Shown here piece by piece: positions 1 through 64,000 of a stretch of 64,000 nucleotides of DNA. The first letter of the stretch is position 1. The number at the start of each line of letters is the position of its first letter. The position numbers and the translations under genes were made by a program. Below the pieces are notes generated by a model. The model had not been told where the DNA came from, made no database searches, and was given only the letters and a program-made list of their open reading frames with translations. The stretch comes from Tillus elongatus (taxonomy: Eukaryota > Arthropoda > Insecta > Coleoptera > Cleridae): the NCBI GenBank assembly GCA_964006375.1, contig OZ023267.1:84305406-84369405 (forward strand), given 5' to 3'.

Positions 1-1
1 A

Positions 2-487
2 GAATTGAGAAGATTAGCAAAGGAGCAACTGCTCAAAGTCCAGGAAGAAAATAAGAGAACGTATAACCTGAGAAGAAGAAAACCTGCCACTTATGGGTTA
101 AATGATCTAGTCGTCATTCGAAGAACCCAGTTCTGCCCAGGATCGAAGTTGAAGTCGAAGTTCATAGGTCCATACAGAGTCGTGAAGGTGAAGACCAACG
201 ATACCTACGATGTCAAGAAAGAAGGTCTCCACGAGGGTCCAACCTACACTTCTACATGTTCCGAATATATCAAGTCATGGCGTAAAATGTGTTCAGATGA
301 CAATGGTTCATCATCCGAGGCGGATGATGGTCAGGAGAGCCGAGTTGTGGGAATTAATTTTATCTCATCAACTGTGTGCATAAACGTTCTGCCGCTAACG
401 ATATGCATAGATGTCCGGGCGCTAGAGAGTCACGCGCGTGTGTCGAGGGACAAGGGAGTTAATAGTGTGTCAGTGTCATTACAATGA
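2..487 (+). CDS. Ty3/gypsy Pol 3' end (integrase C-terminus), cut by the window edge
   Basis: The open frame enters from the left edge and stops at 485-487. It holds the end of an integrase: a basic stretch with QEENKRTYNLRRRK, then a GPY/F-like module (KFIGPYRVVKVKTNDTYDV). The same segments occur in the nearly intact element at 38237-39598 (QEENKRTYNLRRREAR, KYLGPYSVTNVKKNDTYDV), so the two elements are related but clearly diverged. The last 47 codons lie inside the LTR that begins near 346, which is also how the other element is built. The frame is open to its stop; whether the upstream pol is intact cannot be seen. Confidence 0.85.
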   Translation, partial: ELRRLAKEQLLKVQEENKRTYNLRRRKPATYGLNDLVVIRRTQFCPGSKLKSKFIGPYRVVKVKTNDTYDVKKEGLHEGPTYTSTCSEYIKSWRKMCSDDNGSSSEADDGQESRVVGINFISSTVCINVLPLTICIDVRALESHARVSRDKGVNSVSVSLQ

Positions 488-926
488 CGGACGTTGTTAA
501 AAAACACTCATGACACATAGAAAGGTGTCAGCACAAAAGTGCCATTCAACACGGTGTTACACATGACTAGTTCGTACGAGACAGTCGAGTGAAGTCGAGT
601 GTGAAGAGAGCTCGTGTGAACAGTGCGCGATAAGTACGACTATAGAGGATAGAGTACCTAGACGACGCCGAGGTACTAACGACGGTGTGCAAGGCCATCC
701 ATCCAGGACGACGACGACGATAACAAGATGGATCCCGTAACTAAAGACGATAGTCTATTACTTGTCATTTAATTACTTCATTGTTATGTTTATAGAGTTC
801 TACAATATAGTTATAGTTAATACCGGCATAGTTTCAGTCTTAAAAGCACGCACGACCTAAAACCTTACATATCTCTAGAAACGGGGACTCATTCCGGGAT
901 ATACGTGAGTGTTCCAGGGATAAGAC

Positions 927-930
<4 letters not shown>
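346..930 (+). repeat. 3' LTR of the left-edge Ty3/gypsy element
   Basis: It starts TGTGGGAATTAA right after a purine-rich tract (GGTCAGGAGAGCCGAG) that fits a polypurine tract. The first bases match the LTR start of the element at 38097-43358 (TGTGGGATC). The right end is uncertain because a (TA)n tract follows directly. I see no second copy in the window to fix the boundary. Confidence 0.6.

Positions 931-1005
<75 letters not shown>
931..1005. repeat. (TA)n microsatellite
   Basis: About 75 bp of pure TA between the LTR and the 3' region of the Env1 element. Confidence 0.97.
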
Positions 1006-1008
<3 letters not shown>

Positions 1009-1438
1009 TTTCGCTCTTATTTTAGCACATTAATGTGGGTGGAGTCGTTTCGTGGGGTGCTGGGAAGCACTAAATTTAAACTGAAACTAGAGAATCATAT
1101 TATAACAATGTTTAACCTTTAATAATTATACACCAAGTCCCTCATATTTACAAACATTTATATATCTAGATTTACTTAACTAATTCACAACAATAAATAA
1201 ACATCGTCAGCAGTTCACAACGGAATTTGCAACCTATAACTTTTCAATCTGGTGTATTTGTTTGCTAATACGCCAAGTGATGATATCAATTCAATGTCAA
1301 TAATTACGTGACGGGCTTGACCTATTTCCTACATTGCTTTACTTTAATGTTTCTTAACTGTATTGATTATATAATATATATAATATCGATTTTACTAATT
1401 ATAAACAATCAAAATAAAATTATTATATATTTCTAACC
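1006..1438 (-). repeat. Non-coding 3' region of the Env1 element
   Basis: Repeats, with divergence, in inverted orientation at 22320-22870 and in direct orientation in part at 23600-23870. No coding content was seen. Near 1231-1250 it carries the empty site of the foldback element inserted at 22512-22626: the flanking bases are continuous here. Confidence 0.7.
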
Positions 1439-2200
1439 CTAGGTATGCGCATACAGTTGTTTCCAGATTATCGACTTGACTTTCTGGTGATGGATTGGAT
1501 ACGATGTTTTGTCTTCCCTTTGGTATATCTCATGTATTATGCAGTTGTAGTTGCTTTTCATGCTTCTTAGCTGGGAAACACACATATAGATTCTTGGAGA
1601 TTGGGATGCTGCTTGTGAGTTCATCATCATCGTTGCGTGTTATAATACACTCCAAGGATTTGTTTGGGTACTTCCATAGACCAACAGATTTCGTTTTCGA
1701 TCTTATACGGAATCGGGGTGACTTTTATTAGTATAAATTGCGTTACCTCTGTCATTGTGAAGTAGCTGTACAAATATTTATCACTGTAACCAATTTCTGA
1801 CAGAAGTATCGGATATGAAATGATCTCCAGTTGCTGTGGTAGTTTCCTCGTTGCTGCAATTATGATTTGATCAATGTGTGCCGGTGAAAGAAAGTCGTAA
1901 TTGTTGGCTTGGTTCACATGTATGTTCTATAATGATGAGTAAGTTCAGCTAGAAATCGATCAGCTGATAAACACTCAATATGTGAATCTTTAATGAATTC
2001 TTATCTACTGCTTTGTACCAAGGTTCATGTTGTTGATGGCTTCCAGATCTTGTTTCAGTTTGGAATCGAACTGCCTTATTGTGTGGTATATCCTTTTCTC
2101 TGTATCATTGAATCTTGATAGTAATTGCAGCATCAGCCGCGTTTGATTATCCGATTTTCGAGTTTTTAATGTATTTAGGTAATGTAATTCGATTATTTAT
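1439..2200 (-). pseudogene. Env1: F-like envelope protein remnant
   Basis: Minus-strand pieces include a 96-codon open segment (1627-1917) with DFLSPAHIDQ, IISYPILLSEIGYS and YLYSYFTMTEVTQ, and a downstream piece (1439-1630). A coiled-coil-like stretch, a hydrophobic segment, then a conserved pre-C-terminal block resembles the layout of baculovirus-F-like Env proteins of insect errantiviruses. The assignment is by architecture, not a database match. Several frame breaks. Other copies: 8150, 13913, 21590 and 23868. Confidence 0.5.
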
Positions 2201-2229
2201 TTAATATAATCTTTAATTTCCTTTCTCAT

Positions 2230-3600
2230 CTTTGAAAAAAAAAGTCTTTCATCATAGGTCTTCATGAGAAAACATGATTTGGTCTCTAATCTCTGATGCT
2301 TTTTTTAATTCTTGCAAATTGGGTATATTTGCTTTAGAATTATTAGTTGTATTGGAATTTTTAATTTTTAAGGTGTTTGTTTCCATACTACTATGTTTAT
2401 TTATTGAGAAATTTTGTTTATCAGATGTTTCTAATTTAGGTTTTGATTTGCTTATTATATGTTTTCCGTATTTAACCCAGTTTTTTTCCGTGTTATCGTA
2501 GTAGGCTAAAGGTTCGTCCATATATTGTTTTCTTACTGTTTCCTTATCTCTACCTTGTGTCTTATTCGACTGCTTAATTAACTTAATACTAAACTGTAAA
2601 TGGTTTTTGCTTTTTGTTTGAACACCCTGTATATTATTTAAACTAATATGATCAGTCTCTTTATTACAATATTTGTTTGTAGTGGGAACATCTAAACTGC
2701 TCTGTGGGCTTTTGTTTAATTACTTATCTTATTACTACTGGCAAAACAAGAATTAAGATAACTCATAATGCTATCATTGTCCTGTTGAATTGTCTTCGTT
2801 GGTTTTACTGCATCAGCTCGGTCAACAGAATGCATTTGTCGACTGTCCCTTGCGTAATTGTTCATGTTCAAGATTAAGTTATTTTTATAGTCATTTATTC
2901 TCTCCTTATAATTACAACTACTATCACTGCCCTTATTAGGTAAACTATTTGTGTGAAAATTTATATGGTTATTATCTACTATGAATTGTCCATAGACTAG
3001 CCCGCTATAGGAAAATTTTGGTTATATACATTGTACAATTCTGATGGCGAATTTTCATTATATGTTTCATAATCTACATAATCTATTTCGTAATTTATAT
3101 CGTTTATACTATTATCAACAAATTGTGTGTTATTGAGGTTAGCTGTGTGCCTTTGTCGCTGCTGTGACAGTCTTGATTAGAGCTGCCTATTCCATGGGCT
3201 CTAGATAGCTTCGGTTTATGTTTTGATTTGTATGAGGTCATACGTTTTGATTTAATTGATTATTTAAGTTGGGTCTTCTGAATTGGTTCGACAAATTTTG
3301 TCTAGGCGTAAATTGGTGGTTTTGTCTGGGTTGGAAGTTTGTATGATTAAATTGGTTATAATTATTCTGTTGAAATGGTCTGAAATTTGGTTAAAATTGT
3401 CTCTGAATTGGACGTTATAAAAAGGCGGGTTACTTTGTTTTTGGAAGAATGCTCAGTTTTGTCCCTCTTGTCTATTATTACTAAAATTTTTATTTATCGT
3501 TTTATCTCTATAATTAAAGTTTTCTTCCGCAAATACGAATTTTAATGCTTGTTCTATATTCTCTGGACGATTTAACACAGGGGGTTTGATCACTTTATAT
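2230..3600 (-). pseudogene. Gag-type polyprotein remnant with Q/N-rich region
   Basis: Read on the minus strand, it starts at the fixed junction near 3590 (reading RPENIEQAL), passes through a Q/N/R-rich block at about 3230-3420 (QPRQNQ, TPRQNL, NQFRRPNLNNQ), and ends in a lysine/asparagine-rich tail at 2252-2521 that leads straight towards Env1. Errantivirus Gag proteins end in similar low-complexity QN-rich tails. No protease, RT, RNase H or integrase motif lies between Gag and Env1. Broken by stops and frameshifts. Confidence 0.5.
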
Positions 3601-3624
3601 ATCTCTGTTAACTGAAAAACGTTG

Positions 3625-4281
3625 GTTTAGTTCAGAACGAATGTTAAGTTCATATCCTATTTGTGTTAAATACTATGTTGATAAATATTTCACAGAGAAA
3701 CATACACGTGATACAACATATAGTGTTATTTATTATAAAACCACCAACGCCTAGATGCTTGGCCACATAAATGATAAAAATGGACATAGCTTTCAAATTA
3801 TGGTTGGTAACAATTGGTACTAATCATCTGTTGGAATTAATGTTTTTGAGAAAACCTGTTACGGCTGCTATCGAAAATTCGCAAGCTTTACCTGATAATG
3901 AAAGCTACTAGTCCTTACAGAAAAGGGAACGATCCTCTAGAAGACATTATAAGAAACAGTTTTCTCAAATATCAACAAGTAGCAAAACCAATTCTAGAAA
4001 ATAAGCAGGCGCCAAGCCACGTTCTACTTCCATAACCTCAGGTTATGGTATGCGACACATGAAGAAACTGAAAGAGTATGTGCACTGGGATGATCAACGT
4101 GTTGTTTGATAGACTGCGGCTTTTAGTGGCTTCTCAAGCCGCTGGTAATAATGCACACAACAACCAAATTCAACCGATTCTCGAAGAACTGAAGGAAGTA
4201 TGTGTTAATAAACAGGCAGAGTTGCGTTTTTTAAATCACTTTCAACATGCCGTTCGACAAATTCTGAGGTTCTGCAAATAA
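3625..4281 (+). pseudogene. DRLRLL-type virus-like protein, copy 1
   Basis: Head-to-head with the Gag remnant. The 5' part encodes a segment with YFTEKH and a TYSV.Y core; the 3' part (4078-4281 open) carries the family core of an aromatic-acidic block, FDRLRLLVASQAAG and ILEELKEV. This core occurs in uncharacterised arthropod proteins found beside PLA2 and packaging ATPase genes of virus-like DNA elements; that link is family knowledge and the function is unknown. Frameshifts and stops at about 3750-4070. An open copy is at 5908-6429. Confidence 0.55.
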
Positions 4282-4289
4282 CTTAAAAC

Positions 4290-4860
4290 ATCGAAACAAA
4301 ATTGTTGAAAGAGAGACATTTCCGAAAACTACAAGTGGCGATTTTTATTCAAAAAACCATCAATTCTGTAACAATGGCGATCCTGTTCAACCTACAGATG
4401 CACTAAAGTAAAAAAAATGTTGATGAATGGATAGACGACTATCAAAAAACCAAAGATGACTATCAGAAAATAAGGATAACTATAAGACGAACAAAGATGC
4501 TGTGACACTTTAAATTGCCATACTAATACATAAGCCAGAGTTGGAAAAACGAATATGATAATAGATTTTAAAATATGCTGATTTTAAACATGAAGCTTAC
4601 CTTATTTCCACTTAAAACTAGTGTGGATCAATCATTACTTAGACTTGGAAAGGACATGAAGGGGTTCATACATCAAACAACGTCTACCCTCAGTAATACG
4701 TTTGCTACCATTGTTGATACCTGGATATCTAAGCTCCAAAAAGACTATATAGGACTGACAGTTTCAAAACTTGAAGCTGACCTGAAAAATACGTTTGCTA
4801 CTAAGGATGATTTAAATCAAGCAGTGATAACGATTATAAACTTAATACTTAAAACTTAAC
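4290..4860 (+). pseudogene. CC1: coiled-coil virus-like protein, copy 1
   Basis: Follows the DRLRLL gene on the same strand. An early piece reads NHQFCNNGDP with an acidic/lysine helix after it; the 94-codon open segment 4575-4859 is helical with heptad-like spacing (LLRLGKDMK, ISKLQKDY, VSKLEADLKNTFATKDDL). CC2 has the same C-N-x-G start and alternating lysine/aspartate stretch, so CC1 and CC2 look like tandem paralogues. A fibre- or spike-like role is possible but unsupported. A mirror copy lies at 17735-18190. Confidence 0.4.
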
Positions 4861-4989
4861 AGATGTTTGCAATTAAAGGATATATCGATGGTGCAATGTA
4901 AAGGATAAATAGAAGTCTAGCTTAGGAAGCAGTGTGAGTTATAGTGGACAATCGCATAGCACAAATGGAATTTAGTTGAAGTCAAATAA

Positions 4990-5150
4990 AAGAAGTTGAG
5001 TGTAGGAATGTCTATCGAAAAGTTCAGACCTTCTCATTGTACAAAATTGTACAATGAGAGTCATTTAAATTTTTGTTAGAATGAAGCGTTTCGGTTTTGT
5101 ATAAAATTGTATAAATTTGGTATAAATATGGAAAGTAAATGAAGTATGAT
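4990..5150 (+). pseudogene. C-terminal scrap of adenovirus-type protease
   Basis: Encodes SLGMSIEKFRP, TKLYNESHLNFC and INMESK, the same C-terminal part as the better protease remnant at 62160-62533. The upstream catalytic part is absent here. The region between CC1 and this piece (4860-4990) shows no other coding signal. Confidence 0.5.
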
Positions 5151-5394
5151 GATGGGAAAGTAATGATGGATGTGTAAAGATTAGTAGTAAATAAAGGCAG
5201 TGATTGGAAATGTAAGATGGAAGAGAAATGGTATAAAAACTTTATTTAAAATGGGTTGTTAAAATTCGAAGTGTTATATTTGGATAATGCAGTATCAAGT
5301 ATTTTTAGAATAAACTGTTTAAATTATGTCACTATATACAACACAAGTCAAAATGCACTTACTGTATAGACGTATTGTGTAATTTCAGGTAATA

Positions 5395-5810
5395 AAGTAT
5401 AATGTATAATGAATGTCCGGAAACTGTAATTGACGATTCTGATGTGCAAAACCACAAATTGTGTAACGTTGGTAATGCTACCAAACCTGCTGATGGTGTG
5501 AATATAAAATTTGTAGATTGATGAGCAGATAATTATAAGAAGAATAAAGATGATATGACACAATGTATAATCACCATAACTCTTGAACCTGTGCATAAAA
5601 CAGATTTAGCTGCTCTTAAACGTGATTTTGAAGACAAATAGAAAAATTTAACCAAGGATATAATTTCGCAAGTGCTGCATGATATTGATATACAAGAGAA
5701 TAAAGATCTAAGTAAGATACTGAATCAACTGGACACAAAATCTGAGCTGTACAAGCTAAGTGGAAACTTTACATTCAACACCTTGAAACGTATTTTGGTT
5801 GAATAGGTTC
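5395..5810 (+). pseudogene. CC2: coiled-coil virus-like protein, copy 1
   Basis: Reads DVQNHKLCNVGNATKPADGV, a lysine-rich linker, then helical segments (LKRDFEDK, DIISQVLHDIDIQENKDL, NQLDTKSELYKL). At least two stops interrupt it. Near 5810 it meets a DRLRLL gene tail to tail. Copies at 16760-17190 (minus) and 62815-63190. 5150-5390 has no recognised coding content. Confidence 0.4.
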
Positions 5811-5834
5811 GCCATTGTTACAGAATTGGTGGTT

Positions 5835-6600
5835 TTGTGAATAAAAATCGCCACTTGTAGTTTTCGGAAATGTCTCTCTTTCAACAATTTTGTTTAGATG
5901 TTTTAAGTTATTTGCAGAACCTCAGAATTTGTCGAACGGCATGTTGAAAGTGATTTAAAAAACGCAACTCTGCCTGTTTATTAACACATACTTCCTTCAG
6001 TTCTTCGAGAATCGGTTGGATTTCGTTGTTGAATGCGTTAATACCAGTGGCTTGAGAAGTCACTAAAAGCCGCAGCCTATGAAACAACACGTTTATATCA
6101 TCCCAGTTCAGTTTCTTATTATGCATCATGTGTAGCATACCATAACCTGAAGTTATGGAAGAAGAACTTGACTCAGCACCTGCTAATTTTTCTAGAATTG
6201 GTTTTACTACTTGTTGATATTTGAAGGAACTGTTTCTTATAATGTCTTCTTGAGGATCTTTCTCTTTTCTCTGAAGACTAGTAACTTTCATAATATCTGC
6301 ATAATCAGGTAAAGCTTGCGAATTTTCCATAGCAGCCGTAACAGGTTTTCTAAAAAATTTTAATTCCAACAGATGATTAGTACCAATTATTACCAACCAT
6401 AATTTGAAAGCTATGGCAATTTTTTTCATCTATGTTTAACAACAAATTTAATAGGTTTGTGGTTTTATCATAAATAACACTATATGTTGTATCACGTGAA
6501 TGTTTCTCTGTGAAATAGTAATCAACATGGTATTTAACACAAATAGGATATGAACTTAACATTTGTTCGTGAACTGAACAACTCGATACTAACGTTTTTC
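5835..6600 (-). pseudogene. DRLRLL-type virus-like protein, copy 2 (longest open copy)
   Basis: The segment 5908-6429 is open for 173 codons and gives the C-terminal two thirds: LELKFFRKPVTAA, a SQALPDYADIMK block, a serine-rich stretch (SSSSSITSGYG), LNWDDINVLFHRLRLL and ILEELKEVC, then a basic tail HFQHAVRQILRFCK. The N-terminal part (6377-6562) lies in another frame. So this gene is disrupted near its middle but otherwise well kept. Upstream it abuts Gag copy 2 in divergent orientation. Confidence 0.6.
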
Positions 6601-6609
6601 AGTTAACCG

Positions 6610-8140
6610 AGATATATAAAGTGATCAAACCCCCTGTGTTAAATCGTCCAGAGAGCATAGAACAAGCACTAAAATTCGTATTTGGGGAAGAAAACTTTAA
6701 TTGAAAATTTTAGTAATAATAGAAGGACAAAACCGAATACCTTTCCAAAAACAATGGAGCGCGCCTTTTTATAACGTTCAATTTCAGAGACCATTTTAAC
6801 AAATTTTAGGCCGTTTCAACAGAATAATAATAACCAATTTAATCATACAAACTTCCAACCCAGACAAAACCAACAATTTACGCCTAGACAAAATTTGTCG
6901 AACCAATTCAGAAGACCCAACTTAAATAATCAATTAAATCGTTTCAACAGAATAATAATAACCAATTTAATCATACAAACTTCCAACCCAGACAAAACCA
7001 ACAATTTACGCCTAGACAAAATTTGTCGAACCAATTCAAAAGACCCAACTTAAATAATCCATTAAATCAAAACGTACGACCTCATACAAATCATAAGCCG
7101 AAGCTATGCCGAGCCCATGGAATTGGGCAGCTCTAATTGAAGACTGTCACAGCAACCACAAAGGCACACATCTAACCCAAATAACAGATAATTTGTTGAT
7201 AATAGTATAAACGATGTAATTTACAAAATAAATTATTTAAGTTTTGAAAAATATAATGAAAATTTGCCATCAAAATTATACGATGTACATAACCAAAATT
7301 TTCCTATAGCGAGCTAGTCTACGGACAATCGATAGATAATAACTATATAAATTTCAACACAAATAGTTTACCTAATAAGGGCAGTGACAGTACTTACAAT
7401 TATAAGGAGATAAAGAATGACTATAGAAATAGTTTAAACTTGAACAATTACGCAAGCGACAGTCGATAAATGAATGCATTCTGTTGACCGAGCAGTGAAA
7501 CCAACGAAGACAATTCAACAGGACAATGATCGCATTATGAGTTATGTTAATTCTTGGTTTGCCAGTAGTAATAAGATATGTCAATTAAACAAAAGCCCAC
7601 AGAGCAGTTTAGATGAAGTTCCCACTACAAACGAATATTGTTATGAGGAGACTGATCATATTAGTTTAAATAATATTGAGGATGTTCAAACAAAAAGCAA
7701 AAACCAGTTAAGATTAATATTAAATTAATTAGGCAGTCGGATAAGACACAAGGTAGAGATAAGGAAACAGTAAGGAAACAATATAAGGATAAATCCTTTA
7801 GCCCAGTACGATAACACGGGAAAACTGGGTTAAATACGGAAAAAACTTTAATAAGCAAAACAAAACCTATAGTAGAAAAGATTTATAAACAAAATTTCGC
7901 AAGAAATAAACAGAGTAGTATGCAAAGAAACCCCATAAAAATTAAAAATTCCAATTCTGAAGCAAAAATACGCAATTTGGAAAAATTAAAAACAGCATCA
8001 GAGATTAGAGACCAAATCATCTTTTCTCATGAAATTAAAAAGCAACATCGAACTTTAGATGAGACCTATGCAGAGGTGAAAGACAGATTCTCTTTTTCCA
8101 AAGATGAGAAAGGGAAATTTTAATTTCCTTTAGACTTTTG
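6610..8140 (+). pseudogene. Gag-type polyprotein remnant, copy 2
   Basis: Begins at the same breakpoint as the other Gag copies (reading PPVLNRPENIEQAL), then the Q/N-rich block. That block contains a 128-bp tandem duplication (units start at 6813 and 6941). Downstream are KINYLS and NEN segments, a fragment at 7474-7728 (DNDRIMSYVNSWF, TDHISLNNIED), and the lysine-rich tail at 7920-8123 (NLEKLKTASEIRDQIIFSHE). It runs directly into Env1 with no pol domain. Many stops. Confidence 0.5.
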
Positions 8141-8149
8141 GATCTTTAT

Positions 8150-8790
8150 ATTACGACTTGTGAATATTCCAACAAAAAAGAATACAATCTGTGTACATAG
8201 ATTAAATAAACAATCGAATTACATTACCTAAATAAATTAAAAACTCTAAAATCAGATAGACAAACGCGGCTGATGCTGCAATCACTATCAAGATTCAATG
8301 ATACAGGGAAGAGGATTACCACACACCAAGGCAGTTCGAGTCCAAACTGAACCAAGATCTGGAAGCCATCAACAACATGAACCTTGGTACTGCAGTAGAT
8401 AAGAATTCATTAAAGATTCACATATTGAGTGTTTATCAGATAGTTGATCGATATCTAGATGAACTAACACATCATCATGAAGCTTGCTGAACATACATGT
8501 GAACCAACTTTCTTTCACCTGCACACATTGATCAAATCATAAGTGCAACAACGAGAAAACTACCACAGCATCTGGAGAGCATTTAATACCTGATACTTTG
8601 GTCGGAAATTGGTCACAGTCAGAAATATATTCATCTATACAGTTACTTCACAATGACATAGGTAACGTAATTTATGCTAATAAAAGTCACCGCGATTCCG
8701 TATAAGACGAAAAGGGAACCTATTCGTCTATAGAAGTACGCAATCAACTCCTAGGAGTGGATTATAACACGCAAGTCTTAAATCTAGAAT
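8150..8790 (+). pseudogene. Env1 remnant, copy 2
   Basis: Matches 21590-22130 along its length with stops and small deletions. It starts with a coiled-coil-like region encoded just upstream of 8400 and ends near the sequence GTGGATTATAACACGCA, where the copy breaks and a capsid-like fragment in the opposite orientation begins. Confidence 0.45.
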
Positions 8791-9065
8791 GTATTTTCTA
8801 ACGTTATTGTATCGATCCGTTTCAAATCTTACAATACCAAATCTAGGTCGGTTAGTGTTTGAGGAAGTCTTAATGGACCACAAGCGTTAAGTTGAATTAT
8901 TGAGATTCGGTAATTCATAAATTTCCCATTTTCTATATGGTAGAACCTTTTTATCCATACTAATCGACTTTAAATAATTGCTGTTGTATAACATCGTTGG
9001 GGTGAATATGTAGTACCATGTTAAACATTGAAGCTCTATCTGCATCTGCTGCGGCAACTAATTGG
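8780..9065 (-). pseudogene. Capsid-like protein fragment, copy 1
   Basis: Minus-strand copy of the capsid-like gene: includes codons for the KWEMYE block (around 8920-8950) and the start region near 9050. Only the 5' half is present, with frameshifts. The family is described at 13400-13912. Confidence 0.45.
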
Positions 9066-9094
9066 AACAATTTCTAGTTCTCCATATAAACGAA

Positions 9095-9200
9095 TTGTTA
9101 AATGCTCTTTTATATAGTCTTTGGAAATATTACATATCTTTACAGTATCAGGAGAGACCGCTGTCTAACAGATGTCCAACAGCTGCCTGACAACTGTCGT
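9095..9200 (-). promoter_or_regulatory. Promoter-like region of capsid-like gene: TATA box and CAGCTG
   Basis: On the minus strand a TATATAA box (ACTATATAAAAGAGC, 9105-9119) precedes the capsid-like fragment, and a CAGCTG palindrome (9180-9185) lies further upstream among repeats of the type GTCTAACAG/CCAACAGCTG. The same layout precedes every capsid-like copy. Confidence 0.45.
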
Positions 9201-9214
9201 GTCTAACTAATCGG

Positions 9215-9850
9215 TTGAATTTCGTTGTTGTGTGTGTCATTACGAGCGGCTTGATATGCTACTATAAGCCGCCTTCTATCAACCAACATGTTTATATCAT
9301 CCCAGTGAAGATACTCTTTCAGTTTCTTCCTATGCATCATGTATGGCATACCGTAACCAGAAGTTATGGAAGTATAACGTGACTTAACGCCTGCTTATTT
9401 TTCTAGAATTAGTTTTATTACTGGTTCATATTTGGGAGAATTGTTTCTTATAATGTCTTCTTGAAGATTGTTCTCCTTTCTGTGAAGACTAGTAGCTTTC
9501 ATAATATCTGCAAAATCAAGTAAAGCTTGTGAAGTTTTCGTAGCAGCCGTAACAGGTTTTCTCAAAAATATTGATTTCAACAGATGATTAGTACCAATTG
9601 TTACCAACCTTAATTTGAAGCTTTGTCCATTTTTATCATCTATGTTTAACAACAAATTTAATAGGCTTGTTGCCAAGCATCCAAGTTTTGGTAGTTTTAT
9701 TATAAATAACACTATATGTTCTATCACGTGAATGTTTCTCTGTGAAATATTTATCAACATAGTATTTGACACCAATAGGATATGAACTTAACATTCGTTC
9801 GTGAACTGAAAAACTGAATACCAACGTTTTTCAGTTAACCGAGATATATA
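9215..9850 (-). pseudogene. DRLRLL-type virus-like protein, copy 3
   Basis: Segments 9395-9775 and 9636-9824 cover the N-terminal and middle parts in two frames. The N-terminal frame carries PIGVKYYVDKYFTEKHSRD and then TWMLGNKPIKFVV. Upstream (to the right) the ATPase 3' end follows directly on the same strand, showing the original order ATPase then DRLRLL protein. Confidence 0.55.
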
Positions 9851-9859
9851 ACGTGATCA

Positions 9860-10535
9860 AACCCCTTGTGTTAAATCAGTATCTTTAAGAACAGCCATCA
9901 TAGTTTGTTTGTTTTGCCAAAACCCACCACAAAGGATTTTGAACTTTTCAAAACTCATATCGGTAGTTACATGATCATCATACACAAGACTAATTTCATA
10001 TTTAGTTCATTGATCGTTGTTGCCCTTACTTGGTGAAATTGTGCCACACTACTGGCTTCACAGTGAATCCAGAGAAGTTATCTCCAGTCTGTATGTAGTA
10101 ATTTCATCTTGTTTAAATAAAACTATGATGTTAGCATTATCACGCACCAATTCTTTCGGACACAAGTAAAAACTGTCAATATCTTAATTTCTACCTATAC
10201 AAAAATACGATCCCATTTTATCTTGCTTATCACAGGCTTCGTCATCTAATATAAAAATTGAATTGCTCTTTGCATATGTTGTGATCTAATATCTCTAGGT
10301 TTTCACTGTATAGATAACACCTATTGTAGCACAAAACACCTCCTTTAATATGTCATATTTAGGCTGATATATAAAGGCTATACGTATACGTATACGTTTT
10401 CAAATTTTAAGCTGTTTGCACCAAACAACAAACTTAACATAATATTTGTTAACCAGAACCGCTTGGACCACATATCAAACATCTAACTGAGGTTGGTAAA
10501 AGAAGTCCATGTCTTTGCTGTTTGGGTGATGATAA
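9860..10535 (-). pseudogene. Packaging-type ATPase remnant, copy 1
   Basis: Minus-strand copy of the P-loop gene: Walker-A region near 10460-10490, Walker-B-like region near 10225-10260, C-terminal part at 9890-10000. It is interrupted by a 99-bp foldback insertion (10000-10098). Such ATPases drive genome packaging in Polinton-like and other dsDNA viruses; that role is inferred from the motif and the neighbours. Many frameshifts. Confidence 0.5.
10000..10098 (+). mobile_element. Short foldback element, copy A
   Basis: A 99-bp insertion inside the ATPase gene with a 9-bp target duplication TAATTTCAT at 9991-9999 and 10099-10107. One part holds a short inverted repeat (CTGGCTTCAC / GTGAATCCAG) and the right end is GTCTGTATGTAG. 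The copy at 51421-51519 sits at the same position of another ATPase copy, so the insertion predates the duplication of that locus. Confidence 0.7.
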
Positions 10536-10639
10536 CATCAACTATTTGTGACTGTTGGCTTTTGCGTGTTTTATAATACGCATCGTTAACTAAACTAAAA
10601 CTTTTTACGACTGCTACATCCTATATAAATACGCAGATA

Positions 10640-10815
10640 TATCATACCTCATTAACAGTATAAATGTTGGTGTGTCTAGGTGAAGGTGTTGTTGACAAGT
10701 CATCAAAAAATTACCCATTGAGCTGCACGTACTTGGTTATCAGTTTTGTGGTCCAGGCACTAAACTTGAAGAACGTTTCACGAGACATAATTAACGCATC
10801 AATAATCTAGATCAG
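10640..10815 (+). pseudogene. Parvovirus-type PLA2 domain remnant, copy 1
   Basis: Divergent from the ATPase. Encodes the calcium-loop segment GYQFCGPGTKLEERF, then breaks before the catalytic His-Asp pair. Parvoviral VP1 PLA2 domains use this loop plus an HDxxY motif to breach endosomal membranes. The second half is missing here. Confidence 0.6.
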
Positions 10816-10931
10816 GAGATTGATATTGTATAATCATGATGCATACCAAAACTATAATACTTATAATGTGGTCACTTATGTTTACAATTTTTAAATAAAA
10901 GACTTGAACAGTAGTATCTGGTTTTCAGTCA

Positions 10932-11070
10932 TTGCGCGTACGCTTGCTTTCAATAGCTCTTACGAACCGCATTATTTCGCATATAACTGTAAACATAATC
11001 GATCAGAATTTAGTACCTGAGACGTTTCAAGGTGATGAGATCATTGTGATATTGGAATTGAGACAGAGAC
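10932..11070 (+). pseudogene. 3' end of second structural-type viral gene, fused to a transposase
   Basis: The first ~45 codons of the 300-codon open frame (TVNIIDQN, TFQGDEIIVILELRQR) match the end of the second structural-type gene seen at 24690-25340 and, inverted, at 48440 and 49845. The frame then continues without a stop into a pogo/Tigger transposase. So the open frame is a chance chimera of viral and transposon DNA. Confidence 0.6.
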
Positions 11071-12412
11071 CACGTCCATTTTTGATCTTTCCCAGAGTGA
11101 ATTACAAAGATCGCATGCTTTGCAACGCTCCCCCAGGCAGCAAAGGTGCAGCTAACGCATCTGACTGGATGGTTTCAGATTTATTATTTCCAGTCTTGGA
11201 GCATTTTGTTGCCCATGAAAGACCAACGAAAGACAATCCTAAGCTGATAATATTAGACAATCACGAGTCCCATCTCAGCATATCTGTTATTGATTATGCA
11301 CGTGCAAATGGCATCATCTTGTTAACATTGCCTCCACACTGCAGTCATAAATTACAGCCGCTAGATGTCGCAGTTTTCAAATCTTTCAAAGCATTTTTCA
11401 ACCAAGCAGCGGACAAATGGTTACTGAATCACCCAGGTTCTGCGATCAGCATTTATGAAATCGCAGAGCTAGTCGGTGAATCATTTCCCAAAAGCTTCAC
11501 CCCACACAACATTTGCAGTGGGTTTAAAAAAATTGGTATCGAACCGTTTGACCCAATGTCTTTGGTCCAGATTTCCTATGCTCCTACGTTACAGATCGGC
11601 CTGATCCAACCAATGTGCAAGCAGTTAACGAAGTTTCTGTTGTGCTCCCTACGAACTCTACGTCAAGATCATTATAGTTTGCGGAACCTTCTAATGTCTC
11701 GGAGGCGCTCACTCCCCAGGCGAGACCGTCAACAAGGTGTGCAGACACACCAACATCCTCCAAAGCATCTGTTTCCTTGGTTTCTCCTAAAGAGGTGCGG
11801 CCTTATCCAAAGGCAGCAGCTAGAAAAACGATGACAAAACGAGCAAAAACAATTTCTGCTGTGTTAACAACGACGCCAGAAAAACAAAAATTGGAAGAGA
11901 AACAGAGGTTTAAGGAAGAAAGGGCAGCAAGGAAGAAACAAGCTGAAGAGAAAAAAATTTTGAAGACAATTTTTCCAATGAATGGTGCTAAGAAACAAAA
12001 TCCTTACAAGAAGAGGTTTTTTCTTAACACCGAATTAGACGATTCTTCTGATTCAGTGGACTCTGAAGATGTCCATGATTCAGACTCATCGAATGAAGAA
12101 TTTGATTGTGATGAACCTCCGAAAGACTTAGAGGAGGGTGCGTTTTCCCTGGTTAAAGTTTACAGCAAATCTAAAGATAACTTTCGTTTCTATGTTTGTC
12201 AGATCGATAGAGCTTACTCAGTGGGTTACGACGTTACTTTTTTCAAGAGAGTTACGGGGACATTCAAGTTTAAGGTTACTGAGAAAACAGGGTTTGCAAA
12301 ATCTCAAGATTCCATTGTTAATTTACCTGATTCAATAAAATTTAAGGTAGGCAGATTTATGGGTATGTTTGCTTTCAATTTTGATTTTGATGAGTTCAGT
12401 CCTATTTTCTGA
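11070..12412 (+). pseudogene. DDE-superfamily transposase of pogo/Tigger type, 5' truncated
   Basis: Encodes the C-terminal part of a DDE_1 domain: IILDNHESHLS with the second catalytic Asp, LPPHCSHKLQPLDVAVFKSFK with the third acidic residue, then FTPHNICSGFKKIGIEPFDP. The first Asp and the DNA-binding domain are missing because the 5' end is cut at about 11070. A frameshift near 11585 and a stop near 11682 separate it from the tail at 11777-12412, which is rich in Lys/Glu, then acidic (DDSSDSVDSEDVHDSD), then a small beta-rich domain. The enzyme would cut and paste its own element; this copy is dead. Confidence 0.8.
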
Positions 12413-12720
12413 TTAATGTTAGGTTAAACATTTATTGTAATAATTTAAGCATTTATACCTGTTTCACTTGTTTAATACAGTTTTTTCTCTCAAAAATATG
12501 TTTTTTTACACAAGCGTTCAGTTGACCCACCCTTGGTGTTCATTTAACCCACCCCATGGGGTTAACTGAACACTTGTCCATTTTTTTTTAAATCTCAATT
12601 TTGACTAGGGCAAAAGTGAAAAATTAAGTCAAACAATTTTTTTTAGACACCTTAAACTATATCGAAGACATTCTTCTTTACAGATTTTCTCTATCTATAA
12701 CCAGACAAATTTGACAATTT

Positions 12721-12760
12721 TACAAAAAAACGGTGTTCAGTTAACCCCAGTCTACCCTAT
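12721..12760. repeat. Terminal inverted repeat end of the pogo/Tigger element
   Basis: Ends GTTAACCCCAGTCTACCC followed by TATA, consistent with a TA target site. Related GGGTTAACTGAACAC motifs recur at 12515-12575. The matching left TIR is not in the window, in line with the 5' truncation. Confidence 0.55.
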
Positions 12761-12784
12761 ATGCCTTAAGTCTTTACATAAAAA

Positions 12785-13060
12785 CTAATTTTAGCAAACC
12801 TTCTATTTGTGGATATCTCATTTTACTGGTTAAATTTCATCATTAATGAAGTCTAGGTGTTTGTATAAGTAATACAAAGCTTCATCATTGTTATCTCTAT
12901 CAGGTTTAAGCATTAAGTGTTTCTTTCGAATGTTTTCAGCAGAATTTGTTGTGTGCTGTACTAAAATCTTTTTCTTAATATTTTTCTCTTGTCCATCGCG
13001 TCCATAACGCTAAAGTTTTCTGTGTCAAACAAGTTGTTTGTTTCAAAGAAGTTATTTGTT
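12785..13060 (-). pseudogene. DRLRLL paralogue (type b), N-terminal fragment, copy 1
   Basis: Minus-strand segments encode ENIRKKHLMLKPDRD and LYYLYKHLDF. The same block is better kept at 45360-45520. It lies divergently from the capsid-like gene, with the TATA/CAGCTG region between. The link to the DRLRLL family rests on copy 55870-56440, where this N-terminus precedes a GDDINELVDRHRVL core. Confidence 0.4.
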
Positions 13061-13194
13061 TCAAAAAGTCGGTTGTTGGTCTGAGGTGAACCACTTATTA
13101 GTTGATTACTGTCCTAAGAGATACAAACGGTTTGGCGGTTTAAGGTATACTAGCTCCGAGCTGGTTGTCCGTCTACCTATCTATTGTTAGTTGT

Positions 13195-13350
13195 CTATCA
13201 CGACAGCTGTTGGACAGCTGTGTGTCTAACACTACAGCTGTTAGACAGATACTAATTTGATAGAACAGCTTAAAGAGCTGTTGGGCAGCTGTTAGACGGC
13301 TGTCTGTCTTGATACCTTATACCTATGTAATATTTTCAAAGAGTATATAA
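13195..13350 (+). promoter_or_regulatory. CAGCTG array plus TATA box upstream of capsid-like gene
   Basis: Four CAGCTG palindromes (13204, 13215, 13235, 13286) within 90 bp, embedded in repeats of the form ACAGCTGTTGGACAGCTG, followed by a TATATAA box at 13343-13349 about 60 bp before the capsid-like coding region. CAGCTG is an E-box that bHLH proteins bind; whether it works here is unknown. The densest of the related arrays in the window. Confidence 0.5.
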
Positions 13351-13399
13351 GAGAGCTTTTCAGTAATTCGTTAATACGTTTAACTAGAAATTACCCATA

Positions 13400-13912
13400 C
13401 TTGATTGGCGCAGCAGATGCAGATAAAGCATTAATGTTTAAAATCTACTACATTTTCACCCCAACCATGTTATACAACAGCAATTACTATGGATAAAAAT
13501 GGTTCTTATACCATATAGAGAATGGGAAATGTATGAATTACCGAATCTCAATAATTCAGCTAAAGGCTCGTGGTCAATTAAGACTTCCTCAAACACTGAA
13601 CGACATAAATTTTTTATTATGAGATTTCAAACGTTTCGATACAATAACGTTAGAAAATACATCAACGTTCGAAAATACATTCCAGATATCCCCACAGCAG
13701 CTTTGAATTTGAACTTTAACCAAGTAAATTAAATCGAACGTTTGTATGTTGGTAGAGAACCTAAACCTACCTCGTATTAGAAGCACTTTACAAAATATTC
13801 CATGTTTGTATTTGATTGCTCCAGGTACAGCGATTTCATAAAGCAAGCTCCAGTGGATATCAAATTGGAAATCAAAAATACTAACAACTTTTCCGATCAC
13901 ACGAAATGTTTA
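13400..13912 (+). pseudogene. Capsid-like protein remnant, copy 2
   Basis: Frames along this stretch encode DADKAL, IPYREWEMYELPNLNNS, SIKTSSNTERHKF, LNLNFNQVN, VFDCSRYSD and APVDIKLEIKN. This block order is shared by uncharacterised arthropod proteins of virus-like DNA elements that carry PLA2 and packaging ATPase; a capsid role is inferred from that context, not shown. It is broken by stops and cut at 13912, where an Env1 fragment on the other strand begins. Confidence 0.45.
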
Positions 13913-14320
13913 GGCTTCTGTGACCAATTTTTGACCGAAGTATCGGGTATTAAATGCTCTCCAGATGCTGTGGTAGTTTTCCCGTTGTTGCGCTTATGAT
14001 TTGATCAATGTGTGCCGGTGAAAGAAAGTCGTAAATGTTAGCTTGGTTCACATGTATGTTTAGCAAGCTTCTATGATGATGTGTAAGTTCATCTAGATAT
14101 CATCAGCTAGCTGATAAACACTCAATATGTGAATCTTTAATGAATTCTTATCTACTGCCTTGTACCAAGGTTCATGTTGTTAGCTTCCCGATCTTGGTTC
14201 AGTTTGGACTCGAACTGCCTTGGTGTTGCGGTATATCCTCTTCCCTGTATCATTGAATCTTGATAGTGATTGTAGCATCAGCCCCTTTGTCTATCTGATT
14301 TTCGAGTTTTTAATTTATTT
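13913..14320 (-). pseudogene. Env1 remnant, copy 3
   Basis: Inverted copy of 8150-8640, truncated at the capsid junction. Forms the left end of the large inverted copy of the 3.6-8.7 kb block. Confidence 0.45.
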
Positions 14321-14329
14321 AGGTAATGT

Positions 14330-15950
14330 AATTCGATTGTTTATTTAATCTATTTAATGTACACAGATTGTATTCTTTTTTGTTGGAATATTCAGAAGTC
14401 GTAATATAAAGATCCAAAAGTCTAAAGGAAATTAAAATTTCCTTTGTCATCTTTGGAAAAGAGAATCTGTCTTTCACCTCTGCATAGGTCTCATCTAAAG
14501 TTCGATGTTGCTTTTTAATTTCATGAGAAAAGATGATTTGGTCTCTAATCTCTGATGCTGTTTTTAATTTTTCCAAATTGGGTATTTTTGCTTCAGAATT
14601 GGAATTTTTAATTTTTATGGGGTTTCTTTGCATACTACTCTGTTTATTTCTTGCGAAATTTTGTTTATAAATCTTTTCTACTATAGGTTTTGTTTTGCTT
14701 ATTAAAGTTTTTTCCGTATTTAACCCAGTTTTCCCGTGTTATCGTACTGGGCTAAAGGTTCATCCTTATATTGTTTCCTTACTGTTTCCTTATCTCTACC
14801 TTGTGTCTTATCCGACTGCTTAATTAATTTAATATTAATCTTTAACTGGTTTTTGCTTTTTGTTTGAAGATCCTCAATATTATTTAAACTAATATGATCA
14901 GTCTCCTCATAACAATATTCGTTTGTAGTGGGAACTTCATCTAAACTGCTCTGTGGGCTTTTGTTTAATTGACATATCTTATTACTACTGACAAACCAAG
15001 AATTAACATAACTCATAATGCGATCATTGTCCTGTTGAATTGTCTTCGTTCGTTTTACTGCATCAGCTCGGTCAACAAAATGCATTCATTTATCGACTGC
15101 TGCTTGCGTAATTGTTCAAGTTTAAATTATTTCTATAGTCAGTCATTCTCTCCTTATAATTGTAACTACTATCACTGCCCTTATTAGGTAAACTATTTGT
15201 GTTGAGATTTATATAGTCATTATCTACTATCGATTGTCCGTAGACTAGCCCGCAATAGGAAAATTTTGGTTATGTACATCGTATAATTCTGATGGCGAAT
15301 TTTCATTATATTTTTCATAACTTAAATAATTTATTCTGTAAATTACATCGTTTATACTATTATCAACAAATTATCTGTTATTTGGGTTAGCTGTGTGCCT
15401 TTGTGGTTGCTGTGACAGTCTTGAATTAGAGCTGCCCAATTCCATGGGCTCGGGATAGCTTCGGCTTATGTTTTGATTTGTATGAGGTCGTACGTTTTGA
15501 TTTAATGGATTATTTAAGTTGGGTCTTTTGAATTGGTTCGACAAATTTTGTCTAGGCGTAAATTGTTGGTTTTGTCTGGGTTGGAAGTTTGTATGATAAA
15601 ATTGGTTATTATTATTCTGTTGAAACGATTTAATTGATTATTTAAGTTGGGTCTTCTGAATTGGTTCGACAAATTTTGTCTAGGCGTAAATTGTTGGTTT
15701 TGTCTGGGTTGGAAGTTTGTATGATAAAATTGGTTATTATTATTCTGTTGAAACGGCCTGAAATTTGGTTAAAATGGTCTCTGAAATTGGACGTTATAAA
15801 AAGGCGCGCTCCATTGTTTTTGGAAGGGTATTCGGTTTTGTCCTTCTATTATTACTAAAATTTTTAATTAAAGTTTTCTTCCTCAGATACGAATTTTAGT
15901 GCTTGATCTATGCTCTCTGGATGATTTAACACAGGGGGTTTGATCACTTT
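14330..15950 (-). pseudogene. Gag-type polyprotein remnant, copy 3
   Basis: Mirror of 6640-8140. The segment 14720-15085 is open for 121 codons (DNDRIMSYVNSWF, TDHISLNNIED, RDKETVRKQYKDEPL); 14319-14633 carries the Lys-rich tail. The Q/N-rich block again has the 128-bp tandem duplication (15470-15760), so the duplication predates the inverted copy. It ends at the same breakpoint near 15930. Confidence 0.5.
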
Positions 15951-15969
15951 ATATATCTCGGTTAACTGA

Positions 15970-16680
15970 AAAACGTTAGTATCGAGTTGTTCAGTTCACG
16001 AACGAATGTTAAGTTTATATCCTATTTGTGTTAAATACTATGTTGATTAATATTTCACAGAGAAACATTCACGTAATACAACATATAGTGTTATTTATGA
16101 TAAAACCACCAACACTTGGATACTTGGCGACAAACCTATTAAATTTATTGTTAAACATAGATGACAAAAATTGCCATAGCTTTCAAATTATGGTTAGTAA
16201 CAACTGGTACTAATCCTCTGTTGGAATTAAAATTTTTGAGAAAACTTGTTACGACTGCTATGGAAAATTCGCAAGCTTTACCTGATTATGCAGATATTAT
16301 GAAAGCTACTAGTCTTCACAGAATAGAGAACGATCCTCAGATGACATTATAAGAAACAGTTCTCTCAAATATCAACAAGTAGTAAAACCAATTCCAGAAA
16401 AATTAGCAGGTGCTCAGTCACGTCCTACTTCCATAACTTCAGGTTATGGTATGCTACACATGATGCATAATAAGAAACTGAAATAGTATGTGCACTGGGA
16501 TGATATAAACGTGTTGTTTGATAGGCTGCGGCTTTTAGTGATTTCTCAAGCCGCTGGTATTAACGCATACAACAACGAAATTTAACCGATTATCGAAGAG
16601 TTTAAGGAAGTAGGTGTTATATAAACAGACAGAGTTGCGTGTTTGCGAGTTTCTGAAAATAATTTAAAACATCTAAACAT
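15970..16680 (+). pseudogene. DRLRLL-type virus-like protein, copy 4
   Basis: Mirror of 5835-6600. N-terminal piece at 16028-16213, middle at 16161-16352 (SQALPDYADIMKATSL), and the core near 16500-16570 as out-of-frame remnants. Decayed more than copy 2. Confidence 0.5.
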
Positions 16681-16759
16681 AATTGTTCAAAGAGAGACAT
16701 TTCCGAAAACTACAAGTGGGGATTTTTATTCACAAAACCATCAATTGTGTAAGAATGGC

Positions 16760-17190
16760 GAACCTATTCACCAAAATACGTTTCAAGGTGTTGAATGTAA
16801 AGTTTCCACTTAGCTTGCATCGCTCAGATTTTGTGTCCAGCAGATTCAGTATCTTACTTAGATATTCATTATTTAGTATATCAATATCATGATTTGCAGC
16901 ACTTGACAAATTATATCCTTAGTTAAAATTTTCAATTTGTCTTCAAACTCACTTTTAAGAGCAGCTAGATCTGTATTATGCACAGCCTAAAGAGTTATGG
17001 TGATTAGACTTTGTATTAGATCATCTTTATTCTTCTTATAATTATCGGCTCATCAATCTACAAATTTTATATTCACACCATCAGCAGGTTTGGTAGCATT
17101 ACCAACGTTATACAATTTTTGGTTTTGCACATCAGAATCGTTAATTACAGTTTCCGGACATACATTATACTTTATTGGCTGAAATTACAA
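16760..17190 (-). pseudogene. CC2 remnant, copy 2
   Basis: Inverted copy of 5395-5810 with more stops. It meets the DRLRLL copy tail to tail as in the 5.8-kb copy. Confidence 0.4.
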
Positions 17191-17409
17191 AATACGTCTA
17201 TACAGTAAGTCCATTTTGACTTGTGTTGTAATTTAAAGAGTTTATTCTAAAAATACTTGACACTGCATTATCCAAATATGACACTTCGAATTTTAACAAC
17301 CCATTTTAAATAAAGTTTTTATACCATTTTCTCTTCCATCTTACATTTCCAATCACTGCCTTCATTTACTACTGATCTTTACACATTCATCATTACTTTC
17401 CCATCATCA

Positions 17410-17560
17410 TTCTTCATTTACTTTCCATGTTTATACCAAATTTATAAAATTTTATACAAAACCGAACCGCTTCATTCTGACAAAAATTTAAATATACAAT
17501 TTTGTACAATGAGAAAGTCTGAACTTTTCAATAGACATTCCTACACTAAACTTATTTTAT
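17410..17560 (-). pseudogene. Protease C-terminal scrap, copy 2
   Basis: Inverted copy of 4990-5150; frame broken at TCTGAACTTTTCAATAGACA. Confidence 0.45.
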
Positions 17561-17678
17561 TTGACTTCAACTAAATTCCATTTGTGCTATGCGATTATCC
17601 ACTATAACTCAAACTGCAGTCACTGCTTCCTAAGCTAGACTTCTATTTATCCTTTAGATTGCACCATCGATATATTCT

Positions 17679-17754
17679 TTAATTGCAAACATGTGTTAAG
17701 TTTATAATCGTTATAATGATAACGATTATAAACTTAACACATGTTTGCAATTAA
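17679..17754. repeat. Perfect 36-bp palindrome with 4-base loop
   Basis: Arms 17679-17714 and 17719-17754 are exact reverse complements around AATG. It lies at the end of CC1. The related locus near 4820-4880 has only one arm-like sequence, so the second arm arose here by local inverted duplication. Confidence 0.95.
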
Positions 17755-18190
17755 TGGCTCGATTTAAATCATCCTTAGTAGCAAACGTATTTTTCAGGTC
17801 AGCTTCAAGTTTTGAAACTGTCAGTCCTATATAGTCTTTTTGGAGCTTAGATATCCAGGTATCAACCATGGTAGCAAACGTATTACTAAGGGTAGACGTT
17901 GTTTGATGTATGAACTCCTTCATGTCCTTTCCAAGTCTAAGTAATGATTGATCCACACTAGTTTTAAGTCGAAATAAGGTAAGCTTCATGTTTAAAATCA
18001 GCATATTTTAAAATCTATATTCATATTCGTTTTTCCAATTCTGGCTTATGTAGTAGTATGGCATTTTGAAGTGTCACAGCATCTTTGTTCGTCTTATAGT
18101 TATCCTTATTTTCTGATAGTCATCTTTGGTTTTTTGATAGTCGTCTATCCATTCATCAACATTTTTTAATTTAGAGCATCTGTAGGTTGA
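17735..18190 (-). pseudogene. CC1 remnant, copy 2
   Basis: The 92-codon open segment 17726-18004 repeats the helical part (LLRLGKDMKEFIHQTTST, VSKLEADLKNTFATKDDL). The 5' part near 18010-18190 (DYQKTKDDYQK) is split off by frameshifts. The last codons run into the palindrome. Confidence 0.4.
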
Positions 18191-18194
18191 ACAG

Positions 18195-18726
18195 GATCGC
18201 CATTGTTACAGAATTGATGGTTTTGTGAATAAAAATCGCCTCTTGTAGTTTTCGGAAATGTCTCTCTTTCAACAATTCTGTTTAGGTGTTTTAAATTATT
18301 TGCAGAACCTCAGAATTTGTCGAACGGCATGTTAAAAGTTATTTAAAAAACGCAACTCTGCCTGTTTATTAAAACATACTTCCTTCAGTTCTTTGAAAAT
18401 CGGTTGAATTTCGTTGTTGTGTGCGTTCTTACCGGCGGCTTGAGAAGCCACTGAAAGCCGCAGTCTATCAAACAACACGTTTATATCATATACTCTTTCA
18501 GTTTCTTTATGTGCCGCATACCATAACCTGAGGTTATGGAAGTAGAACGTGGCTTGGCGCTTGCTTATTTTCTAGAATTGGTTTTACTACTTGTTGATTT
18601 TGAGAAAACTGTTTCTTATAATGTCTTCTAGAGGATCGTTTTCTTTTCTGTGAAGACTAGTAGCTTTCATAATCAGGTAAAGCTTGCGAATTTTCCATAG
18701 CAGCCGTAACAGGTTTTCTCAAAAAA
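18195..18726 (-). pseudogene. DRLRLL-type virus-like protein, copy 5
   Basis: Mirror of 3830-4290. The copy ends abruptly at 18726 in codons for the RKPVTAAMENSQALPDY region, where Env2 3' sequence is joined on. Confidence 0.5.
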
Positions 18727-19419
18727 TGTGGACCGAGAGGCGGTTTCCACACTAGGTTACTGTTTTGAAGGTGGCTGGTTGCTGAGTTGAAGGTGATCTT
18801 GGCAGGTGGCCGTTTGCTGAGTTGGCTATAGTTGTTTACCCATCCATGAATAGTCATTCTAATTGCGCTTCACTAATCCATTCGTCAGCGACCTTGGGTG
18901 TTGAATCGGGATTTGTACTTTTTATATACAACGCATATAAGAGGTGGCCATCGTCATCTCCTCCATCCTTTAGAGAACAAACCCTATGGTTCGTTCCGAA
19001 TAGTCATCGGGAAGTGGTTGGTTTGGAGTCAGCAGTTTTCTTTTTTGACTTCTGCAAGATGTATCTTGAAGTTTTTGTGATTATTGTTATTACTATCACA
19101 CTGTATAATATAATTGTCCATACACTAGGGTGGTATACGGGCAAATTGATGGTTCCTGGAATTCTGCCATTGATTTATTGTAACTGGGATTTGATATTGT
19201 TCAAGTCGTGCAGTGGGACATTTTCTAATTTTATTTCTGGTAATTTGTCTGGGAAGATGGGTGCTTTATTTGTAACCAATTCTATGGTTGGGAGATTGAA
19301 TGATTGTTTTGTTTCCGATGCCATTTGTACTGGGCTGAATCTTTCGTTATTGATGATAAGTTGGCATTTTGGGTTTCAGAGTCGCTAGTTTTGTTCCGCT
19401 GATTATTATGGTTTCTTCG
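18727..19419 (-). pseudogene. Env2 3' part and LTR-like 3' end
   Basis: Inverted, diverged copy of 60565-61250: encodes the Env2 C-terminal region with its membrane segment on the minus strand, then LTR-like sequence. It is cut at 19419 by the LINE. Confidence 0.6.
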
Positions 19420-20529
19420 GAGGTCCTCCTCAATATTCCCCCACTTCACATATGGTTGGAGAGGGTGGCGAGGTGGACAACGTACAGACTAATACAAATG
19501 GCAGATAACATGCCGAGGGAAGTCAGTCTGAGGGGGTCCGGACTCCTTGATGACAGTGATTGTCACAGGATTCTGGGAATGGTCTCGGACTTGATGCCTA
19601 CAAAAATCAGCAGAGATCTGTCTTTCAAGACTGTCCTCCCGGAAAGGGAGGACTGGGACCGGAACCAATAGACCCTGTTGAGAGCGGACCTCTGCTGGTA
19701 CTCTGACGGCTCCAAAACCAATATGGGAGTAGGAGCCAGCGCATATGGGGGCAGCACCGATGCTAGACTATCAGCTAGCCTCGGCAAGTACGCAACCATA
19801 CACCAGGCAGAAGTTTATGCCATCGAGATGTGTGCAAGGGAAAGCTTAAAAGACCTATGCACAAACAAATCGATAAATATATATGCAGATAGCCAAGCTG
19901 CAATAAAGGCTCTTGGTTCCTACCGGTGCAATTCAAAGACGGTATGGAGTTGCAAATCTGCCCTTAACGAATTGGGCAGCTGTAATGAGGTGTCGCTGGT
20001 CTGGATACCGGGTCACTCGGACCATGATGGCAACGTTGCGGCAGACGCGCTAGCCAGGAGTGGTGCCCAGTGTGACTTTGTCGGACCAGAACCGGTGCTG
20101 GGAATAACATCTTGCACAGCAAAACGCACCTTAAAGACCTGGACAGATAGAAGGACAATTCAATATTGGCAAAATCTTCCAGGATTAGCTCACTCTAAGG
20201 CCTTTATAAATGGCCTGTCTGAGTCAAGGGCTAAGAAACTTCTAGAGTTGAACAGACAACAACTGAGTACTCTAGTCGGCCTGTATACAGGACACTGTCG
20301 CTTGCGGCATCACATGCACCGTATTGGGATCGGTCAGGAGACCGAGTGCCGGCTGTGTATGGAGAATGACGAAACAGCAGAGCACGTGCTGTGTTCCTGT
20401 CCGGCAGCGGATAGGACTAGACACCTGCTCTTTGGCAAGGTAAAGCTTGCTCCAGAGGATCTGGATCAACTTTCACCCGCAAAGGTTATCGACCTCTGTA
20501 GGAGGCTGGATTTGTTGGGCGAAATATAG
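19420..20529 (+). pseudogene. LINE ORF2 C-terminus with RNase H domain
   Basis: One frame runs from 19420 to 20529 with a single TAG at 19669-19671. It starts at the end of the RT thumb region (LNIPPLHIWLERVARWTTYRL). A full RNase H domain follows: CWYSDGSKTNMGVGA with the first Asp, the Glu in HQAEVYAIEMCA, YADSQAAIKAL and VWIPGHSDHDGNVAAD. A C-terminal zinc knuckle (CRLCMENDETAEHVLCSC) ends it. RNase H plus this knuckle is typical of I/LOA/R1-like LINEs. 5' truncation is usual for LINE insertions. Apart from the one stop it is well preserved, so it is younger than its surroundings. Confidence 0.9.
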
Positions 20530-20617
20530 ACATTAGGCGTGAGCCACGATAGACCTTATGGTCGCGGTGGAGGGACCGATATGGACCACTCACAATCTAA
20601 CCTAACCTAACCTAAGC
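20530..20617 (+). repeat. LINE 3' tail with CCTAA repeats
   Basis: After a GC-rich 3' UTR the element ends in TAACCTAACCTAACCTAA at 20600-20617. The units are the complement of the TTAGG telomere repeat. Confidence 0.8.
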
Positions 20618-21166
20618 GTAGTGTGTGCGCTAAGGATTATGTTCTTGTTTCTGGCGACAATCATTTTAAAGGTATACGGATATTTAGGGACTGGTATTGC
20701 ATAAAATTGATAATACATATAGTCTGGTTTGTCTACTAAAGGTATATCTATTTGGAATATAATTTTAAAGTCAATTTGAACTGTTTTTATTTAAAAGATT
20801 TTTTCGTAAAGTGAAATGTCGGATTTTGTTATTCATCTTGATTTTGATATATGGGGTTTTCAATGGTTTCTAATTCTTTTGATATTATCTTTGGTTTCAG
20901 TAATGATGTATACGTGTATAATTTTGAAAATGTAATTGCATTTTCTGATGTTAATATCATATTTAGTACATTGTTTAACAAATAACTGATATGTGTGAGT
21001 AATTCCAAAGGTTGTACTCTATGAAAATTTTTTAGTTGGTCGCTTTTTAGACTATCTATTGTCTATTCCAAATCGTTTATTCACGCTACTATGGCTTCTT
21101 GGTTATGGTTCAGGTGGTCTATTGTTTTATTAAACTCTGCTATAGCATCTATTATGAGTGAGAGAT
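20618..21166 (-). pseudogene. Env2 5' part, separated by the LINE
   Basis: Inverted copy of 59780-60335. It includes on the minus strand the segment LIIDAIAEFNKTIDHLNHNQEAIVA. About 230 bp of Env2 present in the other copy (60335-60565) are missing across the LINE, so insertion came with a deletion. It ends at 21166, joined to a Gag/Env1 piece. Confidence 0.6.
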
Positions 21167-21475
21167 GAGGAAACAGTAAGAAAACAATATAAGGATGAAC
21201 CTTTAGCCTAGTACGAAAACACGGAAAAAACTTGGTTAAATACGGAAAACATATAATAAGCAAAACAAAACCTAAATTAGGAACATCTGATAAACAAAAT
21301 TTCGCAATAAATAAACATAGTAGTATGAAAACAATCACCTTAAAAATTAAAAATTCCAATACAACTAATAATTCTGAAGCAAAACTACCAAATTTGCAAG
21401 AATTAAAAGAAGCATCAGAGATTAGAGACCAAATCATGTTTTCTCATGAAGACCTATGATGAAAGACAATTTTTT
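21167..21475 (+). pseudogene. Gag tail/linker remnant before Env1
   Basis: Copy of 2252-2560 (inverted relative to it): VKYGKHIISKTKPKLGTSDK and NLQELKEASEIRDQIMFSHE in the open segment 21232-21459. Hydrophilic and Lys/Asn-rich; no domain recognised. Confidence 0.45.
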
Positions 21476-21589
21476 TTTCAAAGATGAGAAAGGAAATTAA
21501 ACTTGTGACCATTGCACAAAAAGAATACAATCTGTTTATATTAAACAAATTAAATAAATAATCGAATTACATTACCTAAATACATTAAA

Positions 21590-22310
21590 AACTCGAAAAT
21601 CGGATAATCAAACGCGGCTGATGCTGCAATCACTATCAAGATTCAATGATACAGTGAAGAAGATATACCACACACTAAGGCAGTTCGAGTCCAAACTGAA
21701 CCAAGATCTGGAAGCCATCGACAACATGAACCTTGGTACAAAGCAGTAGATAAGAATTCATTAAAGATTCACATATTGAGTGTTTATCAGATAGCTGATC
21801 GATTTCTAGCTGAATTTACTCATCATTATAGAAGCTTGCTAAACATACATGTGAACCAAGCCAACATTTACGACTTTCTTTCACCAGCACACATTGATCA
21901 AATCATAATTGCAGCAACGAGAAAAATACCACAGCATCTGGAGATCATTTCATATCCGATACTTCGGTCAGAAATTGGTTACAGTGTACATCTGTACAGC
22001 TACTTCACAATGACATAGGTAACGCAATTTATACTAATAAAAGTCACCCCGATTCCGTATAAGGTCGAAAACGAAACCTATTGGTCTATGGAATTACCCA
22101 ACCAAATCATAGGAGTGGATTATAACACGCAGCATCCCAATCTCCAAGAATCTATATGTGTGTTCCCCAGCTAAGGAGCAAGAAAAGCAACCACAACCGC
22201 ATAATAGATGAGATATACCAGAGGGAAGACAAAACCACGTATCCAATCCATCACCAGAAAGTCAAGTCCACAATCTGGAAACAACTGTATGCGCATACCT
22301 ATGGTTAGAA
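21590..22310 (+). pseudogene. Env1 remnant, copy 4 (best preserved)
   Basis: From about 21600 a helical region (LSRFNDTVKKIYHTLRQFE) leads to the open segment 21776-22018 (DFLSPAHIDQIIIAATRKIP, SYPILRSEIGYS, LYSYFTMT), then ILIKVTPIPYKVENE after a frame change, and a C-terminal piece near 22130-22310. Block order parallels Env2 at 59495-60985 although sequences differ, which supports an F-like Env for both. No clear C-terminal membrane helix was found. Confidence 0.5.
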
Positions 22311-22511
22311 ATATATAATAATTTTATTTTGATTGTTTATCATTAGTGAAATCGATATTATACATATTATATAATCAATACAGTTAAGAAACATTAAAGT
22401 AAAACAATGTCAAGTAGGAAATAGCTCAAGCCCGACACGTAATTATTGACATTGAATTGATATCATCACTTGGCGTATTAAGAAACAAACACACCAGATT
22501 GAAATGTTATA

Positions 22512-22626
22512 TTCATTGATTGTTGTTGCCCTTACTTGGTGAAACTTGTCCATACTGCATACAGACTTGGAGAATACTTCCCTGGCTTCACAGTGAAGCC
22601 AGAGAAGTATTCTCCAAGTCTGTATG
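22512..22626 (+). mobile_element. Short foldback element, copy B
   Basis: A 115-bp insertion with a 10-bp target duplication AAATGTTATA (22502-22511 and 22627-22636). Its right part is a 34-bp inverted repeat around one central A (22558-22591 and 22593-22626, one mismatch). The homologous empty site is visible near 1231-1250. Confidence 0.8.
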
Positions 22627-22945
22627 AAATGTTATAGGTTGAAAATTTCCTTGTGAACTGCTGACAATGTTTATTTATTGTTGAGAATTAGTTAAGTAAA
22701 TCTAGATATATAAATTTTTGTAAATATGAAAAGAGGGACTTTGTGTATAATTATCGAAGGTTAAACATTGTTATAATATGGTTCTCTAGTTTCAGTTTAA
22801 ATTCAGTGCTTCCCAGCACCCAACGAAACGACTCCTCCGCTCCCACATTAATGTGCTAAAATATGAGCGAAACTAATATATATGTCCAGTAATAATCTTG
22901 ATATATATTTTTGTATATTAATATATATATTATAATATATTAATA

Positions 22946-23071
<126 letters not shown>

Positions 23072-23136
23072 GATGACATCCCCGCTGTAATCACATTTTA
23101 ATAACACCTCTTTATATACCTTTTCAGGATAACACC

Positions 23137-23410
23137 TTTCGCGAGTTAACTTTCTTGTTAACACACTTGAATTTTTAAAAGAATTTATTGATTATAGTTA
23201 CACACAATACTTATGAATAATAATAAAAATGACAAGTTGTTTACCCATCCATGAATAGCCTATTCTAATTGCGCTGCATTAATCCATTCGTCAGAGACCT
23301 TGGGTGTTGAATCGGGATTTGTAGTTCTTATATACAACGTATATAAGAGGTGGCCATCGTTATCCCCTCCATCCTTTAGAGTACGAAGCCTATGGTTCGT
23401 ACGAATAGTC
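23137..23410 (-). repeat. Env2-type LTR fragment at palindrome centre
   Basis: On the minus strand it begins TGACTATTCGTACGAACC and ends near GTTAACTCGCGAA; the same sequence follows Env2 at 60980-61455. Contains AATAAA-type and TATATAA-like motifs. The sequences next to both ends are inverted copies of one another instead of a direct target duplication. Confidence 0.6.
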
Positions 23411-23477
23411 AAGGTGTTATCCTGAAAAGGTATATAAAGAGGTGTTATTAAAATGTGATTACAGCGGGGATGTCATC

Positions 23478-23479
<2 letters not shown>

Positions 23480-23562
<83 letters not shown>
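23480..23562. repeat. (TA)n microsatellite
   Basis: About 80 bp of TA at the palindrome's inner right border, mirroring the tract at 22953. Confidence 0.97.
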
Positions 23563-23568
<6 letters not shown>

Positions 23569-23867
23569 TATATCAAGATTATTACTGGACATATATATTA
23601 GTTTCGCTCATATTTTAGCAGTATGGACAAGTTTCACCAAGTAAGGGCAACAACAATCAATGAATATAACATTTCAATCTGGTGTGTTTGTTTCTTAATA
23701 CGCCAAGTGATGATATCAATTCAATGTCAATAATTACGTGTCGTGCTTGAGCTATTTCCTACTTGACATTGTTTTACTTTAATGTTTCTTAACTGTATTG
23801 ATTATATAATATGTATAATATCGATTTCACTAATGATAAACAATCAAAATAAAATTATTATATATTT

Positions 23868-24046
23868 CTAACCATAGGTATGCGCATACAGTTGTTTCCA
23901 GATTGTGGACTTGACTTTCTGGTGATGGATTGGATACGTGGTTTTGTCTTCCCTCTGGTATATCTCATCTATTATGCGGTTGTGGTTGCTTTTCTTGCTC
24001 CTTAGCTGGGGAACACACATATAGATTCTTGGAGATTGGGATGCTG
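23868..24046 (-). pseudogene. Env1 C-terminal piece, copy 5
   Basis: Inverted copy of 22130-22310 (codons SQSPRIYMCVPQLRSKKS, REDKTTYPIHHQKVKS). The encoding frame also runs on into ATPase sequence, showing a direct join at 24047. Confidence 0.5.
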
Positions 24047-24240
24047 CGACGTATGTGTTTTCAAATTTTAAGCCGTTTGGACCAAACAACAAACTTAACA
24101 TAATATTTCTTAACCATAACCACTTGGACCACATATCAAACATCTAACTGAGGTTGGTAAAAGAAGGCAATATCTGATGTTTGGGTAATGATGATGTGGT
24201 AACAACATCATCTATGTTGTGACTGTTGGCGTTTGCATGT
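24047..24240 (-). pseudogene. Packaging-type ATPase N-terminal fragment, copy 2
   Basis: Contains the Walker-A region and the segment LSLLFGPNGLKFENTYV on the minus strand. Cut at 24047 by the Env1 join. Divergent from the PLA2 fragment at 24360. Confidence 0.5.
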
Positions 24241-24359
24241 TCTACAATACGCATCGTTAACTAAACTAAAACTTTGTACGAATGCTACATCCTATTTAAA
24301 TACGCAGATATATCATACCTCATTAACAGTATAAATGTTGGTGTGTGAAGGTGAAGGTC

Positions 24360-24480
24360 TTGCACACAGTAATCAAAAATTACCTTTGGACTGCACGTAC
24401 CTGGTTATCAGTTTTGTGGTCCAGACCCTAAATTTAAAGAACGTTTCACGAGTATCAAGGCATCAATACTCTAGATCGTG
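24360..24480 (+). pseudogene. PLA2 domain remnant, copy 2, ending in a hairpin
   Basis: Loop region decayed (the CGP loop now reads through TCCAGACCC). The frame ends at a 36-bp palindrome (24471-24506: CTAGATCGTGCTTG, 8-base loop, inverse) exactly where the codons for the catalytic His-Asp should be. Confidence 0.55.
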
Positions 24481-24612
24481 CTTGCCTCTGGACAAGCACG
24501 ATCTAGATGATTGATATTGTATAATTATGATGCATACCAAAACTATAATACTTATAATGTGGTCACTTATGTTTACAATTTTTAAATAAAAGACTTAAAC
24601 AGTAGTATGTGT

Positions 24613-24645
24613 GTTTCAGTCATTGCCACGCGCAATGACTGAAAC
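24613..24645. repeat. 13-bp palindrome GTTTCAGTCATTG
   Basis: Exact 13-bp arms around a 7-base loop. The related loci at 49150, 50545 and 10928 carry only one arm, so this is a local foldback. Confidence 0.9.
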
Positions 24646-24689
24646 AGCAGCTTGCTTTCAATGGCTCTACGTCGATAGAAATATTTCCA

Positions 24690-25340
24690 CCGTTATTAAA
24701 ACCTCACTTTGACTAATTGCTCGTGCTTGCAAATTTCACAGATATAACACTATACCAGACATAGAGCGTATGTGTAATAGTTTCACTACTTTTCTGCTGT
24801 GAGTGGTGATAAGAGTCGGCTAGAAATGATTATTCCTGATGGTTCGTATGAAATCAGTGATATCGAGAAATACATTGAGAATGAGCATTTCGTCTTATAG
24901 TAAGGATAAACATCAGTAGCGAACAACATCGACGTGGTAAAGCTGTTTCCACTAAAAGCCAACAACAACACTTTAAAATGTGAGATAACATGTCAGTATC
25001 ATATAGACTTTTCTACCGATGCTTCAATAGCCCCAATATTGGGTTTTTTTAAACAACGTATTACCACTGGTAAAGTTCATGTTTCTGATTTACCGGTGGA
25101 AATTGTGATAGTGTAATATTGTAGATGGCAAACCTACGCATACAGTATATGAGTTTACTCCTATGGTAGATCCAGGTGACGCCGTTGATATATAACCATA
25201 TAGTAAGGTTTTTATCCCACTTACTTTATTTCGCATATTGTCGATCAGAATTGAGTAGTTGTGACGTTTCAAGGTGAGGAGATCATTGTGATATTAGAAT
25301 TGAGACAGAGATCACCATATTATGTTGATTATAAATACCA
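24690..25340 (+). pseudogene. Second structural-type viral protein remnant, copy 1
   Basis: Frames encode MIIPDGSYEISDIEKYIENE, then 24934-25116 KANNNTLKCEITCQYHIDFS, SIAPILGFFKQRITTG and SDLPVEIVIV, and the tail VTFQGEEI-type end. Uncharacterised arthropod proteins with these blocks occur next to capsid-like genes of Polinton/adintovirus-type elements; a minor-capsid or penton-like role is a guess. At least four frame breaks. Same strand and immediately upstream of the capsid-like gene. Confidence 0.4.
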
Positions 25341-25359
25341 GCAATCAAGCCTCCCCAGC

Positions 25360-26115
25360 TTCAGTATATTCGGTTCCTGCATAAGACGATTCTATCTTGG
25401 GAGCACATGCAGTATCTAGATCAATTAGGTACCGATATTAAGCAGACTACATATATTCGCTGACCCTGTGCACGACGAGTCAATCAAAGGGAAAGAAATA
25501 CACACATAGGCTTCTCAAACCAGTTCGTTTGCCCATATGATACCTGTGATTCTGCAATCAACCAACAAGATACTTTTACGTTTGGTCTTCTGCTGTTCTA
25601 CTAATAATAGGCAGTAGGGAGACGAGTGGCACGATTGGAGATGTGAAAGTGACATCTAAAGCAGCAGCCCGATTATTGAACATGTGAGAAATCTTGGTAT
25701 AGTTACAACAATTCGAACACTTTTGGAAGGAAGCAGTGATGAAGCAAGAGCTCTAATTCAAGCCGGGTGAAGTCCTACTATATACAATACAATGCTGAAG
25801 GATGGCCGTTTTTGGTACTGCATACCTCCTTGCTACTTGTGTAATATTTTCAAATACAATAGAAGCGTGTTTTTGCGGTTAGTAACTAAAGCCCAGAGCG
25901 AAACAAATTGCTTTATTTTCATTAGAGCAGTCGACGCAGATAAAGCATTATAGTTACATTGATTACATGGCACTGCAGGTGAAACTTATCCACCTAAGCG
26001 AAGTTATCCAGAAACAATTATCGCAGTCGATTGCCCTAAATAAAAAGATCCTCGTACCATATAGAAAATGGGAAACGTATGAATTATCAAATCTGAATAA
26101 TTCAACATCCAAAAG
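25360..26115 (+). pseudogene. Capsid-like gene 5' region, copy 3
   Basis: Follows the second structural gene. The part up to about 25860 shows broken frames with no motif I can name. From about 25900 one frame reads HYMALQVKLIHLSEVI-type sequence and ILVPYRKWETYELSNLNNS, the capsid-like N-terminal block. It stops at a (TA)n tract. An inverted copy lies at 47661-48440. Confidence 0.4.
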
Positions 26116-26141
26116 TGACGAGAGAATAAAACGAGCGTGAA

Positions 26142-26143
<2 letters not shown>

Positions 26144-26234
<91 letters not shown>
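26144..26234. repeat. (TA)n microsatellite
   Basis: About 90 bp of TA truncating the capsid-like fragment. Confidence 0.97.
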
Positions 26235-26235
<1 letters not shown>

Positions 26236-26355
26236 CGGGATGTATGGCGCCCGTACAAAAGTGTATACGCAACGGTATCTTCTACGCCCGAGGGCGCAGA
26301 AGATCCCGTTATATAAAATATTTTATATAACAGAATCTTCTGCGCCCGTTAATCT
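26232..26355. repeat. Nested palindromes with GGGCGCAGAAGAT motif
   Basis: ATAACGGGAT...ATCCCGTTAT forms an ~80-bp element-like unit (26232-26311) holding the near-perfect hairpin ATCTTCTACGCCC / GGGCGCAGAAGAT (26279-26306). A second palindrome (GTTATATAAAATATTTTATA) and another CTTCTGCGCCCGTTA follow. Looks like termini of a small inverted-repeat element. Confidence 0.6.
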
Positions 26356-26359
26356 CGAT

Positions 26360-27130
26360 AATGCGTAATGACTTAATTTAACAGAAATAAATGGGAAGAT
26401 TTATAACTCCACCTTTGTTTTGTAAAATTTTGTGATTGAATAGCGCAGGTTTAAATTAAAATGTATGATAAAATCTGTGTAGGTACTGCATACAGTATAA
26501 TTTTGGTCATTAGTAAATTAGTGTGAGTATGAAATGTCAAATACAAAAAAAATGCCTCTGCTGTTACGAGAAAAAATGGAGCCTCATTATTGTTTGCTGT
26601 GTCCAAAACAGGTCGCCTCTGAATAGTCCATACAAGCGTAAATCATGAAAACAAGCCTGATGATAGGCCAAAAGCCGTAAAGTTTTGTGGCTAGTGTTAA
26701 TAATCGAAAAATAATTATTATGCAGCGGTATTTAAGGGTATAAAGCCTACTTTTCTTGTTCTTTGTCTTTCGACTAGAAATATTTGCATTAAAGACAGTA
26801 AATTATCGCAGCTATGTGGAAGTTATGATTTAATTGGCAGCACAATTTTTTTGCCATCCTTCGGTGTCCAGTAATTGCTTTGGCATATCACGTTTGTTCT
26901 TCCTAACTTTTCCTATCAAGGTTAGCTTCTATGGTACAATTTTTGTTTGAACCCTGAATGGATGTTGTCAGATAGATGACCTATTGTGCACGAATGGAAT
27001 ATTGTTATTCTCTATCTTCTCCAATGATATAAGGCTTAGCTAAGCACAAATAAAATATTTTTGCATCACATATAGTGACCAATTTCAGACCGCATACTTG
27101 TCTGACTTGTTGGGTATGCGTTCTTTGTTT
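26360..27130. other. No gene recognised; one decayed hammerhead-like motif
   Basis: AT-rich. At 26655-26695 the plus strand shows CTGATGATAGGC then AAAA, GCCGTAAAG, close to a hammerhead core but with GAAA changed to TAAA. Nothing else found. Confidence 0.4.
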
Positions 27131-27527
27131 GTTACGTTCTTCGGGGTCTTTTACTTGCTGATTAACTAAACACAGTTTTTCGAACCACTAATTTATTATA
27201 ACTGACTATTTTCCAATAATAAACACACCAACTAAAATATTTCTCTATTACCAAATGTCAATAGTTTACTTGTCGCCTTCTATTATTCCCCACAATCACT
27301 CCTTCACTTACCGACTGCTCCATCTGCGACTCGGTTATTTATACCGTCTATAGATAGTAGTTCTAGACCTTCCTACATGGTTCCATATCTGTGACTTATA
27401 GCGCCTTCTCGAAATATAATTCTAGAGTATTCACTATTAGCAACACACTCTGCAAGCTGTCTGTGGCCATAAAAGTAATATGCGCCATAGTGTTCATAAA
27501 CTAAGATCTCATAGAGACGGATGTGAC
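27131..27527 (-). repeat. LTR of an old Ty3/gypsy element
   Basis: On the minus strand a GGGGGCAG purine tract is followed by TGTCACATCC, a common LTR start in insect gypsy elements. A plausible end is GAACGTAACA near 27131. The end is not confirmed by a complete second copy; a diverged start copy is at 28190-28265. Confidence 0.5.
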
Positions 27528-27800
27528 ACTGCCCCCTTCTTACATTCGACCATCCCGGTGGAATTCTAGGATTTCTTGAATTGCGTAGGCCTGTGTATAA
27601 GGACCACATTCATCTGGCACTTAGGGCTATTCTGAATGCGATAGACAACGGCATTAATCTGTTTGACTAACTTGTACGGACCTTTCTATAATTTATGTAG
27701 TTTTGGTATCCGTTCCCTGCGTCGTACTGGATTTTAAAACCATACGCGTTCTCCTTCTTTAAAACCAGTCGAATTAGCTTATAGGAGCTCTCTTTAAGCG
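27528..27800 (-). pseudogene. Ty3/gypsy integrase C-terminal fragment
   Basis: The minus strand encodes FKEGERVWF, RRRERIPKLHK, KGPYKLVKQINAVVYRIQ and NVV, a GPY/F module of a gypsy integrase. A stop replaces one codon after VWF. It is directly upstream of the LTR, so this is the 3' end of an element whose rest is missing. Confidence 0.65.
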
Positions 27801-27859
27801 ACGCTGTTACGTTGCACCTGGTTCTTCCGCCCAATTGCCCTTCACTTGGTGTTTCTGCT

Positions 27860-28290
27860 TAAACAAAAATCTCTGCAGGCCCTATTCTTCGCGCCGAGAC
27901 AACTAATGTGTTCATTGCCCTTTTTATGTGTTAGCTTCACACTTCCATGGCCCATACAAGCTTCGTCTTGTATTTCTCCCATAAGTTATTTTCTAGTTGC
28001 TTCTGGCGATTGTCTGGATCGTGTTTTCCTCTCTCAGCTTTCTTCACTGGAATGACATTTTCAGTGCAGACGTTAATAGTGCTATTTTCTTTCACTGCGA
28101 TTTTCTACACTACCAAGTTACTGCCAGGCGACATTACTATTCGACTAGACTAGATGGATTGTAGAGCATTCGCTTTTACCAACACACTCTGCAACCTGCC
28201 TGTGACCATAAAAGTAATATGCTGCATAGAGTTCATAAACTTAATTCTCATAGAGGGGGGATGTGAAAATATATTAAAGAGCCATCTGCC
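27860..28290 (-). repeat. Diverged LTR-like fragment
   Basis: 28165-28265 repeats 27425-27530 (CACACTCTGCAA, CATAAAAGTAATATG, TCTCATAGAG) with ~15-20% differences. The rest of the interval shows no coding signal. Confidence 0.4.
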
Positions 28291-28299
28291 TCAGCAACG

Positions 28300-29200
28300 C
28301 AGCAAGGTTGTATGTACGGTTACGTATTCTCAAGGTGTATAACTTTGTCTGCAACATTCCTTAAAAATTTCCCAAAATTGTCTGATAGCCGCCAATGTGT
28401 GTTCTTTTATTTCGCTCTTCTCTGGTGCCTTCATCGTTAAATCTCAAACAGTTGATCAAAAACTCAAATCCATTTTTGGACATGGTTTTTATAAAGATGA
28501 GCGGTCCAAATTGGGTTGACTATATATGAGTTAGTGTAATATGAGCCTTTTCATAACATTACTTAGATATAGAAATCCGGATAATGCACACATTTCAACA
28601 TTATTTGTTGCACCAGTATAATGTTGCTTAGCTTTGTAACGAATCTTCCTACTTTTAATTTCAGAATTGGTGTATAATTATATTACAATTATATCCAAAA
28701 TATAAAAAACATTTTATATTTTTTACGTCCGTAAAATTTCGTGCAGCACCTTTTAGCTCAGGCAAATAAATATATCTTACAATTCTTGTGCTTCTGCGGT
28801 GGAACTTGTGCAGATATCATTTTTGTCAATTTTTTGGCATATACTGTTCTTTTACATACTGGGCGGTTTATAGATGGCACAGCTCAGCCAAATATACATT
28901 TACTGATTCTGGAGCAACTGCATCCAATTCGTTTTCTTCCATGCTTTCGTTTCATGAAAGACTCCATTCTCGCTTTCCACAATATCGTCTTTGTCATCAT
29001 TCTCAATTTCGTCTATAGATACTTACATATAAAATCGTCTAGTATTTTTGGGCTAGAATAATTGTAATAAAGTCACCGTTCACCAGACTACTTCTCAACA
29101 TAAATGCGAAAGATATGAAGAAGTTCGACAACCTGCCTATTTTAGCGACTGTGTAAAGTTAAATTTAGATGTAGAGACTAGAGCCAGAGAAGAGGCTTTA
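28300..29200. other. No supported gene
   Basis: AT-rich. The minus strand at 28780-29050 has broken frames with DEIENDDKDDIVESENG and WKKTNWMQLLQNQ that could be a remnant of a transposon-encoded protein, but I recognise no family. Confidence 0.4.
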
Positions 29201-29204
29201 CAAA

Positions 29205-29262
29205 TGTTGGTTTTTTTTTGTAACCGGTTTCGCTGCTTGACAGCATCATCAGACTGGAGAAA
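29205..29262 (-). ncRNA. Hammerhead ribozyme core, Penelope-associated type
   Basis: On the minus strand: CTGATGA (29246-29252), stem II GCTG/CAGC with a TCAA(G) loop, then GAAAC (29227-29231) followed by CGGTTAC. The CUGAUGA and GAAA core boxes are complete. A stem I partner is not convincing, so activity is uncertain. It lies at one end of the Penelope-like fragment. Confidence 0.6.
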
Positions 29263-29624
29263 ATTGTTATTTAGTTAGATGTGTTCCTAACAACGTCTTT
29301 AAAATGTCCATGTGATATATGTCAATATTTAATATGAAAGTATTATTATTAACTTATAACAGTAATAACCATAACAACAATTGTAATAATAAAACAAATA
29401 ATTAACAATAACCGCAATAAAGCAGGTTCTATATAACGAAAATATCCACACAGATCAAACTAATACGACGTATTTTGTGTTATATATTTATTTACAAAGA
29501 AGAGTTTCTATTTCACTCTAGACCGGAGACAGAGCAATATAAAACTTCACCCTACCAATCGCTGTGCAGACTAGTTCAAGGCACAGTGATTTTGGAATGG
29601 GTGGAGTAAGACTAGGGGTATGCA

Positions 29625-29706
29625 CAATCAACCAAGGGTTGCGGTGCTATCGGGGCGGCAAGGCCGCGGACGAGCCCTGAGGGAACAAAAAAAAAAAAAA
29701 AAAAAA
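29625..29706 (+). repeat. GC-rich segment with ~20-base A tail
   Basis: CTATCGGGGCGGCAAGGCCG and GGACGAGCCCTGAGGGAAC followed by a run of A (29688-29706) in AT-rich DNA. The composition and tail suggest a retroposed 3' end. I could not name the family. Confidence 0.4.
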
Positions 29707-29843
29707 GAGAATGGAATCCATCAAATCGGTTTACTCATTTAAAACAAAGTAGTTATTGTCGCAGATGTACCTTTTTACTTACACAGATAACAAAGTCAAG
29801 TTTGTGCTTGTCATTAAAAAATGTAATGGCTCTATGCGGTTAT

Positions 29844-30029
29844 TTACTGTGGGACTATGCAAATCTCGATAATATGTTTTTCAAATGTAGATTTGCCAGC
29901 GTAGTTATTTCTAAGTGCAGACATATGTTCTGTGTATCTTGTATTGAAGCTTCTGGAAGTTTCGCCGATATAGATTGCATTACAATGTGTAGAAGCTAAT
30001 TTATAAATTTCAGATTTTTTCAAACGTGT
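29844..30029 (-). pseudogene. Penelope-like element GIY-YIG endonuclease fragment
   Basis: A 61-codon minus-strand frame reads NAIYIGETSRSFNTRYTEHM and STFEKHII: the GIY-YIG nicking domain with its Tyr pair and the Arg of the R-x3-H-type region. Penelope-like elements carry this domain after their RT. No RT is present. Flanked by hammerhead motifs at 29205 and 30385, as expected for such elements. Confidence 0.75.
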
Positions 30030-30384
30030 CTATGTGATGTATATGTCAATATGTTAGGAAACATAATTTTTCTTTAACATTATATAGGAGGCCACGTGTG
30101 GTGTTGTAAGATTTAAAAGCTACCTTTTTATTTATACTGGCGTTTAAAATTTTAAAATATTTCCAAAATGAGTGATCGAAACATATTTATTATGTTTTTT
30201 GTCTCTAATCATGTACTGTTCAGCTACTTTCATGTTATTAACACAAATATTGACATACACCACATAGACATTTTAAAGACGGCATCTGTCATTCAGTGTA
30301 TTTGCTTTTTGATCAAAACGCCATAACATAGCAACGAGTTTTTATTTATAGTTGTCAGACATACGTATAGGTAAATTCAATTTT

Positions 30385-30430
30385 CATCTGTGTGATGATG
30401 CTGTCAAGCAACGAAACCGGTAACGAGGAA
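30385..30430 (+). ncRNA. Decayed hammerhead-type motif
   Basis: TGATGATGCTGTCAAGCAAC then GAAACCGG: near-copy of 29205-29262 in the opposite orientation. The first core base C is replaced by G, so it is unlikely to be active. Confidence 0.5.
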
Positions 30431-32250
30431 GAAAACCAACATTTGTCAAGCCAGAAAAGAAGTTTCTGCATCTGAATTTAGTATGGGATGGTTTCACCTA
30501 TAAGGGGAACAACAATTAACGCATTTAAATTTTCTTTAGTCAACGACGTCGCCATGTTTTTGTTAAACGGTTAAATCCTTCGATTTGACATTAGTTCCGA
30601 CATTGTGAAATAGTATAATTTTCCCATACGAGAAGCAACATAACCACAGATATAGCCTATTCATTATATTATGTATGAAAATATAATTCAATAAATAATT
30701 TTTGCGTTTTTTTTTTCTGTGGTAAAAAGCAGATACGTTGGTATCTATTATTTGACCTCTTAGCTCAAAATAATGGCTTTTGGTTCAGAAAATTCAATAA
30801 AAATTTAATAGATTTTTTGGTCGTTGAACTTAAATTAACTGTTCGTTGGTTTATGTAATTTAATTAATTTCGTTAATCAAGCAAAATCTCTCAACACTGT
30901 AGCCTCCTGAAGCAGCAAACAAAAAGATCATGACCATAACGCAATGTTTTATAACGTTAGCAACTTGAAATTTGATGCATTAGTATAGTCTCTATAAATC
31001 ATAAACGTATACACCAAAATTCTTTAAAGTACCTTAACTATTTTCGAAGATACAAAGAACTTCCTCAAAAAATTGAATTTTTCGTTGAAAAACTGGTTCG
31101 TTAGAGCTACTTAACCTTTTAGAAAGAAAGGTGTATCCAGATTTTATCAAAATCGGGTAGTTATTTTTTCTATATCACTGGACCGATGCATCTAATATGT
31201 TATCATTATTTTTATTTATTCATAAGTATTTTATTATACGAGTATTTTATGTCTATATAAATAGGCCTTAAGATTTGCACAATATTTTGGCATGATTTTG
31301 TCAGCTTACAAAAACAAAACAGACAAAAACTGTAATAAGTGACGATCGAAATGCGGTCTATAGGCCCCAAGTAACATAAAATATATGGTAATTATAGCTT
31401 ATAAAATATTACAATCATTACTTCACTAGAAGTGTGTAAGCTATTAATTTTTGTTTTAAAGTGTTTACCATGTTGTAGAAAGAAATAAAATAAAAAGTTC
31501 TAAACAAATTGAGGTTTGCCTTAACAGCAAAGTTTGGTTTTTATAAATTATGAACCGGTAATTATAATCACACTCTATTTGAGGGACTTTATCCCATATA
31601 TGCGCCCCGTTTAGAATATGCCTACAAATTGAAGTTTAAATGCATTGTTCGAAATCGTACCATTTTTATAACAAACATCCTTTGTAAAAAAGATCTGAGC
31701 AACTATGATTACTAATAAATACATGTCAATGATTTTTATGACTTATTTTACCTAATATTTAGAAATTGCTATATGTGACAACAGATTACAACTGTAAAGT
31801 TACTGAAGCAAACAAAGGAAGCAGGTAGTATTTATTTAGGTCATAAATATGGGTACCCTGAGCATCTTTTCAAATAAACTAACAATGCATTTCTAAGAAT
31901 ACCAACTTAACTAGTTGGTAAATATAACATTCTGGTGGCAAAAATGCGATATGGTAGGGAATTTTCATAAAGATTTAAAAAAAAATCATACACATTTAAA
32001 ATTTTACCAGCATCAATTAAGCAGATAAAAGGCATATAAATATTTGATATAATTTATAAAGAAAGGTATCTGATATCTTTTAGGTCCTATAAAATATGTG
32101 TCATACATTTGCACCATCCTTAAAAAAGGAAATGAAATAGAAAAATAAATTAGAAACGTTAATAGAGGTACTTATGAGTTAAACGGCAATCCCCTTACTG
32201 AGATCGCTCACATCATTTACAGAGAGAATTATTATAAGTGCAATATAATT
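30431..32250. other. No supported feature
   Basis: AT-rich sequence with short open frames only. Nothing recognised on either strand. Confidence 0.6.
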
Positions 32251-32253
32251 TTC

Positions 32254-32880
32254 CGATCTAAGGATCGTTTCACTAACAAAGTGAGCGTCATCAGAGTGAT
32301 GCATAAACAGTTTATTCATTTATCTGATGACGCTGACTTTATTAGCGAAACGATCGTCATATCTAAATAATGTATAGTCGTAAAGTGGGTTCCCAAATTG
32401 TACTTGTAAGTGCTCATCACAGGTTCTCATCTTTACTCAAGGAGAAATTTTTTTTATATTTGTCTTCAACATTTAGGTATATAACAGTCTAAAGTTAACT
32501 GTGTCTATAATTACAAAATATAAATTTTGTGAAAATGTCTGGCTTTTGTAAACCTAGCTCCTGTGTTAATAAATTTAGAGATAAGCATATCGTATTATAT
32601 ACTGTTTCAGTATCTGTGGCTAATGGATCTAACGTTTCGAAGCCAAACAAAAATAACAACAAACAACAAACTGTCTCAGTAGATTTGAAAATGGAAAACA
32701 ATAACTGAATGTTAAATAAACATAAATCTTATCTTGTATGTATTTTTAACTCAGTGAAGATTGGAACCTGTGATGAGCACTGATAAGTAAACTTGTAGAA
32801 CCCAAATCACCATAACACATTTTTTTAAAAAGCTGACGATCGTTTCACCAACCAAGTCAGCGTCATTAGAGGATGAAAAA
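32254..32880. mobile_element. Ribozyme-bearing inverted-repeat element
   Basis: Two ~55-bp inverted repeats (32386-32440 and 32747-32808, both holding GTGCTCATCACAGGTT) enclose ~300 bp without a gene. Hammerhead-type motifs lie just outside at 32254-32305 (minus), 32315-32375 (plus) and 32832-32876 (minus). The arrangement suggests a non-autonomous Penelope-like unit or two inverted copies. Confidence 0.5.
32315..32375 (+). ncRNA. Hammerhead ribozyme with intact core
   Basis: CTGATGA (32324-32330), stem II CGCT/AGCG, GAAA (32347-32350), a two-pair stem III in CGATCG, and the cleavage triplet GTC (32356-32358). Stem I forms from TATTTAT upstream and ATA plus TAAATA downstream with an internal loop. 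The very short stem III is typical of Penelope hammerheads. The neighbour at 32254-32305 has GATCCTT instead of GATCGTC; the one at 32832-32876 has CTAATGA. Confidence 0.75.
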
Positions 32881-33639
32881 TTCTAGAATTAATTTTCTCC
32901 AGGTAAACTTATATGTATTTTTTAACCAGAAGATTTTCTTTGCAATTTTTTTTCATAAGTAATCAAATAAATAAAGATATAAAGGAAGAAGTTTTTTTCA
33001 TACTCTAGTATTTATTCATGTAAATATTCTAATTGATTACAATGTTATACATAATCAGCAATATCAATAAAAAATTTAAATCAGAAAAATCGCATGTGTT
33101 CACTCCATAATCGCTTAACCTATTTATTTTCAAAGATTTTTGCGGCCCTTTTATGGCTGTTTGGGAAGAGGTGTCAAACCGGTCACCTACTAAAAACTGA
33201 CCGTATCTGACGTTGTTTAACGCCAACTAAGTAACGTCGGCATATGGGTATCCCAATTGCGCCTCCGAAGCTGTCCAGTTATTATGTAAACCATAGATAA
33301 TCAATACCTAGATGCAGACTCAAAATAATGATTCCCACAATAGTGGAAAATAGCGTCCTGCCTAGCAAGTCACATTTTTCAAATGAGCTAGATGTCATAA
33401 ATAATGTTACATTAAAACGAAAATTTTGACACTGTTAAACAAAATAATATAATAAAATGATCAATTTTTTTTGCAAGTTTTTTTTAATATTCATAATAGT
33501 AATATACCTAATAGTCATATTGATGGAGGCTATTTTTACAATACAACATTTTACAAATAACTCCAACTATTTTAAAGAATTTAATCTGCTTAGTTGACTT
33601 ATATGGTATAGTGGAGTTTAGTTGGAATCAAATAAAATA
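32881..33639. other. No supported feature
   Basis: AT-rich; no motif or repeat noticed. Confidence 0.55.
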
Positions 33640-33840
33640 GTTAGTTGCATAAAAACCAATTCTAGCAAACCTTCTATTTTAGTATTTTAGTTGAATTTCA
33701 TCATTATTGAAGTATAAGTGTTTGTATAAATGATGCAACTCTTCATAATTGTAGGCTTTATCAGGTTTAAGCATCAAGTGATTCTTACGAATGTTTTCAG
33801 CAAGTTTTGTGTTGTGCTGTACTGAAATAATATATTTTTG
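33640..33840 (-). pseudogene. DRLRLL paralogue (type b) N-terminal fragment, copy 2
   Basis: Inverted copy of 45360-45500 lacking the foldback insertion. Divergent from the capsid-like fragment at 34085. Confidence 0.4.
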
Positions 33841-33889
33841 TTACCGTGCTAAGAGAGATTAACTGTTTGGCGTTTTAAGGTATATTAGC

Positions 33890-34080
33890 TTTGAGTGGGT
33901 TGTCTCTCTACCTATCTATTTTTAGTTGCCTATCACCACAGCTCTTGGACAGCTGTGTGTCTAACACTACTGATGTTAGACAGCTACTAGTTTCACACGA
34001 CAGCTGTTGGACAGCTTTAGACAGCGGTCTGTCGTGATACTGTATACATATGTAATATTTTCATACACTATAATAGAGAG
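33890..34080 (+). promoter_or_regulatory. CAGCTG region upstream of capsid-like fragment
   Basis: CAGCTG at 33950 and 34001 in the same repeat context as 13195-13350; the TATA box is altered (ACTATAATAGAGAGC). Confidence 0.4.
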
Positions 34081-34084
34081 CTTT

Positions 34085-34525
34085 TGGCAATCGTTAATGG
34101 GGATAACTAGAAATTACTCCAATTTGGTTGCCGCAGCAGATGCAGATAAAGCTTTAACGTTTAACATTATATGCATGGTACTACATATTCACCCAAACGA
34201 TGTTATACAACAGCAATTATTAAAATCGACTACTATGGATAAAAAGATTCTTATACCATATAGAAAATGGGAAATGTATGAATACCGAATCTCAAAAATT
34301 CAAAACAAAACTTGCTGAAAACATTCGAAATCACTTTTGCATCCTTTAAACAAACATTAATGATGAAATTAAACTAGATAAAACAGAAGGTTTGCTAGAA
34401 TTGGTTTTTATGTAAAGGCCTAAGGCATATAATTATGAGGATCTTCGACACTATAAAGCTTTTCTAGGATCAAACAGTGTTTATAAACTTAAATACAATC
34501 CGAATGGGTAAACTAATTTTTCTCA
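34085..34525 (+). pseudogene. Capsid-like N-terminus joined to DRLRLL paralogue fragment
   Basis: Up to about 34310 the frame encodes NLVAAADADKALTFNI and ILIPYRKWEMYEYRIS (capsid-like). At about 34305 it switches to paralogue-b sequence (KLAENIR, then KAYNYEDLRHYKAFLG). In intact layout these genes are divergent, so this join is a rearrangement. It ends where the H2B cassette begins. Confidence 0.45.
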
Positions 34526-34827
34526 GAAAAGTATCTAACTCTAACGACGACCTCATACACTGCCGTGCCACCTCTGAAAGTGGTGTGGACATTGCGGTAT
34601 GCCTTTGTAGATAGTAGTTGGCCGGCACGAATGACGGGGCCGGATTCTTTGAGAGTGACCTACGTCCACAGCGCCGCGTAACAAAAAGGAAGTCGATTTC
34701 GGTGCGGAAAGTCATGACAATCGACACCCATTTAAAGGGCAACACAAGATCCGAAAACAAGCCATATAAAGTTACGGAAGCAACACCCGAAAAATATAGT
34801 TAAAGACCAAAGAAAAAGAAAGACAAG

Positions 34828-35195
34828 ATGGCACCGAACGATAGAGGTAAAGTTATCAAGAAGAACTGCAAGGCCCAGAAGAACATCTCCAAGGGCGACA
34901 AAAAGAAGCGGAGAATGAAGGAGTGCTACGCAATTTATATTCACAAAATGCTGAAGCAAGTACATCTCGACCCCGTATCTCGATCAAGGCCATAAGCGTA
35001 ATGGAGAGCTTCGTCAACGACATATTGGAGCACATCACCGCCCAAGCCCCCAGGCTCGCTCATTACAACAACAGATCCACGATAACCAGCAGGGAGATCG
35101 AGACCACCGCCAGGCACCTTCTACCCGGTAAACTCGCCAAACACGCAGTCAGCGAAGGCACCAAGCCCGTTATCAAATACACCAGCTCGAAGTAA
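34828..35195 (+). pseudogene. H2B: Histone H2B pseudogene, copy A
   Basis: Start ATG at 34828. Encodes a short basic tail, then [15 protein letters not shown]; a 1-base deletion after this Asp shifts frame, and the rest continues in the next frame as [35 protein letters not shown] and [17 protein letters not shown] up to TAA at 35193. Overall length is that of insect H2B (about 122 residues). The deletion truncates the alpha-1/alpha-2 histone fold, so no functional H2B could form. The same deletion occurs in copies B and C. Confidence 0.9.
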
Positions 35196-35259
35196 ATAAA
35201 TAAACGTGCGCCTTTCAATTGTGTCACATTAGACGGAAAACTTGGAGAGAAAAAAAGTC

Positions 35260-35275
35260 GGCTCTTTTCAGAGTC
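35260..35275 (+). terminator. Histone mRNA 3' stem-loop
   Basis: GGCTCTTTTCAGAGTC followed by ACAAA, 65 bases after the H2B stop. It matches the replication-histone stem-loop consensus with one G-T pair. Its presence shows the copy derives from a genomic histone gene, not from a polyadenylated transcript. Confidence 0.85.
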
Positions 35276-35400
35276 ACAAATTTACAAACATTACAAACGG
35301 TCGATCCGTAACCTAAACGCAATTAGCTATTGTTTGACCGACGCCACATTTCACTCATCAGACGATTTTTTTTCTTCTCCATTATTATTTTGCCCTCTGA

Positions 35401-35765
35401 AGTGTGTCGATCGAAATGACACCACGCCCTTCTTGTCTGTTATTGTATTGCCATTTTGAGAAGATCGAAATATCGTGAAGAGCAAGCGTAGTTCACAGTG
35501 CAGCCGCAGCCAAGTCAGTGCCCAGGTGAGACTCCGCCTACTTTGTTGTCCCTAAAACGTCCTATACGCGGCACTCGCAACGAACGTTTATACGGATTAC
35601 TGGTAATTTCGCACAGACGTTGCTACGGTTCTCACGGCGGAACGTATAGTATAAGTAGCCGACCGTAGACTTCACGCTCTTTTTTTTCTCGTCACTTTTA
35701 GATCTGATATCCGCCGTACCCTTGTTAACGTTGCTGGACACCATAAAGTGATAAAACCACAAATA
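35401..35765 (+). repeat. H2B-cassette flank repeat
   Basis: Starts TGTGTCGATCGAAATGACAC and includes TTCACAGTGCAGCCGCAGCC and CTATACGCGGCACTCGCAAC. Copies: 47345-47650, 52798-53000, 53028-53290 and 58735-59030 (plus); 46022-46320 and 46330-46470 (minus). Non-coding. Confidence 0.8.
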
Positions 35766-35769
35766 TCTG

Positions 35770-36060
35770 CATTCCCCAACTTGACGGTTACTGCTCTCAG
35801 TGTTCTTCGTCCCACTAGCACTATACTTTCAGTTTTGTGAAGCTTAAGTCAGAGACCACTATTTTCGATCAGTTTTGCACCCTTGTTACTGACCAGTTGA
35901 TATTATTCTCTAGGTCACCCTTATTTACTCCGCTTACAATCACCGCCAAATGATCTGCATACCCTATAATAGCCGTGTTGTTTAAGGACTCCAGACTAAA
36001 GCGCTGATCGTAATACAGGTTCCACAGTGTTGGTCCTGCGTCACATGTAGCATGAATCCG
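35770..36060 (-). pseudogene. LINE reverse transcriptase fragment, copy A
   Basis: Decayed copy of 59096-59410 next to the H2B cassette flank. Minus-strand segments encode the RT palm region around YAD and the downstream VxNWI-type helix, with gaps. Confidence 0.6.
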
Positions 36061-36065
36061 ATATT

Positions 36066-36263
36066 TCTGTCCAATCAGTATCTATCTGCAAACTGGGACA
36101 AGCCTTTTCAGAAAACGAATAATAGAGAATGATACATATACATACTTGAGACAACTATACGACGATATAGTATAGTTGTCTCAAGTATGTATATGTATCA
36201 TTCTCTATTATTCGTTCTCTGAAAACACTTGTCCCAGTTTGCAGATAGATACTGATTGGACAA
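36066..36263. repeat. ~90-bp-arm hairpin
   Basis: 36066-36155 and 36166-36263 are near-perfect reverse complements (ATACTGATTGGACA / TGTCCAATCAGTAT at the outer ends, GTATAGTTGTCTC at the centre). One arm alone occurs at 59400-59500. Confidence 0.9.
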
Positions 36264-36990
36264 GTATGCAGAACTTCCGAGTCACTCCCCGTGGTGACGG
36301 CAGTCCCACAGCATATATTCCCACTTCCCAGATAGTGGTCTCGCATCCTGAGCCACCCTCTAAATTCTCCAGCTCCCGAGAAACGAACCCGGTTCACTTC
36401 CTGGAGGATCTGTTTCGATACTTCACAAAAATGCGTACATCTGAGTCGCAAAAGCTCGACATTGTACTGGGATGCCTAGAAGGTCCAACTAGGAACTGGG
36501 CAGATATATACAGTACGCAGTGGCTTGAGTACACGGACCTCCGCCGCGATTTCTTAAAAACATTTTGGTCTTCGCTTGAACAAGACAAGCTTAGGCACAT
36601 GATACGAACAACCATTTGGTTAGAGAGACACAGTAGGTCGGAACATTTCGCCTACTATGTAAGTTTGGCTAGGCTTCTCACCACCCCAATTCCAGAGGGG
36701 AGCTTGGTGGAACAACTCATGCGTCACTTTCCGGTGCAGGTACAGTCGCTATGGCATTAACGGGTCAGGCATCCCTAACCAAGGCGGCTGAATTCTTAAA
36801 GTGTCAGGAAGACATAGTGAACTTCCGGAAGAATTCCCCGATGAGGTTGAACCGAGACGAGCACGTGCGGGTCCACCATACGAGACCTGCCCGAGCTGCG
36901 CCCTATTCCGTGCCCGAGAATCGCCATTCCCGCCATGTGAATGCGATACAGTTCACTCCGGCGTCGGGAAACTCCAACGAGTCGAATTAG
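36176..36990 (+). pseudogene. Gag-like capsid gene of an LTR retroelement
   Basis: The frame opens inside the hairpin; the recognisable part starts near 36350. It encodes PPSKFSSSRETNPVHFLEDL, LDIVLGCLEGPTRNWAD, DLRRDFLKTFWS and HFAYYVSLARLL: the layout of a retrotransposon Gag capsid domain. A frameshift near 36750 moves it to a second frame (ALTGQASLTKAAEFLKCQED, then an N-rich tail). No zinc knuckle seen. GC content is higher than the surroundings, suggesting a more recent origin. Confidence 0.6.
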
Positions 36991-37039
36991 ATGGGCCACC
37001 TTCTTCGACTTGCTCACAGCCCTGGCCCACAGGCACCTC

Positions 37040-37364
37040 TACGAGTAGGAGAAGGTCCGTATACAATAAAGGCTATGAAATATTGCGTAAAATGGGATGG
37101 GAGGATTGGAATGGATTGGGTAAGTTTCATCAAGGGATCTTAGACCCGGTAAATATAGTGGATACGAACGGTACGCGACGTTCAAGTAAGGGTAAGCTGA
37201 CAATGGCACATGTGTCTGCCCAATCCATTTTGAAGCCCGACACGTTTCGACTACCGGAGGTCATCATTCAGAACTTCGCCTGGATGTCCCTTGATGACCA
37301 TAACTGCGGGTTGGACATTGTACAAATTTTGTCACGCATTAGGGGAAGCAATGCCATGCCATGA
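37040..37364 (+). pseudogene. G-patch domain segment after Gag
   Basis: Reads YNKGYEILRKMGWEDWNGLG and KFHQGILDPV: a G-patch (Gly-rich nucleic-acid-binding motif). It is in a third frame relative to Gag, so at least one more shift separates them. G-patches occur at the end of the protease in some retroviruses and in some LTR retroelements. No retropepsin DTG motif is visible between, and no RT follows. Confidence 0.6.
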
Positions 37365-38096
37365 TGGCTCATTTTACGGACCTTACTAAACTACAAAAAT
37401 GCATACCACATCATACCTAGAAAATTACTTCGATTTAAATCTCAGATTCAGTATTCTAATTTTAACATGTTTCCCTTTTCATGTTTGGATTCTAGTTTCA
37501 GATTCAGTATTTTACTTCAAGACATATTCCACTTTCATGTTTCATTTCAAATTCAATTTCTGTTTCAAGACATATTTTTTCCCTTATTTTTGTTTTTTTT
37601 TTAAATCTCAAATTCTGTATTCCAGGACATATTCCCCCCTTTATTTGGCTGTAAGTTTCAGATTCAAAATGCTGGCATGGAATAAACTATGTATTCGGAT
37701 TCTTTACTTGTATATATGAGTCATTTACGGTTCGTAATTTCAAGTTTCGTAAGTCGTAGAGTTTTGCCCCCGCGACCAAGATGTCTAGCTCGGAGGTACA
37801 AAGCACTGGACACACAAATATTAATACTTAAAACTAACAAACATTAATAATAGGGCCGAAACATTTCAACTTTTCAGTAACTGCTACACTTTGACGTCAA
37901 TAGGTGCAAATTTTAGATTATAATTTTTATTAGGCACACGAAACTAACACACACATATTAAGCACTATTTGGTGGGAGCAAAACTTACATTCTTAGGATA
38001 TACATAACCACCAGCTGGTAATGTTCATGATTTCAACTTTTAAGCTAATTAAATCTGGCAACGTGTGATAAATGTCTACACAGGATGCAAACACAT
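37365..38096. other. T/C-rich low-complexity DNA, no gene
   Basis: 37430-37700 is rich in TTTCA/ATTTC runs. Nothing recognised up to the LTR. Confidence 0.5.
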
Positions 38097-38328
38097 AAAA
38101 AAAAACTTTATTGTAATGACTATGTCTAGGGTTAATATTTATAATATTAGAAAACACTGTAAATTAAACAATTAATGGTTTTAAAGTCGTCTTTCGTCTT
38201 TTTCGTCTTAACACTTAATCATCTGTCAACTCTTCTTCACACACTCTCCGCCGTCGCGCTGGAGTTCTCTACCACATTCGCAATAGCTGCTACCAGAGGC
38301 GGGTCATGTGGGGGTTTCAGATCCCACA
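38097..38328 (-). repeat. 3' LTR of Ty3/gypsy element
   Basis: 232 bp; differs from the LTR at 43127-43358 by one base that I can see (ATATTAG versus ATATGAG). On the minus strand it runs TGTGGGATC...AATAAAGTTTTTTTTTA. It contains the last ~30 codons of pol. Confidence 0.93.
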
Positions 38329-39598
38329 ATCGGCCGTCCTGACCTTCATCAGTCCCTGATGATGAACACCATGGCTTCATGTATTGAGCACAAGTTGATG
38401 TGATCAGTGGACCATCGTAATTGCCGTTTCTTCTTACATCGTAAGTATCGTTCTTCTTTACATTGGTTACAGAATAGGGACCAAGATATTTTGCTGCTAG
38501 CTTGGTACCAGGACCAATTTGGGTACGTTTGATTGCAACTGTATCACCAACTTTATATCTTCTTGCTTCTCTTCGCCGTAGATTGTAAGTTCTTTTGTTC
38601 TCTTCTTGCACTCTTAAGATCTGCTCCTTAGCTTCCTTTCTTTTGTTGTCTCGTTCTTCTACAAAAGAGTTCTGAGTTTCTTCCTCAAGGAGTTCTTGTA
38701 TCTGCAGGTCTTCTGGTTGTCTCATCGATACACCGAATAGCAATTCAAATGGGGTCATCTTGATACTTCTGTGAAACGTGGTTGGACTTTGTCGACGTAT
38801 TTCCACCATGTTTGGGGATCGTCTATAGATAATTTTGATAGAACTGGTATGAGGGTGCGATTTAGACGTTCTACCTGACCATTGGCACATGGGCAGGCCT
38901 GTAGTTACCTTGTGATGCACAATGTCATTTTCAGCACAATAGGATGCAAATTCCTCCGACGTAAAAGCTGTGCCTCGATCGGAAATTATGTTAGCTGGAT
39001 TACCAAAGGTCTTCCTTTGTATTTCTAGCTTTGCAATGACTTCTTTGGACGTCGTGGACTTACACGGGTACAACCATACAAACTTAGTAAATGAGTCGAT
39101 GACTGCAAAAATATGTCTATACATCTTGCTGGTGGATTCCAATGGACCTAGATGATCCACGTGATAGGTGAACAGAGGCAAGTCTTCTTTGTGAAGGGGA
39201 TGTAGGAATCCTTCCTGTTTTCCTGCCTTTTTCTCCATGATGATGCATTTCACACAATTTTCTATCTGTCGCTTTACCTTACTCTTCAAATCTGGTATGA
39301 AGTATTCTTCTTTGATAGCCTTTTCTGTTTTGATTGCCGAGAAATGACCTTTTTCATGCGCAAGCTTGATTATGTCGGTTTCCATTGACTTTGGTACAAA
39401 AAGTAGTTCTTGACCATCTTGAAATTTGTAAACGAGATTATTTCTGAGAAAAAAGTCTGTTGCTTTATTCGAATCGATTTCCATTTTGATCCTTTTAGCA
39501 TCTGAGTCCTCTTCTTGTAATTTCCTGATTTGAGACAGCAAACTGTCATAGGACAAAATCATAACTGGATAACGGCTTAAAGTGTCAACATGGGACAT
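38237..39598 (-). CDS. Ty3/gypsy Pol, integrase part
   Basis: In frame with the gag-pol frame upstream but separated by a TAG at 39653-39655. It starts with the RNase H end (SHVDTLSRYPV). Next come the integrase zinc-binding H-H-C-C region (AHEKGHFS, CVKCIIM), the catalytic core with Asp in HVDHLGPL and Asp in IISDRGTAF, and C-terminal QEENKRTYNLRR and GPY modules. Between about 38760 and 38900 the reading frame departs from the expected one: the Asn-Gly-x-x-Glu segment lies in another frame, so two compensating shifts remove the third catalytic residue. The end lies in the LTR. Needed for integration; this copy should be inactive. Confidence 0.9.
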   Translation of the reverse strand: MSHVDTLSRYPVMILSYDSLLSQIRKLQEEDSDAKRIKMEIDSNKATDFFLRNNLVYKFQDGQELLFVPKSMETDIIKLAHEKGHFSAIKTEKAIKEEYFIPDLKSKVKRQIENCVKCIIMEKKAGKQEGFLHPLHKEDLPLFTYHVDHLGPLESTSKMYRHIFAVIDSFTKFVWLYPCKSTTSKEVIAKLEIQRKTFGNPANIISDRGTAFTSEEFASYCAENDIVHHKVTTGLPMCQWSGRTSKSHPHTSSIKIIYRRSPNMVEIRRQSPTTFHRSIKMTPFELLFGVSMRQPEDLQIQELLEEETQNSFVEERDNKRKEAKEQILRVQEENKRTYNLRRREARRYKVGDTVAIKRTQIGPGTKLAAKYLGPYSVTNVKKNDTYDVRRNGNYDGPLITSTCAQYMKPWCSSSGTDEGQDGRLWDLKPPHDPPLVAAIANVVENSSATAESV

Positions 39599-39652
39599 TT
39601 GCGACCCAGATCTATGTACTACTTGGCAATCGAATTCTTGTAGAAGTAGAGC

Positions 39653-42600
39653 CTATCTTGCTACACGAGTCGTCAAATCTTTCTTCTGCATTGTTTTTTG
39701 GAAAGCTGAACAATCTGTTAGGATTTTAAATGGTATTCCGAGGAGATACACACGAAACTTTTTGAGTGCTTCTATGATAGCTAAAACTTCTAGCTCATAA
39801 CTGTCATACTTCTGTTCAGCCTGACTGGTTTTTCTGCTCATATAATATACAGGATGGAACAGTTTATCAGCAGGAGACCTCTGCAGGAGTACTGCTCCGT
39901 AGCCAACTTTGCATGCATCGGCATGTAGCTCGGTTTCATATTTTTGGTTGTAGATCATTAGAACTGGCTCTTCTGATAAAAGTTTCTTCAACTGATTAAA
40001 AGAAAAACGTTCGTCGTCACCAAACTCAAAAGTGGAATTTTCTTTAAGCATATCGCTGAGTGGTTTCGCTATTAATGAATAGTTTTTTATAAACTTCCTG
40101 AAATAACCAGTGAGCCCTAAGTAGCTCTGGACTTGCTTAACGGTCTTCGGTTCTGCAAAGTCAATGACAGCTCTGACTTTCTCAGGGGAAGGTGATATAG
40201 TACCATTTTTAATGTTATAACCAAGAAAAGTTATTTGTCGCTTAAGGAATTGACATTTCTTCTTATTGAGTTCCAAACCATAATCGCTACATACCTTCAA
40301 CACAGTTTTCAATCTCTCGATGCCTTCCATTTCACTGTCAGCTGGTATAATAACATCATCCATATAGGGCAATGCTATACCTTCTTTGGAAAGAGGTCTA
40401 AAAATGCAGCAGATGAAGCGCATAAAAACAGACGGCGAGTTACACATTCCAAATGGGACCTTTAAAAATTGGAATTCTCCATCATGAGTTACAAATGATG
40501 TAAAGCGTCGACTATTCTCTTCCACGGGAACATGGAAAAATCCGTTCTTCAGATCAATAGTACTATAAACCACTGAGTCTTGCAATCGGTCTAACAAATC
40601 TTCAATGAGTGGTAACGGGAAGCGATCTTTCATGATTATAGAATTAATCTTTCGATAATCTATGCATAACCGCGGAGTTCCGTCTTTTTTTCTGACTACT
40701 ACCACTGGGCTAGAGTATTCTGAGGTGCTAGGCTCGATGATTCCATCTCGAAGCCACTGTTCGGTTTGTTCTCCTACCGCAACTCGATCAGCAAAAGGTA
40801 AGCGTCGCGGCCTATGTGAAATAACTTGATCTTCCTTCAATACTATCTTCATATCGACATTTGTCGTCTTTGTTTTATGGGGTTGATAATTGTTAATAAG
40901 TTTCTCAACTTCAGCTCTGGCCAACGATGATGTTTCATTACCAAAATCTAGCTGTCTATCTTGAGTTTCTATTCTCATTAGCTGAACTTCCTCATCCTGG
41001 TTTTCTATCTTCCATATTACCACACCGTTCTTTGTTACAGTTATTTCAGCTTGCTTTAACAACTCGATACCAATTATTGCTTCCATGGACATACAGTTAT
41101 CAGAAACAACATAGAGGTCCATTTCATAGTTATTTTCATCTAAAATAAACATTGTGGAAAAATAACCAAGAGGGTACACTTGATTTTTTCCAAAACCAGT
41201 TAGCAAAAGTGTGCTCTTTTTTAATGTTGGCGAACCTAACTGCACGTAGAGACTGTCTTTGATCAGATTCAATTGACTTCCAGTATCTATAAGGGCTGTA
41301 ATATCAATATTTTCAATTTTAATGCGCTTATTCATGCAACTATCAGGTTTAGAATTGCAGCTATTTACAGGTGCATCTCTTGGTCTTTTAGTTGCATCTG
41401 GATCAACATTGGTACATTCTGGAGCTTTATGGCCAAATTTATTGCATCTAAAGCATTTGGTTCCTTTAGTCTTTTGTGAACAATCAACTGATTTATGCCC
41501 TTTGATTCCACAATTGAAACACCTAATTTCGCCTCCAGTTTTTTCTTGATGAAACTCTTTTTTGCTCTCAAACTTTTTGTACTCTGGCTTCTTAGCTTTT
41601 TTGTCTCTGATATTTTCAAAAATTGAAAGTTTCTCTTTGAATTCCTTAATTGTTTTTGCTCCATATAAAATTAGTTTTGTATTTGGATCTTCAGATATTC
41701 CATCTATAACATATTGAATCAGAGCGCTGTTTTCAATGTTACCTCTGTTGGCGATATCTTTCATTTTTAGGATATATTCCTGAACATTTTCACTTTTCTG
41801 CATTTTTCTTTCTGACAATAATTTATGAAGATCAGCACTATTTATTTTAGTTTCGAATTCTTCCAAAAGCTTGGCTTTCAGTATTTTCCATGACTTAATA
41901 CCTCGTTCTCCCTGAATATGAAGTTTTGCCAATCCACTCAGAGATTTTTTTGCGAATATAAATTTCTGTAAGCTATCCCAGCTCATGATTGTTGCAACTT
42001 CCTCAAATTCTTCTATCCAGGCTTCTACAGGGTAGTCGTCTTTGCCTGAGAACTGGCTAATAGAGTCTTCAATGTCACGAAAACTAAGTGCAAATCTGTT
42101 TCGCGAAGTAACGCTTCTAGTCGTCATGCTGTTCATTCCTCGCACAATTTTGTCTTCCATTTCTTCGTCTTGCTGTTCAATATCTTCTGATTCATCTTCG
42201 TCTTCATGTTCTTCTTCTATTTTACCTTCTTGCATACGTTCATTTTCATCTTCGTCTTCATTTTCGTCATCTTCGAACAATGCTAGATCGGTCAGCTTCA
42301 TGCAAATGTTCTTACGTAACTCATCGTTTGCATCATTGTGATCAATAGATAAAAAGTTACACACTGTTACAACATCGTTGTTTGAAAAATTGTTCGTAAT
42401 AAATTCAAGTTTGTTTACATAAGCATCAGAACCTGTTTTAAAAGTAAATCCGGTAAATTCGCGTAGACGTTTTCGGTTTTGTCGGTCACCATCCGTTTCA
42501 AATATTAATCTGTGAATTACTTTTATCACTTTGAAAGGTGCTAAAGCAATATTGTTCTTTATATTCTCGAAGTTTTCCAACCGTAACATTGCGAACAAAG

Positions 42601-42655
42601 TTCTGGAATAGAAATCGGATACGCCACTGGTACGCACAATTCGCAATAGTCTCAA
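39653..42655 (-). CDS. Ty3/gypsy Gag-Pol: Gag, protease, RT, RNase H
   Basis: 1000 codons in one frame. Roughly: acidic stretch at residues 125-170; Gag capsid-like region 190-370 (FSGKDDYPVEAWIEEFEEV); two CCHC zinc knuckles at 375-425 (CFNCGIKGHKSVDC, CFRCNKFGHKAPEC); retropepsin LIDTGSQLNLI near 455; RT from about 640 with LCIDYRKIN, YSTIDLKNGF and the active site YMDDVI near 760; RNase H from about 900 (LHADACKVGYGAVLL, YELEVLAIIEAL, ILTDCSAF). Gag and Pol are fused with no frameshift signal. It ends in one TAG where a Trp codon is expected; otherwise complete. Confidence 0.95.
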   Translation of the reverse strand: MRLLRIVRTSGVSDFYSRTLFAMLRLENFENIKNNIALAPFKVIKVIHRLIFETDGDRQNRKRLREFTGFTFKTGSDAYVNKLEFITNNFSNNDVVTVCNFLSIDHNDANDELRKNICMKLTDLALFEDDENEDEDENERMQEGKIEEEHEDEDESEDIEQQDEEMEDKIVRGMNSMTTRSVTSRNRFALSFRDIEDSISQFSGKDDYPVEAWIEEFEEVATIMSWDSLQKFIFAKKSLSGLAKLHIQGERGIKSWKILKAKLLEEFETKINSADLHKLLSERKMQKSENVQEYILKMKDIANRGNIENSALIQYVIDGISEDPNTKLILYGAKTIKEFKEKLSIFENIRDKKAKKPEYKKFESKKEFHQEKTGGEIRCFNCGIKGHKSVDCSQKTKGTKCFRCNKFGHKAPECTNVDPDATKRPRDAPVNSCNSKPDSCMNKRIKIENIDITALIDTGSQLNLIKDSLYVQLGSPTLKKSTLLLTGFGKNQVYPLGYFSTMFILDENNYEMDLYVVSDNCMSMEAIIGIELLKQAEITVTKNGVVIWKIENQDEEVQLMRIETQDRQLDFGNETSSLARAEVEKLINNYQPHKTKTTNVDMKIVLKEDQVISHRPRRLPFADRVAVGEQTEQWLRDGIIEPSTSEYSSPVVVVRKKDGTPRLCIDYRKINSIIMKDRFPLPLIEDLLDRLQDSVVYSTIDLKNGFFHVPVEENSRRFTSFVTHDGEFQFLKVPFGMCNSPSVFMRFICCIFRPLSKEGIALPYMDDVIIPADSEMEGIERLKTVLKVCSDYGLELNKKKCQFLKRQITFLGYNIKNGTISPSPEKVRAVIDFAEPKTVKQVQSYLGLTGYFRKFIKNYSLIAKPLSDMLKENSTFEFGDDERFSFNQLKKLLSEEPVLMIYNQKYETELHADACKVGYGAVLLQRSPADKLFHPVYYMSRKTSQAEQKYDSYELEVLAIIEALKKFRVYLLGIPFKILTDCSAFQKTMQKKDLTTRVAR

Positions 42656-42658
42656 AGT

Positions 42659-43126
42659 ATTAAAGTTTCAAGGTCAACCGAATGAGTATCACGGCGCGGG
42701 GTGTGAAGTAGTCTCGCTGAAACCTGTAAATCTCGTAAATCGCGCGCACTAACAGTCAATCATGAAAAATCAAACAATGTTCATAGGATATCATGCATTA
42801 ACACAACATTTGAAAGTCTTTGATCACAATATGACATTGATAAAAATAAAAAGTCTCTGCATCAGCTGTTTATATGAAATAAAAACGTAATTGTACTTAC
42901 AGTCTCGCTGTCAAGTTATTATCAAACCTGTCTTACTCTTGACTAATTCAGGTTCCTTTAACGTAATGATTTTCACTATTATTTTCAGTTCAACACACTT
43001 CAAAACTTAAGTTTGTGATAAGTTTATTTACCACACAACACAACTGTGTTTTTATACTTTTATTCCCGAGTGCCGGTATCGGGTATCAATCCGGGCTGAG
43101 TCCTCAAAATTTGTAGGTTTAACTTT
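42659..43126 (-). other. 5' leader of the Ty3/gypsy element
   Basis: Non-coding region between the 5' LTR and the gag start codon. The primer-binding site should lie next to 43126 (minus strand, after CTACAAATTTTGAGGACTC); I cannot assign the tRNA. Confidence 0.5.
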
Positions 43127-43358
43127 AAAAAAAAACTTTATTGTAATGACTATGTCTAGGGTTAATATTTATAATATGAGAAAACACTGTAAATTAAACA
43201 ATTAATGGTTTTAAAGTCGTCTTTCGTCTTTTTCGTCTTAACACTTAATCATCTGTCAACTCTTCTTCACACACTCTCCGCCGTCGCGCTGGAGTTCTCT
43301 ACCACATTCGCAATAGCTGCTACCAGAGGCGGGTCATGTGGGGGTTTCAGATCCCACA
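43127..43358 (-). repeat. 5' LTR of Ty3/gypsy element
   Basis: Partner of 38097-38328. The outer flanks read ACAT on the left and ACAT overlapping the LTR end on the right, a possible but unproven 4-bp target duplication. Confidence 0.93.
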
Positions 43359-43369
43359 TATATATGTTA

Positions 43370-44360
43370 TTGAATTTGTCTTTAACTGCGTGGATGGGGT
43401 ATGGTGGTTTGTATATTTCACAAAATCCAAAGTTTCGCAATTGTCTTCAAACAAAATTTTAAATTAATCTGATTTTAAATTATTCCTGATGTATATCGTA
43501 GAACCACATGGATATCTCTTGCTCTTTACATAATATGTGTAAATTATAAGATGGTCAGGTATCTAATTATCATCCTGTTGAGTTGTCGAAGATTCAACAA
43601 GTAGTGTAATCGATGCTTACACATAGCATTCATCGGCAATAATATCCTTCATATGTGCTTTTAAAGACGTTTTGGAAAATTACAGTCAAGTAAGATGAAA
43701 AAAAATCTTGTATAAAGTGCAGCGTCATTTTACAGGCCTGTAAGCAAATGTAATTTCACTTTACACAACGTCTTTATTATTCTACTTTAAAGGAACTTTA
43801 AAGGTTTCTTTATCCTTCCTAAATTCGGATATTGTAGATGGGTTTTTCATTAATATTTTTTGTCTGAAAGGAAGACCGAAAGATAATAAAATAATTTAGG
43901 TTTTTCCGCCGATCCAAATATGTTAATTTATTCGTTGTTTAACGTTAGTGACCAACTACCTGCACAAGAATATAAGCAGAGATATAGATGTAAGATATTT
44001 AGGATCATTTATAACTCTGAAGACTTCAACTCGGTTAGGGAAACGATCGTCAGGTTTCTTTAAATATATTGTGGTTATTTGAGTTCTTCAAGTGTACGTG
44101 TCTTCATAATACTACCTTTTTCTTCATTTATTTTAGTCCTTTAGGTTTCTTCCTTATCTAAAATTAAACCTTCTAGCTTGTGTCATTGATAAATGAGATG
44201 ACGGTTACATTAAGTTTTGTTGATATTTTGAGTGCCAGTTACTATGACTTTGACTTCATTTCGTATATTTTTAACTAAGCTATAGAATGTATTAGTTCGA
44301 TAGACATTTCTATACTAAGCAGTAGGCAGGCATGAATGATGTATGTAGCTTTACTAGGCG
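43370..44360 (-). repeat. Repeat with endonuclease fragment and hammerhead motif
   Basis: Inverted copy of 56440-57175. The minus strand at 43380-43510 encodes FKILFEDNCETLDFVKYTNHH, part of an APE-type endonuclease-like region. The rest is non-coding. A third partial copy is at 52335-52797. Confidence 0.55.
44014..44060 (+). ncRNA. Hammerhead ribozyme motif
   Basis: CTGAAGA (fits CUGANGA), stem II with a TCG loop, GAAACGATCGTC with the short stem III, then AGGTT which can pair with AACT before the core. Stem II is weakened (CTTCAAC against GTTAGG). Confidence 0.6.
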
Positions 44361-44389
44361 ATGACATCTCCTTCTTTCAGTTCTTCAAT

Positions 44390-44880
44390 GATGATGATGT
44401 TTACCATTGAATGCATGGTACTGCAGATCAAATACATTCACCCCAAACAATATTATACAACAGCAATTATTAACGTTGATTACTATGGATAAAAAGGTTC
44501 ATATACCATATAAAAATGGGAAATGTAAGAATTACCGAATCTCACTAATTCGGCTAAAGACTTGTGGTCCATAAGACTTCTCAAACACTGAACGACCTAG
44601 ATTTGTTATTGTGAAATTGCAAACTGATCGTTACAATTACGTTAGAACATACATCAACGTTATAAAATATATTCGGGAAATAAAATATATTCTAAAGAAA
44701 TCCCCACAGGAGGTCTGAATTTGACTTTAACCCAGTAAATTACATGAAGCGTTCATATGTTGGTATAGAACCTACACCTACCTTGGATTATAAGACTTTT
44801 ACAAAATATCCCATGTATGTATGGAATCGCTGTACCTGGAGCAATCATATACAAACATGGAACATTTTGTTAAGGGCTTC
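44390..44880 (+). pseudogene. Capsid-like protein remnant, copy 5
   Basis: Plus-strand remnants of the KWEMYE-type, SLNTERPRFVIV-type and LNLTLTQ-type blocks up to the CSRYSD-region, many stops. It runs head-on into an inverted copy at 44880. Confidence 0.4.
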
Positions 44881-45200
44881 TAATCCGATGTAATACAAAC
44901 ATGGGATATTTTATAAAAGCGTTGTAATTTAAGGTAGAGTTGTTTCTCTACCAACATACGTACGCTCGATGTAATTTACTTGGTTTAAGTTCAGATTCAT
45001 ACCTTCTGTGGGGATTTGCTTATACTTTAAATGAAGTCTTAATCTCGAATGTATTTTCCAACGTTATTGTATCAATCCGTTTCAAATCTTACAATACCAA
45101 ATCGTAGCTGGCCAGCGTTTGAGGAAGTCTTAATGGATCACAAGCCTTAAGTTGAATTTTTGAGATTCGGTACTCATACATTTCCCATTTTCTATATGGT
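44880..45200 (-). pseudogene. Capsid-like protein remnant, inverted partner
   Basis: Minus-strand copy of the same gene, forming an inverted repeat with the previous entry around CATACAAACATGGGATATTT. The identical arrangement occurs at 54960-55260. Confidence 0.4.
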
Positions 45201-45204
45201 TAAC

Positions 45205-45350
45205 ATTAGTAGTGTTAGACACACAGCTGTCCAAGAGCTGTGGTGATAGGCAACTAACAATAGATAGGTAGAGAGACAACCCACTCAAAGCTAATATACT
45301 TTAAAACGCCAAAGAGTTTGTCTCTCTTAACACGGTAACAAAAAGATTTT
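45205..45350 (-). promoter_or_regulatory. CAGCTG region between divergent viral genes
   Basis: One CAGCTG (45224) and TAGTGTTAGACACAC-type repeats; the TATA box part has been deleted. Lies between a capsid-like copy (minus) and paralogue b (plus). Confidence 0.35.
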
Positions 45351-45507
45351 ATTTTAGTACAGCACAAAACAAAACTTGCTGAAAACATTCGAAAGAATCA
45401 CTTGATGCTTAAACCTGATAGAGCTTACAATTATAAAGAGTTGCATCATTTATAAAAACACTTAGAGTTCAATAATGATGAAATTCAACTCAAATACTAA
45501 AATAGAA

Positions 45508-45780
45508 TTCATTGATTGTTGTTGCCCTTACTTGGTGAAACTTGTCCATACTACATACAGACTTGGAGACTACTTCTCTGGCTTCGTACTAATTCAATTT
45601 CAATCTGTCTGAACATGCTGTCAAGCAGCGAAACTATAGTCACAGAAGCATTAAAGAACATCCTATAACTTCCAGAATTCGAAGGGCCACTTGCTCCAGT
45701 TAGCTCACGCGCTGGCTATGTCCTTCACCTACAAAAACCAACAGTGAAGCTAGAGAAGTAGTCTCCAAGTCTGTATGTAG
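45508..45780 (+). mobile_element. Foldback element carrying a hammerhead-like motif, copy C
   Basis: A 273-bp insertion flanked by the 13-bp direct repeat TACTAAAATAGAA (45495-45507 and 45781-45793). Left part is the ~43-bp leader seen in the shorter copies. Then comes a 35-bp terminal inverted pair (45551-45585 and 45746-45780) enclosing ~160 bp. Inside, at 45604-45648, a hammerhead-like motif. Confidence 0.8.
45604..45648 (+). ncRNA. Hammerhead-like motif inside the foldback element
   Basis: CTGT then CTGAACA, stem II TGCTG/CAGC(G) with TCAAG, GAAAC, TATA, GTC, ACAG. Stem I (CTGT/ACAG) pairs perfectly. The core G8 is C (CTGAACA for CTGATGA), which should abolish cleavage. Confidence 0.6.
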
Positions 45781-45884
45781 TACTAAAATAGAAGGTTTGC
45801 TAAAATTGGTTTTTATGCAACTAAATATTTTATTTGATTCCAACTAAACTCTACTATGCGTATCTCCACCATAACCAAAACTGC

Positions 45885-46020
45885 TGCCACTGCTCGTTCA
45901 CGTGGTGAAGCAATGCCAACGAGTGGGTTACGCCACCTCTCTAGGTTTCAAGGGGGTGTTTAGTGGGTAGTCTCGACCTGGAGGGAAGGGGAGTCTGGTT
46001 ACCAGCATACTAGATCCATA
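45885..46020 (+). repeat. LINE 3' tail fragment
   Basis: Inverted copy of 53310-53460 (CCAACGAGTGG, GGGGGTGTTTAGTGGGTAGTC). Confidence 0.55.
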
Positions 46021-46021
46021 A

Positions 46022-46470
46022 GTGACGAGAGAAAAAAAACAAGCGTGAAGTTTACGGTTGGTTACCTGTAATAGACGCTCCGCCGTGAGAACTGGAGTAA
46101 CGTCTGTGCGAAACTACCACTATATCGAATGAACGTTCGCTGCGAGTTTCGCCTATACGATGTTTTAGGGTCTGCAAAGTAGGTGGGCTCTGATTTGACT
46201 GCGGCTGCACTGTGAACTACACTGGATATTCACGATATTTCGAAGTACTCAAATTGGTAAATACAATTACAGACAAGAAGGGCATAGTGTCATTTCGATC
46301 GACACACTTTAGAGGGCAAAATAATAATTGAGAAGAAAGAACGTATGCACGTTCGTTGCAGCGCCGCAAATAGGATGTTTTAGGGACAACAAAGTAGGTG
46401 GAGTCTCACCTGTGCGCTGACTTGGCTGCGGCTGCACTGTGAACTACGCTGAACTCCGAACTGAGAAGAA
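46022..46470 (-). repeat. Left inverted flank of H2B cassette B
   Basis: Two tandem, diverged copies of the cassette flank repeat on the minus strand. Together with 47340-47660 (plus strand) they form long inverted repeats around H2B copy B. Confidence 0.75.
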
Positions 46471-46783
46471 GGTGGTCAATATTTGTTTAAACATACACTG
46501 CCGTGCCACCTTATAGATAGATGTTGGCCGACACTAATGACGGGCAGGGATTCGTTGATAGTGACCTACGTCCACAGCGCCGCTTAACTAAAACGAAGTC
46601 GATATCGGTGCGGACCGTCATAACAATCGACACACATTTAAAGGGCAACAGAAAATCCGAAAACCTGACTACAATGGTAAGGTTACGGAAGCAACAACGG
46701 AAAAATATAATTAAAGACCAAAGAAGGAGAAAAGCGGACGGCCACTATCGTTCCGACGTCTGTTATATATACTGTACGGCAAG

Positions 46784-47154
46784 ATACCACCGAAGGCTAT
46801 GGGTAGTAAAGTTATCAAGAAGGCCTGCAAGGCCGAGAAGAACATCTCCGAGGGAGACAAAAAGAAGCGCAGGATGAAGGAGAGCTACGCAAATTATATT
46901 TACCAAATACTGAAGCAAGTACATGTCGACCCCGTAACTCGAGCAAGGCCATAAGCATAATGGATAGCTTCGTCAACGACATATTGGAGCGCATCACCCC
47001 TGAAGCCTCCAGGTTCGTTCATTACAACAACAGATCCACGATAACCAGCCGGGAGCTCGAGACCACCGTCAGGCACCTTCTGCCCGATAAACTCGCCAAA
47101 CACGCAGTCAGCGAAGGCACCAAGCCGGTTATCAAGTACACCATCTCGAAGTAA
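46784..47154 (+). pseudogene. H2B: Histone H2B pseudogene, copy B
   Basis: The start codon has become ATA (46784). It carries the same 1-base deletion at GACCCCGTA as copies A and C, plus its own changes ([42 protein letters not shown]). Ends TAA at 47152. Its 3' stem-loop (47218-47233, GGCGCCTTTCAGTGTT) is degraded. Confidence 0.88.
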
Positions 47155-47339
47155 ATAAATAAACGTGTGCCTTTCAATTGTGTCACATTAGACGGAAAAT
47201 TTGGAGAGAAAAAAGTCGGCGCCTTTCAGTGTTTCAAATTTACATACTTTTTGTGATCCGTAACCTAGTCGCAATTAGCTATTGTTTGACCGACGCCACA
47301 TTTCACTCATCAGAACCTTTTTTTTTCTTCTCCGTTATT

Positions 47340-47660
47340 ATTTTGCCCTCTCAAGTGTGCCGATCGAAATGACACCACGCTCTTCTTGTCTGTTATTGTA
47401 ATAGCCAATTTGAGTAGTTCAAAATATCGTGAAGAGCCAGCGAAGTTCACAGTGCAGCTGCAGCCAAGTCAGCGCCCAGATGAGACTCCGCCTACTTTGC
47501 TGTCCCTAAAAGATCCTATACGCGGCACTCGCAACGAATGTTCGTACGATATACTGGTAATTTCGCACAGACGTTACTATGGTTCTCACGGCGGAGCGTC
47601 TATTACAGGTAACCGACCGTAGACTTCACGCTCGTTTTATTCTCTCGTCACTTTTGGATG
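47340..47660 (+). repeat. Right inverted flank of H2B cassette B
   Basis: Plus-strand copy of the cassette flank repeat; ends in the CTCTCGTCACTTTTGGAT segment, where a capsid-like fragment begins. Confidence 0.75.
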
Positions 47661-48440
47661 TTGAATTATTCAGATTTGATAATTCATACGTTTCCCATTT
47701 TCTATATGGTACCAGGATCTTTTTATTTAGGGCAATCGACTGCGATAATTGTTTCTGGATAACTTCGCTTAGGTGGATAAGTTTCACCTGCAGTGCCATG
47801 TAATCAATGTAACTATAATGCTTTATCTGCGTCGACTGCTCTAATCAAAATAAAGCAATTTGTTTCGCTCTGGGCTTTAGTTATTAACCGCAAAAACACG
47901 CTTCTATTGTATTTGAAAATATTACACAAGTAGCAAGGAGGTATGCAGTACCAAAAACGGCCATCCTTCGGCATTGTATTGTATATAGTAGGACTTCACC
48001 CGGCTTGAATTAGAGCTCTTGCTTCATCACTGTTTCCTTCCAAAAGTGTTCGAATTGTTGTAACTATACCAAGATTTCTCACATGTTCAATAATCGGGCT
48101 GCTGCTTTAGATGTCACTTTCACATCTCCAATCGTGCCACTCGTCTCCCTACTGCCTATTATTAGTAGAACAGCTGAAGACCAAACGTAAAAATATCTTG
48201 TTGGTTGATTGCAGAATCACAGGTATCATATGGGCAAACGAACTGGTTTGAGAAGCCTATGTGTGTATTTCTTTCCCTTTGATTGACTCGTCGTGCATAG
48301 GGTCAGCGATTATATGTAGTCTGCTTAATATCGGTACTTAATTAATCTAGATACTGCATGTGCTCCCAAGATAGAATCGTCTTATGCAGGAAGCGAATAT
48401 ACTGAAGCTGGGGAGGCGTGATTGCTGGTATTTATAATCA
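47661..48440 (-). pseudogene. Capsid-like gene 5' region, inverted copy
   Basis: Inverted copy of 25360-26110 with high similarity, so the two loci share a recent ancestor. The (TA)n tract present at 26144 is absent here; H2B flank sequence is joined at the same place instead. Confidence 0.4.
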
Positions 48441-49080
48441 ACATAATATGGTGGTCTCTGTCTCAATTCCAATATCACAATGATCTCCTCACCTTGAAAC
48501 GTCACAACTACTCAATTCTGATCGACGCGGTTTACATTTATATGCAAAATAATGCGGGTCGTAAGTGGGATAAAAACCTTACTATATGGTTGTATATCAA
48601 CGGCGTAACCTGGATCTACCATAGGAGTAAACTCATATACTGTATGCGTAGGTTTGCCATCTACAAATTACACTATCACAATTTCCATCGATAAATCGAA
48701 AGGATGCACTTTACCAGTGGTAATACGTTGTTTAGAAAACCCAAATATTGGGGTAGAAAAGTCTATATGATACTGTCATGTTATCTTACATTTTAAAGTG
48801 TTGTTGTTGGCTTTTAGCGAAAACAGCTTTACCACGTCGATGTTGTTCTCTACTTCAGGGTACTGATGTTTATCCTTAATATAAGACGCAATGCTCATTC
48901 CGAATGTATTTCTCGATATCACTGATTTCATACGAACCATCAGGAATAATCATTTCTAGCCGACTCTTATCACCACTCACAGCAGAAAAGTAGTGAAACT
49001 TTTACACACACGCTCCATGTCTGGTATAGTGTAGTCTAGTATAGTTATATCTGTGGAAGTTTGCAAGCGCGAGCAATTAG
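48440..49080 (-). pseudogene. Second structural-type viral protein remnant, copy 2
   Basis: Inverted copy of 24690-25340, interrupted by frameshifts around the KANNNTLKCE block (near 48790-48830). Tandem partner at 49845. Confidence 0.4.
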
Positions 49081-49272
49081 CCAAAATGAGGTTTTAACAC
49101 TAACGGTGGAAATATTTCAATCGACGTAGAGCCATTGAAAGCAAGCGCACGCGCATTGACTGAAACACAGATACTACTGTTTAAGTCTTTTATTTAAAAA
49201 TTGTAAACCTAAGTGACCACATTATAAGTATTATAGTTTTGGTATGCATCATGATTATACAATATCAATCAT

Positions 49273-49548
49273 CTAGATCGTGCTTCTCGAGAGGCAAGCA
49301 CGATCTAGAGTATTAATGCCTTGATTATTCTTGAAACGTTCTTTAAATTTAGTGTCTGGACCACAAAACTGATAACCAGGTACGTGCAGCTCAACAGGTA
49401 ATTTTTGATTACTGTGTGCAAGACCTTCACCTTCACACACCAAAATTGATACTGTTAATGAGGTATGATATATCTGCGTATTTAAATAGGATGTAGCATT
49501 CGTACAAAGTTTTAGTTTAGTTAACGATGTGTATTGTAAAACATGCAA
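49273..49548 (-). pseudogene. PLA2 domain remnant, copy 3
   Basis: 91 codons: a 50-residue N-terminal stretch, then LPVELHVPGYQFCGPDTKFK, GINTLDRACLSRSTI and stop. The calcium loop is nearly intact (Gly to Asp in CGPDT). The frame ends at a hairpin (49273-49308, 13-bp arms around CTCGAGAGGC) that replaces the HDxxY codons. A starting Met is present, but no catalytic residues. Confidence 0.65.
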
Positions 49549-49599
49549 AAGCCAACAGTCACAACATAGATGTTGTTGTTACCACATCATCATTACGCA

Positions 49600-49844
49600 A
49601 ACAACAGACATGGCCTTCTTTTACCAACCTCAGTTAGATGTTTGATATGTGGTCCAAGTGGTTATGGTTAACAAATATTATGTTAAGTTTGTTGTTTGGT
49701 CCAAACGGCTTAAAATTTGAAAACACATACGTATACACAAAGCCTTTATATATCAGCCTAAATATAGCATGTCAAAGGAGGTGGTGTATCCTACAAGAGG
49801 TGTTTGATACTATCTGAAAAGTGAGACCGAAGAGATATTGGATC
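49600..49844 (+). pseudogene. Packaging-type ATPase N-terminal fragment, copy 3
   Basis: Contains the CGPSGYG P-loop start followed by a frame break, then SLLFGPNGLKFENTYVYTKP. Truncated at 49844 by the tandem-duplication junction. Confidence 0.5.
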
Positions 49845-50480
49845 AACATAATATGGTGGTCTCTGTCTCAATTCCAATATCACAATGATCTCCTCACCTT
49901 GAAACGTCACAACTACTCAATTCTGATCGACGCGGTTTACATTTATATGCGAAATAATGCGGGTCGTAAGTGGAATAAAACCTTACTATATGGTTTTATA
50001 TCAACGGCGTAACCTGGATCTACCATAGGAGTAAACTCATATACTGTATGCGTAGCTTTGCCATCTACAATATTACACTATCACAATTTCCATCGGTAAA
50101 TCGAAAGGATGCACTTTACTAGTAGTAATACGTTGTTTAGAAAACCACAATATTGGGGTAGAAACGTCTATATGATACTAACATGTTATCTTACATTTTT
50201 AAAGTGTTGTTGTTGGCTTTTAGCGAAAATAGCTTTACCACGTCGATGTTGTTCTCTACTGTAGGGTACTGATGTTTATCCTTAATATAAGACGCAATGC
50301 TCATTCCGAATGTATTTCTCGATATCACTGATTTCATACGAACCATCAGGAATAATCATTTCCAGCCGACTCTTATCACCACTCACAGCAGAAAAGTAGT
50401 GAAACTATTACACACACGCTCTATGTCTGGTATAGTGTTATATCTGTGATAGTTTGCAAGCGCGAGCAATTAGCCAAAGT
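49845..50480 (-). pseudogene. Second structural-type viral protein remnant, copy 3
   Basis: Tandem duplicate of 48440-49080 with scattered differences. Confidence 0.4.
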
Positions 50481-50665
50481 GAGGTTTTAACACTAACGGT
50501 GGAAATATTTCAATCGACGTAGAGCCATTGAAAGCAAGCGCACGCGCATTGACTGAAACACAGATACTACTGTTTAAGTCTTTTATTTAAAAATTGTAAA
50601 CCTAAGTGACCACATTATAAGTATTATAGTTTTGGTATGCATCATGATTGTACAATATCAATCAT

Positions 50666-50941
50666 CTAGATCGTGCTTCTCGAGAGGCAAGCACGATCTA
50701 GAGTATTGATGCCTTGATTACTCTTGAAACGTTCTTTAAATTTAGTGCCTGGATCACAAAACTGATAACCAGGTACGTGCAGCTCAACAGGTAATTTTTG
50801 ATTACTGTGTGCAAGACCTTCACCTTCACACACCAACATTGATACTGTTAATGAGGTATGATATATCTGCGTATTTAAATAGGATGTAGCATTCGTACAA
50901 AGTTTTAGTTTAGTTAACGATGCGTATTGTAAAACATGCAA
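50666..50941 (-). pseudogene. PLA2 domain remnant, copy 4
   Basis: Duplicate of 49273-49548 (GYQFCDPGTKFKERF here) with the same terminal hairpin at 50666-50701. The calcium loop carries Gly to Asp at a different position from copy 3. Confidence 0.65.
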
Positions 50942-50999
50942 AAGCCAACAGTCACAACATAGATGATGTTGTTACCACATGATCATTACGCAAACAGCA

Positions 51000-51665
51000 G
51001 ATATGGCCTTATTTTACCAACCTTAGTTAGATGTTTGATATGTGGTCCAAGTGGTTATGGTTAACAAATATTATTTTAAGTTTGTTGTTTGGTCCAAACG
51101 GCTTAAAATTTGAAAACACATACGTATACACAAAGCCTTTATATATCAGCCTAAATATAGCATGTCAAAGGAGGTGGTGTATCCTACAAGAGGTGTTTGA
51201 TACTATCTGTACAGTGAGACCGAAGAGATATTGGATCCAAGAGATGCAAAGAACAATTCAATTTTTATATTAGATGATGTAGCCTCTGATAAGCAAGATA
51301 AAATAAAATCATATTTTTGTATAGGTGGACATTAAGATATTGTCAGTTTCTACTTGTGTCCGAAACAATTGGTGCGTCATAATGCTAACATCTTAGTTTT
51401 ATTTAAACAAGATGAAATTACTACATACAGACTGGAGATAACTTCTCTGGCTTCACTGTTAAGCCAGTAGTATGGTACAGTTTCACCAAGAAAGTGCAAC
51501 AGTCATCAATGAATTGAATATGAAATTAGTCTTCTGTATGATGATCATGTAACTACCGATATGAGTTTTGAAAAGTTCAAACTCCTTTGTGGTGGTTTTC
51601 GGCAAAACAAACATATTATGATGCCTGTTGTTGAAGATACTAATTTAACACAAGGGGTTTGATCA
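51000..51665 (+). pseudogene. Packaging-type ATPase remnant, copy 4 (most complete)
   Basis: Walker A: CLICGPSGYG at 51032-51061, where the next codon is a stop/frameshift in place of the essential Lys-Thr. Then SLLFGPNGLKFENTYVYTKP, Walker B-like IFILDDVASDKQDKIK (51260-51310), and the C-terminal ETDMSFEKFK-type part at 51540-51600. It is interrupted by foldback insertion D. The DRLRLL gene follows. Acidic LDD and the P-loop match the HerA/FtsK or A32-like packaging class only in outline. Confidence 0.55.
51421..51519 (-). mobile_element. Short foldback element, copy D
   Basis: 99-bp insertion with a 9-bp duplication ATGAAATTA (51412-51420 and 51520-51528). Same site as copy A, so inherited with the ATPase segment. 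Confidence 0.75.
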
Positions 51666-51694
51666 CTTTATATTTCTCGGTTAACTGAAAAACA

Positions 51695-51980
51695 TTGGTA
51701 TTCAGTTGTTCAGTTTACGAACGAATGATAAGTTCATATCCTATTGGTGTAAAATACTATGTTGATAAAAATTTCACAGAGAAACATTCACGTGAGACAA
51801 CATATAGTTTTAAGTTTATTTATGATAAAACCACCAACAAACCTATTAAATTTGTTTTTAAATATAGATTAAAAAAATGGATATAGCTTTCAAATTATGG
51901 CTGGTTATTACCTGGTTATTACCAATTATTATTGGTACTAATTATCTGTTGAAATTGATATTTTTGAGAAAGCCAGTTCT
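51695..51980 (+). pseudogene. DRLRLL-type virus-like protein N-terminal fragment, copy 6
   Basis: SSYPIGVKYYVDKNFTEKHS in frame, then remnants up to the LKLIFLRKP region, where it is truncated. Confirms the ATPase then DRLRLL order. Confidence 0.5.
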
Positions 51981-52334
51981 GAGCTGGCTTTTAATTAAAA
52001 GTCAACTCAGAAGCCATGTTTAATCTATTTGGACCGGGCAGATTATCCTGGAAAACATTGCTTTGTTTCAATTAGACAATCGGATTCCCCCGTCCATACC
52101 TGTTCTGAGCTGGCTTTTGATTAATCTTACTATGTTTATTCACACAAGCAATTAACAGTTAGGCTTCGGTCATTGAATAAAAAAGTAATGTACTCTAGTT
52201 TTCGTACAAGCAAGTGAAACGTAGGCTTCGCCTCGCTGATAAACTAGATTTACTATATTTGGACTAAGTTCAATATACCTATTCATGCGAGTGAATAAAA
52301 GTTGTTTGAAAATGAAATAAATGAGGATGAAGAA
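51981..52334. other. Unrecognised sequence with TCTGAGCTGGC repeats
   Basis: TTCTGAGCTGGCTTTTAATTAA at 51976 recurs at 52108; a short hairpin (CTGAGCTGGC...GTCAACTCAG) is possible. Two copies of a TAGGCTTCG segment. No coding signal. Confidence 0.4.
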
Positions 52335-52797
52335 ACCTGACTTGCACTAACCAAGTTACCGTAATCAGAGGATATATAATTTTAAATATCTTACATCTAC
52401 AACTCTGCTTATATTCTTGTGAAAGTGGTCGGTCACTAACGATTAAGGGTGGTTCAACAACACAAAAAATAACATATTTCGATCGGCGGAAATACCTAAA
52501 TTATTGCATTATCTAACGAACGTGTAAATGTTATAAATAGGACCCTCCTTTCGGTGCTCCTTTCGGCCAAAAATTTTACACTACAATATCTGGATTTAGG
52601 AAGGATGAAGGAATCTCTAAAGTTCTTCCAAAGCAGAAAAGTGAAGACATTGTGAAAAGTGAAATTAATTAATGCATTTGCTAACAGACCTGTAAAAATA
52701 ACGCTGAATTTTACACAATATTATCAATCTTACTTCACTATAATTTTTGAAAACGATCAGTTTTTAAAGGTATATTTGAAGGATATTATTATATATA
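52335..52797 (+). repeat. Partial copy of the endonuclease/hammerhead repeat
   Basis: Matches 56735-57060. Its hammerhead is dead (CTGATTA, and GAAAC changed). No endonuclease codons remain. Confidence 0.5.
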
Positions 52798-53300
52798 GTG
52801 TGTCGATCGAAATGACACCACGCCCTTCTTATCTGTTATTGTATTTGCCAATTTGAGTAGTTCGAAATATCGTGAAGAGCCAGCGTAGTTCACAGTGCAG
52901 CTGCAGCCAAATCAGCGCCCAGATAAGACTCCACCTACTTTGTTGTCCCTAAAACATCCTATAGGCGGCCCTCGCAACGAACGTGTATACGTTCTTTCTT
53001 CTCAATTATTATTTTGCCCTCTAAAGTGTGTCGATTGAAATGACACTATGCTCTTCTTGTCTGTTATTGTATTTACCAATTTGAGTACTTCGAAATATCG
53101 TGAAGAGCCAGTGTAATTCACAGTGTAGCCGCAGTCAAGTCATCGCCCAACTACTTTGTAGACCCTAAAACATCGTAAAGGCGAAACTCGCAACGAACGT
53201 TCATACTATTTAGTGGTAGTTTCGCACAGACGTTACTCCAGTTCTCACGGCGGAGCGTCTATTACAGGTAACCAACCGTAAAGTTCACGCTTGTTTTTTT
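52798..53300 (+). repeat. Two tandem copies of the H2B-cassette flank repeat without H2B
   Basis: Units start at 52798 and 53028 (TGTGTCGAT...ATGACAC). No histone sequence lies next to them, so the flank spreads independently or lost its histone. Confidence 0.75.
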
Positions 53301-53309
53301 CTCTCGTCA

Positions 53310-53960
53310 CTTATTGATCCAGTATTCGCCCTACCCTTGTTAATGTTGCTGGTAACCAGACTCCCCTTCCCTCCAAGTCGAGACTACCCACTAAACACCC
53401 CCTTAAAACCTAGAGTGGTGGCGTAAACCACTCGTTGGCATTGCTTCACCACGTCCCTAACTCTTCTTGTTTTAAAAACTTCTACATCCTGTCTTTATCC
53501 TCCTCTGACTTTGTAATTTCTACGAATTCTATTCCCACAGTATTCCACACCATTTCACTTCCCAACATATTCTCCACCACATTATCTGCTGTTACATTTC
53601 TGCCAATATTATTTACATTTGTTCTCTCATTTGCGGCCATCTTGCGCACTCAAAAACGGTGTGTTCTGGCATATCTCTATCACCACAATAGGTACATTCT
53701 TATTTTTCAACTATTTTCGTTTTACTCAGGTAAGACCTGAAACGCCCAACCTGACAGAAATAATAATAACCCACCTCCTCCATGCTCCCTCGATATCCAT
53801 GTCTATATATGTGAAATGAGCCTTTTTGTCCACTGGGATGTAGACTTTTACTGTTACCATTCTCGCTGCCACTTCAGCAATGTTTCGGTGCCTGCTCCTT
53901 TTTTCTTTTCTTCTATTTTCGTCTCTTTCGTAAGTTGCCTCTATTGCCAATAATTAATTA
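53310..53960 (-). pseudogene. LINE C-terminal fragment with zinc knuckle
   Basis: The minus strand encodes ECTYCGDRDMPEHTVFECAR (C-x2-C, H, C knuckle) near 53630-53700, preceded by GVSGLT-type sequence and a basic helix (53726-53950: YERDENRRKEKRSRHRN). This is the end of a non-LTR retrotransposon ORF2, different from the one at 19420. Frames are broken and a tail runs to 53310. Confidence 0.65.
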
Positions 53961-54099
53961 AGCAAGCGCCACCATTGAAAATAAATTTAAGAACATGTTT
54001 GGTACTAAACATTAGAGGTAAAAAGAAGTTTAGTGAAGAAGCAGTGGCAGCAGTTTTGGTTATGGTGGAGATACGCATAGTGGAGTTTAGTTGGAATCA

Positions 54100-54310
54100 A
54101 ATAAAATAGTTAGTTGCATAAAAACCAGTTCTAGCAAACCTTCTATTTTAGTATTTTAGTTGAATTTTATCATTATTGAAGTCTAAGTGTTTGTATAAAT
54201 GATGCAACTCTTCATAATTGTAGGCTCTATCAGGTTTAAGCATCAAGTGATTCTTTCGAATGTTTTCAGCAAGTTTTGTTTTGTGCTGTACTAAAATAAT
54301 ATCTTTTTGT
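54100..54310 (-). pseudogene. DRLRLL paralogue (type b) N-terminal fragment, copy 4
   Basis: Close copy of 33640-33840. Confidence 0.4.
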
Positions 54311-54389
54311 TACCGTGCTAAGAGAGACAAACTGTTTGGCGTGTTAAGGTATATTAGCTTTGAGTGGGTTGTCTCTCTACCTATCTGTT

Positions 54390-54550
54390 GTTAGTTGCCT
54401 ATCACCACAGTTCTTGGACGGCTGTGTGTCAACACTACTGATGTTAGACAGCTACTAGTTTCACACGACAGCTGTTGGACAGCTTTTAGACAGCGGTCTG
54501 TCGTGATACTGTATACATATGTAACATTTTCATAGACTATATAAGAGAGC
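54390..54550 (+). promoter_or_regulatory. CAGCTG/TATA promoter-like region
   Basis: CAGCTG at 54469 and an ACTATATAAGAGAGC TATA box at 54536-54550, ahead of a capsid-like copy. The TATA context is identical to 13343. Confidence 0.5.
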
Positions 54551-54574
54551 TTTTGGCAATCGTTAATAGGGATA

Positions 54575-55110
54575 ACTAGAAATTTCTCCAATTTGTTTCC
54601 CGCAGCAGATGCAAATAAAGCTTTAACGTTTAACATTGAATGCATGGTACTACATATTCACCCAAACGATGTAATACAACAGCAATTAGTAAAGTAAACT
54701 ACTATGGATAAAAAGGTTCTTACACCATATAGAAAATGGGAAATGTATAAATACCGAATCTCAAAAATTCAACTTAAGGCTTGTGGTCCATTACGACTTC
54801 CTCAAACGCTGACCGGCCAAGATTTGTTATTGTAAGATTTGAAACGGATTGATACAATAACGTTGGAAAATACATTCGAGATCTAAGACTTTCCTTAAAT
54901 TATAAGCAAATCCCCACAGAAGGTATGACTCTAAACTTAAAACAAGTAAATTACATCGAGCGTTCGTATGTTGGTAGAGAAACAACACCTACCTTGAATT
55001 ACAACGCTTTTATAAAATATCCCATGTTTGTATTACCTCGGATTAGAAGCCCTTTACAAAATATTCCATGTTTGTATTTGATTGCTCCAGGTACAGCGAT
55101 TCCATACAAA
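54575..55110 (+). pseudogene. Capsid-like protein remnant, copy 6
   Basis: Plus-strand remnants from CADANKAL-type start through a degenerate KWEMY block to NLKQVNYIERSYVGRE (54925-54985) and a YLIAPGTAI region. It then turns into its inverted partner. Confidence 0.42.
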
Positions 55111-55560
55111 CATGGGATATTTTGTAAAAGTCTTATAATCCAAGGTAGGTGTAGCTTCTATACCAACATACGAACGCTTGATATAATTTACTGGGTTAAA
55201 GTCAAATTCATACCTCCTGTGGGGATTTATTTAGAATTTAATTGAAGTCTTATATCCCGATTATATTTTATAACGTTGATGTATTTTCTAACGTAATTGT
55301 AACGATCAGGTTGCAATCTCACAATAACAAATCTAGGTCGTTCAGTGTTTGAAGAAGTCTTAATGGACCACAAGCCTTTAGTCGAATTAGTGAGATTCGG
55401 TAATTCATACATTTCCCATTTTCTATATGGTATATAAACCTTTTTATCCATAGTTATCGACGTTAATAATTGTTGTTGTATAACTTTGTTTGGGGTGAAT
55501 ATATTTGACCTGCAGTACCATGCATTCAATGGTAAGGATTAAAGTTTATTTGCATCTGCT
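55100..55560 (-). pseudogene. Capsid-like protein remnant, inverted partner
   Basis: The open segment 55227-55529 (100 codons) reads IPYRKWEMYELPNLTNSTKG, SIKTSSNTERPRFVIVRLQ and YVRKYINVIKYN: the best copy of this block in the window. The fold-over point is near CCAGGTACAGCGATTCC. Confidence 0.5.
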
Positions 55561-55609
55561 GCGCCAATCAAATTGGAGCAATTTCTATTTATGCGTATTA
55601 ACAAACTGC

Positions 55610-55700
55610 TGAAAAGCTCTCTTATATAGCCTTTGAAATTAGAGGTATAGTAATAAACACATAGCTGGCCAACAGCTGTTGCGATAGACGACTAACAATA
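55610..55700 (-). promoter_or_regulatory. TATA/CAGCTG region of the inverted capsid-like copy
   Basis: Minus strand: GGCTATATAAGAGAGCT (55616-55632) with CAGCTG at 55673 upstream. Mirrors 54390-54550; paralogue b starts ~200 bp to the right on the plus strand. Confidence 0.5.
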
Positions 55701-55869
55701 GATAGGTAGAAAGAAAACCAACTCAAAGCTAGTATACCTTAAACCGCGAAACAGTTTGTATTCTTAGCACGGTAACCAACTAACAAGTGGTTTACATCAG
55801 ACCAAGAACCAACTTGTTTGAAACAAAAAACTTTAGAGAGATGGACGTGAGAAGAGAAAAATATCAAGC

Positions 55870-56440
55870 AAAAGATTTTAGTACGACACAAAACAAAACT
55901 TGCTGAAAACATTCGAAATCACTTTTGCATCCTTTAAACAGGCATTAATGATGAAATTAAACTAGATAAAATAGAAGGTTTGCTAGAATTGGTTTTTATG
56001 TAAAGGCCTAAGGCATATACTTATGACGTTCTTCGACACTATAAAGATATTCTGGGATCAAACAGTGTTTATAGAGTTAAATAGACTCCGAATGGGTGAA
56101 CTAATGTTTCTCAGTAAAGTATCTAACTCTAACGGAACCAATGACAAATCCTTGAGCGGAACATCCTCAACTCCACACGGTTTTGGTGACGACACACATC
56201 TTAACTTAAAACAAAAACCCAACCTAAAATTCACAATGTAAATGATAGAAAAATCAGCACCAGCAAGGGGATGATACAAAATAGCAAGCAAATAAAATAT
56301 GTAAATGGGGATGACATCAATGAGTTAGTTGATAGACATAGAGTTCTAGTACCTCCTCAAGTAGCTGATAATAATGCTCATAACAACTAAATTCAATCAA
56401 TCATTGAAGAACTGAAAGAAGCAGACGTTACCGCCTAGTA
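55870..56440 (+). pseudogene. DRLRLL paralogue (type b), fullest copy
   Basis: N-terminus TKLAENIRNHF, middle KIEGLLELVFM and AYTYDVLRHYKDILGSNSVY, C-terminal core NGDDINELVDRHRVLVPPQV and IQSIIEELKEADV with one stop inside. The core aligns with the DRLRLL protein (WDDINVLFDRLRLL, ILEELKEV), which links the two as paralogues. It follows a capsid-like gene divergently. Confidence 0.5.
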
Positions 56441-57059
56441 AAGCTACATATGTCATACATGCCTGCCTACCGCTTAGTATAGAAATGTTTATCGAAAAAA
56501 TGAATTGTATAGCTTAGTTAAAAATATACGAAATGAAGTCAAAGTCATAGTGACTGGCACTCAAAATATCAACAAAACTGAATGTAACCGTCATCTCATT
56601 TATTAATGACACAAGCTAGAAGGTTTAATTGTAGATAAGGTAGAAACCTAAAGGACTAAAATAATGAAGAAACAGGTAGTATTATGAAGACACGTACACT
56701 TGGAGAACTCAAATAACTACAATATATTTAAAGAAACTTGACGATCGTTTCCCTAACCGAGTTAACGTCATCAGAGTTATAAATGATCCTGTATATCTTA
56801 CATCTATATCTCTGCTTATATTCTTGTGCAGGTAGTTGGTCACTAACGTTAAACAACGAAAAAATTTATATATTTGGATCGGCGAAAATACCTAAATTAT
56901 TTTATTATCTATCGTACTTGCTTTTGCTGATCTTTCTTGTAAATAAGACCCTTCTTTCCGTCTTCCTTTCAGACAAAAAATATTAGGAAGGATAAAGAAA
57001 CCTTTAAAGTTCCTTTAAAGTAGAATAATAAGACCTTGTGAAAAGTGAAATTAATTAAG

Positions 57060-57060
<1 letters not shown>
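56440..57060 (+). repeat. Ribozyme-bearing repeat, non-coding part
   Basis: Matches 43500-44350 (inverted). No open frame of note. Confidence 0.6.
56735..56785 (-). ncRNA. Hammerhead ribozyme with intact core
   Basis: Minus strand: CTGATGA (56768-56774), stem II TTAAC/GTTAG with a TCG loop, GAAACGATCGTC (56740-56751). Stem I is imperfect. Same class as 32315-32375. Confidence 0.7.
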
Positions 57061-57520
<460 letters not shown>

Positions 57521-57524
57521 AAAA

Positions 57525-57770
57525 TCAGGCAGCAGCCGAGTGAGTACACTCGGGCTCACTATTCCAATTCATATTTCAGCTTTCGTAAGCCTATAGTTTG
57601 TATTTTTAAAAACTATTAACAATTAAAAAAGCTACTCCGTCAAAATTAAATCATGGATCATCTCTAATAGGGACATCAAACATTGTAGCAACTGTTTTAT
57701 CTAGGGAATGTGACTCCCGAGTCCATTTTAAACAAAAAGGTAGACGTGAAAAACTGATAAAACAACCTGA
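57525..57770. other. No supported feature
   Basis: Short spacer with a GAGTGAGTACACTCGGGCTCACT near-palindrome at 57540-57560; otherwise nothing recognised. Confidence 0.4.
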
Positions 57771-58160
57771 CTTGTCTGCGGCTGCACTGTGACCTACGTT
57801 AAACTACGAACTGAGAAAAAGGTGGTCAATATTTGTTTGAACATACACTGCCGTGCCACCTCTGAAAGTGGTGTGGTCATTGCGGTATGCCTTTATCGAT
57901 AGAAGTTGGCCGGCACGAATGACAGGGACGGATTCTTTGAGAGTGACCTACGTCTACAGCGCCGCGTAGCAAAAACGAAGTCGATTTCGGTGCGGACAGT
58001 CATGACAATCGAGACCCATTTAAAGGGCAACACAATATCCGAAAACAAGCCATGCAAAGTTAAGGAAGCAACAATTGAAAAATATAGTTAAAGACCAAAG
58101 AAAAAGGAAAGCGGACTGTCACTATCGTTCCGACGTTTGTTCTGTATACTGTACGACAAG

Positions 58161-58528
58161 ATGCCACCGAAGGCTAGAGGTAAAGTTATCAAGAATAACT
58201 GCAAGGCCCAGAAGAACAACTGCAAGGGCGACAAAAATAAGCGGAGGATGAAGGAGTGCTACGCAATTTATATTTACAAAATGCTGAAGCAAGTACATCC
58301 CGACCCCGTATCTCGATCAAGGCCATAAGCATAATGGAGACCTTCGTCAACGACATATTGGAGCGCATCACCGCCGAAGCCTACAGGCTCGCTCATTACA
58401 ACAACAGATCCACGATAACCAGCCGGGAGATCGAGACCACCGTCAGGCACCTTCTGCCCGGTACACTCGCCAAACACGCAGTCAGCGAAGGCACCAAGCC
58501 GGTTATCAAATACACCAGCTCGAAGTAA
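58161..58528 (+). pseudogene. H2B: Histone H2B pseudogene, copy C
   Basis: ATG at 58161. Reads [25 protein letters not shown], then the shared 1-base deletion, then [40 protein letters not shown] and [10 protein letters not shown]. Of the three copies it is closest to the usual insect H2B. Its upstream region (from about 57770) is shared with copies A and B. A 3' stem-loop relic (58592-58607, GGCTCTTTAAGGAGTC) keeps six pairs but has lost the TTTC loop. Confidence 0.9.
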
Positions 58529-58734
58529 ATAAATAAACGTGTGCCTTTCAATTGTGTCGCATTAGACGAAAAACTTGGATAGAAAAAAGTCGGCTCTTTA
58601 AGGAGTCACAAATTTACAAACCTTACAAATGCTCGATCCGTAGCCTAATCGCAATTAGCTATTGTTTGACCGACGCCACATTTCACTCATGAGAACCTTT
58701 TTGTTTCTTCTCCATTATTATTTTGCCCTCTGAA

Positions 58735-59030
58735 GTGTGTCGATCGAAATGACACCATGCCCTTCTTGTCTGTTATTGTATTTGCCAATTTGAGTAGTTC
58801 GAAATATCGTGAAGAGCAAGCGTAGTTCACAGTGCAGCCGCAGCCAAGTCAGCGCCCAGGTGAGACTCCGCCTACTTTGTTGTCCCTAAAACGTCCTATA
58901 CTCGGCACTCGCAACAAACGCTCATACGATTTACTGGTGATTTCGCACAGACGTTGCTACGGTTCTCACGGCGGAACGTCTATTATAAGTAACCGACCGT
59001 AGGCTTCACGCTCGTTTTTTTTTCTCTTCA
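58735..59030 (+). repeat. H2B-cassette flank repeat, copy C
   Basis: Same order as in cassette A, leading into the LINE RT fragment. Confidence 0.8.
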
Positions 59031-59095
59031 TTTTTGGATCCAGTATCCGCCCTACCCTTGTTAACATTGCTGGACACCATAAAGTGATAAAACCA

Positions 59096-59410
59096 CAAAT
59101 CTCTGCATTACCCAACTTGACGGCTACTGTTCCCAGTGTTCTTCGTCCCACTAGCACTCACTATACTTTCAGTTTTGTGAGGCTCAAGTCGGGGACCACT
59201 ATTTTCCATCCAGTTTTGCACCCTTGCCACTGACCAGTTGATATTATTCTCTAAGTCACCCTTATTTACTCCGCTTACAATCACCGCCAAATGATCTGCA
59301 TACCCTATAATAGCCGTGTTGTTTACGGACTCCAGATCAAAGAGCTTATCGTACCACAGTGTTGGTCCTGACGCACGCCACATGTAGCATGAATCCGATA
59401 TTTCTGTCAA
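59096..59410 (-). pseudogene. LINE reverse transcriptase fragment, copy C
   Basis: 100 codons: GPTLWYDKLFDLESVNNTAI, IGYADHLAVIVSG, WMENSGPRLEPHKTE. This is the RT palm of an R1/Jockey-like LINE; the catalytic YADD reads YADH. It is attached to the same position of the cassette as in copy A, so the H2B cassette and LINE piece spread together. Confidence 0.8.
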
Positions 59411-59494
59411 ATCAGTATCTATCTGTAAACTGGGACAAGCCTTTTCAGATAACGAATAATAGAGAATGATTCATATACATACTTGAAACAACTA
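59411..59494. repeat. Single arm of the 36-kb hairpin sequence
   Basis: Matches 36060-36150; it stops at 59494 where Env2 begins. Confidence 0.7.
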
Positions 59495-60985
59495 TACGAC
59501 GACTTTAACGGACTAAAAACTTACTTCGCCAACATACTAAGCGTAATGAATGCAGAGTACAAGTTGGAATATAATTTTTTTATTTTAACCATTAATTTCA
59601 CCATTAGCAATATTGATGACACATTTTATCGAATATTTCCAACAACAATTAGGAACAAAGGAGGAGGATCTATATTCAAATCAATAACTGGTAACTTAGA
59701 GGCGGATGAGGGCGACAGAATATATAAAGCTCTCGAAATTATGAGAAAATATCAAAATCAACTACATCAACTTTTTAGGTCACAAACATCACTAATGATA
59801 GATGCTATAGCAGAGTTTAATAAAACAATAGACAACCTGAACCATAACCAAGAAGCCATAGTAGCGAGAATAAACGATTTGGAATAGACAATAGATAGTT
59901 TAAAAAGCGACCAACTAACGAATTTTCATAGAGTACAACATTTGGAATTACTCACACATATCATTTATTTGTTAAACAATGTACTAAATGTGATATTAAC
60001 ATTAGAAAATGCAATTATATTTTCAAAATTATACACGTATCATACGTCATTACTGAAACCAAAGATAATATCAAAAGAATTAGAAACCATTGAAAACCCC
60101 CATGTCTCAAAATCAAAATTAGTAATAAAATCCGACATTTCACTTTACGAAAAAATATTTTAAATAAAAACAGTTCAAATTGAATTTAAAATTTTATTCC
60201 AAATGTCCTTTAGTAGACAAACCAGACTATATTTATTATCAATTCTATGCATTACCAGTCCCTTAATATCCGTATACCTTTAAAATGATTGTCGTCAGAA
60301 ACAAGTACCTAATCCTTAGCGCAAACACTACGCTTACAGAAACGAAAAGTGTAGGAATCTAAAAGACCAAACATACTTTTGTGAAAATGACACCCCAACA
60401 GCACTAAACGACAACAACCCATGCGAAATTAAACTGATCAACTTCCAGAAACCAATAAACAACTGCAAACAAGAACTGGTCAAAATAACAAAAACAACAG
60501 TCTCTAAATATGGCAATACACAATACATAATAGTGGCACCAGAAGAAACGAAGATCAAACTTAGCTGCGAAGAAACCAAAATAATCAGCGGAACAAAACT
60601 GGCCACTCTGAAACCCAAATGCCAACTTATCATCAATAACGAAAGATTCAGATCAGTACAAATGGCATCGGAAACACAACAATCATTGAATCTCCCAACC
60701 ATAGAATTGGTAACAAATAAAGCACCCATCTTCCCAGACAAATTACCAGAAATAAAATTAGAAAATGTCGCACTTCACGACTTGAACAATATCAAATTCC
60801 TGTTACAATAAATCAATAACAGAATTCCAGGAACCATCAATTTGCCCATATACCACCGTAGTGTATGGACAATTATATTATACATTGTGATAGTAACAAC
60901 AATAATCACAATAACTTCAAGATACATCTTGCAGAAGTCAAAAATGAAAACTGCTGACTCCAAACCAACCACTTCCCGATGACTA
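59495..60985 (+). pseudogene. Env2: F-like envelope protein
   Basis: Segments 59483-59887, 59942-60163 and 60533-60811 with only a few breaks. Order: cleavage-site region (RNKGGG, the usual basic furin motif is not intact), a fusion-peptide-like stretch (GSIFKSITGNLEADEGDRIY), a coiled coil (DAIAEFNKTIDNLNHNQEAI), a conserved helical/hydrophobic middle, a Cys-containing domain (IKLSCEETK, KCQLIINNE), and a membrane segment near 60860-60925 (IILYIVIVTTIITI) with a short basic tail. This is the layout of baculovirus-F-like Env of insect errantiviruses. 5' truncated; no pol upstream. Confidence 0.75.
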
Positions 60986-61455
60986 TTCGGAACGAACCAT
61001 AGGCTTTGTTCTCTAAAGGATAGAGGAGATAACGATGGCTACCTCTTATATACGTTGTATATAAGAAGTATAAATCCCGATTCAACACCCAAGGTCGCTG
61101 ACGAATGGATTAATGCAGCGCAATTAGAATGACTATTTATGGATGGGTAAACAACTAGAACCAACTAAGCAAACGGCCACCTGCCAAGATCACCTTCAAC
61201 TCAGCAACCAGCCACCTTCAAAACAGTAACCTAGTGTGGAAACCGCCTCTCGGTCCACGCCACACCAGAGACTATATATGGAAGTTACCAGGCCTCGGAC
61301 GGACATTCATATATTGTTATAGCTAGAGTCTCTCTTAGGTTGTCAGAATGTTTCTTTATCATTTTTATTATGTTTCAAATTATTGTGTGTAACTATAATC
61401 AATAAATTCTTTTAAAAATTCAAGTGTGTTAACAAGAAAGTTAACTCGCGAAAGG
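60980..61455 (+). repeat. LTR downstream of Env2
   Basis: Begins TGACTATTCGGAACGAACC just after the env stop and contains TATATACGTTGTATATAAG and AATAAATTC. It shares start and end with the fragment at 23137-23410 but has ~200 bp more in the middle. The 3' boundary near CTCGCGAAAGG is uncertain. Confidence 0.6.
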
Positions 61456-61499
61456 TGTTATCATGAAAAGGTATATTAAAGAGGTGTTATTGAAATGTG

Positions 61500-61905
61500 A
61501 TGACATCGGGGATGTCATCTGTTGTATGTATGGCCAGGTGAAGATGGTGACACTCTGGATGAAGATGGAAAAATATACGGAGTCCCAACAGGCAACCAGT
61601 GCACAATTGCAGCAACATTTGGAAGACCTTAATCCGAGGGAAACAACCAAAAAAGCTACGGAGGCAAAGAAATCACCTGCGTGAACATCCGGAGCCCAGG
61701 AAGTTATATTAGCTAAAACAGGATTGATAACACGGCATTTATGTAATATACAAGGAGAAAGGGCAAAGCTGCAAGGAGACAACCGCAAACACGTGTTTCA
61801 GGCTAATTAGCCATCATCAGTACGGTATGGCCAGGTGAAGATGGTAACACTCTGGATGAAGATGGCTGTACCGTACTGATGATGGCTAATTAGACCTTCA
61901 GGTCT
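61500..61905. repeat. Ribozyme-bearing repeat with inverted arms
   Basis: A TGAAGATGG-containing segment is repeated at 61536 and 61826. Inverted arms GGCTAATTAGCC...TACGGTA (61801-61827) and the reverse (61869-61895) flank the second copy. It resembles a Penelope-type terminal repeat. Confidence 0.5.
61781..61828 (-). ncRNA. Hammerhead ribozyme, all elements intact
   Basis: Minus strand: stem I ACCGTA/TGCGGT (six pairs), CTGATGA, stem II GGCT-AATT-AGCC, GAAA, self-complementary stem III CACGTG, cleavage site TT. The loop-less stem III implies action as a dimer, as known for Penelope-type hammerheads. The best candidate in the window. Confidence 0.75.
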
Positions 61906-62149
61906 TGTAAACACAGTTATTAACAAGCTACCTGTTGAGTTACACATACCTTGTTATCAATTTTGCGGTCCAGGTACTAAACTTAAAGAACGTCTTGCTA
62001 GAGGTGATCAAGGTATCAATCTGCTAGACCGTACTTGTCGAGACCATGACATCGCTTACTCTCAATCAAAAGAGTTGAGTGATAGGCATCGAGCCGACGA
62101 AGTGTTTGAGAGAGTTAAATCGAAAGACGCAAGTTTTGGTGAAAAGTAA
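61890..62149 (+). CDS. Parvovirus-type PLA2 domain with complete catalytic motifs
   Basis: Open frame without its own start codon: the calcium loop YQFCGPGTKL, then LLDRTCRDHDIAYSQSKEL with the catalytic His-Asp and the Tyr, then a helix (RHRADEVFERVKS) and stop at 62147. Length after the loop fits VP1-type PLA2 domains. The only PLA2 copy here with both motifs. The N-terminus runs back into ribozyme repeat sequence at about 61890. A protease gene follows after ~10 bp. Likely role in the original virus: membrane breach during entry. Confidence 0.7.
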
Positions 62150-62159
62150 AGATTTTGTA

Positions 62160-62533
62160 AAATTTGCTGGTAAAATGAAACTCCCATATTTTAGAGGTGT
62201 ATACATGCGAGATGAGCTACCTCGAAGGGGACCACGTAAAAATGAATCATTTATCATGAATTTACAAAATACAAAGAGCCTGGCAGTCATTGGGTTGCAG
62301 TGAGGAAACGTGGTAACACAACCGAATACTTTGACTTATATGGAAACTTTAAGCCACCAGTCGAGTTGCAACGTTACCTTAAAGACTCTAGTCTAGGAAT
62401 GTCTATCGAAATGTTCAGACCTACTCATTGTACAAAATTGTACAATGAGAGTCATTTAAATTTTTGTCAGAATGAAGCGGTTCGGTTTTGTATAAAATTT
62501 TATAAATTAGATATAAACATGGAAAGTAAATGA
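62160..62533 (+). pseudogene. Adenovirus-type cysteine protease remnant
   Basis: First frame: MKLPYFRGVYMRDELPRRGP and KNESFIMNL; after a frameshift near 62280: GSHWVAVRKRGN with the catalytic-type His, TEYFDLYGNFKPPVELQRYL with the Asp-type position, and a tail (TKLYNESHLNFCQNEAVRFC, IKFYKL). This order (GxHWV, YFD..G..PP.EL) matches the Ulp1/adenain clan used by Polinton-like viruses to mature capsids. The expected catalytic Cys in the tail is not evident (AVRFC at that place). Frame-broken. Confidence 0.6.
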
Positions 62534-62814
62534 AAAATTATGATGGGAAAGTAATGATGGATCTGTAAAGATTAGTAGTAAATGAAGTCAGTGATTAGAA
62601 ATGTAAGATGGAAGAGAAAATGTTATAAAAACTTTATTTAAAATGGGTTGTCAAAATTCGAAGTGTCATATTTGGATAATGCAGTGTCAAGTATTTTTAG
62701 AATAAACTGTTTAAATTATGTCACTATATACAAGGCAAGTCAAAATGGACTTACTGTATAGACGTATTTTGTAATTTCAGCCAATAAAGTATAATGTATA
62801 GTGTATGTCCGGAA
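62534..62814. other. Non-coding spacer of the virus-like element
   Basis: Also present at 5150-5390 and, inverted, at 17190-17410. No gene recognised. Confidence 0.5.
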
Positions 62815-63190
62815 ACTGCAATTAACGATTCTGATGTGCAAAACCACAAATTGTGTAACGTTGGTAATGCTACCAAACCTGCTGATGGTGTGAATATAAC
62901 ATTTGTAGATTGATGATCAGATAATTATAAGAAGAATAAAGATGATCTAATACAAAGTCTAATCACCATAACTCTTGAAGCTGTGCATAAAACAGATCTA
63001 GCTGCTGTTAAAGTGAGTTTGAACACAAATTGAAAAAATTAACTAAGGATATAATTTCTCAAGTGCTGCATGATATTGATATACTAAAGAATAAAGTTCT
63101 AAGTAAGATACTGAATCAGCTGGACACAAAATCTCAGTTGTACAAGCTAAGTGGAAACTTTACATTCAACCCCTTGAAACGTATTTTGGT
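62815..63190 (+). pseudogene. CC2 remnant, copy 3
   Basis: As 5395-5810, with NHKLCNVGNATKPADGV and helical segments split by stops; ends at the same tail-to-tail join with a DRLRLL copy. Confidence 0.4.
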
Positions 63191-63754
63191 TGACTAGGTT
63201 CGCCATTGTTACACAATTGATGGTTTTGCGAATAAAAATCCCCACTTGTAGTTTTCGGAAATGTCTCTCTTTGAACAATTATGTTTAGATGTTTTAAATT
63301 ATTTTCAGAACCTCAGAATTTTTCGATCGGCATGTTGAAAGTCATTAAAAACACGCAACTCTGTCTGTTTATATAACACCTACTTCCTTCAATTCTTCGA
63401 TAATCGGTTGAATTTCGTTGTAGTATGCGTTAATACCAGCGGCTTGAGAAGTCACAAAAAGCCGCAGCCTATCAAACAACACGTTTATATCATCCCGGTT
63501 CACATACTATTTCAGTTTCTTATTATGCATCATAGGTAGCATACCATAACCTGAAGATATGGAAGTAGGACGTGACTTAGCACCTGCTAATTTTGTAAAA
63601 TTGGTTTTATTACTTGTTGATATTCTAGAGAACTGTTTCTTATAATGTCTTCTTGAGGATCGTTCTCTTTTCTGTAAAGACTAGTAGCTTTCATAATATC
63701 TGCATAATCAGGTGAAGCTTGCGAATTTTCCATAGCAGCCGTAACAGGTTTTCG
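63190..63754 (-). pseudogene. DRLRLL-type virus-like protein, copy 7
   Basis: Matches 5835-6330. Several stops. Confidence 0.5.
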
Positions 63755-64000
63755 CCATTGTTACACAATTGATGGTTTTGTGAATAAAAATCGCCACTTG
63801 TAGTTTTCGGAAATGTCTCTCTTGGAACAATTCTGTTTAGATGTTTTTATTATTTGCAGAACTTTAAAGTTTTTCTATCGGCATGTTGAAAGTGATTTTA
63901 AAAACGCAACTCTGCCTGTTTACATACTTCCTTCAGTTCTTCGATAATCGGTTGAATTTCGTTGTTGTGTGCGTTACTACCAGCGGCTTGAGAAGTCACT
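63755..64000 (-). pseudogene. DRLRLL-type virus-like protein, copy 8, cut by window edge
   Basis: A second C-terminal piece in direct repeat with copy 7, joined inside GTTTTC/GCCATTG. It continues beyond the window. Confidence 0.45.

What the first reader, a model, noticed from the sequence alone, without database searches (positions are those of the whole stretch)
8780..64000. Many fragments of one virus-like DNA element with PLA2, packaging ATPase, adenain-type protease and capsid-like genes
More than 30 pieces across the window belong to about eight genes. Motifs read directly: CGPGT loop and HDIAY (PLA2), CGPSGYG and LDD (ATPase), GSHWV and YFDLYG (protease), IPYRKWEMYE (capsid-like), KANNNTLKCE (second structural), FDRLRLL (unknown). 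PLA2 of this kind is known from parvoviruses; the ATPase plus adenain-type protease pair is known from Polintons and adintovirus-like dsDNA viruses. Overlapping copies give a gene order with the ATPase divergent from PLA2. An endogenous lineage combining these, multiplied like a transposon in an insect genome, would be of wide interest. The virus assignment is inference from motifs and co-location.
Basis: partly seen in the sequence, partly recalled or inferred. Interest (0 to 1): 0.85.

Follow-up and report, generated by a model that had tools for sequence, protein, structure and literature searches.

The report
Polinton fragments amplified near chromosome middles
The window holds broken pieces of a known kind of insect virus-like element (a Polinton or adintovirus), and in this genome one defective version of it was copied many times as blocks that sit in one narrow region near the middle of the chromosomes examined, which looks like centromere-region DNA built from a virus.

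Summary
Pieces of seven genes of a Polinton/adintovirus-type element are present: 39 pieces of six genes (13.9 of 64 kb: A32-type ATPase, PLA2, penton, double-jelly-roll capsid, 'FDRL', fibre-like) plus five protease pieces. They start at 3.6 kb, not 8.8 kb. The gene combination is not new: insect Mavericks with PLA2, ATPase and protease are in print (PMC5803895), and a penton relative is named 'Bos-associated insect adintovirus 2'. What looks new is how and where the pieces multiplied. Copies share one internal deletion joint and one inverted capsid|FDRL joint. A 21-base tag occurs 199 times in the 1.72-Gb genome; the 100 listed places, all on C1-C4, lie in one narrow cluster per chromosome at 0.48-0.53 of its length. 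Stretches of about 9.5 kb are 97.5-99% alike on C1, C2, C7 and C14. PLA2-domain hits of intact-looking relatives are scattered: 0 of 77 on C1-C4 fall in those clusters. Best reading: a defective Polinton amplified as a satellite-like composite, probably pericentromeric. Centromere function is untested.

The parts
3635..4197 (+). FDRL gene piece
   Evidence: tblastn with family B protein
4247..4594 (+). fibre-like coiled-coil gene piece
5417..5734 (+). fibre-like gene piece
5802..5942 (-). fibre-like gene piece
5992..6577 (-). FDRL gene piece
8788..9061 (-). DJR capsid piece, inverted, joined to FDRL at about 9196 (joint also in loci on C1, C2, C7, C8, C14)
9209..9809 (-). FDRL gene piece
9841..10583 (-). 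A32-type ATPase piece
10699..10815 (+). PLA2 N-terminal piece, ends at shared deletion joint
10823..10893 (+). adenain-like protease C-terminal piece after the deletion joint
13305..13921 (+). DJR capsid piece (PF21738 E=3.2e-9 for 13442-13729)
15991..16621 (+). FDRL gene piece
16676..16768 (+). fibre-like gene piece
16894..17175 (-). fibre-like gene piece
18110..18330 (-). fibre-like gene piece
18380..18673 (-). FDRL gene piece
24048..24254 (-). ATPase piece
24373..24485 (+). PLA2 N-terminal piece, ends at shared deletion joint
24514..24584 (+). protease C-terminal piece after the deletion joint
24734..25113 (+). penton (second structural) piece
25441..26104 (+). DJR capsid piece
34109..34282 (+). 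DJR capsid piece
44400..44854 (+). DJR capsid piece
44820..45173 (-). DJR capsid piece
47662..48325 (-). DJR capsid piece; joined at 47659/47660 to the histone-bearing block (joint also on C9, L031)
48671..49130 (-). penton piece
49221..49265 (-). protease C-terminal piece after the deletion joint
49294..49446 (-). PLA2 N-terminal piece, ends at shared deletion joint
49603..49843 (+). ATPase piece; 48437-49844 is a direct copy of 49842-51237 (96.2%)
50197..50523 (-). penton piece
50614..50658 (-). protease C-terminal piece after the deletion joint
50687..50839 (-). PLA2 N-terminal piece; holds the 21-base tag at 50761-50781 used for the genome count
50920..51656 (+). ATPase piece
51710..52017 (+). 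FDRL gene piece
54578..55109 (+). DJR capsid piece
55072..55652 (-). DJR capsid piece (PF21738 E=4.6e-12 for 55230-55538)
55980..56429 (+). FDRL gene piece
61886..62146 (+). PLA2 piece without the shared deletion but with a different one at 62146/62150 (PF08398 E=8e-11; 80% aa identity to family B)
62279..62392 (+). adenain-like protease piece (GSHW...YFDLYG)
62791..63125 (+). fibre-like gene piece
63196..63285 (-). fibre-like gene piece
63372..63754 (-). FDRL gene piece
63760..63837 (-). fibre-like gene piece
63928..63999 (-). FDRL gene piece at the window edge
34851..35192 (+). histone H2B-like remnant, part of the composite blocks (another at 46810-47151; a similar frame at 58241-58528 was not scanned)
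   Evidence: Pfam PF00125 E=3e-10 and 1.8e-9

Best explanation
The pieces are remains of a Polinton/adintovirus-type element related to families that still look intact in the same genome. One defective derivative arose (shown by shared joints): about 0.9 kb was lost between PLA2 and the protease, with about 30 bases filled in backwards at the joint, and the left arm after the FDRL gene was replaced by an inverted copy of the right arm from the middle of the capsid gene onward. The derivative became part of composite blocks that also hold histone H2B and retroelement-like remnants (shown). Those blocks were multiplied by duplication, often as inverted pairs whose tags lie 7.6 kb apart (spacing shown), inside one narrow region per chromosome near its middle, and exchanged between chromosomes so that distant copies stay 97.5-99% alike (likeness shown; exchange by ectopic recombination or gene conversion inferred). 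The frames are broken, so no protein is expected; the DNA behaves like a satellite-type component of (peri)centromeric heterochromatin (place near chromosome middles shown for C1-C4; centromere identity inferred).
For: Gene identity and order. Shared deletion joint (family B position 655 joined to 1568-1587, or 1628 in one copy of L021/L022) in 4 of 5 window PLA2 copies and in most other cluster copies checked; the backward filler from 1573-1603 is resolved in 6 loci (L026-L030, L032), and 28 of the 68 rows are the matching reverse-strand hairpin. Inverted capsid|FDRL joint at window 9196 in loci on C1, C2, C7, C8 and C14 (5 of 19 outside loci; map). The tag occurs 199 times, backward control 0; all 100 listed places are in clusters on C1 (0.484-0.486 of its length), C2 (0.522-0.525), C3 (0.481), C4 (0.500-0.508). 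A C2 copy as query: 40 scored of 3533 candidates, all on C1, C2, C4, C7 in such places or on C14 (0.75 Mb) and C20. The window's copy: 40 scored of 2387, on C6 84.2-85.5 Mb, C9 61.5-61.8, C7 62.07-62.40, C8 44.37, C1, C2, C14; these lie at 0.39-0.56 of C6-C9. On C6, 7 samples outside 84.2-85.5 Mb are covered 0-3% by cluster sequence, 3 inside 0, 44 and 100%. Control: of 77 PLA2-domain hits on C1-C4, 0 in those clusters, KS p 0.21-0.94 against even spread. 19 of 32 neighbouring +/- tag pairs are 7.4-7.65 kb apart, at most 3 in 2000 random placements; on C1 the two arms match over 2045 bp at 97.8%. K2P 0.002-0.118 among 19 copies.
Against: Only the first 100 of 199 tag places are listed and they stop in C4; C5 was never seen, C6-C9 only through best-scoring hits. 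The tag is exact, so diverged copies elsewhere would be missed. No centromere marker was available, and the C8 place (0.39) is not central. The PLA2 control is chosen by score, so age and place are confounded in it. L029:6818-7665 lacks the deletion, L019 is a variant, and the window copy at 61.9 kb has a different deletion, so more than one derivative is present. One inside sample (84.6 Mb) has no cluster sequence, so the cluster is not a continuous array. Of 42 window positions tested for shared joints 25 were found in none of the 19 outside loci, though these loci cover only parts of the blocks.
Confidence: 0.75

Rival explanations
1. The clusters are pericentromeric piRNA-type loci: graveyards that keep old transposon and virus pieces because their transcripts feed small-RNA silencing of the young families.
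For: Mixture of diverged elements in both orientations, with related intact-looking families elsewhere. PMC12910113 (passage read) states that piRNA clusters usually lie in pericentromeric and subtelomeric regions and consist of diverged element copies.
Against: No small-RNA data. The deleted copies share only about 70% DNA identity with family B (80-87% for the copy at 61.9 kb), which is low for silencing it. Near-identity of about 9.5-kb stretches between chromosomes and the repeated 7.6-kb inverted pairs point to amplification, which this idea does not need.
Confidence: 0.2
2. The deleted derivative multiplied as a non-autonomous Polinton, moved by proteins of intact families that prefer heterochromatin through the integrase chromodomain.
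For: Both intact-looking families code an rve integrase with a below-cut-off chromodomain match; a shared deletion is what a non-autonomous family shows.
Against: PLA2-domain hits, mainly of families with that integrase, are spread over the arms, 0 of 77 in the C1-C4 clusters. The pieces travel with unrelated neighbours through shared joints.
Confidence: 0.1
3. Ordinary decay: heterochromatin simply keeps old copies of any element, and these pieces are unremarkable relics of many separate insertions.
For: The pieces are broken; the four deleted window copies differ by K2P 0.028-0.104; the regions also hold other elements.
Against: Separate insertions would not share one deletion joint with the same backward filler, nor the same capsid|FDRL inverted joint on six contigs, nor show 97.5-99% identity over stretches of about 9.5 kb between chromosomes.
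Confidence: 0.1

Closest known systems
Insect Mavericks/Polintons with a PLA2 'CAP' (Spodoptera Sf Maverick 1 and 2, PMC5803895, passages read)
   Same: A32-like ATPase, integrase, PLA2 protein related to parvovirus VP1, adenain-like protease; the related intact-looking families here share these genes.
   Different: That paper reports PolB and no homologue of the PY capsid; here a DJR capsid (PF21738) is present, and family B showed no PolB-like ORF in the pieces read. The window copies are defective and clustered.
Adintoviruses (Starrett 2021, not held, known from reference lists and recall; Drosophila-associated adintoviruses in PMC8363768, passages read)
   Same: Penton of the related family A is 48% identical over its full length to 'penton [Bos-associated insect adintovirus 2]'.
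   Different: The window holds only degraded derivatives; integrase pieces were not found in it and PolB was not tested.
Satellites derived from Polinton coding sequence, e.g. locust LmiSat34-299 (PMC4935994, passage read)
   Same: Polinton coding DNA turned into an amplified repeat.
   Different: Its name gives a 299-base monomer; here the unit is a multi-kilobase composite with inverted pairs and non-Polinton blocks.
CENH3-enriched Polinton-like repeat cluster CL198 in Tribolium castaneum (PMC7598501, passage read)
   Same: Polinton-like DNA enriched 2.12-fold in CENH3 chromatin of a beetle.
   Different: Only its table row was seen; position and structure unknown to me. Here CENH3 is not tested.

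Membership tests
[quoted passage not shown]
   PF21738 in both window pieces scanned, E=4.6e-12 and 3.2e-9; intact relatives 6.5e-58 and 1.5e-115
Polinton/Maverick (adintovirus-type) | Minor capsid (penton) protein | tested here: met
   Three window pieces match the family penton, one of whose homologues is named penton of an insect adintovirus; no Pfam model matched it
Polinton/Maverick (adintovirus-type) | A32/FtsK-type packaging ATPase | tested here: met
   Window pieces match relatives that hit PF04665 Pox_A32, E=1.2e-10 and 2.9e-8
Polinton/Maverick (adintovirus-type) | Adenain/Ulp1-type cysteine protease | tested here: inconclusive
   Window piece matches the relatives' protein (E=3e-12); Pfam support is only a below-cut-off C48 match, E=0.0015, in family B and none in the window piece or family A part
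Polinton/Maverick (adintovirus-type) | Retrovirus-like integrase | tested here: not met
   No match in the window (E<0.01), so the window copies are not complete members; matches lie in the C9 cluster, L031:560-1057, E=1e-20, and in L041, E=1e-11, origin not settled; both intact-looking families have rve
Polinton/Maverick (adintovirus-type) | Protein-primed DNA polymerase B | not tested
   The PF03175 search of the genome did not complete; family A has a PolB-like ORF recognised from memory, partly withheld, not pursued
Polinton/Maverick (adintovirus-type) | Long terminal inverted repeats and target-site duplications | not tested
   Ends of the elements were not mapped
Centromeric/pericentromeric repeat | One confined region per chromosome, shared by chromosomes | tested here: inconclusive
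   Met on C1-C4: 100 of 100 listed tag places; C6-C9 by best hits only; C5 not seen
Centromeric/pericentromeric repeat | Association with the centromeric histone | not testable with these tools
   No chromatin data

The most novel reading that the evidence does not exclude
A defective DNA virus genome of the Polinton/adintovirus kind became the main building block of the centromeres of this insect: its inverted-pair blocks are what the kinetochore chromatin sits on, and they spread from chromosome to chromosome while intact relatives of the same virus group stay out of them.
Probability: 0.2. Interest if true: 0.85.

Novelty: new variant of a known kind. Interest (0 to 1): 0.58.

Why it matters
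If the clusters are centromeric, a DNA-virus-derived element would be a founder of centromere-region DNA in an animal, alongside the known retroelement-derived cases, and the shared deletion joints give markers with which spread between chromosomes can be followed. The same genome holds scattered, intact-looking relatives, eight of which are 99.6-99.9% alike, so young virus-like elements and a derivative turned into a chromosome-structural repeat can be compared directly.

Tried and rejected
Rejected: the PLA2 + ATPase + protease combination as new (PMC5803895). Rejected: a separate parvovirus insertion as source of PLA2, since in the relatives it lies in the element's own gene row. Set aside: the big blocks at 1.6-3.0, 6.8-8.1, 14.3-15.8 and 59.4-61.5 kb as parts of the element; they look by eye like envelope and gag parts of an LTR element (Pfam gave nothing above cut-off), and I did not test this further. 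Led nowhere: Pfam on FDRL (three below-cut-off hits to unrelated families), on the 322-, 271-, 315-, 221- and 112-residue ORFs (nothing above cut-off) and on the protease pieces. A first count of +/- tag pairs (19 of 24) used a hand-picked list and is superseded by the full list of 100 (19 of 32). Not obtained: capsid-family (PF21738) and PolB-family (PF03175) counts in the genome and the C5-C9 tag list, because the genome machine did not answer.

Papers: PMC3671162, PMC11071308, PMC8363768, PMC4061559, PMC5803895, PMC7598501, PMC12910113, PMC7859515, PMC4935994 and PMC11541908 were seen as passages only; all others as search listings. That a Polinton-built centromere-region composite is not in print rests in this library alone.
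Full report
Setting. The window is G000:C6:84305406-84369405 of a 1.719-Gb, 30-contig assembly. No organism is named. The few named relatives of capsid and penton are leaf and seed beetles (Diorhabda, Psylliodes, Callosobruchus), a Trichogramma wasp and an insect adintovirus; most relatives are unnamed. A beetle host is plausible but inferred.

What is there. Pfam supports PLA2 (PF08398, E=8e-11) and double-jelly-roll capsid pieces (PF21738, E=4.6e-12 and 3.2e-9); two further PLA2 pieces stay below the cut-off and the protease piece has no hit. The genome search with PF08398 scored 150 of 1347 candidates, most in open frames of about 275 or 304 residues. From some of these copies I read two intact-looking families in short stretches. 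Family A (L001-L010): integrase, FDRL gene and ATPase on one strand; PLA2, a small basic core-like protein, protease, penton, capsid and a 161-residue ORF on the other. Seven family A loci are 99.6-99.9% identical to the eighth over 3.2 kb. Family B (L023, L033-L036) has the same row, with a 160-residue fibre-like gene between FDRL and integrase and the core part fused to PLA2. Pfam for the relatives: Pox_A32, rve plus a below-cut-off chromodomain, DJR, PLA2. Family A penton is 48% identical to a protein named penton of an insect adintovirus.

tblastn with 16 family B proteins finds 39 merged pieces of six genes in the window (FDRL, fibre-like, ATPase, PLA2, penton, capsid), 13.9 kb; the reversed window gave 1 hit and one Markov shuffle 0. 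Family A's protease adds five pieces, making seven genes and 44 pieces. No integrase, and none of family B's 322-, 271-, 163-, 145-, 315-, 221-, 112- or 560-residue ORFs, appears in the window at E<0.01. Calling the 160-residue gene fibre-like rests on its look and a below-cut-off Phage_T7_tail match (E=0.0013).

How the copies are related. In four of five PLA2 copies in the window, PLA2 stops near residue 53 and the protease follows near residue 67. Against family B this is one deletion between positions 655 and about 1578 of L023, with about 30 bases from 1573-1603 turned round at the joint; BLAST resolved this filler in L026, L027, L028, L029, L030 and L032, and 28 of the 68 rows are reverse-strand matches of the same short stretch. 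The joint is in copies from C1, C2, C6, C7, C8, C9 and C14; exceptions are L029:6818-7665 (undeleted there), L019 (a variant), the second copy in L031 (no left side) and the fifth window copy, which has a different deletion at 62146/62150. A second shared rearrangement joins FDRL near residue 156 to an inverted capsid piece, followed on C1, C2, C7 and C14 by the 163-, 145- and 112-residue ORFs of the right arm. In family B these lie at the far end of the row, so the left arm was replaced by an inverted right arm. The joint at window 9196 is found in loci on C1, C2, C7, C8 and C14. This resembles snap-back defective genomes of linear DNA viruses (recalled), but could equally have arisen in the chromosome. 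Of 42 window positions tested for shared joints, 17 are found in at least one of 19 outside loci and 25 in none; the positions came from self-alignment ends, include some that are not true joints, and the loci cover only parts of the blocks.

Where they are. A 21-base PLA2 tag, absent from the 13 loci of intact-looking families held then, occurs 199 times, with 0 for the pattern read backwards. The first 100 places are listed: 18 on C1 within 0.55 Mb, 26 on C2 within 0.91 Mb, 2 on C3 within 20 kb and 54 on C4 within 1.56 Mb, at 0.484-0.486, 0.522-0.525, 0.481 and 0.500-0.508 of each chromosome. The window copy as DNA query (40 scored of 2387 candidates) gave 29 copies on C6 84.2-85.5 Mb, 4 on C9, 2 on C7, 2 on C14 and 1 each on C1, C2, C8. 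A C2 copy (40 scored of 3533) gave 22 on C4, 7 on C14, 5 on C2, 3 on C1, 2 on C7, 1 on C20. The places on C6, C7, C8 and C9 are at 0.555-0.563, 0.416-0.418, 0.390 and 0.456-0.459. Candidates are a loose first look and no copy number. Ten 4-kb samples along C6: the seven outside 84.2-85.5 Mb are covered 0-3% by cluster sequence, the three inside 0, 44 and 100%. As control, the 77 of 150 PLA2-domain hits that lie on C1-C4 include none in the cluster intervals and do not depart from even spread (KS p 0.21-0.94). Those hits are chosen by score, so age and place are confounded in this control; but the tag itself marks the old family, and its 100 listed places are confined.

Large-scale shape. Of 32 neighbouring +/- tag pairs 19 are 7.4-7.65 kb apart; -/+ 0 of 32, +/+ 0 of 16, -/- 0 of 16; 2000 random placements gave at most 3. 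On C1 the two arms match over at least 2045 bp at 97.8%. Over about 9.5 kb, C1, C7 and C14 stretches are 97.6-98.6% alike, and the C2 stretch matches them in three pieces at 97.5-99% with a gap of about 0.5 kb; stretches from C6, C8 and C9 share shorter pieces at about 79-91% with these. Nineteen copies of the 470-base block differ by K2P 0.002-0.118: an old founder with amplification that went on until recently. The composite includes histone H2B remnants (PF00125) and stretches that look like LINE and envelope pieces (by eye; the ones scanned gave no Pfam hit above cut-off).

Reading. The best account is a defective Polinton/adintovirus genome turned into a satellite-like composite confined to one mid-chromosomal region per chromosome, probably pericentromeric. 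Shown: gene identity, shared joints, confinement of the listed tags on C1-C4, near-identity between chromosomes. Inferred: the route of exchange and the centromere link. An integrase chromodomain could target heterochromatin, but the PLA2 hits of families with such an integrase do not cluster, which speaks against it. Precedents found: a locust satellite with Polinton homology (PMC4935994) and a Polinton-like CENH3-enriched cluster in Tribolium (PMC7598501); the passages read do not describe such a composite.

Limits. The genome machine answered only four requests. C5 was never seen. PolB and terminal repeats are untested, and part of a PolB-like ORF is withheld.

Noticed in passing
L036:2765-4447 (-), beside family B genes: A 560-residue ORF with matrixin (PF00413, E=1.2e-26) and hemopexin (4.9e-7) domains lies next to the right-arm ORFs of one family B copy. 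It was seen in one copy only, so whether it belongs to the element is open. No paper in the library holds both 'matrix metalloproteinase' and 'polinton'.
   Followed up: partly
L023, L033-L036 (family B, pieces from copies on C1, C2, C3, C5): No PolB-like ORF of 100 residues or more was seen in pieces that together span about -9.3 to +10.1 kb around PLA2, and these pieces hold no N. About 100 of the 150 scored PLA2 hits share this copy's match span and nearly its score. A 271-residue ORF looks like a PolB N-terminal part (recalled). Family B may depend on another family's polymerase.
   Followed up: partly
genome-wide: Signs of young bursts of PLA2-bearing Polinton-type elements: 150 scored of 1347 candidates, many with the same score and open frames of 275 or about 304 residues; eight compared copies are 99.6-99.9% alike.
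   Followed up: partly
window 34851-35192, 46810-47151, 58241-58528: Three histone H2B-like remnants embedded in the composite blocks; the first two were confirmed by Pfam, the third only by its similar frame.
   Followed up: partly
window 3843-8618 and 13918-18725: Inverted duplication, 91.7% over 4.9 kb, of mixed retroelement-like and Polinton pieces.
   Followed up: no
window 38237-42667 (-): A largely open Ty3/gypsy-type element in two frames (gag, protease, RT, RNase H, integrase), with a 233-bp direct repeat at 38096-38328 and 43126-43358, 99.6% alike, which suggests a recent insertion.
   Followed up: no
window 10908-11834 (+): DDE_1 transposase remnant, PF03184 E=1.8e-11, just right of the protease piece at 10823-10893.
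   Followed up: no
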